From NCBI GenBank assembly GCA_020161315.1, contig JAIUOH010000001.1, positions 101,620 to 144,665 of the forward strand: DNA of 43,046 bases, written 5' to 3'. Under the pieces are notes generated by a model. It saw only the letters and a program-made list of their open reading frames with translations. It made no database searches and was not told the DNA's origin. The DNA comes from Actinomycetota bacterium. GTDB lineage: Bacteria; Actinomycetota; Actinomycetes; Actinomycetales; Microbacteriaceae. This document shows positions 1-43,046 of the stretch, in pieces (the first letter of the stretch is position 1; every line of letters starts with the position of its first letter). Position numbers and translations under genes: made by a program.

Positions 1-1623
1 TTCGCACAGAACAAGGGCCACTGGGCAGACATCGGCGGCCCCGTGCCCGGCTCGTTCAACGTCTCGGCAACCGAGCACTTCGGTGAGGGCCTGCGCATCA
101 CGCCGGTGCGCATCTGGTCGAAGGGTACGTACCTGCACGACGTCGCACAGTTGCTCGTGTCGAACACCCGTGCACCCGAGCAGGCCATGGGCGATTTGCA
201 CGCCCAGTCAGAGGCGACCGCCGTGTGTGAGCGCGAGATCCTACGCCTCGTAGAGCGCTACGGCACCGAAACTGTCGAGCTCGCGATGCAAGAAACCCAG
301 GATTACGTGGAGCGCACGGTGCTGCGCAGGCTCGAGGATCTACCGAAGGGCACCTGGAGCACCGTCGACTACCTTGATCTCGACCCGGGAGCACCCGAGG
401 GTCTCGTGCCCGTCGAGATCACGATGACGCTCGACGGCAAGGGCATTCACTACTCCCTGCGCGGCGGCGCCGCGATCAAGGCCTTCTTGAACTCGGGCTA
501 CGGCACGACGTTCTCGGCGATCTACGCAGGCACGAAGACCTTCTTCCCAGACGTGCCGCTGAACTCGGGCTTCTACGCCGCGGTCACCGCCGAGATCGGC
601 CCAGAGGGCACCGTGATCAACGCAGGCTGGCCGCTCGCGGTGACTGGCACCGTGTCGGGGCCGTACGAGAAGATCATGAACGGCATCTTCGAGCTCTGGT
701 CGAAGGTCATGCCCGAGCGCGCGATGGCCTGTGCCTTCAACCTCGAGTACCTGCTGGTCGGCGGCCGCGATGCGCGCTCCGAGTCGAAGCCGTACTTCAT
801 GTGGTACGACTGGATGGCCGGCGGTTGGGGAGGCCGAGTCAGCAAGGACGGCTCGAGTGCAACGGCTCCGGTGTTCGGTGTCGGCCTCGCGGTGCAGGCC
901 TGCGAGGGCCAGGAGCGCTTGACCCCCGTGGTGACCACGATGCACCAGATTGGTCGCGACTCGGGCGGCCCAGGTCGCTTCCGCGGCGGCTGCGGCGTTG
1001 AGAAGGGTGGCACACTCACCGATGCTGATGCCTCGGTGATGAGCTACTGCTGTGACCGCGCACGTTCGATCACCTGGGGCATCGAGGGTGGCCTGCCTTC
1101 GATTCCGCACGGCGTCTGGATGAATAAGGACACAGAGCGCGAACGCTTCCTGGGTTCAATCTTCTCGTCGGTGCCGGTTGAGCCGGGTGACACGTTCTTC
1201 CGCCCGTCAGCGGGCGGCGGTGGCTTCGGTGATCCGCTTGAGCGCACTCCAGAAGAGGTGCTCGAAGACATCATCGACGACTACGTCTCGATCGAGCGCG
1301 CCGCGATCGACTACGGCGTGGTGATTATCGAGATCGACCGCGGGCTTGACCAGTTCGAGATCGATCACGAGGCAACCAAAGAGAAGCGCGCCTGGATCCG
1401 CGAGCATCGCGACGCGTGGCTGCAGGCCGACCCGGCTGAGATCTCGGCGAAGTACCGCTCGGGTGAGCTCGACCTACTCGATGTGATTCGTCAGCACGGC
1501 GTGATCCTCGACTGGGGCACCGGTGAGCTTCTTGAAGAAACCACACGGCAATACCGCGAGCAGATGCAGCGCAGATCTGCAGACCACTGGAAGGCGCCTG
1601 AGGCGCTGGTCGGTACCCGGTAG
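1..1623 (+). CDS. Hydantoinase B/oxoprolinase family protein, 5' end outside window
   Basis: The reading frame is open from base 1, where it already reads the family-typical segment HWADIGGPVPGSFN, so the gene starts upstream and the GTG at 43 is internal. About 540 residues are visible, close to the usual 520-590 of the family, so little is missing. Recognisable parts are a Gly-rich central region (LRGGAAIKAFLNSGYG), the DSGGPGRFRGGCG stretch and the AGGGGFGDPLERTPEEV segment near residue 400. HyuB proteins pair with HyuA for ATP-dependent opening of hydantoins or 5-oxoproline, or for related carboxylase reactions; hyuA is presumably just upstream, outside the window. The permease and PucR regulator that follow fit a role in cyclic amide use. 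The family is certain, the substrate is not. Confidence 0.9.
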   Translation, partial: FAQNKGHWADIGGPVPGSFNVSATEHFGEGLRITPVRIWSKGTYLHDVAQLLVSNTRAPEQAMGDLHAQSEATAVCEREILRLVERYGTETVELAMQETQDYVERTVLRRLEDLPKGTWSTVDYLDLDPGAPEGLVPVEITMTLDGKGIHYSLRGGAAIKAFLNSGYGTTFSAIYAGTKTFFPDVPLNSGFYAAVTAEIGPEGTVINAGWPLAVTGTVSGPYEKIMNGIFELWSKVMPERAMACAFNLEYLLVGGRDARSESKPYFMWYDWMAGGWGGRVSKDGSSATAPVFGVGLAVQACEGQERLTPVVTTMHQIGRDSGGPGRFRGGCGVEKGGTLTDADASVMSYCCDRARSITWGIEGGLPSIPHGVWMNKDTERERFLGSIFSSVPVEPGDTFFRPSAGGGGFGDPLERTPEEVLEDIIDDYVSIERAAIDYGVVIIEIDRGLDQFEIDHEATKEKRAWIREHRDAWLQADPAEISAKYRSGELDLLDVIRQHGVILDWGTGELLEETTRQYREQMQRRSADHWKAPEALVGTR

Positions 1624-1645
1624 TAATTCACCGAGTATCGAGGTA

Positions 1646-1688
1646 TTCGAGGGCGGGCGAACAGAGAATTCGTTCACCCGCCCTCGAA
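1646..1688 (+). terminator. Hairpin terminator after the hydantoinase gene
   Basis: Arms of 17 nt (1646-1662 and 1672-1688), with TTCGAGGGCGGG pairing to CCCGCCCTCGAA, then one mismatch and four more pairs, around a 9-nt loop. It lies 23 bp after the stop codon. There is no clear T-run after it, as is common for actinobacterial terminators. Confidence 0.6.
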
Positions 1689-1914
1689 CCACCCAGTGCA
1701 TTTGCCATATAAGAACGCTGTTGTTCTGGCATCTGCACCATTCACATTGAACCTTAAGCTTTACAAAATAGTCAGCGTGCCACCGGGGCGGGTAACCGAG
1801 CCAGGCCGGCTTGAACTCGATCTGAGCAATCGGAGCGAGCACTCGCCAAGGTGAGCGAATCGCACGCGGGACACGAATTTTCCACAACTCTGGATACCAA
1901 TGGAGGTACGCAAA

Positions 1915-3306
1915 TTGAGTTTTAATCTGACGGGTAGCAACGACGACGTCGAAGCTACCGATGCAATGGCTCGTCAGGGCAACGACGAAGACCAGATGAG
2001 CCGCGGCTCACTTGCGATGGCCTTCTACGGCGTCGCGAGTGCGTTCTTCTTCGTGTACATCGGTGCCGCAATGGCCTCGGCGTACGGCACAGCAAACGCA
2101 ATCATCGGCCTCGTGCTGACGATCGCCTGCTACGGCGTAATCAACGCCGTGCTCTCGAAGTACGCGATCAACAACCGCACCACTGTTGCGCAGTTCTCGC
2201 GCACCATTCTCGGCACCGCCGGCTCGACTATCGCAACGATCATCTTCGCCCTCGTCGCGATCTACTACGCGGTGTTCGAGGGCTCGATTATCGCCTATGC
2301 CTTCATGGCGTTCTTCGGCGGCGAGATGTGGGTATGGAGCCTCGTGGTGGTGCTCTACTCGACCCCGCTCATCATCGGTGGCGTTCGCCGCTTCCTCGAC
2401 AAGCTCAACGGTTGGCTCATGCCGATCTACTTCTTCGGCCTCGTTGCCGCGGTTATCTGGGCTGGCACCGTTTACGGCTTCAAGGATGACTGGCTGACTC
2501 ACGCTCCCGAGATGGAATTGCCGTTCGCCCTCGGCGGTCCGGGCTGGCTCGCGACCTTCGCCGGCTACATGGGCATCTGGATCATGATGATGTTCACCAT
2601 GGACTACGCGGCTCTCGGCAAGCGCAAGGACGTCAAGTTCCACCAGCAGGTCACCTTCGGCTGGATCTTCTACGTGCTCGCATACGGCTTCGCTGCATTC
2701 GTCGGCATCTTCCTGACCTTCACTATTCCTGGCGTTGAGGTCACTGAGACCGGCCTCGCGGGCGGCCTCGTGTCGCTGATGGGCGTGCTTGGCCTGATCG
2801 TGGTCTGGGTGTCACAGACTCGCATTAACACCGCGAACTACTACCTCGGCGCCGCAAACCTGCGCGCCTTCGGTGAGCGTCTGCGCATCAAGCTGCCGAA
2901 CATCGTGTGGGTGATCATCACCGCCGTAATCATCTACCTGATGATGCTGCTGCCGATCGTGCAGTACCTGCTGCTCGCGCTCGCTTGGCAGGGTGTGCTC
3001 GTGACCGCTTGGGTGGCGATCGCTCTCGCGCACATTGCACTCTCGAAGGGCAAGGGTCAGGAGCACGGTGCAATTGATGATCAGCACTACCGTCCGTTCA
3101 ACTCGAACGGCCTCATCGCCTGGATCGCGGGTACCGTGACCGGTCTGGTGTTCCTGCAGTTCGGCACCTTCAACCCCGAGCTGGCTGGCGTCGGCTCGAC
3201 CTGGGGCCCGATTCTGACCGTAGTGGTTGCGGCAGCGGTCTACACGCTGCTCTGGAAGGCTCGCCCGACCAGCCGCACCGGTCTGATCAAGGTGATCAAC
3301 CAGTAA
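1915..3306 (+). CDS. NCS1-family cytosine/purine/hydantoin-type permease
   Basis: Integral membrane transporter of about 463 residues with roughly 12 hydrophobic segments, of the purine-cytosine permease (NCS1) superfamily. The N-terminal SRGSLAMAFYGVASAFFFVYIG and the following helices are typical. Start choice: an ATG exists at 1900, but a strong ribosome site GGAGGT (1902-1907) overlaps it and lies 7 nt before TTG 1915, so TTG 1915 is the better start. The gene lies between a hydantoinase subunit and a PucR regulator, which suggests uptake of a hydantoin, lactam or nucleobase-like compound feeding the neighbouring ring-opening enzymes. The substrate cannot be read from sequence alone. Confidence 0.85.
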   Translation: MSFNLTGSNDDVEATDAMARQGNDEDQMSRGSLAMAFYGVASAFFFVYIGAAMASAYGTANAIIGLVLTIACYGVINAVLSKYAINNRTTVAQFSRTILGTAGSTIATIIFALVAIYYAVFEGSIIAYAFMAFFGGEMWVWSLVVVLYSTPLIIGGVRRFLDKLNGWLMPIYFFGLVAAVIWAGTVYGFKDDWLTHAPEMELPFALGGPGWLATFAGYMGIWIMMMFTMDYAALGKRKDVKFHQQVTFGWIFYVLAYGFAAFVGIFLTFTIPGVEVTETGLAGGLVSLMGVLGLIVVWVSQTRINTANYYLGAANLRAFGERLRIKLPNIVWVIITAVIIYLMMLLPIVQYLLLALAWQGVLVTAWVAIALAHIALSKGKGQEHGAIDDQHYRPFNSNGLIAWIAGTVTGLVFLQFGTFNPELAGVGSTWGPILTVVVAAAVYTLLWKARPTSRTGLIKVINQ

Positions 3307-3322
3307 CTTCCTGTAAAGCGCT

Positions 3323-3364
3323 GCGGGCGCTGCTCACCCTCATTGCGGGGAGAGCAGCGCCCGC
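3323..3364. terminator. Bidirectional hairpin between convergent genes
   Basis: A perfect 13-bp stem, GCGGGCGCTGCTC (3323-3335) with GAGCAGCGCCCGC (3352-3364), lies between the permease (plus) and the PucR regulator (minus). Position and strength fit a shared terminator. Confidence 0.65.
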
Positions 3365-3452
3365 TTGCGTATTGATGCAGCCTCGCGATGAGCCCGTGCT
3401 GCGTCGCGATCCCACGCCACGAGGATCAGCCGAGCCACCCCCGAACTAATCG

Positions 3453-4922
3453 CTAGTAGGCCTCGAGATCAACGAGGCGCAGCGCCATGAGGCAGGTGGC
3501 GCGCCCGTCGAGGCTGCTGAGCGAGATGCTCAGCAGGTCTTCGATGTTCTTGAGGCGATAGCTCAGCGAGTTGCGGTGAATGAAGAGCTCTTCACAGGTC
3601 TTCGAGGGCTGTGCATCGTGCCGCAACCAGGTGCGCAGCGTGGGCAGCAGCTCTGTCGAGCGCTGCTCGTCGTGGGCGATGAGCGGCGAGAGAAACTGTA
3701 GCGCGGCCTCGCGCGCGCCACGACCTGCGGCTGCCGCGACAACCGCGCTCAGCCCGAGCCTGGGTGCCATCGTTGGCTTCGATATGTGCTTGACCATGTC
3801 GATCGCGTGCACGAGCGCGATGCGCAGCTCATCGATGGTCTTTGCCGGCGCGCGCAGCACGAGGGGCAGATCGGGGTCGATCTGCAGCAGACTCTGCGCA
3901 GTCTCTTCGAACTCGGTTCTGGGGTGCTGAATGAGCGCGAAAAGCCGGTCATCAAACTCGGCGATGCGCACCTCGTGAAAGCCGTCGTGCAGGGCGCGAC
4001 GCAGCTTCCACGCGGTTGCGGCGTAATCGCCAGACATGTTTGCAACGACCAGGGCGGTCTCTGCGCGCTGCCCGAGGCCGAGATCTTGAAATGCCTTGGC
4101 AACATCGCCTCGTGTGACCTCTGACCAGGCGACGCAGCGGCTCACGAAGCGCATCATGTCTTGGTGGCTGCTCGCGTCGATCGCGACGCTGCGGTTCAGA
4201 TGAATCGCGATGATCGATGAGGCAGGGGCGAGCAGGGTTTCGAGCTCTGCCGCTGAGCTGTGAATGCGAACTACGAGCTGGCAGGGGCGGCTGAGCCCCA
4301 TCGGCAGAGGTATGGTGAGCGTGTCTGGCTGCTGCGCGGTGATGCTGAGCTTTTCGTGCCAGGTCACGGCCTCGGGGTACTGGGCGATGAGCGTGTCGAA
4401 CGCGTCGTAGATCGCGACGGGGCTCTTTACGGTGCTGTTGATTGCCGCGAGCAGAGTTGACACTTCGGCTCCCTGGCTTGCGAGTCGGGCGCACTCGTCT
4501 GCGAGGGCCCAGCCGCGGTCTTGCAGGTTGAACTGCTCGGCCTGCAGCATGGTTTCGATGTACTGGAAGACCTTGAGCATGGCGACGGTGGCTGGCACCT
4601 CGAGCAGTGGCACATCGTGCTTGGTGCAGGCAGTGATGAGCCCGCGGGGCAGCTCTTTGTAAGCGGGGCCGACGGCGAACGCGACGGCGGCGACAGGCAC
4701 GCGGGTGAGGCGCTCGACGTACGCATCCCAGATGCTCGCCTCGGTGAAGTTCATGCCGATGCCCGAGGTGAGCAGCAGCACGTTCTCGTCGAGAAACGGC
4801 GTGGGGTCGAGATACTCGGCCGGGGCACAGCGGCTGATCTCGTGCGCGAGGCGTTTTGTGCTCGATGGGGTTTCGAGGCCGAGCTGCAGAGAGGGGTCGG
4901 CCAGCAGATCTGCTACGCGCAT
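3453..4922 (-). CDS. PucR-family transcriptional regulator
   Basis: A regulator of about 490 residues, the usual length for the family. The N-terminus beginning MRVADLLADPSLQLGL matches the start of the PucR purine-catabolism domain, and the last ~50 residues contain the PucR-type helix-turn-helix (CEELFIHRNSLSYRLKNIED, then a Leu-rich tail). The frame stays open further upstream, but ATG 4922 matches the domain start and leaves a normal promoter gap. It is divergent from pxpA (94 bp apart) and convergent with the permease, so it most likely controls the lactam/hydantoin locus on both sides. The ligand is unknown; PucR members respond to nucleobase breakdown products or related ring compounds. 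Confidence 0.85.
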   Translation of the reverse strand: MRVADLLADPSLQLGLETPSSTKRLAHEISRCAPAEYLDPTPFLDENVLLLTSGIGMNFTEASIWDAYVERLTRVPVAAVAFAVGPAYKELPRGLITACTKHDVPLLEVPATVAMLKVFQYIETMLQAEQFNLQDRGWALADECARLASQGAEVSTLLAAINSTVKSPVAIYDAFDTLIAQYPEAVTWHEKLSITAQQPDTLTIPLPMGLSRPCQLVVRIHSSAAELETLLAPASSIIAIHLNRSVAIDASSHQDMMRFVSRCVAWSEVTRGDVAKAFQDLGLGQRAETALVVANMSGDYAATAWKLRRALHDGFHEVRIAEFDDRLFALIQHPRTEFEETAQSLLQIDPDLPLVLRAPAKTIDELRIALVHAIDMVKHISKPTMAPRLGLSAVVAAAAGRGAREAALQFLSPLIAHDEQRSTELLPTLRTWLRHDAQPSKTCEELFIHRNSLSYRLKNIEDLLSISLSSLDGRATCLMALRLVDLEAY

Positions 4923-5016
4923 CAAAACTCGTTTCTCGCAGTTGCACAACTTGTCTGTACACATTGTGGCATATGCACAGTCTGTTCTGCGCGGTCCATC
5001 GCGTAGCTTGTAAGGC
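4923..5016. promoter_or_regulatory. Divergent control region between pucR-like gene and pxpA
   Basis: This 94-bp AT-richer gap holds several short dyads: ACAACTTGT (4946-4954), TGTACA (4956-4961) and TGTGGCATATGCACA (4965-4979, arms TG-TG-CAT/ATG-CACA with one extra base). These are candidate sites for the adjacent PucR regulator. No convincing -35/-10 pair could be fixed. Confidence 0.45.
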
Positions 5017-5751
5017 ATGACTACCAATGCTGCTAGTGAAATCACACTCAACTCAGACATGGGCGAATCGTTCGCTCTCCACTCGTTCGGCAACGATCCC
5101 GCGCTGATGCGCATCATCGACGTGGCAAACGTTGCCTGCGGCTTCCACGCCGGCGACCCGAACGTGCTCGAAGAGACCGTGCGCCTTGCACACGAAAACG
5201 GCGTCGGCGTCGGCGCACACCCCGGGCTGCCCGACCTCGTTGGCTTTGGCCGCCGCGAAATGAAGCTCATGCCCGACGAGGTTGAAAACCTGATTCGCTA
5301 CCAGGTTGGCGCGCTCAGCGGCTACCTAAAGAAGTACGACATGCCGCTCAGCCACATCAAGCCCCATGGCTCGCTCTACGGCATGCTCGCCCGCGACGAA
5401 GAGCTCATGCTCGGCGCGGTCAAGGTCGCAAAAGACTACGGCGTGCCTCTCTTTGGCATTCCCGGCACGGCACACCAGACTGTCGCCGAGCGCGAGGGCG
5501 TGCAGTTCATCGGCGAGCTCTACGTCGACCTCGACTACAACGGTGAGGGTGGCCTCATCATTCTGCGCAAGCCGCCGAAGACCGACCCGGTCGCGGCCGC
5601 CGAGCGCGTGCGCCGCGCACTGCAAGATGGCGTCGTGTTCGCAAACGACGGCACCGAGCTCAACATCTCGTTCTCGAGCGTGTGCGTGCATTCAGATACG
5701 CCCAATGCGGTTGAGGTCGCCGAGGCCGTTCGTGAGGCGCTCAGCGCATAA
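5017..5751 (+). CDS. pxpA: PxpA, LamB/YcsF-family 5-oxoprolinase subunit A
   Basis: A full-length family member of 244 residues. Conserved blocks are LNSDMGESF near residue 12, DVANVACGFHAGDP near 35-50, GAHPGLPDLVGFGRRE near 70-85, and HIKPHGSLYG near 113. In the established PxpABC system this subunit joins PxpB and PxpC to open 5-oxoproline to glutamate with ATP. The start ATG is preceded by a close TAAGG, so initiation may be weak or the mRNA leader short. Here pxpA is separated from pxpBC by a biotin carrier and a biotin carboxylase gene, so the true substrate could be another lactam or cyclic amide. Confidence 0.92.
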   Translation: MTTNAASEITLNSDMGESFALHSFGNDPALMRIIDVANVACGFHAGDPNVLEETVRLAHENGVGVGAHPGLPDLVGFGRREMKLMPDEVENLIRYQVGALSGYLKKYDMPLSHIKPHGSLYGMLARDEELMLGAVKVAKDYGVPLFGIPGTAHQTVAEREGVQFIGELYVDLDYNGEGGLIILRKPPKTDPVAAAERVRRALQDGVVFANDGTELNISFSSVCVHSDTPNAVEVAEAVREALSA

Positions 5752-5895
5752 CAATCGTAGTGTTCGGCTTTACGGACGCACGGCCAACGACTGTGGCGGC
5801 CAGCGTCACTGCCAGCAGCTTCGAATCGGGCACATTCACCCTATCCTTCGTTACAGAACTACTCACCCCCACATCTCAACTAGAAAGAGTTACAC

Positions 5896-6132
5896 ATGAG
5901 TCAGCAGATTATTGCTCCGCTTCCAGGCATCTTTTACCGCCGCCCGGCACCCGACAAGCCCGTGCTCGTAGAGGTGGGCGACACCGTCGAGGCAGGCCAG
6001 GCAATCGGCCTGATCGAGATCATGAAGCAGTTCAACGAGGTGCGCGCCGAGGTTGCGGGCAAGATCGTTGAGTTTCACGTTGAAGACAACGGAATGGTCG
6101 GCCCCGGCGACGTCATCGCCACCATCGAATAG
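5896..6132 (+). CDS. Biotin carboxyl carrier protein (AccB-like, stand-alone biotinyl domain)
   Basis: Only 78 residues: essentially a bare biotinyl domain, without the long N-terminal extension and Pro/Ala linker of AccB from acetyl-CoA carboxylase. The biotin-accepting lysine lies in EIMKQFNEVRA near residue 48, and the symmetric GD turns (VEVGDTVEAGQ and VGPGDVIATIE) are present. It starts 144 bp after pxpA, with AAAGAG ahead of the ATG, and sits 33 bp before the biotin carboxylase. It is probably the swinging arm between that carboxylase and the PxpBC carboxyltransferase-like pair. Confidence 0.9.
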   Translation: MSQQIIAPLPGIFYRRPAPDKPVLVEVGDTVEAGQAIGLIEIMKQFNEVRAEVAGKIVEFHVEDNGMVGPGDVIATIE

Positions 6133-6165
6133 CAGTTTCCGGGCGGCGCAGAGAGGGGCCTTCAC

Positions 6166-7521
6166 GTGAAAAAAGTACTTATCGCCAACCGTGGCGAAAT
6201 CGCGGTGCGCATCATTCGCACTGCAAAAGAAATGGGAATCGCAACGGTTGCCGTCGTCAGCGAGGCTGACAAAGGCTCGAATGCCGAGCGCTTTGCCGAT
6301 GAATCAGTGGTCGTTGGCCCGGCGCCGGCAGGCCTCAGCTACCTGAACCACGATGCGATCCTCGCCGCTGCTGCCGAAACCGGTGCAGACGCGATTCACC
6401 CGGGCTACGGCTTCCTGTCAGAGAACGCAGCCTTTGCTCGCAAGGTGATCGCTGCCGGGCTGACCTGGGTCGGCCCAAGCCCCGACGCTATCGATCTGAT
6501 GGGCGATAAGTCTCGCGCCCGTAAGGCCGCTATGGAGGCGGGCGTTCCCGTGCTCGCAGGCACCGAGGGTGCGCTCGACACCTCGGGCGACATCGAATCG
6601 ATCGCTGAGCAGATCGGTTATCCGCTCGTGGTGAAGGCATCGGCTGGCGGCGGCGGCCGCGGCATTCGCCGCATCGATGCCCCCGAAGATCTGCGCAGCA
6701 CCGTCGAGGTCGCGCAGGCCGAGGCACAGGCAGCCTTCAACTCGAACGAGGTCTACTTCGAGCGCTTCGTGACCCACGCGCGTCACGTTGAGGTGCAGAT
6801 CTTTGGCGACGGTGAGACCTGGGTGCACCTGGGCGATCGCGACTGCTCGATGCAGCGCCGCCAGCAGAAGGTCATCGAAGAGGCTCCGGCCCCCGGCATT
6901 CCAGACGAGCTGCGCCAGCGTATGCGCGACACCTCGGTCGAGCTGGCACGCCAGTCGGGCTACCTCGGTGCCGGCACCGTCGAGTTTCTCTACGACCCGG
7001 TGCGCCAAGAAGTCGCGTTTATTGAGATGAACACCCGCCTGCAAGTGGAGCACCCGATCAGCGAAGCGATCACCGGCATCGACCTGGTGCGTGAGCAGCT
7101 GCGCGTCGCCGCCGGTGAAAAGCTCGGCTACACCCAAGATGACATCAATTTCTCGGGTCACGCCTTCGAGTTCCGCATCAACGCCGAAGACCCCGACAAC
7201 AACTTCATGCCGAGCCCTGGCCTCATCGAGAAGCTCGAGCTCGCGGGCGGCCCCGGCGTGCGCAGCGACTTTGGTTTCTCTGCGGGCCAGACCGTGATGC
7301 CGTTCTATGACTCGCTTATCGGCAAGCTCGTGGTGTGGGCGGCAGACCGTGAGCAGGCGCTCGCTCGCGCAGAGCGTGTGCTCGGCGAGACCGAGATCGT
7401 GGGTATTAAGACGACGGTGTCGCTCATGCGTCGCCTCATCGCGCTCGACGACTTCGCCTCGGCAACGCACTACACCACCTACATCGAATCTGTTCCTGGA
7501 CTGTTGGGAGAGAAGGCATGA
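6166..7521 (+). CDS. Biotin carboxylase (AccC-like)
   Basis: A typical 451-residue biotin carboxylase. It has the N-terminal KVLIANRGEIAVRIIRTAKE, the ATP-grasp glycine loop KASAGGGGRGIR near 150-160, the DRDCSMQRRQQKVIEEAP block, and the active-site stretch EMNTRLQVEHPISEAITGID near 285-305. It carboxylates biotin on the carrier protein using ATP and bicarbonate. The start is GTG 6166, preceded by GAGAGGGG. The stop overlaps the pxpB start (ATGA), so the two are translationally coupled. That places it in a PxpABC-linked carboxylase rather than housekeeping acetyl-CoA carboxylase. Confidence 0.94.
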   Translation: MKKVLIANRGEIAVRIIRTAKEMGIATVAVVSEADKGSNAERFADESVVVGPAPAGLSYLNHDAILAAAAETGADAIHPGYGFLSENAAFARKVIAAGLTWVGPSPDAIDLMGDKSRARKAAMEAGVPVLAGTEGALDTSGDIESIAEQIGYPLVVKASAGGGGRGIRRIDAPEDLRSTVEVAQAEAQAAFNSNEVYFERFVTHARHVEVQIFGDGETWVHLGDRDCSMQRRQQKVIEEAPAPGIPDELRQRMRDTSVELARQSGYLGAGTVEFLYDPVRQEVAFIEMNTRLQVEHPISEAITGIDLVREQLRVAAGEKLGYTQDDINFSGHAFEFRINAEDPDNNFMPSPGLIEKLELAGGPGVRSDFGFSAGQTVMPFYDSLIGKLVVWAADREQALARAERVLGETEIVGIKTTVSLMRRLIALDDFASATHYTTYIESVPGLLGEKA

Positions 7522-8411
7522 CGCTACCAGAGAAGGCCCGGTACAGCTGGGGCGGTGACGAGTTCTTGCTCGTAGAGATCGCGCCAGACATGTCACTCGA
7601 GGCAAACTTTGTCGCGAACTCGATCGCGACGGGGCTCGAAGCGCAGGCGCTCGACGGCATCGTCGACATCTGCCCGGCGAACGCCTCACTGCTCGTCCGC
7701 TTCAACCCAGACGTGCTCGATCACGGCGTGCTAAAGAGCACGGTCGAGCAGCTCGAAGCCGACGTTCGCCAGGCGACGGTGCAAGAGCTGCAGACCCGCG
7801 TGATCGAGGTGCCCGTCTGGTACAACGATCCCTACACGACCGAGACGGGTGAGCGCTTCCGCAAGGGCTACCACCAGCAGCCCGAGGGCACTGACCTAGA
7901 CTACGCTGCGGCGGTCAACGGCCTCGCGAACGCAGAAGAGTTCATTCAGCGTCACCATGAGACCCCGTGGCTCGTGTCGATGGTTGGTTTCGTTGCCGGC
8001 CTGCCGTTCCTCTTCCAGCTCACCCCGCGCGAGCGTCAGCTCGAGGTGCCCAAGTACCTGAGCCCGCGCACCGATACGCCACCGCTGACCATCGGCATTG
8101 GCGGCTGCTTCACCGCACACTATTCGGTACGTGGCGCAGGCGGATATCAGATGCTCGGCATCACCCCGACGCCGATCTATGATCCCACGCAATCTTTGCC
8201 TGACTTCGAAGATTTTATGGTGCTCTTCCGCACCGGCGACATCGTGAAGTACCGCCCGGTCGACGAGGCAGAATACCGCGAGATCGAGGCCGAGGTCGCT
8301 GCCGGTACCTACAAGTACAAGCAGGCCCCGGTCACCTTCACCCTGGCGGAGGCGCTCGAAGATCCCGATGGCTACAACAGCACACTTTTGGAGGCCCTCA
8401 ATGTCGCTTGA
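7518..8411 (+). CDS. pxpB: PxpB, AHS1 carboxyltransferase-like subunit
   Basis: 297 residues of the AHS1/KipI family, with the hallmark segments VPVWYND near residue 96 and FVAGLPFLFQL (normally GFxPGFPYL) near 157-167. AHS1 is homologous to one half of the carboxyltransferase domain of urea carboxylase. In PxpABC it forms a complex with PxpC. It overlaps both neighbours (ATGA with the biotin carboxylase; the pxpC start lies inside its 3' end), so a tight stoichiometric operon is likely. The family is clear. Whether it acts in 5-oxoprolinase or in a biotin-dependent carboxylation is an inference from context. Confidence 0.9.
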   Translation: MTLPEKARYSWGGDEFLLVEIAPDMSLEANFVANSIATGLEAQALDGIVDICPANASLLVRFNPDVLDHGVLKSTVEQLEADVRQATVQELQTRVIEVPVWYNDPYTTETGERFRKGYHQQPEGTDLDYAAAVNGLANAEEFIQRHHETPWLVSMVGFVAGLPFLFQLTPRERQLEVPKYLSPRTDTPPLTIGIGGCFTAHYSVRGAGGYQMLGITPTPIYDPTQSLPDFEDFMVLFRTGDIVKYRPVDEAEYREIEAEVAAGTYKYKQAPVTFTLAEALEDPDGYNSTLLEALNVA

Positions 8412-9366
8412 GATTCTTACCCCAGGCCTCGCCACCACGGTGCAAGACCGCGGTCGCTTCGGCTACTACCGCTTCGGTATTCCGCAGGGCGGCGCCATGG
8501 ATCAGTACTCGGCAGCACTCGCGAATCGTCTCGTCGGCAATACCGCTGACGATGCCGTGCTCGAGTGCACCTACATGGGGCCGAGCATCAAGACCGACGC
8601 CGACACCGTGGTTGCGGTGACCGGTGCCCCGATTGACGTCAAGGTCAACGGCGAAGTGGTTGAGCAGTATTCGAGGATCACCCTCTCGGCAGGCGATGAG
8701 CTCTCGTTCGGTGTGCTGAAGGGCGGCAGCAAGTTCTTCATTGCTGTCGCTGGCGGCATCGACGTGCCCGAGGCGCTCGGTTCGCGCTCGACCTACCCGA
8801 TCGGCAAGATCGGTGGCTTCGAGGGCCGCGGCGTGCAGGCGGGCGACGTGCTGCCCGTGGGCGCCGGCGCCGGCAGTAATCTGCCGCAGCTCGATACGGT
8901 TCCAGAGGAGCTGCGCCCCGAGTTCAGTCGCGAGATGCGGGTGCGCGTGATGATGGGTCTCTACGATCACAAGCTGACCGAAGAGGGCATCAAGAACTTC
9001 ACCGAGGAGGAGTGGACGCTGACTCCCGTGGCAGACCGCATGGGCCTGCGCTTCGACGGGCCCGGTGCTCCGTGGAAGGATGAGGAGCAGCCCTTCGGTG
9101 CTGGCCAGGATCCCTCGAACATCACCGACGCTGGTTACGCGGTTGGCTCGATCCAGATTCCAGGTGGCAAGCAGCCGATCGTGCTGCACTGCGATGCGGT
9201 CTCGGGTGGTGGCTACGCGCAGGCGGGCACCGTTATCAGTGCAGACATGGATCTCTTCGGCCGCATGGCTCCTGGCACCAAGGTTCGCTTTGTGCCTGTC
9301 ACCATGGAAGAGGCGCTCGCGGCTCGTGCCGAGCGCCAGGCGCTTCTTGCCCGAGTCTGGTCGTAG
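8401..9366 (+). CDS. pxpC: PxpC, AHS2 biotin-dependent carboxyltransferase-like subunit
   Basis: About 321 residues of the AHS2/KipA family. It begins MSLEILTPGLATTVQDRGR, followed by the strongly conserved GIPQGGAMD, and ends with VSGGGYAQAGTVISADMDLFGRM. The start at ATG 8401 is preferred over the upstream in-frame ATG at 8368 because GGAGG (8390-8394) lies 6 nt before it and the family N-terminus begins there. It overlaps pxpB by 11 nt. With PxpB it forms the carboxyltransferase-like module found fused in urea carboxylase; here all parts (carrier, carboxylase, AHS1, AHS2) are separate genes. Confidence 0.9.
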   Translation: MSLEILTPGLATTVQDRGRFGYYRFGIPQGGAMDQYSAALANRLVGNTADDAVLECTYMGPSIKTDADTVVAVTGAPIDVKVNGEVVEQYSRITLSAGDELSFGVLKGGSKFFIAVAGGIDVPEALGSRSTYPIGKIGGFEGRGVQAGDVLPVGAGAGSNLPQLDTVPEELRPEFSREMRVRVMMGLYDHKLTEEGIKNFTEEEWTLTPVADRMGLRFDGPGAPWKDEEQPFGAGQDPSNITDAGYAVGSIQIPGGKQPIVLHCDAVSGGGYAQAGTVISADMDLFGRMAPGTKVRFVPVTMEEALAARAERQALLARVWS

Positions 9367-9426
9367 CCTGTAGGGCAAGCCTACCGACCGACCTCTAACC
9401 GCTCTCTCACTGAAAGGGAGGCTGAG

Positions 9427-9621
9427 ATGCCACTAGTCACCGTAAAGATGTTCGAACATCGCTTGCAAGACGACCCCGAGCTGGCGCAGCGCCTTGCTGT
9501 CGCGATCGATGAGGTCGTGGCAGAGCACTGCACTGGTGCAAACGGTGTGCGCCCAGACACCTGGGTCACCGTAGAGGGTGTGCCGCGCACGCAGTGGACA
9601 TTTAACGGAGAGCTGCGCTAG
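9427..9621 (+). CDS. Small tautomerase-superfamily protein (4-oxalocrotonate tautomerase-like)
   Basis: A 64-residue protein whose second codon is Pro, giving the catalytic N-terminal proline of the superfamily after Met removal (MPLVTVKMFEHRL). The length and the segment RPDTWVTVEGVPRTQW match small oligomeric tautomerases. A strong AAGGGAGG (9413-9421) precedes the ATG. It is 60 bp after pxpC and probably the last gene of the operon. It may isomerise an enol/keto or imino product of the ring-opening pathway; this is an inference. Confidence 0.82.
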   Translation: MPLVTVKMFEHRLQDDPELAQRLAVAIDEVVAEHCTGANGVRPDTWVTVEGVPRTQWTFNGELR

Positions 9622-9626
9622 GGCGT

Positions 9627-9712
9627 GTCTTGTAAATGGTGGCGCTGGCGACGACGACAACGAAGCGAGCGCTGACTTCGGGCGCACCGCAGCGCGACAC
9701 CATATACAAGGC
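9627..9712. repeat. Imperfect inverted repeat, MITE-like
   Basis: The outer arms read GTCTTGTAAATGGTG at the left and, as reverse complement of the right end, GCCTTGTATATGGTG; the intervening ~50 bp are GC-rich and non-coding. The inner parts also resemble each other (GCGCTG). The core TGTATATGG recurs in the larger palindrome at 10704-10782. This could be a decayed miniature element or a processed hairpin. Confidence 0.4.
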
Positions 9713-9743
9713 ATGACCTAACCGCAGCAAACCAATCATCGCT

Positions 9744-9782
9744 TGAAGGCGGTCGCAACCTTATTGATTGCGACCGCCTTCA
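9744..9782. terminator. Strong hairpin after the pxp operon
   Basis: A perfect 14-bp stem GAAGGCGGTCGCAA/TTGCGACCGCCTTC plus a T-A closing pair, with a 9-nt AT-rich loop. It sits between the tautomerase gene and the next small gene. No T-run follows. Confidence 0.6.
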
Positions 9783-9845
9783 GTGCAACCACCGAGGTGT
9801 GGTGTGCGGTCGCAAATCGCTGAGTTGCCAGATTCAAAGGAGAAA

Positions 9846-10133
9846 ATGTTGGTACTACTGATCGATGTACTCGGATACATCGGCATGGCGCTGCTGCTGC
9901 TTTCGTTTGCGCTGCTGACGCTAAAGAAATTGCGCGCTGATGACTGGCGCTACCCGCTCATGAACCTCGTGGGGGCTGCATTCGTGGCGGTCAACGTGGG
10001 CTATTACGGGTCTGTTCCGGCCGCCATTCTCAACACAGCCTGGTTCGTGATTGGCGTTGTCGGCTTTGTGAACGCGCGCAGGCGATCGAGCGCTGATCGT
10101 GCGGGTGTTGAGGGCTCGGTCTCTGAGGGCTAG
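9846..10133 (+). CDS. Small integral membrane protein, CBU_0592-like family
   Basis: 95 residues with three hydrophobic segments (about residues 1-22, 35-55 and 58-75) and a charged tail. The opening LIDVLGYIGMALLLLSFALLTL, with LKKLRADDWRYPLMNLVGA, matches small proteins named CBU_0592-like from memory; this was not checked by search. ATG 9846 is chosen because AAAGGAGAA (9837-9845) lies directly before it, although the frame is open further upstream. It is a monocistronic unit with no informative neighbours. The function is unknown. Confidence 0.75.
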   Translation: MLVLLIDVLGYIGMALLLLSFALLTLKKLRADDWRYPLMNLVGAAFVAVNVGYYGSVPAAILNTAWFVIGVVGFVNARRRSSADRAGVEGSVSEG

Positions 10134-10248
10134 TTTCGGCTCTGTCTGTCTGTCCGTCGGCCGGTGCTCGGCTCCCCTGGTGCGGAGGTGCTTGGTTCTT
10201 CTGCCGGGGTGCCTTCGGTCTTTTGCCGATGACGGTTACGCTGAGTGC

Positions 10249-10608
10249 ATGGGCAAGCGAAAGACAGAAGAGCAAAAAGCAGAAGAAGAGAAGCGTTACG
10301 TGCTCGCCAGGGCAGCGGTAACAGATGGAGACTTCGAACCGTTTTTCTCCGACCCGAACCAGGCGATTCGTAACGTCGCGGCGGCAAACCCTAACGCCAG
10401 CGATGCGGTGCTCGCGCGGTTCGCGAGTGATAGTTTCTGGAGCACAAAGATCAGCGTTGCCGACCACGCCAACTCGTCTCGGGCAACCGTGCTCAGCCTG
10501 CTCGTTGCCGACCCGCGAAAGCGAGGGGTGGTGCACCACGCGGCAAGGCGCAGACTCGAGCGGGAGGGTGTGGCCTTCGGCGCCGACGGCATGCCGCTCG
10601 GCGACTGA
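10249..10608 (+). CDS. Hypothetical cytosolic protein with short helical (LRV/HEAT-like) repeats
   Basis: 119 residues. The N-terminal ~25 residues are highly charged (KRKTEEQKAEEEKR), probably a helix or coiled coil. The rest shows repeated helical units such as NPNASDAVLARFASD and NSSRATVLSLLVADP, reminiscent of leucine-rich variant or HEAT-like repeats. There is no signal peptide. The start at ATG 10249 is the first convincing one; upstream codons in frame read through GC-rich non-coding-like sequence. The function is not recognised. Confidence 0.6.
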   Translation: MGKRKTEEQKAEEEKRYVLARAAVTDGDFEPFFSDPNQAIRNVAAANPNASDAVLARFASDSFWSTKISVADHANSSRATVLSLLVADPRKRGVVHHAARRRLEREGVAFGADGMPLGD

Positions 10609-10703
10609 CTGGCCAGCTGACCTGCCGGCGGGATGGGGCGTGTTGTGTCGTGTTGCGAGCGCCGGCAGATCTGATTCGTGGCCGCGCACGTGTCCCTCGC
10701 CAT

Positions 10704-10782
10704 CGAATGTATATGGCGCTAGCGAATGTGCCCCTTACTAACCGTATTTAAGGGACACATTCGCTAGCACCATATACATTCG
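10704..10782. repeat. Long near-perfect palindrome (34-bp arms)
   Basis: Left arm 10704-10737 and right arm 10749-10782 match at 32 of 34 positions, around an 11-nt centre. Each arm contains two copies of CGAATGT and the self-palindrome CGCTAGCG. The two mismatches are both C opposite A on the plus strand, which become G-U wobbles in a minus-strand transcript, so that RNA would fold without a break. It lies in a non-coding gap. Confidence 0.8.
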
Positions 10783-10902
10783 CGGGTGATGGGTGCACTC
10801 TCGGGCTCGCTTCGGTAGTGACCGAATTGCCAGCTGCGATGAACGCGATGCGTTCATCCTCAGCCGCTGACGCTTTTGCAGGGTTCGATTCCTGTCGGCC
10901 AC

Positions 10903-10946
10903 AAATGAGTGTGACCCCCGCCTTGCGGCGAGGGTCACACTCATTT
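10903..10946. terminator. Terminator-like hairpin within relic module 1
   Basis: A perfect 15-bp stem (AAATGAGTGTGACCC with GGGTCACACTCATTT), with a nested CCGC-CTT-GCGG hairpin in the loop. The A-tract and T-tract at the base make it a plausible terminator on both strands. Confidence 0.6.
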
Positions 10947-11273
10947 GGAGGGGCCACGCACCAAGCCGCTTGGGGCAAAGCATTGCTTTGCGCGGCGTAT
11001 GCGAACGAAATTCTGTGGAAACGTGGAATGTTTCCGTTTTGTTCGCGGGTGCTACTGCGCCCGGGCCGGCTCGGTCGCAGGCGCGGAGGCCTCGAAGTGA
11101 GCGGTGAAACCGCGAGCAGAGGGGCCGACGGGAATCGACGCAGATGCTGAGCTGCGCTCGGCATCTGCAGCACTCGCCTCACCTTTGGTTCGGCTCGTGC
11201 CGCGGGCAGTTCGAACGCGATGCGTTCTCTCGCTACCCGCGCCCTTTACGGGGTTCGATTCCTGTCGGCCCGC

Positions 11274-11318
11274 GAACGAAGAAGCGACCTACCTTACAGG
11301 CAGGTCGCTTCTTCGTTC
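11274..11318 (-). terminator. Hairpin directly downstream of tRNA-Gly
   Basis: A perfect 17-bp stem, GAACGAAGAAGCGACCT (11274-11290) with its complement at 11302-11318, starts 2 bp after the encoded CCA of the minus-strand tRNA. It likely ends tRNA transcription and guides 3' processing. Confidence 0.7.
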
Positions 11319-11319
11319 A

Positions 11320-11393
11320 TGGAGGGGCCGACGGGAATCGAACCCGCGTTCTTAGCTTGGGAAGCTAATGTCTTACCATTAGACGACGGCCCC
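11320..11393 (-). tRNA. tRNA-Gly (anticodon CCC)
   Basis: Minus-strand cloverleaf of 71 nt plus encoded CCA (11320-11322). The acceptor stem GGGGCCG pairs with CGGCCCC. The anticodon stem TTAGC/GCTAA encloses the loop TTCCCAA, giving anticodon CCC, and the T-arm reads GCGGG-TTCGATT-CCCGT. A TAGGGT (minus strand, 11420-11425), about 27 bp upstream, is a possible -10 box. Repeated copies of its 3' end lie just downstream. Confidence 0.95.
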
Positions 11394-11461
11394 GAGTGGG
11401 GCTGAGCCTCAACTGTTTAACCCTAGCAGAGGCGGCAGCCCCGATCCTCTCGTGGAGCAGT

Positions 11462-12748
11462 CTACTCTGCCGGTGCCGCGGGCTGGCACACGGCCCGCTC
11501 TGCAAGCGCTGTGCCCTGATCCTCGGCGGTCCACTCAACGCCCGCACCCGAGATCGCCGCAAGCTGCATCGCCAGCGCCTTCGCAAACCCTGCGCCGGCA
11601 CTTGAGTTGTTGAGCGTGACCACCACCGAGAACTTGCCCGCGGGGTCGTGGTAGGCGGCGGTGATCGTGCCGGTCATAGATCCGCTCATGCCGTAGAGGG
11701 GGCCCTGCTTTTCGAGACCGAAGGTCCAGCCGTCAACGGGCGGCGCGGGCACCTCTTCGCCCTCGGCTGGAGGAGCGGGCGGCGGAGCCGACAGCGAGGT
11801 CACTCGCTCGGCCGAGCCCTTGCCGAAGCCGCCCGAGAGGTAGTGCTCGTAGAAGTTCTTGAGGTCGGTCACGGTGGTGACTGTTGCGCCGGCACCGCCG
11901 AGCATCGAGGGCGATACCTTTGGCGTCGCGACCGGTTCGACGGCCACGGTCTCGCCCTCGGCTGCGCCAGGAACGGAGCACACAGGTGCGCCACCCGACG
12001 AGGGGTAAGTGAGGCCGGTGAACCCACCGCCCGGAAGCTCGGTCTGGGACGCGGGATCGCTTGGATAACTGCTGTTGCCCATATCTGCGGGCGCGAATAC
12101 GCGGTCAGTGAGCAGCTGCGGCAACGAGGTTTCGGTGACTTGGCGCAGCGCGCGCGCGAGCAGCAGGCTGCCGGTGTCGGTGATCTGCTGTGCCGCTCCC
12201 GGCTCGTTCACCGGCGAGTGCGCGAGCGACTGCGCGAGCAACTCGCGATCAGACCACGGCCGGATCGGGTTGTTCGCAAACAGGTCGACCAGAGTGGCCG
12301 ACTTGAAGTCAGCCAGGCCCGAGGTCGCGTCGCAGAGCTGCCCGTAGGTGATGCCCTCAATGCCGACCTGGCGAGGCAGATCTTTCGAGACCTCGCGATC
12401 AAGCTTCAGCTTGCCCTCGTCGACGAGGCTTAGCAGCAGTGCGCACATGACGGGCTGCGAAGCCTGTGCCGCGCGAATGGGTGAGTTCGCGCTCACGCCT
12501 TCGCCGTATGCGTGCACGTAGTCGCCCGAGGCACTCCAAACGCCGACGATCGCCGAGTTCGAGCCGCTCAGCTGCATCGCGTTCTCGATGGCGCCGTCAA
12601 TGCTGCCAGCGACGCCCGCGTCGATTGAGTTGACCTCGCCCGGCCCGGTGGCACTACCGCCGCCCGTGCATCCGGTCAGTGTGAGTGCGGCTGCGGCGAG
12701 CAGCGAGATGGCGGCGACGCCTGCGCGTCGTGTGCGTGAAGCAGCCAC
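11462..12748 (-). CDS. Serine-hydrolase (beta-lactamase/PBP4-like) lipoprotein, catalytic motifs lost
   Basis: 428 residues, starting at GTG 12748. A lipoprotein signal is clear: Arg-rich N-terminus, Ala/Leu core, lipobox LTGC with Cys27. The rest follows the class C beta-lactamase/D-alanyl carboxypeptidase layout: a segment ending LLLSLVDEGKLKLD near 105-118, TSGLADF near 155, and a C-terminal GKFSVVVTLNNSS strand. The catalytic SxxK position reads S97-Q-P-V100, the YxN region reads ITDTGS, and the HxG/KTG region reads GMSGSMTG. Activity is therefore doubtful; it may be a binding or sensing pseudo-enzyme at the outer membrane surface. It is transcribed convergently with nothing close and is likely monocistronic. 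Confidence 0.8.
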   Translation of the reverse strand: MAASRTRRAGVAAISLLAAAALTLTGCTGGGSATGPGEVNSIDAGVAGSIDGAIENAMQLSGSNSAIVGVWSASGDYVHAYGEGVSANSPIRAAQASQPVMCALLLSLVDEGKLKLDREVSKDLPRQVGIEGITYGQLCDATSGLADFKSATLVDLFANNPIRPWSDRELLAQSLAHSPVNEPGAAQQITDTGSLLLARALRQVTETSLPQLLTDRVFAPADMGNSSYPSDPASQTELPGGGFTGLTYPSSGGAPVCSVPGAAEGETVAVEPVATPKVSPSMLGGAGATVTTVTDLKNFYEHYLSGGFGKGSAERVTSLSAPPPAPPAEGEEVPAPPVDGWTFGLEKQGPLYGMSGSMTGTITAAYHDPAGKFSVVVTLNNSSAGAGFAKALAMQLAAISGAGVEWTAEDQGTALAERAVCQPAAPAE

Positions 12749-12916
12749 GGGGCCTCAATCTCTTGTGTGGGCATAAAACATTGCGAGTCTACCGCGGTGT
12801 GCTGAGAGCGAGTCGTGTCCGGTTTCGCGGTTCCCTAAGCAATTCGCATGGCGAGGATCAGCGCACTTCATCAGATGAATGAGGTATATTGGGGCGATTC
12901 TTACTACGATGGAGCG

Positions 12917-14002
12917 GTGAGTAACTTTGACGCGAGCGTGATCGCTGCCGTAACCGGACACATGAATGGCGACCACCCTGAAGACAACCTGCTGATCGTG
13001 CGCGCTTTCGGGCACCCAGGCGCGACCGGCAGCACCATGATCGGCCTCGACAACACGGCAGGTCTTTGGAGCGTCGAAGACTCGAGCGGCAAGCACGAAG
13101 TGCGCGTTGAGTGGCCGAGCGGCGCAATCAGCGAGCGCCCCGAGATTCGCCGCGAGGTAGTTGCCCTCTATAAGGCCGCTTGCGAGAAGCTTGGCGTACC
13201 CGCCCGCGAAGAGCACGCCCCCAGTGGCGGCGAGGCTCACGCGCACGGCGCCCAAGACGGCGCAAGCCCGCACGCAGCACACGGTGGCCACGGCGCGAGC
13301 CCGCACGGCCACGGTGCGCACGGCGGTGCAAGCCCCCACGGCAACCCGCACGCCAAGCCAGAAGACGACGGCTCGTTCTCGTACCAGATTCGCACCGCAA
13401 CCTGGGGTGACCACTCTGACAGCGAGGGCTCGAGCGTGATGGAAGACATCATGCGCATGCGCGCCACTCGCGAGCAGTACGTCGACCTGGTCGTGCAGCA
13501 CTTCTTCATGTACGAAGCACTCGAAGAGGCAGCGGAGGCACTCGCCGCAGACGAGCGCTTCGCGAAGCTGCACCCGGCCGCGCTCGTGCGCGACGAGACG
13601 CTCGTGGAAGACCTCGAGTTTCTCGTTGGCGAGAACTGGCGCGAAGAGATCAAGCCCGTGCCAGCAACCGTCGCATACGCAGACCGCATTCGCGAGATCG
13701 CTGCAGAGGGCTGGCTGCCCGGCCTCATCGCGCACCACTACACCCGCTACCTCGGCGACCTGTCAGGTGGCCAGATGATCGCAAAGCGCGTGAAGAAGCA
13801 GTTTGGCTTCGAACGCGCTGGCGTCGCGTTCTACGACTTCACCGAACTCGGCGACCTTGCCGAATTCAAGCAGAACTACCGCGGCGTGCTTGACGAGCTT
13901 GGCGAGACTCTTGACGAGGCCGAGCGTGAGCGCATGGTTGACGAGGTGCGCGCGGCGTACCGCTTCAACTCAGAGGTCTTCGTCGACATGAAGCGCGGCT
14001 AA
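12917..14002 (+). CDS. DUF2470 - His-rich linker - heme oxygenase fusion
   Basis: About 361 residues from GTG 12917 (an in-frame ATG at 12848 would add 23). Residues ~5-95 are a DUF2470 heme-related domain (VTGHMNGDHPEDNLLIVRAFG). Residues ~100-147 form a His-rich linker built of three 11-residue repeats. Residues ~155-361 are a biliverdin-forming heme oxygenase, with GDH as the likely proximal His, VVQHFFMYEALEEA, and the distal helix YLGDLSGGQ. It should open heme to biliverdin, CO and iron for iron supply. GTG 12917 is preferred because DUF2470 begins there, GGAG precedes it (though only 2 nt away) and a TATATT box lies upstream at 12886-12891. No DtxR box was recognised. Confidence 0.88.
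   Translation: MSNFDASVIAAVTGHMNGDHPEDNLLIVRAFGHPGATGSTMIGLDNTAGLWSVEDSSGKHEVRVEWPSGAISERPEIRREVVALYKAACEKLGVPAREEHAPSGGEAHAHGAQDGASPHAAHGGHGASPHGHGAHGGASPHGNPHAKPEDDGSFSYQIRTATWGDHSDSEGSSVMEDIMRMRATREQYVDLVVQHFFMYEALEEAAEALAADERFAKLHPAALVRDETLVEDLEFLVGENWREEIKPVPATVAYADRIREIAAEGWLPGLIAHHYTRYLGDLSGGQMIAKRVKKQFGFERAGVAFYDFTELGDLAEFKQNYRGVLDELGETLDEAERERMVDEVRAAYRFNSEVFVDMKRG
13259..13357 (+). repeat. Three 33-bp in-frame tandem repeats coding His-rich linker
   Basis: The units encode GASPHAAHGGH, GASPHGHGAHG and GASPHGNPHAK. The region from ~13214 to 13357 carries 11 histidines in 48 codons. The repeats lie exactly between the DUF2470 and heme oxygenase domains. Confidence 0.85.
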
Positions 14003-14054
14003 CATTAACATTCGCGTTGTCACGGTAGAGGAGCTCGGGCCCGTTCTCGAAGTA

Positions 14055-14765
14055 TTGAACGGGCTCCAATGGCCTGTTGCGTTTGACGCGGCACCGGCAA
14101 TCTTCGAGCGGCTCGGCTGGCAACTGCAGAGCGACGAGGGCGGCTTGACCGCCCTGCCTGTTTCGGTGCCAACTGTTTGGATCGGCGAGCTTGACGGGGA
14201 GCTCTCGCGCGTAGAGTTTTCTGTCTCAGACACCCTGCGTGGCACGCGCGATGAGAATCGCCCTGCCTTGCAGGCCGCCTTTGTCGAGGCCGCCCAAGTT
14301 GTGACGCGGTGCATGCAGAGTGGCCCGGACGGGGCTCCGCTTGATGACGAAGGTGTGGTCTGGGATCTGTGGGGCGGGCAGCAACTGCAGCTCATTCTGG
14401 GCGAGGATGCGATTAACCTCGATTATTGGTCGGAAGGCCTGAAAGAAATCGTGCGACTCGAATACGAGAGCGAGATGGGCACGCCCGGGGCCTCTGAAGA
14501 GCCGAATTTCGAGGATCACTACTTCTCTCGCGAGCACTTTTTCTCGCTGGGTAAAGAGACCACCTCTGGTAGCTACTTCTTGTCGTTTCCCGTCTCGAAC
14601 GGTGCTGTCGACTACGAGGAGTATTTCTCGCTTTCGGATGACGAGTATCGGCGATTCATGGCAGATCCGTCTTCGGCGCTGCCGCTGCTAGAGCAATGCC
14701 GAAGGCATCAGCAGGATCGCCGCCTCATGCTGCTGCCCGGGAGCAATCGCGGCACCCCAACGTAG
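14055..14765 (+). CDS. Hypothetical acidic protein, start uncertain
   Basis: About 236 residues from TTG 14055, but the frame is open back to the stop of the previous gene. The upstream codons (reading IRVVTVEELGPVLEVLNGLQWPVAF) look like genuine protein and follow the pattern of small actinobacterial DUF proteins (DUF6301-like, from memory, unverified). No ATG/GTG/TTG is available upstream. ATT 14004 or 14010 would be the only alternative, and AGAGGAG (14027-14033) has no start at a proper distance. The protein is acidic and has no signal peptide or membrane segment. The function is unknown; an immunity- or SMI-like role is possible but unsupported. Confidence 0.6.
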   Translation: MNGLQWPVAFDAAPAIFERLGWQLQSDEGGLTALPVSVPTVWIGELDGELSRVEFSVSDTLRGTRDENRPALQAAFVEAAQVVTRCMQSGPDGAPLDDEGVVWDLWGGQQLQLILGEDAINLDYWSEGLKEIVRLEYESEMGTPGASEEPNFEDHYFSREHFFSLGKETTSGSYFLSFPVSNGAVDYEEYFSLSDDEYRRFMADPSSALPLLEQCRRHQQDRRLMLLPGSNRGTPT

Positions 14766-14837
14766 GGCAACCGGCTGAGTGGGCGGGTGATCCTCGCCTG
14801 AAACAAAGCTGACCCGCGGCTTACTAAGCTTGAGCGC

Positions 14838-15971
14838 GTGAGTAGTCAAGGCAAAGAAGCAACAGCAGCATCGCCCGCACCGGTCGCCCCCCGCGCCCGC
14901 GTCGCGGTGTGGGACAACGCCCGCTTCATACTGATTCTGCTCGTGGTCGTGGCGCACATGGTGTCGACCGTGCGCATGCAGACATCGTTCGGGTGGGGCT
15001 TCTACGTCTTCATCTATCTCTTTCACATGCCCGCGATGATTGGGCTTGCCGGTCTCTTCTCGAAGGCCGACGCAACCCCCAAGACCGTGCGCTCGACGGC
15101 GCAGTTGCTCATCACCTGGCTGGTGTGGGAGGTCATCTGGGCGCTGATTCACTTCTTCGTGAACGGTCAGGGCCTACCCGAAAGCTGGCTGGTAGCCCCG
15201 GCCTGGTCGCTGTGGTTCTTGGTGACTCTCGCCACCATGCGCATTCTGCTGCCGTTCATCGTGCGGCTGCGGCACCCGCTGTTGTTCTCGATCCTGCTGG
15301 CGCTCGTTGCGGGCCTGAGCCCCTCAATCGGCACCCAATTCTCGGCGTCGCGCACACTCTGCTTCATGCCATTCTTCGTGGCTGGTTGGCTGGTCACGAA
15401 CCGCGGCTGGCTGCGAGGCCAGTGGTTTGAGCGGCCCGATCGCTCGACGAAGCTCATCGCGGCGGGCCTGCTCGGCGTAGTGGCGCTCGCCGTCGCAGTG
15501 CTTGCCCCGCTGCGCGATCTCTGGCGCATCGACACCTGGATCGTCTGGCGCGATGACTATGCCTGGCTGTTTGGCGACGCCCCCATCATGGGCTGGGCGC
15601 CGACCGAGTGGTGGGCCATTGCGCTCGGCGGCACCGGCGTGCGCCTTGCGCTCATCGTGGTGGCATTTGCCATGACCATCGCACTGCTGCTGCTCGTGCC
15701 GCGCGGGCACAGCATCATCACCGTCTGGGGCACCCGCACGCTCTACGTGTACCTGCTGCACGGCCTTATCGTGCAGCTGCTGCGCGGCACCGGCGCGGTC
15801 GCATGGTTCGGTGAGTTTGGCGAGGGCGGTGTGCTGATGCTCATCGGCCTCGGCATCGCGATCACACTGGTGCTCTCTATGACGTGGGTCACGAAGGTGT
15901 TTCGGCCCGTGATCGAACCGAAATTTGATTTGCTGTTCGAAAAGGATCCCGCTGCGATAGCCTCGAAATAG
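14838..15971 (+). CDS. Membrane acyltransferase (acyltransferase-3, fucose acetylase-like)
   Basis: 377 residues with about ten membrane segments. The N-terminal VAVWDNARFILILLVVVAHM is typical of acyltransferase family 3, where the Asp/Arg and His in the first helix (DNAR ... AHM) are conserved. YLFHMPAMIGLAGLF follows in helix 2, and the late helix YVYLLHGLIVQLLRG is also typical. Such enzymes acetylate surface sugars or other envelope acceptors. The start is GTG 14838 after a ~30-residue soluble N-terminus. It is followed 45 bp later by a lipoprotein polysaccharide deacetylase, so an envelope modification unit is plausible. Confidence 0.85.
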   Translation: MSSQGKEATAASPAPVAPRARVAVWDNARFILILLVVVAHMVSTVRMQTSFGWGFYVFIYLFHMPAMIGLAGLFSKADATPKTVRSTAQLLITWLVWEVIWALIHFFVNGQGLPESWLVAPAWSLWFLVTLATMRILLPFIVRLRHPLLFSILLALVAGLSPSIGTQFSASRTLCFMPFFVAGWLVTNRGWLRGQWFERPDRSTKLIAAGLLGVVALAVAVLAPLRDLWRIDTWIVWRDDYAWLFGDAPIMGWAPTEWWAIALGGTGVRLALIVVAFAMTIALLLLVPRGHSIITVWGTRTLYVYLLHGLIVQLLRGTGAVAWFGEFGEGGVLMLIGLGIAITLVLSMTWVTKVFRPVIEPKFDLLFEKDPAAIASK

Positions 15972-16016
15972 TCACGACGCGGGCGGGGGCCCGCGACAGA
16001 TGACGCCGGAGGCCAC

Positions 16017-17664
16017 TTGAAACGTGCGCAGCAAAGGCGGGGGAGCCGAGCACTCGTCGCCAGCATTGCGGGTGCGCTTGCCGTCGTGCTCGCGCTGTTA
16101 GGCTGCTCACCCGAGCCCGTTGCGGGGTGGTCACCCGCAGCGTTTTCGACCGTTCCCGGTGTAGAACTGGTCGGTGTGCAGGGCGCCGGGTCGAACGCTG
16201 GCGTCGGGGCCGATTCGGATGCTGCGCAGGATCTCGCCGCCCCGCAGGCGACCGACTCACTGACCGAATCGCAACAGCGAGAGCTCGGTCTGCACACGGG
16301 CCGACTGCGCAATGACGAGGCAGGGGTTGCTGCGCGCTTTGTCTACGTTCCGGGTGTCCCCGCGTTCAACGAGCGTGTGAACCAGGATATTCGCGCTGCG
16401 ATTGCGACGACAGGTAAAGCTTACGCGCCGCGCGTCTATGCGCCAGAAACCGGGCGCACCGAGCGAGGCTGTGTGCCCGGGTCTTCGACCTGGCCAGCGG
16501 CCGATGTGCTCAGCAGGGTCGAGACGGGGCCGGCGGGTGGCGCCGGGGCCGCGGTCGTGTGCGACGTGTTCGGCGCCTACGGCAAGCTGATCGAGGTGCG
16601 TCTGCGCACGGTCACGGGTGATGCGACCGCAGTCACTTCCGATCAGGTCAGCGTAATGTTCGTCGACGTGACGGGCGGTCAGCTGCTGCAGATCGCAGAT
16701 CGCAGATCAGTGGAGTGACTCGGCGCCTGTCGAGCTCTGGCGCTCGACGATCGAGCTGCTGCGCCGAGAGGCCGGCTCCATGAGCACTGCGCCGATCCTC
16801 GACCCAAATGAAACCCAAGTGGCGCTTGCCAGCGCGGCGCTGCATGCCGCAACCACAGATGCTGAGGGGGTGCTCGAGGTGACGCTGCCGTCGGGCATCG
16901 CGTCGCCCGAGCTTGAGGGGCTCGGCATCGAGGCCACCGCTGGGCCGATTGAGCTGCGGGTCGACGCCGTGACCGTCGCCACCTGGGCGAGCGAGCAATA
17001 CCGGCAGCTGCACGCCGAACTCGGCAAGCCGTTTGTCGGTGTGACCGCTCAGGTGAACTCGGTGCCGATCGACTGCACGCTGATTCCGTGCGTGGCAGTG
17101 ACTTACGATGATGGGCCGGGCGAGTTCACGCCGAAGCTGTTGCAGACGCTCAGTGACGAGGGTGCGCGGGTGACGTTCTTCTTGATGGGGTCGCGGGCGA
17201 ATGCACACCCCGATCTGGTGAAGCAGGCGCAGGTCGCCGGGCACGAACTCGCGAGTCACACCATGACCCACCCAGATCTCACCACGCTTTCGGTGCCCGA
17301 TGCGAAGGCGCAGGTGTTGAACGCGGCGGCGGCGATCAGTGCCATCACGGGGGTGCCGGTCACGATGTTTCGCCCGCCGTATGGCGAGGTCAACGACAAG
17401 ATCATCGCCGCGGTCGGGCTGCCGAGCATTCACTGGAGCATCGACACGAACGACTGGCGGAAGCCGGGCCAGCAGGCGCTGATCGATCGCTCGGTTCCGG
17501 TGGCAAAACCGGGCGACATCATTCTCTTTCACGACACCCACTCAGACACCGTCGAGGTCGCGGGCACCGTGGTGCGCGGCCTGCGCGATCGCGGGCTCGA
17601 ACTGGTGACCGTGACCCAGCTGTTTGGCGGGCACGTGCCCGGTGGGCGGGTGAGGTCGCGATGA
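16017..17664 (+). pseudogene. Lipoprotein polysaccharide deacetylase split by a 7-bp repeat frameshift
   Basis: Two adjacent frames form one gene. The first part (16017-16718, TTG start) has a lipoprotein signal (LLGC) and a DUF3298/RsiV-like domain. It stops right after a perfect triple GCAGATC repeat at 16688-16708. Removing one 7-bp unit joins it in frame to the second part, which then continues ADQWSDSAPVELW into the NodB domain: TYDDGPG, HELASHTMTHPD, FRPPYGEVN, IHWSIDTNDW and ILFHDTH, all present. The repaired protein would have about 546 residues. In this sequence only the C-terminal half could be made from an internal ATG (16780), without export signal. It could be a slip-switchable gene, a fresh pseudogene or a sequencing error. 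Confidence 0.8.
16688..16708 (+). repeat. Perfect 3 x 7-bp tandem repeat (GCAGATC) at the frameshift
   Basis: Three exact units. Because 7 is not a multiple of 3, gain or loss of a unit by replication slippage shifts the frame; two units give the open frame. Confidence 0.9.
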
Positions 17665-18224
17665 GTGAGCTGGGGCGTCGTGGGCGCGCGTGGATCATGG
17701 CCTTGGTGGTGGCGGTGAGTTCTTCGGTGACCGTCGGCTTGCTCGCGTTGCTGCTGTTGCCCTCGCTGGCGAGCGTGGCGAGGGCCGAAGTCGTAGAGCG
17801 TGCCCGAACCTTTTCTTTGGAAGCCCCTGCTGAGGGGCATCGCGGCTTCGATGTCGAGCTGGATCGCGGCTGGTCTGCACAACCCGCGCCTCGTGGTGGG
17901 TTGCTGCTGCGCTCACCGGATCGGATGCTTGAGGTTTCGCTGCGGGCGGTGTCGGAAAATGCCCGGCTGGTAGACATGCGAGAAAGTCGCGAGGGTGAGG
18001 TGCCCGAGTACGCTGTTGTCGGGCCGGTGCTGAGCGAGGCACTCGAGAACGGGGCCGAGCTGAGTCACGGCCTGAACGCCGACGCCGAGCTGGTGGCTTT
18101 GCTGCGCCCTGAGGGCGCGAATGAGCAGGTGCTCGCCACCGCACGGGCTGATGATCCCGCGCTGCTCGATACCTATCGTGCCGAGCTCGCAGCGCTGTTT
18201 CTCGAGGTGCGCGCCGCGGGGTGA
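17661..18224 (+). CDS. Hypothetical single-pass membrane protein
   Basis: 187 residues, with the start overlapping the deacetylase stop (ATGA), so it is coupled to it. One membrane segment lies at about residues 12-40 (WIMALVVAVSSSVTVGLLALLLLP). The remainder is an extracellular domain with a segment FDVELDRGWSAQP and later strand-helix pattern, resembling small actinobacterial proteins of unknown function. No catalytic motif is seen. Coupling suggests a role with the deacetylase at the cell surface. Confidence 0.7.
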   Translation: MSELGRRGRAWIMALVVAVSSSVTVGLLALLLLPSLASVARAEVVERARTFSLEAPAEGHRGFDVELDRGWSAQPAPRGGLLLRSPDRMLEVSLRAVSENARLVDMRESREGEVPEYAVVGPVLSEALENGAELSHGLNADAELVALLRPEGANEQVLATARADDPALLDTYRAELAALFLEVRAAG

Positions 18225-18233
18225 GCGCCCGGC

Positions 18234-20264
18234 CTACCCCTCGTCGGGCACGAGCAGCTGATGCTTCGCGAGCTCGCGGTAGAGCGGCGTCGAGTCGATC
18301 AGTTCTTCGTGCGTGCCCTCGCCGACCACGCGGCCGCCGTCGATCACGATGATGCGGTCGCTGTCGACCACCGTCGAGAGTCGGTGCGCAATGACGATCA
18401 GGGTGCGCCCGGTCGCGACAGAGTCGAGGGCCTCGCGCATGAGGCGCTCGTTGACCCCGTCAAGGCTGGCGGTTGATTCATCAAGCAAGAGGATCGACGG
18501 GGCGCTCAGCAGGGTTCTCGCGATGGCGAGGCGCTGCTTCTCGCCGCCAGAGAGCATGATGCCGCGCTCGCCAACCTGGGCGTCGAGCGCCCTCGCGAGG
18601 TGCGCGGCGCTCAGCCCAGCGCTCGCACTGGTCGCAACGTCGGGGGTTGCTGCGACACTGTCGGCATCGCCACTCGATGAAGAGACGGGAGTCGAAGTGC
18701 TAGCCATACTTGCAGCGGTGCGATCGAGAAGCCCGCCGAGGTTTACCGCGCGCAGCACTCGTTCGCATGCCGAGTCAGAGGCGTCGGGCTTGCCGAGCAA
18801 GAGGTTGTCGCGCAGCGATCCGGCGAGCACCGGGGCATCTTGCTCGACGTAGCCGAGCTGGGCACGTAATTCGGCGCGGTCGAGGGTGCGCAGGTCGGCG
18901 CCGTGCAGCGAGATCGCGCCGCTCTCGGGGTCGTAGAAGCGCTCGATCAGCGAGAGCACGGTCGACTTGCCCGCACCAGACGGGCCGACGAGGGCCACGC
19001 GTGATCCTCGGGCTACATCGAACGAAACCTCGTGCAGCACGGGAGTCTCAACGATCTCTGCCGGCGCGGCCTCGGCGTCGCGATAGGCGCCCCTGCCGCC
19101 GCGACCGCTCACGAGATCACGAGGGTCGATGCGGGTGGGTGCAGCCGAGCGGTAGGTGAAGCTGACTTGATTGAAACTGATCGCGGGGGCGCCGGTGCGT
19201 GAGGCCTCGGCGAGCGGGGTGATGCGGCCGGTGGGCGAGAGGGCAGCATCGTGCTCGGTCTCGGTGGGGCTCGATGCGATTTCTTGGATGCGGCCAAGCG
19301 CGCCGAGTGCCTGGTTGACGGCTGCGATCGCGCCGAAGGCCTGGCCGAGCGGGGCCACCATCAAGAACAGGAAGACGATGAACATGACGAGCTGCGAGAT
19401 GCCGATTGCGCCAGTTGCGACACGGTAACCGCCCAGGCCGAGCACCACGAGAAACGACAGCTGCAGAGCCAAGAACGAGATCGGCACGATGAGTGCTGAG
19501 ATCTTCGCGACCTTGAGGCCGAGCACATAGGCCTCCTCGGCCTCGGCCTCGGTCGCTTGCTGTTCACGTTCGGTGGCCCCGGCTGCGCGAATTGTGCGAA
19601 TCGACGAGATCGAGCGCTCGACCTGCGCAGCGAGATCGCCCACTTTCTGCTGAGCCCGGGTGACGGCCGGGCGAATTCTCGCCGACACCAGCACGACCAC
19701 CACGAGTGCGACCACGACCACAGAGAAGGTGATGCCGAACAGCACAGGGTCAATGATGAGCATTCCGATGAGCGCGCCGACAAAGACGAGCAGGCCGCTG
19801 ATTGCCTCGACCATGCCCTGCGTGAGCACCGCGCGCAGCAGGGTCGTGTCGCTGCCCACGCGCGAGACGAGGTCACCCGTGCGGCGGCGATCAAACTCGC
19901 CGATAGGCAGGCGCAAAATGCGCGAGATCAGTGTGCGGCGGCTGTGCAGCACGACGCCCTCGCCCATGCGCTGCAGCACGTAGTGCTGAAACCCGCTAAG
20001 CAGCGCGTCGACGAGCACGAGCGCGCTGAGCACGACGAGCAGCAGGCCGAGCGGCTGGCTTGCCTGCACGCGCTCGATCACCTGCCCGAGCAGCACCGGC
20101 TGCACGAGCGAGGTGCCCGCGCCGATGATGCCGAGCGTCAGCGCGAGCGCCAGTGGGCCGCGCTGCGAAAGCAGGTAGGGAACGAGCTGTTTCAGCGAGG
20201 CGCGAGGGCCGCGGGAGCCGCGAGGGCGACCCAAATCTCGGGGTGCGCGAGTGTCTTCTGCCAC
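18234..20264 (-). CDS. ABC exporter, fused membrane and ATPase domains
   Basis: 676 residues, GTG start. A six-helix exporter domain spans ~30-310. The nucleotide-binding domain has Walker A GPSGAGKST (427-435), Q-loop GYVEQD (471-476), signature LSGGEKQR (571-578), Walker B ILLLDE (591-596) and the H-loop His (627), so it should be active. Two oddities lie in the ATPase domain: a ~36-residue insert at ~372-408 between the first strands, and a Ser/Thr/Ala-rich insert at ~517-550 just before the signature. It is 9 bp after the CPBP protease gene on the same strand, so probably one operon. The substrate is unknown (lipid, peptide or drug). Confidence 0.92.
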   Translation of the reverse strand: MAEDTRAPRDLGRPRGSRGPRASLKQLVPYLLSQRGPLALALTLGIIGAGTSLVQPVLLGQVIERVQASQPLGLLLVVLSALVLVDALLSGFQHYVLQRMGEGVVLHSRRTLISRILRLPIGEFDRRRTGDLVSRVGSDTTLLRAVLTQGMVEAISGLLVFVGALIGMLIIDPVLFGITFSVVVVALVVVVLVSARIRPAVTRAQQKVGDLAAQVERSISSIRTIRAAGATEREQQATEAEAEEAYVLGLKVAKISALIVPISFLALQLSFLVVLGLGGYRVATGAIGISQLVMFIVFLFLMVAPLGQAFGAIAAVNQALGALGRIQEIASSPTETEHDAALSPTGRITPLAEASRTGAPAISFNQVSFTYRSAAPTRIDPRDLVSGRGGRGAYRDAEAAPAEIVETPVLHEVSFDVARGSRVALVGPSGAGKSTVLSLIERFYDPESGAISLHGADLRTLDRAELRAQLGYVEQDAPVLAGSLRDNLLLGKPDASDSACERVLRAVNLGGLLDRTAASMASTSTPVSSSSGDADSVAATPDVATSASAGLSAAHLARALDAQVGERGIMLSGGEKQRLAIARTLLSAPSILLLDESTASLDGVNERLMREALDSVATGRTLIVIAHRLSTVVDSDRIIVIDGGRVVGEGTHEELIDSTPLYRELAKHQLLVPDEG

Positions 20265-20273
20265 CCGGCCAGC

Positions 20274-21302
20274 TTATGCGGTGGGGCTGACAGCTCCCTC
20301 AGCGGCGGGGGCTGCGGTTGCGTTGGCGTCTGCGGCGTGCGAGCTCGCGGTTGCGTTCGCGGGTTGCGCCGTTTCCGTAGCCCGGCGCTTCTTCCACGCG
20401 CTCCAGAAGATCGCGATGCCGACCGCGTAGACCAGCGTGCAGACCAGGCTGCCCTCGATGCCAAACGCGCCGCCCGTGAGCAGGTCGGCCGAGCCCGGGT
20501 TCGCGCTGAAGGTGAAGAACGAGTCGGAGACTTGCTGGCCCGAGACAGCAACCCCGAAGAGGTTGCCCTGGGCCCAGTTCCAGGCACCGTGCATTGCGCA
20601 GATGCCCCAGAGGCCGCCCTCGGAGAGCGACATGAAGCTGCCGAAGATCGCGAACAGCACGAGATTGATGACCGGCAGCGGCCCCATGCCGGGGTTCATG
20701 CCGTGCATGAGCGCGAAAAAGACGGCTTGCGCGATCACGGCCGCGACGAGGCCCCAGCGGCGGGCGACGGCCTGGGTGAGGTAGCCGCGCGTCAGAATCT
20801 CTTCGGTTGAGCCCTGCACGATGAAGCCGATCAGCATGATCGCGATGAAGCCCCAGCCGCTCGCATCCGGCGACGCCCAGGCCATCTGCGCCTGCCCGGT
20901 GATAACCGGCACGAGCACGCAGATCGCCATCATTGCGGCGCCGATGAGCCAGCCGCGGCCGGCAAGCCTCAGGCCTTCGCGCGGCGAGGTGAAGCCGATG
21001 GTGGCAAAGCGGCGGCGCTCCTTGACCGCCATCCAGAACCAGACGAAGCCCGTGGCGAGCGCGAACGAGAAGACCGCGAGCACGCCGCTCTCGCGGTCGA
21101 AGCCCACGTAGTCCATGGCGCTGAACGGTTCCCCGGATCGCACGGCGTTCACCGCGGCGATGATCACCTCGGTCAGCTTGGGCACACTCATCGCGATGTT
21201 AGCGAGCAGCAGCACCACGAACGCCATGATGATGCCCGTCGGCCGCTTCGCGAGCAGCATGCCGCCGGTCGGGGCGGGCAAGTCGGTGTGAGTGGCGCGC
21301 AT
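20274..21302 (-). CDS. CPBP-family intramembrane glutamic endopeptidase
   Basis: 342 residues with about eight membrane helices. All family motifs are present: EExxxR (E167, E168, R172 in TEEILTRGYL), FxxxH (H200 in FFALMHG) and HxxxN (H238, N242 in HGAWNW). The enzyme cleaves within or near the membrane (CAAX protease/bacteriocin-processing type). A good AAAGGAG precedes ATG 21302. The C-terminal ~45 residues are Ala-rich and low complexity. It shares an operon with the downstream ABC exporter, so it may process or protect against the exporter's substrate; this is an inference. Confidence 0.9.
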   Translation of the reverse strand: MRATHTDLPAPTGGMLLAKRPTGIIMAFVVLLLANIAMSVPKLTEVIIAAVNAVRSGEPFSAMDYVGFDRESGVLAVFSFALATGFVWFWMAVKERRRFATIGFTSPREGLRLAGRGWLIGAAMMAICVLVPVITGQAQMAWASPDASGWGFIAIMLIGFIVQGSTEEILTRGYLTQAVARRWGLVAAVIAQAVFFALMHGMNPGMGPLPVINLVLFAIFGSFMSLSEGGLWGICAMHGAWNWAQGNLFGVAVSGQQVSDSFFTFSANPGSADLLTGGAFGIEGSLVCTLVYAVGIAIFWSAWKKRRATETAQPANATASSHAADANATAAPAAEGAVSPTA

Positions 21303-21460
21303 CGTCGGCTCCTTTGGCGGCTGGGTTCAGGGCAGCAGAATTCGCCCCATTGAAGTCAGATTATCGACACGAGGATCGCCGAGTCTCGTTCTCACTGCAC
21401 CAGAATGCGCAGCGGCCGGCCACTCTGCGCACGCCTGGCTGCGCAGGCACGACGCCAACC

Positions 21461-21525
21461 GCACCAAACAGCAGTAAAGGCATACGAAGTCCCGGAAATC
21501 GTGTGCCTTTACTGCTGTTTGGTGC
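21461..21525. repeat. Palindromic element, copy A
   Basis: 27-bp arms (21461-21487, 21499-21525) with one mismatch and an 11-nt centre. The core arm reads AACAGCAGTAAAGGCA. It is followed by GTGCTTTACGTGCTGGTCGG, also present after copy B at 38039-38101. The whole 21303-21846 gap holds this palindrome, a degenerate ~65-bp direct repeat, a ribH-tail relic and the promoter region of the next gene. Confidence 0.88.
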
Positions 21526-21540
21526 TTTACGTGCTGGTCG

Positions 21541-21640
21541 GCGGCCTACCTGCTGGGTCTGCTGGTCGATTGCCCGCGTGCTGGTCGTACTGGTCCTGCT
21601 GGCGGGCGGCCTACCTGCTGGCCGATCCTCCGCGTGCTGG
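21541..21640. repeat. Degenerate direct repeat of ~56-65 bp
   Basis: GCGGCCTACCTGCTGG occurs at 21541-21556 and 21606-21621, and CCGCGTGCTGG at 21574-21584 and 21630-21640. CTGGTC motifs fill the space between. This expansion explains why copy A carries about 101 bp more than copy B between palindrome and ribH tail. Confidence 0.6.
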
Positions 21641-21676
21641 CCGGTTCTCCGGCGAAGCGCCCAAGCGTCCGCGCGA

Positions 21677-21731
21677 GGCTAGGCGCGCGCCTCGCGAATC
21701 GCACGCAGCGTCACCGCAGCGTGCAGCGCGG
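21677..21731 (-). pseudogene. Relic of the ribH 3' end (left junction repeat)
   Basis: On the minus strand this reads ALHAAVTLRAIREARA and then TAG, which is the C-terminus of lumazine synthase. It matches 38153-38207, the end of the intact ribH, at 53 of 55 positions, with 47 identical in a row (21685-21731). Similarity stops abruptly at 21731. Both copies lie in the same orientation and in the same order after a palindrome. Confidence 0.85.
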
Positions 21732-21785
21732 AAGAGCATGTGCCGACCGAAGAAAACTTGCGACACCTCGATCCCTTTCTGCTAG

Positions 21786-21814
21786 CATTCATTAAACATT
21801 CATTTAAGAATGAA
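21786..21814 (+). promoter_or_regulatory. Direct and inverted CATTCATT sites before the LuxR-type gene
   Basis: CATTCATT occurs at 21786-21793 and 21797-21804, and its complement AATGAA at 21809-21814, in a short AT-rich stretch 33-61 bp before the start codon. This is a plausible operator or activator site. No sure promoter hexamers could be assigned. Confidence 0.4.
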
Positions 21815-21846
21815 CATACTGCTTTCATCCACGAGAGGGACCACGC

Positions 21847-22497
21847 ATGTCACAGCCGACAACGTCAAGCCCGGTCGCAGATCTGGGCGAATTTCGTCGC
21901 CGAATTCCGGTGCTCGTTCTTGAACAGCACGAGCTCACCCTGCTCGGCTTACGAGCTCTGCTGGGCTCGAGGCAGTGGGTTTCGCGTTGCTTTGCCGCCT
22001 CAGATCCCCAGGTCGCACTCGCGATCGCGCGGCGGCATCAGCCGGCCCTCATCCTGGTCAACCAGGCGTGCGGTTCGGGGGCCGGCATGCGGTTGGCCGC
22101 GAGTCTTCGGCGCATTGTGCCGTTCGCGAGAATCGTGCTGCTGAGTGCTTCGGGACGGCTCGACCGGCGAGCAGCGGAGGAGTACGGCATCGACGCCGCA
22201 CTGCTCACCACGGCGCCAGCAGCCTCGGTTGTCGAACTCTGCACGAGTCTGCTCGACGGCAAGCTTCCGAGCAACCACGGACTGGGGTGCAGCGACATCG
22301 GTTATGCGCTTTCACCGCGTGAGACAGAGGTGCTCGAAAAACTCTCTCAAGGGTTCACCAATCCTGAGATCGCAGGCATGCTGCACCTTGCGCACGACAC
22401 TGTGAAGCAGCACACGAGTGCGGTGTATCGAAAGCTTGGGGTGCGCAACCGCACGCAGGCGGCTAGCCTCGCGCGAGAGCACGGTCTGGTCGCGTGA
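21847..22497 (+). CDS. LuxR-type regulator with degenerate receiver domain
   Basis: 216 residues. The C-terminal ~60 are a NarL/LuxR helix-turn-helix (LSPRETEVLEKLSQGFTNPEIAGML ... VYRKLGVRNRTQAA). Residues ~20-130 have the fold pattern of a receiver, but the phospho-acceptor Asp is Asn72 (LILVNQ), the acidic pair after strand 1 reads EQHE, and the switch Lys is replaced (ALLTTA). It probably works without phosphorylation, perhaps through a ligand. AGAGGG lies 8 nt before ATG 21847. It is the first gene inside the acyl-CoA cluster and 101 bp ahead of a dehydrogenase operon, its likely target. Confidence 0.85.
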   Translation: MSQPTTSSPVADLGEFRRRIPVLVLEQHELTLLGLRALLGSRQWVSRCFAASDPQVALAIARRHQPALILVNQACGSGAGMRLAASLRRIVPFARIVLLSASGRLDRRAAEEYGIDAALLTTAPAASVVELCTSLLDGKLPSNHGLGCSDIGYALSPRETEVLEKLSQGFTNPEIAGMLHLAHDTVKQHTSAVYRKLGVRNRTQAASLAREHGLVA

Positions 22498-22598
22498 ACA
22501 GCGTGACATCCACATGCAGCACCGACTATGCGGTGGGAGCATACGTAAGTCCATAACGGCGGGCATCGCTGCCCGAACTCAATGAGGAGAACACAACG

Positions 22599-23759
22599 AT
22601 GAGATATCGGCTTTCCGCTGAAGATCAGAAGTTCCGCGACGAATGTCGGGAGTTCCTGCAGAACAATATTCCGCAGGAACTTCGCGATAGAGTGGCGTCG
22701 CACAAAGAGCTGGGCAGGGAAGACTTTGTCACCACACAGCGCATCCTGAACGCAAACGGTTTGGCGGTGCCCGGCTGGCCGGCTGAATGGGGTGGGCGTA
22801 ACTGGACATCGCTGCAGCACCACATCTGGCGAGAGGAACTCGCGGCCAACGACGTGCTCTCTCCGCTCGACTTCAACACCTCGATGTTCGGTCCCGTGCT
22901 TGCCGCCTTCGGCTCGCAGGAGCAGAAGGAGCGTTATCTCCCGGCGACTGCAAACCTCGACATCTGGTGGTCGCAGGGGTTCTCTGAGCCCGAGGCTGGC
23001 TCGGACCTCGCATCGTTGAAGACCACCGCGGTTCTCGACGGTGACCACTGGGTGGTGAACGGTTCGAAGATCTGGACGACCCTCGGCCAGTACGGCGATT
23101 GGATGTTCGCGCTTATTCGCACCGACCCGAATGCGCCAAAGCCTCAGGCAGGCATCAGCTTCATGATTATGGATATGACGACTCCCGGCATCACCGTGCG
23201 CCCCATTGAGTTGATCGATGGCAGCCACGAGGTGAACGAGGTGTTCTTCGATAACGTGCGTGTGCCCGTCGAAAACGTCATCGGTGAGGTGAATAAGGGC
23301 TGGACGTACGCAAAGTTCTTGCTCAGCAATGAGCGCGACGGCATCGGCGCGGTGGGATACAGCAAGCGCACCCTTGCGCGTGCGAAGGCAGAAGCCTCGA
23401 ACCTCGGTTTGCTGCAAGACCCCGAGATCTCACGTCGATTCGTCGAGCTGGAGAACGAACTGCTGGGAGTTGAACTCACCGCGCTTCGCGTTGCCGGTGG
23501 TGCCCGCGAGGGAGAGCCAGACCCAGTGTCATCGGTGCTCAAGCTGCGAGGCTCGCGTCTCAGCCAAGAGGTGACCGAGCTCATCGTCGATCTTTCGGGG
23601 CCCGGCGGCATCGCTTCGGGCGCCGGCGACGACAGCTCACTTCCGGAGTGGGTGCGAAGCGCTGTGCCGCACTACCTCAATGAGCGCAAGGTAACTATCT
23701 ACGGTGGATCCGACGAGATCCAGCGCACCATCATCTCACGCACGATCCTCGGAATGTAG
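22599..23759 (+). CDS. Acyl-CoA dehydrogenase, FadE-type subunit 1
   Basis: 386 residues, full-length acyl-CoA dehydrogenase fold: N-terminal helical domain, QGFSEPEAGSDLASLKT near 128-145 (FAD-side strand motif), and the C-terminal KVTIYGGSDEIQRTIISRTILGM. The usual catalytic Glu of the YEGT motif is Gly (YGGS), as in one subunit type of heteromeric actinobacterial dehydrogenases. GAGGAG precedes ATG 22599. The next gene, 13 bp on, is another dehydrogenase lacking the C-terminal motif, so the two likely form an alpha2-beta2 enzyme acting on a branched or cyclic acyl-CoA. Confidence 0.9.
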   Translation: MRYRLSAEDQKFRDECREFLQNNIPQELRDRVASHKELGREDFVTTQRILNANGLAVPGWPAEWGGRNWTSLQHHIWREELAANDVLSPLDFNTSMFGPVLAAFGSQEQKERYLPATANLDIWWSQGFSEPEAGSDLASLKTTAVLDGDHWVVNGSKIWTTLGQYGDWMFALIRTDPNAPKPQAGISFMIMDMTTPGITVRPIELIDGSHEVNEVFFDNVRVPVENVIGEVNKGWTYAKFLLSNERDGIGAVGYSKRTLARAKAEASNLGLLQDPEISRRFVELENELLGVELTALRVAGGAREGEPDPVSSVLKLRGSRLSQEVTELIVDLSGPGGIASGAGDDSSLPEWVRSAVPHYLNERKVTIYGGSDEIQRTIISRTILGM

Positions 23760-23772
23760 GAGCAGAACACAC

Positions 23773-24927
23773 ATGGATTTCACGCTGAACGAAGAGCAAG
23801 AAGCTCTCAGGGAGACGGTCGAGCAGCTGGTTTCGAAGCAGTATCGTACCACCGAGGATCGCCGCAGGGTCACTACGCAGACCCCAGGTTTCAACGAAGA
23901 GCTGTGGCAGCAGCTTGCCGAACTCGGCGCGTTCGGGCTGCCGTTCGCCGAAGAGATTGGCGGGGCAGGTGCGGGCCCTATCGAGGTCGGCATCGTGGCG
24001 GAGCAACTCGGTCGTGCGCTTGCGCCGGAACCGTTTGTTGAGACCGTCGTGCTTGCGGGCGGCCTCATCGCAGAACTTGGCACCGCCGAGCAGAAGGAAG
24101 GGCTGCTCGGCGGCATCATTGCCGGGGAGTTCCAAGTGGCGTTCGCGATGCACGCCCGCGGTAGCCGTTGGCAGGCCGCGGCGAGCGGCGTTGCCGCGCA
24201 GCAGATCGGAGGCGGCTGGTCGCTCAATGGGCTGAAGGAACCGGTGCGCGGGGGCGGGCAGGCGCAGACTCTGCTGGTCTCAGCGACTACTCCGTGGGGA
24301 TCCGGCGTCTTCCTGGTTGCTGCCGGTGCTGCCGGTATGGAGGCGCGGGACTATCGCACCCATGACGGAGGCCGAGCCGCCGGAGTAACGTTCGCGAACA
24401 CGAGCGCTGTGCTGCTGGGCGAGCCCGGCGTTGACGCCGCGCCCACGATCGCGCGGGTGTTCGATCGTGCTCGTCTCGCCTATGCGTTCGAGATGCTCGG
24501 TATTCTCGAGGTGGGCCTTGAAGACACCGTCGACTACCTGAAGACGCGCAAGCAGTTCGGTGTGCCGCTCAGCAGTTTTCAGGCATTGCAGCACCGTGCC
24601 GCCGAACTCTACGTGGCGCTGGAGGTGACTCGGAGCACGATTCTCTGGGCAGGCATGGTGCTCGAAGCCGAACTCGCGGGGGATGCTTCAGCCGACGGTG
24701 CTTCGGCGATCACTCACGCGTGCCTCCAGGCCAATCGTGCGGCGCGCCTCATTGGGCAGGATACGCTGCAGATGCACGGCGGGATCGGAATGACCGCCGA
24801 GTACAGTATCGGGCAGCGCCTCAGCCGCCTGACTGCGATCAAGCGCGCGATTGGAGATTCGAATGTGTTCAGGGAAAGGCTGCTGCTGCGTCTTGAAGAT
24901 TACGCGAGTGTGGATCCACTCGCATGA
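23773..24927 (+). CDS. Acyl-CoA dehydrogenase, FadE-type subunit 2
   Basis: About 384 residues, beginning MDFTLNEEQEALRETVEQLV at ATG 23773 with AGGAG ahead. The helical N-domain and the C-terminal QDTLQMHGGIGMTAEYSIGQRL are clear, but the usual final YEGTxEIQ segment is absent; the protein ends RLEDYASVDPLA. The middle domain is less conserved. It is expected to partner the preceding subunit. It ends with an ATGA overlap into the thioesterase gene, so the three are one operon. Confidence 0.9.
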   Translation: MDFTLNEEQEALRETVEQLVSKQYRTTEDRRRVTTQTPGFNEELWQQLAELGAFGLPFAEEIGGAGAGPIEVGIVAEQLGRALAPEPFVETVVLAGGLIAELGTAEQKEGLLGGIIAGEFQVAFAMHARGSRWQAAASGVAAQQIGGGWSLNGLKEPVRGGGQAQTLLVSATTPWGSGVFLVAAGAAGMEARDYRTHDGGRAAGVTFANTSAVLLGEPGVDAAPTIARVFDRARLAYAFEMLGILEVGLEDTVDYLKTRKQFGVPLSSFQALQHRAAELYVALEVTRSTILWAGMVLEAELAGDASADGASAITHACLQANRAARLIGQDTLQMHGGIGMTAEYSIGQRLSRLTAIKRAIGDSNVFRERLLLRLEDYASVDPLA

Positions 24928-25751
24928 GTAACCCGAGATCGCTCACCGAGTTGCTCTCCCTCGAGCGGCTCGGGGGCGAGGATCGGTTTCGACAGGGATC
25001 GTTGCCGAACACCGAGGGCCGAAGTTATGGTGGGCAACTGCTCGCCCAATCGGTCGTCGCTGCGCAGCAGACGAGCGACTCCGATCGCGCTGTGCACTCC
25101 CTACACGGCTACTTTCTGAGCCCTGGAAACCTCGAACGACCGCTCGAGTACAGAGTAGAGCGGTTGCGCGATGGCAGGTCGTTCTCATCGCGCAGAGTCG
25201 ATGCCTGGCAAGGCGATCGTCTCGTGTTCACGGCCACCGTTTCGTTTCATGTGCCGGAGCATGGCGTCGAACATCAGATTGATTTGCCCGCTGGGATTCC
25301 TGGTCCTGAGGAGCTCGCTGACCATAGCCCGTTTGCGGAGCCCGGCGATGGGCCGCCGAACTTTGAAAACATGATGGAGGCTCGCGAAGTACCCCCGGAG
25401 CTGTGGCCAGGCGATGATTCATTCCACGCAGCAGCCTGGCTGCGCATCCGAGAACCCCTTCGCGACGACCCGAGGCTGCACCAGGCTGCAGTCGCGTACT
25501 TGAGCGACGCGGTGCTGCAGTTTCCGGTGCTCTATTCGAACGGAGTCAGTTGGTCGACGCCTGATGCGGTGCTTGCGAGTCTCGATCACGGGCTCTGGTG
25601 GCACGGCGCCTGTCGCGCCGATGACTGGCTGCTGGTGACTCACCGGTCGCCGAATTCGCGCGGCGGCCGGGGTATTTCGATGGGATGTATCTACGATCGT
25701 GCGGGCAGAATGGTCGCGAGCAACGTGCAAGAGATGCTGCTTCGTCTCTGA
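24924..25751 (+). CDS. tesB: Acyl-CoA thioesterase II (TesB family)
   Basis: 275 residues of double hotdog fold. The N-terminal half has YGGQLLAQSVVAA near 34-46 and HSLHGYFLSPGN near 58. The C-terminal half ends with ASLDHGLWWHGACRADDWLLV, carrying the conserved Asp and the typical TesB C-terminal block. It hydrolyses acyl-CoA to free acid and CoA, perhaps to release dead-end thioesters and recycle CoA. It overlaps the previous gene by 4 nt and is the last gene of the dehydrogenase operon. Confidence 0.9.
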   Translation: MSNPRSLTELLSLERLGGEDRFRQGSLPNTEGRSYGGQLLAQSVVAAQQTSDSDRAVHSLHGYFLSPGNLERPLEYRVERLRDGRSFSSRRVDAWQGDRLVFTATVSFHVPEHGVEHQIDLPAGIPGPEELADHSPFAEPGDGPPNFENMMEAREVPPELWPGDDSFHAAAWLRIREPLRDDPRLHQAAVAYLSDAVLQFPVLYSNGVSWSTPDAVLASLDHGLWWHGACRADDWLLVTHRSPNSRGGRGISMGCIYDRAGRMVASNVQEMLLRL

Positions 25752-25761
25752 GGCGGCACTC

Positions 25762-25789
25762 GCACCGCCAACCGGTCGGCCGGTGGTGC
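25762..25789. terminator. Possible terminator hairpin between convergent genes
   Basis: GCACCGCC pairs with GGTGGTGC imperfectly, with an inner CCGG-TCGG-CCGG hairpin. It lies in the 41-bp gap between tesB (plus) and the TetR gene (minus). Confidence 0.35.
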
Positions 25790-25792
25790 CCG

Positions 25793-26458
25793 TTATGGTC
25801 TCCCGGGAGCGCTCGGCATCTCTGTCGAGCCGGGCAGTGTCGAGTGCGCTTCTGCCGCGCCGACGAGCCGTAGCGTTGACTCGACGAAAAGCTCAGCGAG
25901 TTCTGTCGGGTCGAGTTGTCCCTCTGGTTTGTACCAGAGCACGACGTACTCGATGCTCGTCAGGATGATCGACGCAACGACTGACGAATTCGACATGACG
26001 AAGGATCCCTCGTCGGTGCCTTGCTGAAGAATTTCCTTGAGGAGCGAGCGGTGCAGTTGCTGCCACTTGCTGACAGCTGTCAGCGCGTCGGGGCCGAGGC
26101 TGTTCTGCAGTGACATGTAGCCGAAGTTGATCTGCTCCTCGCTCTCCTCGACCTGGGAGCTGACGAATGTGCGAACAAAAGCCTTGAGTCTCTGAACGCC
26201 CGTCTTGCCCGAAGCATCGGCTGCGGCGAGGCGTTCGTAGCTTGTGCGATAGATCTCTTCTAAGGCGGAGGCGAGCAGATCCTTCTTCGATGGAAAATAC
26301 CAGTACAGGTTGCCCGGAGTCATGCCTGCTTCGTCCGCGATGCGAGTAACGGGGGTGCCGTCGTAACCATCGCGCTGAAACAGCATCATGGCGACTCGCA
26401 GGATCTCGACCTCTCGTGCTCTCGTGCTCGGATCCTGAGTCTTCTCGCGTGAGGGCAT
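25793..26458 (-). CDS. TetR-family regulator 1
   Basis: About 221 residues. The N-terminal HTH is typical (ILRVAMMLFQRDGYDGTPVTRIADEAGMTPGNLYWYFPSKKDLL), with a GNLYWYF recognition segment. The ligand domain is generic (resembling TetR_C regulators of fatty acid genes). ATG 26458 is chosen over the in-frame TTG 26464. It faces the thiolase gene across a 218-bp divergent gap and probably controls it; the gap shows no clear operator, though TACCCG ... CGGGGGTA at 26493-26526 is a weak dyad. Confidence 0.87.
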   Translation of the reverse strand: MPSREKTQDPSTRAREVEILRVAMMLFQRDGYDGTPVTRIADEAGMTPGNLYWYFPSKKDLLASALEEIYRTSYERLAAADASGKTGVQRLKAFVRTFVSSQVEESEEQINFGYMSLQNSLGPDALTAVSKWQQLHRSLLKEILQQGTDEGSFVMSNSSVVASIILTSIEYVVLWYKPEGQLDPTELAELFVESTLRLVGAAEAHSTLPGSTEMPSAPGRP

Positions 26459-26676
26459 AGGCAAAGTATAGGTCCGCCCCCACTGCGGCCCCGTACCCGG
26501 TTTTCAGCCTCACCCGAACGGGGGTATTGGACGGCCCGAGGCACGAGAGCCCTCGCGCGATAGAGCAAGCTGAAGTGAGCCCATGTGCTTGGGTCAAACG
26601 CGAACAGCGAAGCGGCTGGTTGCTCGGCTGCCTCGACGAATCGTTCGGTTCAACTTCGTTTTCAGAAAGAGATGCC

Positions 26677-27891
26677 ATGCCCGAAGCAGTGATCGTTTCT
26701 ACCGCCCGCTCGCCGATCGGCCGAGCATACAAGGGGGCTTTGCGTGAGATGCGCCCCGACGACCTCGCGGCAGCGATGGTGAGAGCCTCGCTCGACAGGG
26801 TGCCAGAGCTGAATTCCTCCGACATCGACGACCTGATGCTCGGCATTGGTTATCCGGCCGGTACAGGAGGCAACAACGTGGCTCGTGTGACTGCGGTGCT
26901 GAGCGGTTTGCCCACGGTGCCCGGTGTGACGGTGAGCCGCTTCTGTTCGTCGAGCCTGCAGACGACGCGCATGGCGTTCCATGCGATCAAGGTAGGCGAG
27001 GGCAATGCGTACCTCTCCGTCGGTGTCGAGAGCTGCTCATCCTACGGTCCCGATTTCGCAGACACCCCCGCAACGTTCAACCCGAAATTCGCGGAGGCGG
27101 TGGCACGTTCTGCTCGTCGTGCTGAAAACGGGGAAGCCTGGAGCGACCCCGAAGAGCAGGGTCTGCTGCCCGATGTCTACATCGATATGGGGCAGACTGC
27201 TGAGAACGTCGCTCAGACGCTCGGCATCAGTCGCGAAGAGCAAGACGCCTTCGCAGTGCGCAGCCAGAATCGGGCTGAGGCCGCGATCGCCGATGGCTTT
27301 TGGGCGAGCGATATCACCCCGCTCACGCTTCCCGACGGTACTGTGCTCGACCGCGATGAGAGCCCCAGGGCCGGTGCCACGGTCGAGAGTGCTGCGGCGC
27401 TGCAGCCGGTGTTCCGCGCGAATGGCACGGTGACGGCTGGTAACGCGTGCCCGCTGAGCGATGGCGCAGCAAGCCTTGTCATCATGTCGGATCGCAAGGC
27501 GAAAGAACTCGGGCTCACCCCGCTCGCGCGAATCGTTTCGACCGGTGTCTCTGCGCTCTCGCCGGAGTTCATGGGGCTCGGCCCGGTCGAAGCGTCAAAA
27601 CGTGCGCTTGCGAATGCCGGCCTGACCACTGCCGACATCGACCTCTTCGAAATCAACGAGGCGTTCGCCGCGCAGGCGATTCCCTCTGCCCGACAGCTCG
27701 ATATCGACGAGGACCGTATGAACATCTTTGGCGGTGCGATCGCTGTCGGCCACCCCTTCGGCATGACGGGCGCGCGAATCACGGGCACGCTGATCAATGC
27801 CCTGCAGCGCACCGACGGCCAATTTGGTCTCGAAACCATGTGCGTCGCGGGAGGCCAGGGAATGGCGCTGATCATCGAGCGGCTGAGTTGA
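26677..27891 (+). CDS. Thiolase (acetyl-CoA C-acyltransferase)
   Basis: 404 residues from ATG 26677 (AGAAAGAG ahead). The catalytic set is complete: nucleophile Cys90 in VSRFCSSSLQ, NEAFAAQA near 327, GGAIAVGHPFGMTGAR near 346 (catalytic His), and CVAGGQGMA (second Cys) near the end. It cleaves 3-oxoacyl-CoA with CoA, the last step of a beta-oxidation round. It is monocistronic and ends at a strong shared terminator. Confidence 0.93.
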   Translation: MPEAVIVSTARSPIGRAYKGALREMRPDDLAAAMVRASLDRVPELNSSDIDDLMLGIGYPAGTGGNNVARVTAVLSGLPTVPGVTVSRFCSSSLQTTRMAFHAIKVGEGNAYLSVGVESCSSYGPDFADTPATFNPKFAEAVARSARRAENGEAWSDPEEQGLLPDVYIDMGQTAENVAQTLGISREEQDAFAVRSQNRAEAAIADGFWASDITPLTLPDGTVLDRDESPRAGATVESAAALQPVFRANGTVTAGNACPLSDGAASLVIMSDRKAKELGLTPLARIVSTGVSALSPEFMGLGPVEASKRALANAGLTTADIDLFEINEAFAAQAIPSARQLDIDEDRMNIFGGAIAVGHPFGMTGARITGTLINALQRTDGQFGLETMCVAGGQGMALIIERLS

Positions 27892-27914
27892 TCAGGTAGC
27901 TCAACTTTCGCTAA

Positions 27915-27967
27915 CGGCACACAGGCTTGAGGCCCGGAGACGATCCGGGCCTCAAGCCTGTGTGCCG
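27915..27967. terminator. Perfect 24-bp terminator stem between convergent operons
   Basis: Arms 27915-27938 and 27944-27967 are fully complementary, beginning CGGCACACAGGCTTGAGG, with loop GACGA. It ends the thiolase gene and, on the other strand, the MBL-DUF35-aldolase operon. Confidence 0.8.
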
Positions 27968-27980
27968 CACAGAGCGTTGA

Positions 27981-29135
27981 CTAGGCCTCCGCAGCGTCGG
28001 GGGTGCCGAGCACGAGCGTGGCCGCCGACATGAAGCTGCCGCCGTTGCCCAGCACGACGGAGACATCGACACCGTCCACCTGCGCAGCGGCTTCGCCGCG
28101 CAGCTGACGCACCGACTCCTGAATCGCAAACATGCCGTACATGCCGGTGTGCGTGTAAGAGAGCCCGCCTCCGTTGGTATTGACTGGTAGTGAGCCGCCT
28201 GGTGCGGTGTTGCCGTCGGCGATGAACGAACCTGCCTCACCGCGACCCACGAAGCCCATGTCCTCCAGCCCGTAGATCGGCAAGTGGGCGAACGCATCGT
28301 AGATCATCACGTGATCGACGTCGGAATGGGTGATGCCGGCAGCGCGAAACGCCTGAGCGCTCGACTGCCTGAAGCCGCGCGAACTCGTGGCATCTGGCAT
28401 CTGCGAGATGAGCGGGGAGTCGACACCAGCGCCGGTACCGAGCACGTGCACCGGAGTGTGCTTCAGGTCGAGATCTTTCGCCCGCTCCGCCGAAGTGAGA
28501 ATGAGCGCGCCCCCGCCGTCGGTGACGAGGCAGCATTCGAATAGGTGCAGTGGGTAGTTGATCATGCGAGACGAGAGCACGTCGTCGACCGTGATCGGGT
28601 CCTTCATATAGGCGCGCGGGTTCATCGATGCCCACTGTCGCTGCACAACGGGCACAGTCGCCAACTGTTCTGGCGTGAGGCCGGTCTCTTTCATGTAACG
28701 CAGCAGGGGGATGGGGAACGACTGCACGTTATCGATCACGCCGTAGGGCAGCTCGAACTGGGCGAGTGCCGAGTACGGGTCGTAACTCCACTCGGGTTGG
28801 CCGGTGAACGACCGACCAGACTCGCCGTGCGTGATCAGCACTGTGGTGCAGTGGCCCGCGGCGATCGCGGCCGCAGCATGGCGCACCATGTAGAGGAAGC
28901 TCGTGCCGCCGATCGAGGTCGAGTCAACCCATGACGGATTGATACCGAGGGCGTCGGCGACTTCGAGCGGCCCGCCCGGCACCGCCACGGCGGCGATGCC
29001 ATCGATATCGTCTTTGGTCAGCCCTGCGTCGGCTAGCGCGTTGCGCGCCGCCTCGAGGTGCAGCATCATGTTCGAGTATTCAGGCAGCTTGCCCAGACGA
29101 TCGGTCTCAGCCGCGCCGATAATGACCGCGCTCAT
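27981..29135 (-). CDS. Thiolase-like protein of the Ltp2 (retro-aldolase) type
   Basis: 384 residues of thiolase fold, but the nucleophile Cys position is Gly (TSIGGTSF near 73-80), so it is not a true thiolase. It has features of Ltp2-type aldolases that act with a DUF35 partner in steroid side-chain breakdown: YDAFAHLPIYGLEDMGFVGRGE near 275-295 and NGGGLSYTHTGMYG near 325. The gene overlaps the upstream DUF35 gene (ATGA), the same pairing as Ltp2 with the DUF35 partner. The inferred role is retro-aldol cleavage of a 3-hydroxyacyl-CoA with a tertiary alcohol; the substrate is unknown. Confidence 0.85.
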   Translation of the reverse strand: MSAVIIGAAETDRLGKLPEYSNMMLHLEAARNALADAGLTKDDIDGIAAVAVPGGPLEVADALGINPSWVDSTSIGGTSFLYMVRHAAAAIAAGHCTTVLITHGESGRSFTGQPEWSYDPYSALAQFELPYGVIDNVQSFPIPLLRYMKETGLTPEQLATVPVVQRQWASMNPRAYMKDPITVDDVLSSRMINYPLHLFECCLVTDGGGALILTSAERAKDLDLKHTPVHVLGTGAGVDSPLISQMPDATSSRGFRQSSAQAFRAAGITHSDVDHVMIYDAFAHLPIYGLEDMGFVGRGEAGSFIADGNTAPGGSLPVNTNGGGLSYTHTGMYGMFAIQESVRQLRGEAAAQVDGVDVSVVLGNGGSFMSAATLVLGTPDAAEA

Positions 29136-29566
29136 GCTGCAGCCTCCTCGAACTGCGCTGCGGCCGGGGCGAACACCGGCACGGTGTGGTCGCCACGATT
29201 CTCGAAACGTACCTCGAGCGGCATGTCGAGGATCAGGTGTTCAGGTGTCTGTTCGATGTCGACGATGTTCGTGAGCATTCTTGGCCCCTCTTCTAGAGTG
29301 ACGATGGCGATTGAATAGGGTGCCTCGTAGCCGTAAACCGAGCGCATCGAGATGCTGTACGAATACAGCGTGGCGCGGCCCGAGGCGGTGAACCAGTCGG
29401 TGTTCTCGCTTCCGCAGTGGGGGCAGAGCGGACGGGGGTAGAAGTACGCTCTGTCGCAGTCGTCGCATCGCTGAATGCGCAGTTCTCCGCGCGCTGCGCC
29501 ATCCCAGAACTCCTGGGTCTCGGGGGTGGGTTTCGGAACCCACTTCGTTGTGTAGTCGTAGGACAT
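29132..29566 (-). CDS. DUF35 protein (zinc ribbon plus OB fold), aldolase partner
   Basis: 144 residues: an N-terminal helix (TPETQEFWDGAARGELRIQ), a rubredoxin-like zinc ribbon with CDDC (residues ~34-37) and CPHC (~48-51), then an OB-fold domain (GRATLYSYSISMR ... GPRMLTNIVDI). DUF35 proteins bind acyl-CoA and form complexes with thiolase-like enzymes. Its overlap with the thiolase-like gene supports an obligate pair. It is 56 bp after the MBL gene, in one operon. Confidence 0.9.
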   Translation of the reverse strand: MSYDYTTKWVPKPTPETQEFWDGAARGELRIQRCDDCDRAYFYPRPLCPHCGSENTDWFTASGRATLYSYSISMRSVYGYEAPYSIAIVTLEEGPRMLTNIVDIEQTPEHLILDMPLEVRFENRGDHTVPVFAPAAAQFEEAAA

Positions 29567-29622
29567 GGGTCTCCCTTCGGGAAGTGATTGGAATGCGGAA
29601 GGTTTGGGAGGCGCAAAGGGCG

Positions 29623-30489
29623 CTACTCGTGTTCCTGTACAACTTCGGCGGTGAGGCGGTGATAGGCGCTGCGCGCCTGTGGAGTCGCCTCACGGTCGGC
29701 ATCGAGCAGGTGACGAGCTATCCCGACGATCATCAGCGCCGCCGATGGCTGATGAAACTGTGTCACCGATGGGTAGATCTGCGCGACTAGTTGCATGGCG
29801 CTCAGCGCAGGGCTGGCGGCGATCGCAGAGCGCACCTGCTCGATTTTTCGGAGCCGTGCGGCGAGTAGGCGTTCCAGTGCACTGTGGGCATCGGCGATGA
29901 ACGTACCGTGCCCTGGCTGCCCGGCGATCCCGCGACCCTCGGTGAAGCTCAACAGTCGTTCGATCGACCGCAGGTACTCGCGAAAATCACCGAACACTCC
30001 GCTGGAATGACCACCCAGCAGGGTGTCGCCCGTCACGAGGTACTTGCCGTCGAGATCGATGCAGATCGAGTCGTCGCTGTGCCCGGGGGTGTGCAGCACC
30101 ACCCCTGACCCACCGTATTCGGCGAGGTTGGTGCCCTCGCCGATGAGAACGTCGGCGAACTGGCGCGACGCCCCGAGTACGGGTGAGGCGGTCGCGACAG
30201 CAAGCTCTCGGGCACCATCACTGTGATCTTCGTGGCCGTGCGTGAGAAGCACGCCAGTAACTGACCACCCCCGGGACTCGGCTTCCTGCTGCAAGAACTC
30301 GAGGTACTTCTTGTCGGCAACCCCGGGATCTACGACGACGCATCGATCATTAGATTCGGCGGCGAGCAACCAGGTGTTCGTGCCACCGTAAGTCCATTCA
30401 TCCGCGTTCGGGGCGCGCATCTGAACGATGCGCGGGGCGACCATTGCAGTAGTTGCCGGGCTTGTGGCGAGCGTGGGGGAATGCTCCAT
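29623..30489 (-). CDS. MBL-fold metallo-hydrolase
   Basis: About 288 residues from ATG 30489, with AAAGGGA ahead on the minus strand. The metal motif HGHEDHSDG near residue 80 (HxHxDH), HTPGHSDDS near 142, and a further GDTLLGGHS Asp fit a di-zinc hydrolase of the glyoxalase II/lactonase-like group with a C-terminal helical domain. It may act on a thioester or lactone intermediate of the pathway. It is first gene of the minus-strand operon and lies behind a TetR-type operator. Confidence 0.9.
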   Translation of the reverse strand: MEHSPTLATSPATTAMVAPRIVQMRAPNADEWTYGGTNTWLLAAESNDRCVVVDPGVADKKYLEFLQQEAESRGWSVTGVLLTHGHEDHSDGARELAVATASPVLGASRQFADVLIGEGTNLAEYGGSGVVLHTPGHSDDSICIDLDGKYLVTGDTLLGGHSSGVFGDFREYLRSIERLLSFTEGRGIAGQPGHGTFIADAHSALERLLAARLRKIEQVRSAIAASPALSAMQLVAQIYPSVTQFHQPSAALMIVGIARHLLDADREATPQARSAYHRLTAEVVQEHE

Positions 30490-30503
30490 CACCAATCCCT
30501 TTC

Positions 30504-30551
30504 TAGAATGTAATTCTAAAATAACTATCATGACGATATCGATTCGGTCAA
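30504..30551 (-). promoter_or_regulatory. Promoter and TetR-type operator of the MBL operon
   Basis: On the minus strand: -35 TTGACC (30546-30551), 16-bp spacer, -10 GATAGT (30524-30529), then the 15-bp palindrome TAGAAT-TAC-ATTCTA (30504-30518), just before the ribosome site. The same palindrome occurs in the same place after the MFS promoter at 31330-31387, so binding would block early transcription in both directions. Confidence 0.75.
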
Positions 30552-30623
30552 GCGGGTCGGCAGCTCGAGCGCGATGCGAGCGTCGGATCTGCTTAGATGG
30601 TGTTTCAAGCGAGGGGTGAAAAC

Positions 30624-31232
30624 ATGTCCGACCCAGCAGAGAAGCCGACGCGCCGCTGGCGTTCGACTGAGGCGACCCGGCAGGCGGTCCTCAACGCTGC
30701 CATCGAGGTGTTCGATAGGGACGGGTATTCCGAGGCGAGGATCGGCGAGATCGTCGAGCGATCCTCGGCGAGCGTCGGCAGTATCTACCATCACTTCGGG
30801 GGGAAAGCCGAGATCTTTGAGGTGCTCTGGGAGCGCTATAACGATGCGATGTGGCAGGCGGTGCGCGATGCCGTTTCGTCGGCTCGTGAGGCCGGAGAAA
30901 CCGACCCTATGGAAAACGCTCTCGTCGGCGCCCGGGCGTACCTGTCTTCTCTTACTGACCCCGAACACGCGAAGTTGGCTCGCATCATGGCTACCGGTGA
31001 TGCACCTCCGGAACTCTCGGAGCGCATGCAGAAAGAGCAGCGCAAATGGGTGCAGGGCAACGTGCATGCTCTGGGGTTCGGCCGCGGAGTTGACGCCCAG
31101 CTGCGCGCCTCGGTAGTGGTGGCGATGCTGGGTGAGGCCGAGATGACTTATGCGCGAGACCCTCGCGAGGGGTTGCTCGAGGAGCTCACCGCATCGATTG
31201 ACGACATGTTGCGGCGGTTGCTCACCAGGTAA
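30624..31232 (+). CDS. TetR-family regulator 2, likely controller of both flanking operons
   Basis: About 202 residues from ATG 30624 (GCGAGGGG ahead; an in-frame ATG at 30597 has no such site). The HTH is AVLNAAIEVFDRDGYSEARIGEIVERSSASVGSIYHHFGGKAEIFEVLW, with VGSIYHHF as recognition helix. It lies between two operons whose promoters share the operator TAGAATNTAATTCTA, making it the natural candidate repressor. The inducer is probably an acyl-CoA or free acid of the pathway; this is an inference. Confidence 0.9.
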   Translation: MSDPAEKPTRRWRSTEATRQAVLNAAIEVFDRDGYSEARIGEIVERSSASVGSIYHHFGGKAEIFEVLWERYNDAMWQAVRDAVSSAREAGETDPMENALVGARAYLSSLTDPEHAKLARIMATGDAPPELSERMQKEQRKWVQGNVHALGFGRGVDAQLRASVVVAMLGEAEMTYARDPREGLLEELTASIDDMLRRLLTR

Positions 31233-31329
31233 AAGTATGGCGCTGGCCGGCACCACTCGCGCATCCCCCAAACGGGCGAGCTGAGATCCAAGCGTTGCCT
31301 TGTGAAGGTGCCGTGACTCCCACGAGGTC

Positions 31330-31387
31330 TTGACAGTCGATTTAGTGCGCCATACCATCTAGAACACCGCTCTAGAATTTAATTCTA
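31330..31387 (+). promoter_or_regulatory. Promoter and TetR-type operator of the MFS operon
   Basis: -35 TTGACA (31330-31335), exactly 17 bp, -10 TACCAT (31353-31358), then the palindrome TAGAAT-TTA-ATTCTA (31373-31387). An extra half site TCTAGAA at 31359-31365 repeats the left arm 12 bp upstream. The near-consensus promoter with an operator right after the start point implies tight repression. Confidence 0.8.
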
Positions 31388-31452
31388 AAAACGGGACAAT
31401 GAAGTCATCGCGGCAGAGTGGCCGCCGAAAACTGAAAGGGGATAGTGAACAA

Positions 31453-32877
31453 ATGAGTGTTCAAGCTGCCGCCGAATCCGAGCGATCGACTGCGTGGCTC
31501 GTTGCGCGCATGGACCGCCTCCCGGTTCTGGGCACCCACATCGTTTGGGTAGTCCTCCTCACCGCCAACCTGACTATCGACTACTACGACAACGCGCTCT
31601 TCGCCTACGTGCTGCCGCAGATCATGGCAGACACCGGCATGGATCTCGCGCAGGTCGGTGTGATCAGCAGCGCATTCTTCGTGGGTATGATCTTCGGCGC
31701 GATTATCGGCGGACGGCTGGCAGACCGCTACGGCCGCCGCACAGTGATGGTGTTCGCCACTGCCGTCTACTCGATCGGTGCAATTGTCACCGCCATGGGC
31801 AGCGACTTCACCACGATGTTTCTCGCGCGGCTGTTCACCGGTATCGGCGTGCAGGCGGCGACCTCGGTGCTGCTGGTCTACATCGCCGAGATGTTCCCCG
31901 GCAAGATCCGCGGTCGCGTGGTTGCAATCGTGACCGCTGCCTTCGCTGTGGTCGCCCCTCTCGTCGGCTACCTGGCCATGGTGACGATCCCGAACGGTGG
32001 GCCTGGAACGTGGAGGATGCTCTTCTCTTGGGGTGGCTTCGGTCTCGTGCTGATTCCGTTCGTGCTGATGCTCATGCCCGAATCGGTTCGGTGGCAGGCT
32101 TCGCGAGGCAAGATCGATCAGGCATTCGCCCTGCTCGAGAAGCTCGAGGCTCGCGCGGTAGCGTCGGGCAAGCAGCTGGTCGAGGCGAAGCCGATGGCGG
32201 AGTCCAAGGTGCGCGAGTTGAGCCTGCGCGAGATTTTCCGCTCCCCGAGAATCATCCGCACGATCGTCGTGATCTCGCTCGCCTACTTCGGAACCACGCT
32301 CGGGCTCTACATGGTCTCGAACTATCAGATCTACGTGCTTATCGACGCACTGGGCTTTGACGAGACCAAGTCCTACTCTTGGGCTACTCTGTGGGGTGTC
32401 ATCGCGATCGCAGCACCCTTCCTCGCGCTGCTGGTGATGGATCGCTTCGAGCGCAGAACGCTGATCTTCATCACCTCTGTGCTCTCGGCCGTGCCGCTGA
32501 TCTTCTTCGGCATCTCGACCAGCGACTGGGTGATCTTCGTCGCCGGAGCCTTCTGGGGTGTCTTCGCTTCAGTTGTTGTTTCAGCGTTCTACGCATACAT
32601 TCCCGAGTCGATGCCCACCGAGGCTCGCGGCCTGGGTAGCGGCATCATGATCAGCGTCGGCCGCTCGGGTGGCGTTGTCGCCGGTGTGCTCGGCGCGGCG
32701 CTTTACTCGGGCGGCGGTCGAGCAACGCTGATGATCGTCTCAGCGATCGCGTATGTGCTCTTCACCGTCGTACTGCTCTTCCTCGGGCCGAGGACCACGG
32801 GCCGATCGCTCGAGAGCGTTGCCGCTGAGGAGATCGGGCTCAAGACCGAGGTCAACCAGGTCGTCGTTCCCGAGTGA
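31453..32877 (+). CDS. MFS transporter, metabolite:H+ symporter type
   Basis: About 474 residues with 12 predicted helices. The loop 2-3 motif GGRLADRYGRRTVMV is canonical, and the DY pair in the first helix (NLTIDYYDNALF) resembles aromatic acid/sugar acid importers. ATG 31453 is preferred; GAAAGGGG lies ~12 nt upstream and the upstream in-frame ATG (31399) falls right after the operator. It is first in the operon with SDR, dehydrogenase, ligase and hydratase, so it likely imports the carboxylic acid substrate. Confidence 0.9.
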   Translation: MSVQAAAESERSTAWLVARMDRLPVLGTHIVWVVLLTANLTIDYYDNALFAYVLPQIMADTGMDLAQVGVISSAFFVGMIFGAIIGGRLADRYGRRTVMVFATAVYSIGAIVTAMGSDFTTMFLARLFTGIGVQAATSVLLVYIAEMFPGKIRGRVVAIVTAAFAVVAPLVGYLAMVTIPNGGPGTWRMLFSWGGFGLVLIPFVLMLMPESVRWQASRGKIDQAFALLEKLEARAVASGKQLVEAKPMAESKVRELSLREIFRSPRIIRTIVVISLAYFGTTLGLYMVSNYQIYVLIDALGFDETKSYSWATLWGVIAIAAPFLALLVMDRFERRTLIFITSVLSAVPLIFFGISTSDWVIFVAGAFWGVFASVVVSAFYAYIPESMPTEARGLGSGIMISVGRSGGVVAGVLGAALYSGGGRATLMIVSAIAYVLFTVVLLFLGPRTTGRSLESVAAEEIGLKTEVNQVVVPE

Positions 32878-32927
32878 ACACACGCTTCACTCAACGCAAA
32901 CACCACATCACCTGAGAGGGAACCTTC

Positions 32928-33689
32928 ATGACAACGCTGAACGGAAAGGTCGCGGTCGTTACCGGCGCGGCGCGCGGAATCGGTGCCGGGATCGCGAGGC
33001 GACTTGCCTCTGACGGAGCACGAGTCGTAGTGGTCGACCTGAGCGAGGATGCAGCCGCAGAGACCGCAGCCGAGATCGTCGCCGCTGGCGGCGAGGCAAA
33101 AGGGTTCGGCAGTGACGTCTCGGACGAGGCATCCGTTACCGCCACTGTGGAGCGCATCGTCGCGGAGTGGGGCGGCATCGACATCCTGGTCAACAACGCA
33201 GGCATCATCAAAGACAATCTGCTGTTCAAGATGACAGTCGCAGACTGGGACGCCGTAATGGGCGTACACCTGCGCGGCAGCTTTCTCTGGGCGCGTGCCG
33301 CGCAGGCGAGCATGGTTGCGAAGAAGTGGGGGCGCATCGTCAACCTGTCGAGCACCTCTGCATACGGATCTCGCGGCCAGGCGAACTACTCCGCCGCGAA
33401 AGCAGGCATCCAGGGCTTTACGAAGACGCTCGCCATCGAGCTCGGCCCTTTCGGTATTAACGTGAACGCGATTGCGCCCGGCTTCATTGCCACTGACATG
33501 ACCCGCGCTTCAGCCGAACGCATGGGCATGGAGTGGGATGACTATGTGACGCAATACCTCCCCGAGATTCCGGTGCGTCGAGTCGGTGAGCCGGCCGACA
33601 TCGCGAATGTCGTCTCGTTTCTGGTCGGCGAGGATTCCTCGTACGTCAGCGGCCAGATCATCGACGTCGCAGGCGGCCCAGCCCACTGA
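32928..33689 (+). CDS. SDR-family 3-oxoacyl reductase/3-hydroxyacyl-CoA dehydrogenase (FabG-like)
   Basis: 253 residues. Cofactor motif TGAARGIGAGIA near 12-23, NNAG near 89, catalytic Ser in NLSSTSAYGS near 140, and YSAAK (Tyr, Lys) near 155-159 are all present; Asp in VVDLSED suggests NAD+ use. In a breakdown operon it most likely oxidises a 3-hydroxyacyl-CoA. GAGAGGGA precedes the ATG; it starts 50 bp after the MFS gene. Confidence 0.92.
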   Translation: MTTLNGKVAVVTGAARGIGAGIARRLASDGARVVVVDLSEDAAAETAAEIVAAGGEAKGFGSDVSDEASVTATVERIVAEWGGIDILVNNAGIIKDNLLFKMTVADWDAVMGVHLRGSFLWARAAQASMVAKKWGRIVNLSSTSAYGSRGQANYSAAKAGIQGFTKTLAIELGPFGINVNAIAPGFIATDMTRASAERMGMEWDDYVTQYLPEIPVRRVGEPADIANVVSFLVGEDSSYVSGQIIDVAGGPAH

Positions 33690-33783
33690 TGAAGCCGTGC
33701 GGCGCTGCCCCGCGCGTACGTACGCCCACCCACTCGCCTCCTGAACAACCGAACGAATCGGAAAGACCCGAAGGAACAGAACC

Positions 33784-34965
33784 ATGCTCGACTTTTCTCT
33801 CAGCGACGAACAGCGAATGATCCGCGATGCGGTTCGCGCATTCATTCAAAAAGAGATCTACCCGCTTGAAATGCAGGTGCTGCGCAACGAGCGCGAGGGT
33901 CGACCCGCACTTGAGCCGGGTCAGCTGCGAGAGCTGCAGAACAAGGCGAAGGAACAGGGATTCTGGGGCGTCACCACCCCCGAGGAGTTCGGTGGCGCAG
34001 ATCTCGGTGCGGTCACCAACTCGCTCATCACCATGGAGGTAAACCGGAGCTTCGTGCCATTCAGTTTCGGCGGCTGGGCCGACAACATTCTCTTCGCGGC
34101 CAATGCTCAGCAGCGCGACGAGTATCTCATCCCTGTGATCAACGGCGAACGCATCTCTTCGTTCGCGATCACCGAGCCCGGTGCGGGTTCGGATGCGACG
34201 CAGATCCGCACCCGCGCGGTACGCGACGGCGATGACTGGATCATCAACGGCGAGAAGACCTTCATCACTTCGGGCCACGAGGCAGATTTCGTGATGCTGT
34301 TCGCTGTGACCGACCCTGAGAAGGGCGTCAATGGAGGGGTGACCTGTTTTCTCGTGGATCGCGCGATGGGGTACACCTCACACCTCATTCAGACCATGGG
34401 TGCGCCCGGTCCTGCTTGGCCCGCATCATTAGTGTTCGAGGACGTGCGGGTGCCGCATGCCAACATTCTCGGCGAGGAGGGCAAGGGCTTCGAGCTGGCG
34501 ATGTCGTGGATTGGTGATGGCCGCTATGTGATTCCTTCGGGCGCCATCGGTGCGTCGGAACGCCTGCTCGAGATGGCCATCGAGCACTCGAAGAACCGCA
34601 TCTCGATGGGTAATCCCATTTCGGAATATCAGGCTATCCAGTGGCAGATCGCCGACTCGCACGTCGAGATCGAGCAGCTGAAATGGCTTACCCTGTTTGC
34701 CGCTTGGCAGGTCGAGAACGGACAGGATGCCCGGCACTCGGCGGCGATAGCAAAGCTCAGCGGCGCTGTCACGGCGAACAAAGTGGTAGACCGCGTGCTG
34801 CAGATTCACGGTGGCATGGGCTATACCAAGGAGCTGCCGATCGAGCGCTGGTACCGTGAGCTGCGCCTGGCGCGCATCTACGAGGGCACAGACGAGATTC
34901 AGCGCCGCACTATCGCGCGTAACCTGCTCAAGGGTCACGCAAAGCTCGGCGAGATCGGAGGCTGA
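33784..34965 (+). CDS. Acyl-CoA dehydrogenase 3
   Basis: 393 residues with complete motifs: FAITEPGAGSDATQIRTRA near 120-140, RVPHANILGEEGKGF near 220, QIHGGMGYTKELPIERWYRE near 338, and the catalytic ARIYEGTDEIQRRTIARNLLKG at the end with the usual Glu, unlike the pair at 22599-24927. It is likely a homotetrameric FAD enzyme making the 2,3-double bond. AAGGA precedes the ATG. It is 2 bp from the ligase gene. Confidence 0.93.
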   Translation: MLDFSLSDEQRMIRDAVRAFIQKEIYPLEMQVLRNEREGRPALEPGQLRELQNKAKEQGFWGVTTPEEFGGADLGAVTNSLITMEVNRSFVPFSFGGWADNILFAANAQQRDEYLIPVINGERISSFAITEPGAGSDATQIRTRAVRDGDDWIINGEKTFITSGHEADFVMLFAVTDPEKGVNGGVTCFLVDRAMGYTSHLIQTMGAPGPAWPASLVFEDVRVPHANILGEEGKGFELAMSWIGDGRYVIPSGAIGASERLLEMAIEHSKNRISMGNPISEYQAIQWQIADSHVEIEQLKWLTLFAAWQVENGQDARHSAAIAKLSGAVTANKVVDRVLQIHGGMGYTKELPIERWYRELRLARIYEGTDEIQRRTIARNLLKGHAKLGEIGG

Positions 34966-34967
34966 AC

Positions 34968-37133
34968 ATGTCGAATCATGCAGTAGAAACAGCTGAGCGC
35001 CGCGTTCGCATGCCGATCAGTCCGGAGCGCATGCACGCGCTCTTCAATCCGCGATCCATTGCTCTGATCGGAGCTACCGAACGGTCGGGTTGGTCGTGGG
35101 CAACCTTTGCGAATCTCACCCCGGATCGCTTTTCAGGCGAGGTGCACCTGGTCAACCCCAAAGGCGGCATCGTGCACGGGCAGCAGTCGCTTTCGAGCGT
35201 TGAGGAGCTGCCCGAGAACGTCGATCTCGCGTATGTGATGGTCGGTCCCGCGGCAGTGGTCGACGTGATGAAGCAGGTCGCGGCCAAAGGGATCAAGTCT
35301 GCGGTGCTGCTGACTTCGGGCTTTAGCGAGGCAGGGCCAGAGGGAGCCGCGCTTGAACTCGAAGTGCTTGACATCGCTCTTCAACACGACATCACGATTC
35401 TCGGGCCGAATGGCAACGGATTCGCGAACTTCGCCGGGCATGTGACTCCGTACGGCCTCAGCATCCCGAGGGTTCCGCTGATCGGGGGTATCGGCGTGGT
35501 GCTGCAGAGTGGCGGGCTCGCCTCGACGGTGATGGATCTGGCCCTCGCCCGCAATGTCGGCGTCAGCATGCTGACCGCGATGGGCAACGAGCTCACCACC
35601 ACCCTCACCGACGTGGTGCGATACATGGTGCACGACGACGCGACCAAGGTGATCGCGATGTTCGTAGAGAGTATTCGAGACCCCGAAGCGTTCCGCGTCG
35701 TCGCTCGAGAGGCGCTCGAGGCGGGTAAACCGCTCGTCGCCATGAAAGTGGGTCGCAGCGCCGCCGGTGCGCGCGTCGCGAACGCCCACACCGGTGCGCT
35801 CGTGGGCGACGACAGCGTGATCGATGCGGTGTTCTCGCAGCTCGGCGTGGTTCGAGTCGACTCGCTCGAGGACTTGGTCTCGGCTGCTGAGATCTTTGCC
35901 AGCGGTGCCCAATTCAAGGGCAATCGCTTCGGTGTTGTTTCATCGTCGGGCGGTGCGAACGAGATCATCGCCGACTGTGCAGAGCCGGTGGGTCTGGTCT
36001 TTCCTGATTTCAACCCCGAGACGGAGCAGGCGCTGCGCGAGTTCTTGCCAGCCTTCGCGAACCCGCGCAATCCGGTCGACCTCACGGGCTTCGTGGTAGT
36101 GCAGGAAGATCTGCCCGAGCGCGCTGCCGAGGTGGTCGCGCAAGATCCGAACATCGACGGGGTGATCTACTGGACCGATCTTCCTCGTGAGCGGCCCGCC
36201 GACCCGGCCACTCACGAGGCCAACGTCGACTATTACCGCAGGCAGGTGCAGGCCTTCGCCAAGGCCGAGACCCCCGTGGTGCCCGTAGGCACCGCCTTCA
36301 CCGACATCACCCCCTACGGTGCCGAGGTGTCAGTCGCAAGCGGGTATCCGAGCGGCCTCGGGGGCATTCATCACGGCATCGCGGCTCTCGGTAAGGCCGT
36401 GCAGTGGCAGCTGCAGCGTGAGGACCGCCTGAAGGCACTGCAGGATGACCGCGCGGTGCAGCCACTCGATATCGATGCGGCACCGGGCAGCACCTTCGGC
36501 GAGCACCGCGCAGCCGAGCTGTTGCGCTCAGAGGGTGTGCCGATGGTGCCCGCGACGCTGGCCGCTTCCCCCGAGGAGGCAGCTGCGGCTGCCGAGAGCT
36601 TCGGATTTCCGGTCGTGGTAAAGCTAGCCGCCGATGAGGTGGAGCACAAAAGCGATATCGGCGGTGTCGCGTTGCACCTGAACAGCGGTGACGAAGTGCG
36701 GGCGGCATTCTCAGCCGTCACCGCTGCCGGTGCTCGCGCAGGTGTGGTCGACCCGAAGGCGCTCGTACAGCCGATGCGCTCCGGCGGCGTTGAGCTGATC
36801 GTCGGCGTGGTGCAGGACCCGGATTGGGGTCCGGTAATGGCCGTCGGTCTCGGCGGTATCTGGGTCGAGGTCTTCAAAGACTCCGTGCTGCATCCACTGC
36901 CCGTGAGCCGAGAGCGTGTGCGTGAAGGGCTCACCGAGCTGCGGGCGGCCGCGCTGCTGGACGGGGTGCGCGGAGCAGAACCCGCGGATCTCGATGCGAT
37001 CACCGACGCCGCAATGTCGGCCGCAGCTGTCGCGGAGCGGCTGGGGAATCGTCTCGAGTCTCTCGAGATCAACCCGCTGCTCGTGCGCGGCGGTTCCGTA
37101 GAAGCGCTGGACGCGCTCATCACCTGGAGGTAA
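34968..37133 (+). CDS. ADP-forming acyl-CoA synthetase (acetate-CoA ligase family)
   Basis: 721 residues. Domain order: CoA-binding Rossmann domain (~25-140, ALIGATERSGW and GPNGNGF), succinyl-CoA ligase-like domain with the phospho-His in ANAHTGALVGDD near 270, and a C-terminal ATP-grasp domain (~500-721) with FPVVVKLAADEVEHKSDIGG. It makes an acyl-CoA from free acid, ATP and CoA with ADP release. Placed between a dehydrogenase and a hydratase with 2-bp gaps, it is the probable entry step for the imported acid. GPNGNGF deviates from the commoner GPNCLG, which may reflect another substrate. Confidence 0.92.
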   Translation: MSNHAVETAERRVRMPISPERMHALFNPRSIALIGATERSGWSWATFANLTPDRFSGEVHLVNPKGGIVHGQQSLSSVEELPENVDLAYVMVGPAAVVDVMKQVAAKGIKSAVLLTSGFSEAGPEGAALELEVLDIALQHDITILGPNGNGFANFAGHVTPYGLSIPRVPLIGGIGVVLQSGGLASTVMDLALARNVGVSMLTAMGNELTTTLTDVVRYMVHDDATKVIAMFVESIRDPEAFRVVAREALEAGKPLVAMKVGRSAAGARVANAHTGALVGDDSVIDAVFSQLGVVRVDSLEDLVSAAEIFASGAQFKGNRFGVVSSSGGANEIIADCAEPVGLVFPDFNPETEQALREFLPAFANPRNPVDLTGFVVVQEDLPERAAEVVAQDPNIDGVIYWTDLPRERPADPATHEANVDYYRRQVQAFAKAETPVVPVGTAFTDITPYGAEVSVASGYPSGLGGIHHGIAALGKAVQWQLQREDRLKALQDDRAVQPLDIDAAPGSTFGEHRAAELLRSEGVPMVPATLAASPEEAAAAAESFGFPVVVKLAADEVEHKSDIGGVALHLNSGDEVRAAFSAVTAAGARAGVVDPKALVQPMRSGGVELIVGVVQDPDWGPVMAVGLGGIWVEVFKDSVLHPLPVSRERVREGLTELRAAALLDGVRGAEPADLDAITDAAMSAAAVAERLGNRLESLEINPLLVRGGSVEALDALITWR

Positions 37134-37135
37134 TC

Positions 37136-37990
37136 ATGGCGCTGAACCTTGAATCCGTCGGTTCGTCGACGGCTCCCCAGCTGGTGAGTTGGGATTCGAG
37201 AGACGTCATGCTCTACGCGCTCGGAGTGGGTGCAGGGCAAGCCGATCCTGCGCGGGAGCTTTCCTTCACTACCGAGAACAGTGAGGGCCACACCCAGCGC
37301 GTGCTGCCGAGTTACGGTGCGATCATCACCGACTTCCTGGCCACGGAGTGGGTCGATGTTGGCGAGTTCAACGAAGAGATGCTGGTGCACGCCGAGCAGC
37401 GCCTCGAGGTATTCGGCGAGCTGCCCGTCGCGGGGCAGGCCGAGGTTGTCACTACGGTCGACGGCATCTACGACAAGGGCTCCGGTGCGCTGGTGGTGAC
37501 CACCGCGATCGCTCGCGACCCGCATACGGGTGCCGAAATGGTGCGCTCGACTGCTTCGCAGTTCATCAGGGGAGAAGGCGGCTTCGGCGTCACGGGGCCG
37601 AAAGCCAGCTGGGAGCGGCCCGAACGCGACCCAGACTGCCGCATCACAGTCGGGGTGCGCGAAGATCAGGCACTGATCTACAGGCTCTCCGGCGACCGCA
37701 ACCCCCTGCATTCCGACCCCGCGTATGCGGCATTGGCGGGCTTTCCGCGGCCTATTCTGCACGGAATGTGCAGCTATGGGATCACCGCACGTTTGCTGCT
37801 GAACGCCTACTGCGACGGCGATCCCGGCCGGTTTCGCTCGCTCGACGCGCGCTTCAGTGCCCCGGTGTATCCGGGAGATGAGCTCACCGTAGAGGTCTGG
37901 GCGCTCGGCGACGGCGAGCTCAGGTTCGTGGTGCGGCGGGGCGGCGGCGAGGTTGTGCTCGACCGAGGCCGGTTCGGCTTCACTGGCTGA
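37136..37990 (+). CDS. MaoC-type 2-enoyl-CoA hydratase (double hotdog)
   Basis: 284 residues. The first hotdog begins with WDSRDVMLYALGVGAG, as in type 2 hydratases. The second has the hydratase motif YRLSGDRNPLHSDPAYAALAGFPRPILHGMCSYG near 180-215, containing the catalytic Asp and His. It hydrates 2-enoyl-CoA to 3-hydroxyacyl-CoA. It starts 2 bp after the ligase gene (GGAGG ahead) and is last in the operon; the palindrome B that follows may terminate it. Confidence 0.92.
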   Translation: MALNLESVGSSTAPQLVSWDSRDVMLYALGVGAGQADPARELSFTTENSEGHTQRVLPSYGAIITDFLATEWVDVGEFNEEMLVHAEQRLEVFGELPVAGQAEVVTTVDGIYDKGSGALVVTTAIARDPHTGAEMVRSTASQFIRGEGGFGVTGPKASWERPERDPDCRITVGVREDQALIYRLSGDRNPLHSDPAYAALAGFPRPILHGMCSYGITARLLLNAYCDGDPGRFRSLDARFSAPVYPGDELTVEVWALGDGELRFVVRRGGGEVVLDRGRFGFTG

Positions 37991-38038
37991 TCCTGCGCGG
38001 CCCTAGAGTAGCTGCGTCGGCCGGGCGTCCGCGCGAAT

Positions 38039-38101
38039 CACCAGACAGCAGTAAGGGCACACGAAATTCAGGAAACCGTGTGCCCTTACTGCTGTTTTGT
38101 G
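38039..38101. repeat. Palindromic element, copy B
   Basis: 25-bp arms (38039-38063, 38077-38101); the inner 18 bp CAGCAGTAAGGGCACACG pair perfectly. Compared with copy A (21461-21525), an A-T pair in the stem has become G-C on both sides, so base pairing is kept. It lies between the convergent hydratase and ribH genes and likely serves as terminator for both. Confidence 0.88.
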
Positions 38102-38152
38102 CTTTACGTGCTGGTCGGCTCTCCAGTGAGAGCCCGCGCTGTCGCCGGCGTG

Positions 38153-38207
38153 GGCTACCCGCGCGCCTCGCGAATCGCACGCAGCGTCACCGCAGCGTGC
38201 AGCGCGG
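38153..38207 (-). repeat. Right junction repeat: 3' end of ribH
   Basis: 55 bp overlapping the last 16 codons and stop of ribH, repeated directly at 21677-21731 (53/55). Duplication of a gene's 3' end is the classic mark of site-specific integration, but no integrase gene was found between the copies. Confidence 0.75.
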
Positions 38208-38652
38208 CCTCGGCGGCCTCGACGCCCTTCGACTCGCGCGATCCCGGAAGCCCCGAGCGGTCGAGCGCCTGCTCGTCGTTGTCTGTCGTGAGCACACCGA
38301 AACCGATCGGCTTCGAGGTGTCGAGCTGCACGCGGGTGAGCCCGTCGGTCACCGAATTCGCGACGAAGTCGAAGTGCGGGGTGCCGCCGCGAATGATCAC
38401 ACCGAGGCAGATCGCCGCGTCGAAGCCGCCGCCGCCCTGCGAGGCAGGGGTCAGCGCCGCCTGCGCCGCGAGCGGCAGCTCGAACGCGCCGGCGACCTGA
38501 AAGAGCGAATGATCGGCGCCCGAGGCGACGATCGTCTCGTGCGCGCCCTTGATGAGGCCCTTCATGACCTCTTTGTGCCATTTGCCGGCAATGACAGCAA
38601 CCCGCAGGCCGGTGGCATCGACTGAGAGTGTGGGTGATCCTTCGCCGCTCAT
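38155..38652 (-). CDS. ribH: 6,7-dimethyl-8-ribityllumazine synthase
   Basis: 165 residues. Substrate-site segments are VAGAFELPLAAQ near 52-63 and GVIIRGGTPHFDFVANSV near 84-101 (with the catalytic His), then KPIGFGVLTTDNDEQALDRSG. It condenses the pyrimidine and dihydroxybutanone phosphate to lumazine, forming an icosahedral shell in many bacteria. GGGAGG precedes the ATG; it is last gene of the rib operon, 34 bp after ribBA. Its 3' end is repeated at 21.7 kb. Confidence 0.96.
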   Translation of the reverse strand: MSGEGSPTLSVDATGLRVAVIAGKWHKEVMKGLIKGAHETIVASGADHSLFQVAGAFELPLAAQAALTPASQGGGGFDAAICLGVIIRGGTPHFDFVANSVTDGLTRVQLDTSKPIGFGVLTTDNDEQALDRSGLPGSRESKGVEAAEAALHAAVTLRAIREARG

Positions 38653-38686
38653 AATGCGCCTCCCTAACTCGCTATTCGCGAAATCG

Positions 38687-39949
38687 TTACTCGTTCGAAT
38701 CGGTCGGAATCATGTGCCCCATGCGGTCGCGCTTCGCCGCAAGGTAGCCCGCGTTCTGCTCGGTGAGGCCCACGTAGAGCGGAACGCGCTCGCTGATGGT
38801 CACGCCGCTCGCCTCGAGCTGGGCGACCTTGTCGGGGTTGTTGGTGAGCAGGCGAATGCTGCGAAGCCCGAGGTCTGCGAGGATCTCGGCCGCCGCGCGA
38901 TAGTCGCGCGCGTCTACCGGCAGCCCGAGCTGGAGGTTCGCGTCGAGGGTGTCGACGCCGCTCTCTTGCAGCTGGTAGGCGCGCAGCTTGTTGGCGAGGC
39001 CGATGCCGCGCCCCTCCTGGCCGCGCAGGTAGATCACGGCGCCGCCGCGCTGGTGCACGAGATCCATGGCGGCCTGCAGCTGCGGGCCGCACTCGCACTT
39101 CAGCGAGCCGAAGGCCTCACCCGTGATGCACTCTGAGTGCACGCGAATGAGCGAGTCGTCGCCGAGCAGCGATCCGTCGGGGTTCGGCGCGATGAGCGCG
39201 ACGTGGTCGACGCCGTTGCGGCGGTCGCGGTAGGCGCGCATGCGAAACTCGCCGTGTTCGGTCGGCACGAGGGTGTCGGCGCGCAGGCTGACCTGGCGGT
39301 GCTCGGTCGGCTTCACGGGGCAGCCCTCGGGGTCGCGCTCGTTGAGGTAGGCGGCGAGCTGCTCGATCGTGATGACGGGCACGTTCTCTGCCTCGCCGAG
39401 CTCGATCAGGCCTGGCAGGCGCATCATCTCGCCGTCTTCGGCCACGACCTCACCGATCACGGCGACCTCGCGCAGGCCAGCGAGGCGCATCAACTCGACG
39501 GCGGCCTCGGTGTGGCCGGCGCGGGCGCGCACGCCCCCGTCGACCGCGCGCAGCGGCAGCACGTGGCCGGGGCGCTTCACGTCGGTGGGCTCGGCGTCGG
39601 GGTTCGCGAGCACGCGCAGCGTGGTGGCGCGGTCGCTCGCGCTGATGCCGGTCGTCACGCCCTCGGACGCGTCGACGGTCACGGTGTAGGCGGTGCCGCG
39701 CACGTCTTCGTTGCGCTCGACCATCATCGGCAGATCGAGCTGGTCGGCGATCTCGTTGGTCATGGGCGCACAGAGCAGGCCCGACGACCAGCGCACCGTC
39801 CACGCGACCCACTCGGGGGTCGCGAGCTCGGCCGAGAGAATGACGTCGCCCTCGTTCTCGCGGTTCTCGTCGTCGGCGACGAGCACGGGCCGGCCCGCCG
39901 CGATGGCGGCGATGGCCTCTTCAATGGTCGAAATGCCTGGGGTGCTCAT
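38687..39949 (-). CDS. ribBA: Bifunctional DHBP synthase/GTP cyclohydrolase II
   Basis: 420 residues from ATG 39949 (AAAGGA ahead). The N-terminal RibB half (~1-205) has DDENRENEGDVI near 25-36 and RAGHTEAAVELMRLAGL near 145. The C-terminal RibA half has RVHSECITGEAFGSLKCECGPQLQ with the three zinc Cys, YLRGQEGRGIGLANKLRAYQLQ and LTNNPDKVAQLE. It supplies both branches of riboflavin synthesis. It is 56 bp after ribE, in operon order D-E-BA-H. Confidence 0.96.
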   Translation of the reverse strand: MSTPGISTIEEAIAAIAAGRPVLVADDENRENEGDVILSAELATPEWVAWTVRWSSGLLCAPMTNEIADQLDLPMMVERNEDVRGTAYTVTVDASEGVTTGISASDRATTLRVLANPDAEPTDVKRPGHVLPLRAVDGGVRARAGHTEAAVELMRLAGLREVAVIGEVVAEDGEMMRLPGLIELGEAENVPVITIEQLAAYLNERDPEGCPVKPTEHRQVSLRADTLVPTEHGEFRMRAYRDRRNGVDHVALIAPNPDGSLLGDDSLIRVHSECITGEAFGSLKCECGPQLQAAMDLVHQRGGAVIYLRGQEGRGIGLANKLRAYQLQESGVDTLDANLQLGLPVDARDYRAAAEILADLGLRSIRLLTNNPDKVAQLEASGVTISERVPLYVGLTEQNAGYLAAKRDRMGHMIPTDSNE

Positions 39950-40005
39950 GTGCGGTTCCTTTGCTGGTGAGCTGGTATCTGAAGTGTAGGGGCGTGGGAT
40001 CGCGG

Positions 40006-40650
40006 CTATGCCGAAGCCGTGCCGTCGTTTGCGGCGCCCGCGCCGATTCCGAATCGCAGCATTCGGGCCACATGCCGGGCGAGAATGTCGGTTTCGAGGT
40101 TGACTCGGTCGCCGGGCTCGAGCGCGCCGAGCACGGTCGCGGTCAGCGTCTCGGGAATGAGGGAGACTTCGAACCAGGCCTGAGGATCCTCTTCGCTCGC
40201 AATATTCGAGACCGTCAGCGAGACGCCCGCGAGCGTAACCGAACCCTTGTCGACGAGATAGGGCGCGAGTGCGGGCGCGAGCGAGAAGCGCAGGGTGCGC
40301 CAATTGTCGTGCTGCGTCGCCGAGAGCAGTTCGGCGGTGCCGTCGACGTGGCCCTGCACGATGTGGCCGCCGAGGCGGCTGTCGACGCGGGCCGCGCGCT
40401 CGAGGTTGACGCGGTCGCCGACCCGTAGTGTGCCGAGGGTCGACATCTTGATCGACTGCTGCATGACGTCGGCCGTGAACTCGTTATTGGAATTTCCAAT
40501 AACGGTGAGGCAGACGCCCGAGACCTGAATTGAGTCGCCGTGCGCGGCATCGCTCGAGACCTTGGGGCCGCGCACGGTGAGGCGCAGCGAGTCGCCGACG
40601 GGCGTGATCGCGGTGATCTCGCCGATCTCTTCGATGAGGCCTGTGAACAT
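40006..40650 (-). CDS. ribE: Riboflavin synthase, alpha chain
   Basis: 214 residues made of two similar lumazine-binding barrels. The N-terminus MFTGLIEEIGEI is invariant in the family, with VSGVCLTV near 44-51 and HIVQGHVDG in the first barrel, and LAGVSLTV with DILARHVARML in the second. It dismutates two lumazines to riboflavin. Its ATG overlaps the ribD stop by one base (TGATG), so translation is coupled. Confidence 0.96.
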   Translation of the reverse strand: MFTGLIEEIGEITAITPVGDSLRLTVRGPKVSSDAAHGDSIQVSGVCLTVIGNSNNEFTADVMQQSIKMSTLGTLRVGDRVNLERAARVDSRLGGHIVQGHVDGTAELLSATQHDNWRTLRFSLAPALAPYLVDKGSVTLAGVSLTVSNIASEEDPQAWFEVSLIPETLTATVLGALEPGDRVNLETDILARHVARMLRFGIGAGAANDGTASA

Positions 40651-41786
40651 CAGCGCCCCTCCTCGTTCTGTTGTGTGGGTGAATCTGTGGTGGTCGTGTT
40701 CGGTCGCGCCATCGCTACCGTCGCGCGAATCAGCAGGTCGTCGCCGAGTCGCTCGACACCCTCGATGCTGAGCCGTCTGATGCCGGCCATGCTCTCGATG
40801 CCGAGGTCACCGATGGCGAGGCGCGGGCCGCCGAGCAGCGCGGGGGAAACGTAGATGAGCACCTCGTCGGCGAGGCCAGCGGCGATGAACGCGCTCGCGA
40901 CCGTCGGGCCGCCCTCGACGAAGACGCTGCGCACGCCGCGCTCGTGCAGTGCCTTGAGGTGCGCTGCGAGGTCGCTGCCATCGAAGTGCAGGGGAGCGTC
41001 GAGGCCGTGCGCTTCGAGCGCGGGGTGCTGATTGATGCGGGCGCTTGCCGCGATCTCGCGCCGCCCGAGCACCACCGGAATCGGCTGATCGGCCGCGGGC
41101 ACGAGCAGCCCGTCTGGGGCAAGGTCATCTCGCGCGGTCAGGGCCGGGTTATCGGCGATGAGGGTTGCGGTACCGACGAGGATCGCGTCTGCCCCTGCGC
41201 GGCGGCGATGCACATCGCGGCGCGCTGCCGGGCCCGTGATCCACTGACTGCTGCCGTCTGCAGCGGCGGCGCGGCCGTCGAGGGTCTGCGCCCACTTCAC
41301 GGTGACCCGTGGTCGCCTTGCCTTCTGCGAAACCGCACCCTGCCGCTCCAACCATGAGGCGAGCAGCTCGAGGCCTTCGGGTTCGAGCACTCCGCCGAAC
41401 ACCTCGGCGCCTGCCTTGCGCAGCGTGGCCGCCCCGCCAGAGGATGCATCGCCCGGATCGCTGACCGAATACACGACTGTGCCGATCCTCGCCTCTGAAA
41501 GCGCGACCGCGCACGGCCCGGTGCGACCGGTGTGATTGCAGGGCTCGAGGGTGGCGACGGCGGTGAGCTCGTTTGCGCGGGTGCGCCATTCGTCGGGCAG
41601 TGCCGCGAGAGCTGCGACCTCGGCGTGCGGGGTGCCTGCGCCGCGATGCCAACCCTCGGCGACGATGTTGCCGGCGGGGTCGAGGATCACGCAGCCGACC
41701 TGCGGGTTCGGGTTGTCTGCGGGCCCGCGCGCGGCGAGCTCGAGCGCACGGCGCATCGCCGTCTCGAGGGTATCGCGACCGAGCAT
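40650..41786 (-). CDS. ribD: Bifunctional pyrimidine deaminase/reductase
   Basis: 378 residues. The deaminase half holds the zinc site HAEVAAL near 55 and LEPCNHTGRTGPC near 78-90. The reductase half (~150-378) has VKWAQTLDGRAAAADGSSQWITG and FVEGGPTVASAFIAAGLADE. It performs steps two and three of riboflavin synthesis. First gene of the operon, 57 bp behind the FMN riboswitch. The C-terminal tail (TTTDSPTQQNEEGR) is extra and hydrophilic. Confidence 0.96.
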   Translation of the reverse strand: MLGRDTLETAMRRALELAARGPADNPNPQVGCVILDPAGNIVAEGWHRGAGTPHAEVAALAALPDEWRTRANELTAVATLEPCNHTGRTGPCAVALSEARIGTVVYSVSDPGDASSGGAATLRKAGAEVFGGVLEPEGLELLASWLERQGAVSQKARRPRVTVKWAQTLDGRAAAADGSSQWITGPAARRDVHRRRAGADAILVGTATLIADNPALTARDDLAPDGLLVPAADQPIPVVLGRREIAASARINQHPALEAHGLDAPLHFDGSDLAAHLKALHERGVRSVFVEGGPTVASAFIAAGLADEVLIYVSPALLGGPRLAIGDLGIESMAGIRRLSIEGVERLGDDLLIRATVAMARPNTTTTDSPTQQNEEGR

Positions 41787-41843
41787 CGTGCTACTTTCTG
41801 CGCGCCGGGTCTGCGAGGTCGCCGACTGTACGCCGGTTACCTT

Positions 41844-41997
41844 GCGTTCCTCTCATCCGGACTCGCACGCGGGCGACCGCTCTCGCAACTACCTCGTACA
41901 TCACCGTCGGCACCGGAGTCTCACCGGTTCGGCCCCGCTGGCGCGGGGTTCGCGGGCTATACCGCCGGTTCAGATTCTCACTGACCCCGGAACACGC
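41844..41997 (-). ncRNA. FMN riboswitch (RFN element)
   Basis: On the minus strand the conserved RFN blocks are in order: CGGGGTCAGTGAGAATCTGA, ACCGGCGGTATAGCCCGCGA, GCCGAACCGGTGAGACTCCG, TGCCGACGGT and AGTCCGGATGAGAG, with closing helix P1 GTTCC/GGAAC. A hairpin of about 40 nt is inserted before AGTCCGGATG, a known variable site. It lies directly upstream of ribD and should lower rib expression when FMN is high; the short platform hints at control of translation. Confidence 0.95.
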
Positions 41998-42273
41998 TTA
42001 CTACTCTAACGTGCAGAACTACGAATTATTCCCGAAGTATTTGATGTGGAACGGCAGAACCCGAGGCGGGTTCTGGGCATACGGTGCGTAACGCGATGCG
42101 TTACTTTCAGTGGCTTGGCCCGCAGACCCCCAAATCTATTCCCGTGCATTAAGTTTGGGGTGATCCTCGTCTTGAAAATTCATCGAACGTGTCGGTTTTA
42201 GGCGAGCGTGCTGGTTAACCTCCGTAGAAAACCGACACGTTCAACGAAAACCCGCACACTCGGCGACGTAGAA
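41998..42273. other. Non-coding gap with two hairpins
   Basis: Contains GTAACGC-GAT-GCGTTAC (42088-42104), the third copy of a hairpin also seen at 10.84 and 11.21 kb, and a perfect 15-bp inverted repeat GAACGTGTCGGTTTT (42185-42199, complement 42228-42242) around a 28-nt centre. The rib promoter must lie near 42000-42060 on the minus strand. No gene is seen. Confidence 0.5.
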
Positions 42274-42927
42274 CTAGTCGAGAAACTTGAAGCCGCCAGA
42301 AATCGTGTTCATCGTGAGCATTCGCACGAGCAGAGCCACCATCAGGTCTTTCTCCTTCGGATCGCTCATCGCTACCATTAGCGTGATCGCCGCCAGCGCG
42401 TTGTTGCTGATGCGCGGATTGCCATTGTCACTGTTCAAGATGCCATTGCGGGCAAGGAAAGTTACGAACAGGGCAGCCGCACTGCGCTTGTTGCCATCTG
42501 ACAGCGGGTGATCTTTCACCACCAGGTACAGCAGATTCGCTGCCTGCTCTTCAACGGTTGGGTAGAGAGCCTGCCCGCCGAAGCTCTGGTATATCGTCGC
42601 GACGATACCTTCGAGCGCATCGCCGCGCTCCCTCCCGAGCAACCCATCAGCTGGAAACTCAGCGGCAAGCTGCCTAATGACATCGCGTGCTTCATCGAGG
42701 GTGAGTGTCCATCCTGGCACCGCTGACGGTTGCGCCTCGAGCGCCCCTTCGTCGTAGTCACGCAGCAACGTCAAGCTGGGGAGGTACCCGGCGAGCACGT
42801 CGGCAACCCCCGCGACGAGTTCGTCACTGGAGCGGCTTAGCACCTGGACGATCGACCCGAGTTGCTCGAGCCGCTGCTCATTGAGAGTGTACCCCTGCAC
42901 GAGATACTCGCGCAGGCGGCCCGGATT
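42274..42927 (-). pseudogene. 5'-truncated RhuM/Fic (Doc-like) gene
   Basis: The frame reads GRLREYLVQGYTLNEQRLEQLG right after the transposase stop codon. This is the middle of RhuM-type proteins, whose N-terminal DNA-binding-like part is missing. The C-terminal part holds the Fic/Doc motif HPLSDGNKRSAAALF near residue 133 of the remaining 208 (counted from a possible GTG start at 42900). Doc-type Fic proteins lack the last Arg of the AMP-transferase motif and act as kinases or toxins. The truncation coincides with the IS30 end. A shortened Fic protein could still be made, but activity is uncertain. Confidence 0.75.
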
Positions 42928-43046
42928 CTAGTTGGAAGTGCAACACCCGGTCGTGGGGGTGAGTTCCCAGGCTAGCTCGTTGAAGACCTCTGCCGGGGTC
43001 GCCCACCCCAGGACCTTCCGGGGGCGGTTATTGATCTCGCTCACGA
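42928..43046 (-). mobile_element. IS30-family transposase, C-terminal end only
   Basis: The minus strand from the window edge reads SEINNRPRKVLGWATPAEVFNE and ends at TAG 42928-42930. RPRK.LGW.TPAEVF is the hallmark C-terminus of IS30-family transposases. The element's end, with GTTGCACTTCCAACTAGAAT, joins directly to the truncated RhuM/Fic gene. The rest lies outside the window. Confidence 0.88.

Follow-up and report, generated by a model that had tools for sequence, protein, structure and literature searches.

Lineage-specific insertion of a foreign acyl-CoA catabolic cluster at the 3' end of ribH in a member of the Microbacteriaceae

Introduction

How does a set of catabolic genes come to lie between two copies of the end of a vitamin B2 gene? 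The question is raised by a stretch of 43,046 nucleotides (hereafter the window) from an actinomycete of the Microbacteriaceae (GenBank assembly GCA_020161315.1, contig JAIUOH010000001.1, positions 101,620 to 144,665 of the forward strand), in which a cluster of acyl-CoA catabolic genes is bounded on both sides by the 3' end of ribH (Table 1). A preliminary description had read this arrangement as the integration of an island. We compared the two junctions with each other and the locus with its relatives, and weighed the ways in which the cluster may have arrived.

Table 1. Features of the ribH locus and of the inserted cluster (positions in the window)
Feature	Position	Strand	Basis or remark
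ABC transporter gene, ancestral left neighbour of ribH/CPBP	18234..20264	-	Pfam ABC_membrane + ABC_tran
CPBP protease gene, left flank of insertion	20274..21302	-	Pfam Rce1-like
Left hairpin	21461..21525	.	arms 21461-21492/21494-21525, 32 nt, 91% complementary; covariance model 92.6 bits
Left 21-nt flank	21522..21542	.	exact match to right flank
Left spacer with internal repeats	21543..21676	.	sequence comparison
Left tail, ribH 3'-end relic with stop codon	21677..21731	-	53/55 identity to 38153-38207
LuxR-type regulator	21847..22497	+	Pfam GerE
Acyl-CoA dehydrogenase, nearest pimC (below cut-off)	22599..23759	+	profile match
Acyl-CoA dehydrogenase, nearest pimD (below cut-off)	23704..24927	+	profile match
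TesB-type thioesterase	24924..25751	+	Pfam; tesB below cut-off
TetR regulator	25793..26464	-	profile match
Acetyl-CoA acyltransferase	26527..27891	+	NF005890 above cut-off; match from residue 51, true start probably internal
Thiolase, lipid-transfer-protein type	27981..29135	-	profile match
ChsH2-type zinc-ribbon/OB-fold protein	29132..29566	-	profile match
Metallo-beta-lactamase-fold hydrolase	29623..30531	-	profile match
TetR regulator	30597..31232	+	profile match
MFS transporter, top model (below cut-off) aromatic acid/H+ symport	31399..32877	+	profile match
SDR dehydrogenase (FabG-like)	32928..33689	+	profile match
Acyl-CoA dehydrogenase	33784..34965	+	profile match
Acyl-CoA ligase, NDP-forming type	34968..37133	+	profile match
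MaoC/MFE-2-type hydratase	37136..37990	+	profile match
Right hairpin	38036..38104	.	arms 38036-38063/38077-38104, 28 nt, 89% complementary; covariance model 95.9 bits
Right 21-nt flank	38099..38119	.	exact match to left flank
Right spacer, short	38120..38152	.	sequence
Right tail, repeat part of intact ribH 3' end	38153..38207	-	runs into intact ribH
ribH, lumazine synthase, intact	38155..38652	-	Pfam DMRL_synthase

Both edges of the cluster carry the end of ribH

The 3' end of ribH is present at both edges, in the same order and orientation with a hairpin, a 21-nt flank and a diverged spacer. The preliminary description had proposed this repeated order, and the coordinates of both junctions bear it out, as does the exact 48-bp core of the tails (21684-21731 = 38160-38207). 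Its count for the tails also stands: an ungapped comparison gives 53 identical positions of 55, and the left tail stays in the ribH frame to the stop, reading SALHAAVTLRAIREARA before the stop codon where the right tail reads AALHAAVTLRAIREARG. Among exact direct repeats within the window, the 48-bp and 21-bp matches rank first and second in length, the controls (Markov-1, n=10) reaching 14-17 bp. Beyond the exact core, divergence begins at the last codon of ribH. The left joint is abrupt and lies within the ribH tail, with 6 of 20 bases matching beyond it, and the right side is continuous with ribH. When the genome itself was searched by BLAST with each unit (E up to 0.001), no third ribH tail appeared among the candidates scored (best 40 of 90 and best 40 of 46), and the junction unit found one weak additional hairpin among the best candidates scored.

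The spacers do differ in length by about 100 bp, as had been noticed, but the left one, which is the longer, is filled with internal CCAGCA-type and CCTGCTGG-type repeats, and the two are too hard to align for differences to be counted. A 12-mer, GCGTCCGCGCGA, occurs beside the left tail (21665-21676) and beside the right hairpin (38025-38036), outside the main repeat register; that length was reached in 3 of 5,000 draws of random 47-bp segments (draws near repeats were skipped but counted) for a 12-mer chosen post hoc. Hairpin and flank together are identical at 72 of 82 ungapped positions. The tails are not significantly less diverged than the hairpins (2/55 vs 9/82, p = 0.20; 10/82 in the ungapped recount), and there is therefore no support for a separate evolution of the tail under coding constraint.

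The hairpins belong to a dispersed family

Palindromes do stand at both junctions, as first described, but the hairpin is better seen as one of a family. A covariance model built from five copies matched seven places in this genome (G000), six in the relative G007 and, weakly, four other genomes; of the 13 places in these two genomes, 5 belong to the model set, and some weaker matches, e.g. C69 of G007, may be different hairpins. With a threshold of E 0.01 and filters under which weak matches are lost, 48 of 54 genomes of the genus show no copy. Judged by its flanks, one copy lies at an equivalent place in G000 and G007 (C62 and C90). The hairpin is thus repeated at scattered sites in this lineage and in a single sister species, its stem interiors variable but paired, and the seven places in this genome and six in G007 rule out that it is a part of the island. 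One stem pair has changed on both sides between the window copies (21478/21508 A-T vs 38055/38085 G-C), slight evidence that pairing may be maintained. The hairpin is no simple intrinsic terminator either: a consensus scan gave no stem followed by a T run at either copy. Among viral contigs we found one match to a single arm and none with both arms.

Between ribH and CPBP in G058 (L160, ~12342-12482), inspection by eye revealed an inverted repeat of another kind, with T-rich sequence after it. In the window, the sole Rfam match over 21000-43046 is an FMN riboswitch (41841-41998, minus strand), which lies upstream of the rib genes.

Relatives keep the locus without the cluster

The main check put forward in the preliminary description was that relatives without the cluster should place CPBP beside ribH. 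This is what we found in two genomes. G007 has ribBA-ribH-CPBP-ABC on one 9.2-kb contig with the cluster absent, the CPBP match starting 213 bp beyond the ribH match (168 bp beyond the stop codon if ribH is read as 176 aa), and G058 has ribH, CPBP and ABC adjacent, again with no cluster. In G061, a single contig carries DNA matches to ABC and to ribH-ribBA, separated by about 155 bp. We sought ribH in 40 genomes and found it in 36; of the 27 loci compared for gene order, 23 hold ribH. Of these 23, 20 have the ABC gene downstream of ribH and on the same strand; it is not seen in the covered stretch of the other three (that of L049 is only ~0.5 kb). The gap between ribH and ABC is below 600 bp in 15 of the 20 loci and holds other cargo in five: CPBP in G007 and G058, PrpF genes in G008 and G017, and GH114/MFS/TetR genes in G014. 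The loci with cargo other than CPBP are L037, L042 and L048. Proteins of the cluster occur at the ribH locus in 0 of 20 loci (E 1e-8, over half of the protein length).

In the loci compared, the strong second tail goes with the cluster. Among the top three matches per locus, a strong second tail occurs in 1 of 24 loci, the window itself (96% over 53 bp, E 2e-16), and the best match elsewhere is in L046 (75% over 64 bp, E 1e-7). The ribH tails of relatives are 66-84% identical to that of the window among the matches listed, and the protein end IREAR- of the window's ribH is found in 0 of 23 other loci. A shared lineage-specific deletion of the ribH end was considered and weakened on recheck, because a GPT-LVP-type extension is present in only 8 of the 23 other loci, the remaining ones, including G058, being without it; what is unique is the exact IREAR- end only. 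The two tails, at 53/55 far closer to each other than to the tails of relatives and with an end absent from the other 23 loci, have thus parted recently, inside this lineage. The suggestion that one copy came with the incoming DNA is thus possible, with a restriction: an incoming tail would have to stem from a very close relative, and distant actinobacteria, with genes like those of the cluster, are unlikely to have supplied it.

The cluster is probably of distant actinobacterial origin

The insert is about 16 kb long, with the cluster genes at 21847-37990. Two of the three acyl-CoA dehydrogenases come closest to subunits of pimeloyl-CoA dehydrogenase, though below cut-off. The gene content agrees with the CoA-dependent breakdown of an aromatic or alicyclic acid, to judge from profile matches; the ORF at 30528-31358 was rejected as a gene, having no profile match and a TetR gene on the opposite strand. 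The genus-wide protein search took in the thiolase and the CoA ligase only, at E 1e-60. Each has homologues in 3 of 53 other genomes of the genus, at 39-45% for the thiolase and 33-34% for the ligase, and the best named relatives of the thiolase are in Actinomadura, Nonomuraea and Microbispora at ~70% (best 80 of 212 loci). Among these best 80 of 212 loci and three loci of the genus, Arthrobacter hankyongi (L114) has nine distinct places matching cluster proteins, and Ornithinimicrobium murale (L133) has ten query matches, three of them on one dehydrogenase gene, which leaves eight distinct places. Neither is the donor, the gene order being unlike the cluster in both. The cluster is not on a known plasmid either, no record covering 80% of either half, and a plasmid search with the left junction gave no match.

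In tetranucleotide composition, half A of the cluster compares with the flanks at 0.67-0.71 and half B at 0.78-0.86, the flanks among themselves giving 0.84-0.90. Host-like as half B is, it is not native to the genus, since its CoA ligase has homologues of only 33-34% there. The deviation of half A, in an assembly of 74 contigs with 5.29% contamination, would also suit a cluster misjoined at the repeats. We regard such an artefact as highly improbable: the lineage's own ribH tail or hairpin stands at both cluster ends on a single contig, and half B matches the flanks. The cluster is, by protein similarity, foreign actinobacterial DNA for acyl-CoA catabolism, two of its proteins having tested as foreign to the genus.

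Taken with the cluster-free relatives that have ribH-CPBP-ABC and the strong second tail found only in the window, these rare and distant homologues establish that in this lineage the cluster is an insertion at the ribH 3' end, where the rib operon, CPBP and ABC ancestrally stood in succession. This lineage-specific insertion at a vitamin B2 gene, with a second copy of the tail, is real.

How the cluster may have been inserted

Island integration, as the preliminary description had it, holds in that there is an insertion and that the two cluster proteins tested are foreign; integration by an integrase is a possibility, with the repeat extending past the gene into spacer and hairpin. Genomic islands frequently, though not universally, carry mobility genes. 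This insert is in one lineage only, relatives keep the flank order intact without it, and an exact 48-bp direct repeat flanks it. Genomic islands often have flanking repeats of 16-20 bp (PMC2704930). As anticipated, no integrase was found: a six-frame search of the window gave no tyrosine or serine recombinase (PF00589, PF00239), and Pfam on the main ORFs of the insert gave no integrase, mobility or transfer genes. No ICE or IME genes were seen in the insert, which has no integrase of its own as ICEs and IMEs do. With neither integration nor transfer genes in its main ORFs by Pfam, it resembles a CIME, a cis-mobilizable element whose cargo lies between two repeats of a gene's 3' end (PMC5704250). 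Unlike in that account, the repeat here passes the gene into spacer and hairpin; the att sites are putative, as is any descent from an ICE or IME.

The main rival to our preferred reading starts from this likeness: an island with the ribH 3' end as its att core would have integrated and restored the end of ribH, its integrase since lost or acting in trans. In its favour, both edges carry the same exact 48 bp of a gene end and the gene is whole again, elements with attL and attR but no integrase are known as CIMEs (PMC5704250), and the 12 tyrosine-recombinase and two resolvase-family matches that the genome has outside the window are candidates for action in trans. The duplication nevertheless runs past an att core into spacer and hairpin, and the window holds no recombinase that we could find. 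Nor did a scan of main ORFs show an integrase family, either from ribH to ABC in three relatives or behind ribH in a fourth. An exact 22-mer of the core is absent from the viral contigs searched, and matches to the core in phages (eight records) are weak, of 27-42 bases, and all in unrelated genes. We consider this integration possible but on the unlikely side. That ribH 3' end, spacer and hairpin form a real attachment site for metabolic islands without integrases, moved in trans by a recombinase of the genome with ribH restored, is a more doubtful proposition; a full-text literature search for riboflavin genes as attachment sites and ribH as an integration site found nothing in the text that it covered. 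The Dehalococcoides ssrA islands (PMC3146451) are alike in that they are catabolic, adjoin the 3' end of a gene present once and have that end again at their far edge; unlike here, where none was found in the window, 16 of them carry an integration module with a serine recombinase, and their repeat is 20 bp.

The reading that we prefer, at about an even chance, is that the foreign cluster was inserted by homologous recombination with cluster-bearing DNA of a close relative. The donor would already have had the cluster next to a ribH tail, spacer and hairpin of its own; no genome turned up in which the cluster stands beside just one ribH tail, and the donor is therefore hypothetical. A circle could have integrated by a single crossover within the ribH tail; alternatively, ribH homology could have anchored a linear fragment that was then joined illegitimately within the recipient's ribH tail. 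On the right, either route would leave ribH intact, followed by spacer and hairpin, and on the left, beside CPBP, a truncated ribH tail, spacer and hairpin. Homologous recombination is favoured because the repeat continues through spacer and hairpin and because the locus has exchanged DNA with kin. Over the 623 bp of the ribBA tract at 38772-39394 there are 7 mismatches to G007, against 60 in 495 for the neighbouring ribH, and the tract is likely to reflect a homologous exchange between this lineage and that of G007, 0.6 kb from the insertion. It is an event separate from the insertion, because it stops short of ribH. Against homologous recombination, a 48-bp exact core that ends at a stop codon also looks like an att core or the product of an integrase.

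The second route has a described counterpart in homology-facilitated illegitimate recombination (PMC3240628). This process was invoked for Vibrio T6SS loci, where relic 3' ends are left, and is termed rare in PMC5361080. There, as this route would have it here, one end is homologous and the other is joined inside the recipient gene, with the 3' piece displaced; the Vibrio cases are repeated events involving effector 3' ends and immunity genes, whereas here the single relic is that of a housekeeping gene and the 16 kb of cargo are unrelated to it.

A donor for the tail becomes unnecessary if captured foreign DNA served to mend a break behind ribH and the tail, with its spacer and hairpin, was copied twice through template switching. 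The tails are indeed much closer to each other than to any relative, and tail and hairpin do not differ significantly in divergence. Such local duplication is hard to reconcile with spacers that differ strongly and by about 100 bp in length, yet flank 48 exact bases of a left tail that is no longer genic, and we think it quite improbable. The tail may thus have come from DNA of a close relative, from an att site matched to this species or from local copying.

Implications

As a genomic island that has no integrase of its own, the insertion is clear-cut but fairly ordinary, and of a kind that is known. It offers a well-bounded case of a foreign catabolic pathway placed behind a core gene that was left intact, with junctions readable to the base and sister species whose sites lack the cluster. 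The locus thereby makes it testable how islands without integrases move: through homologous exchange among kin or through integrases acting in trans.
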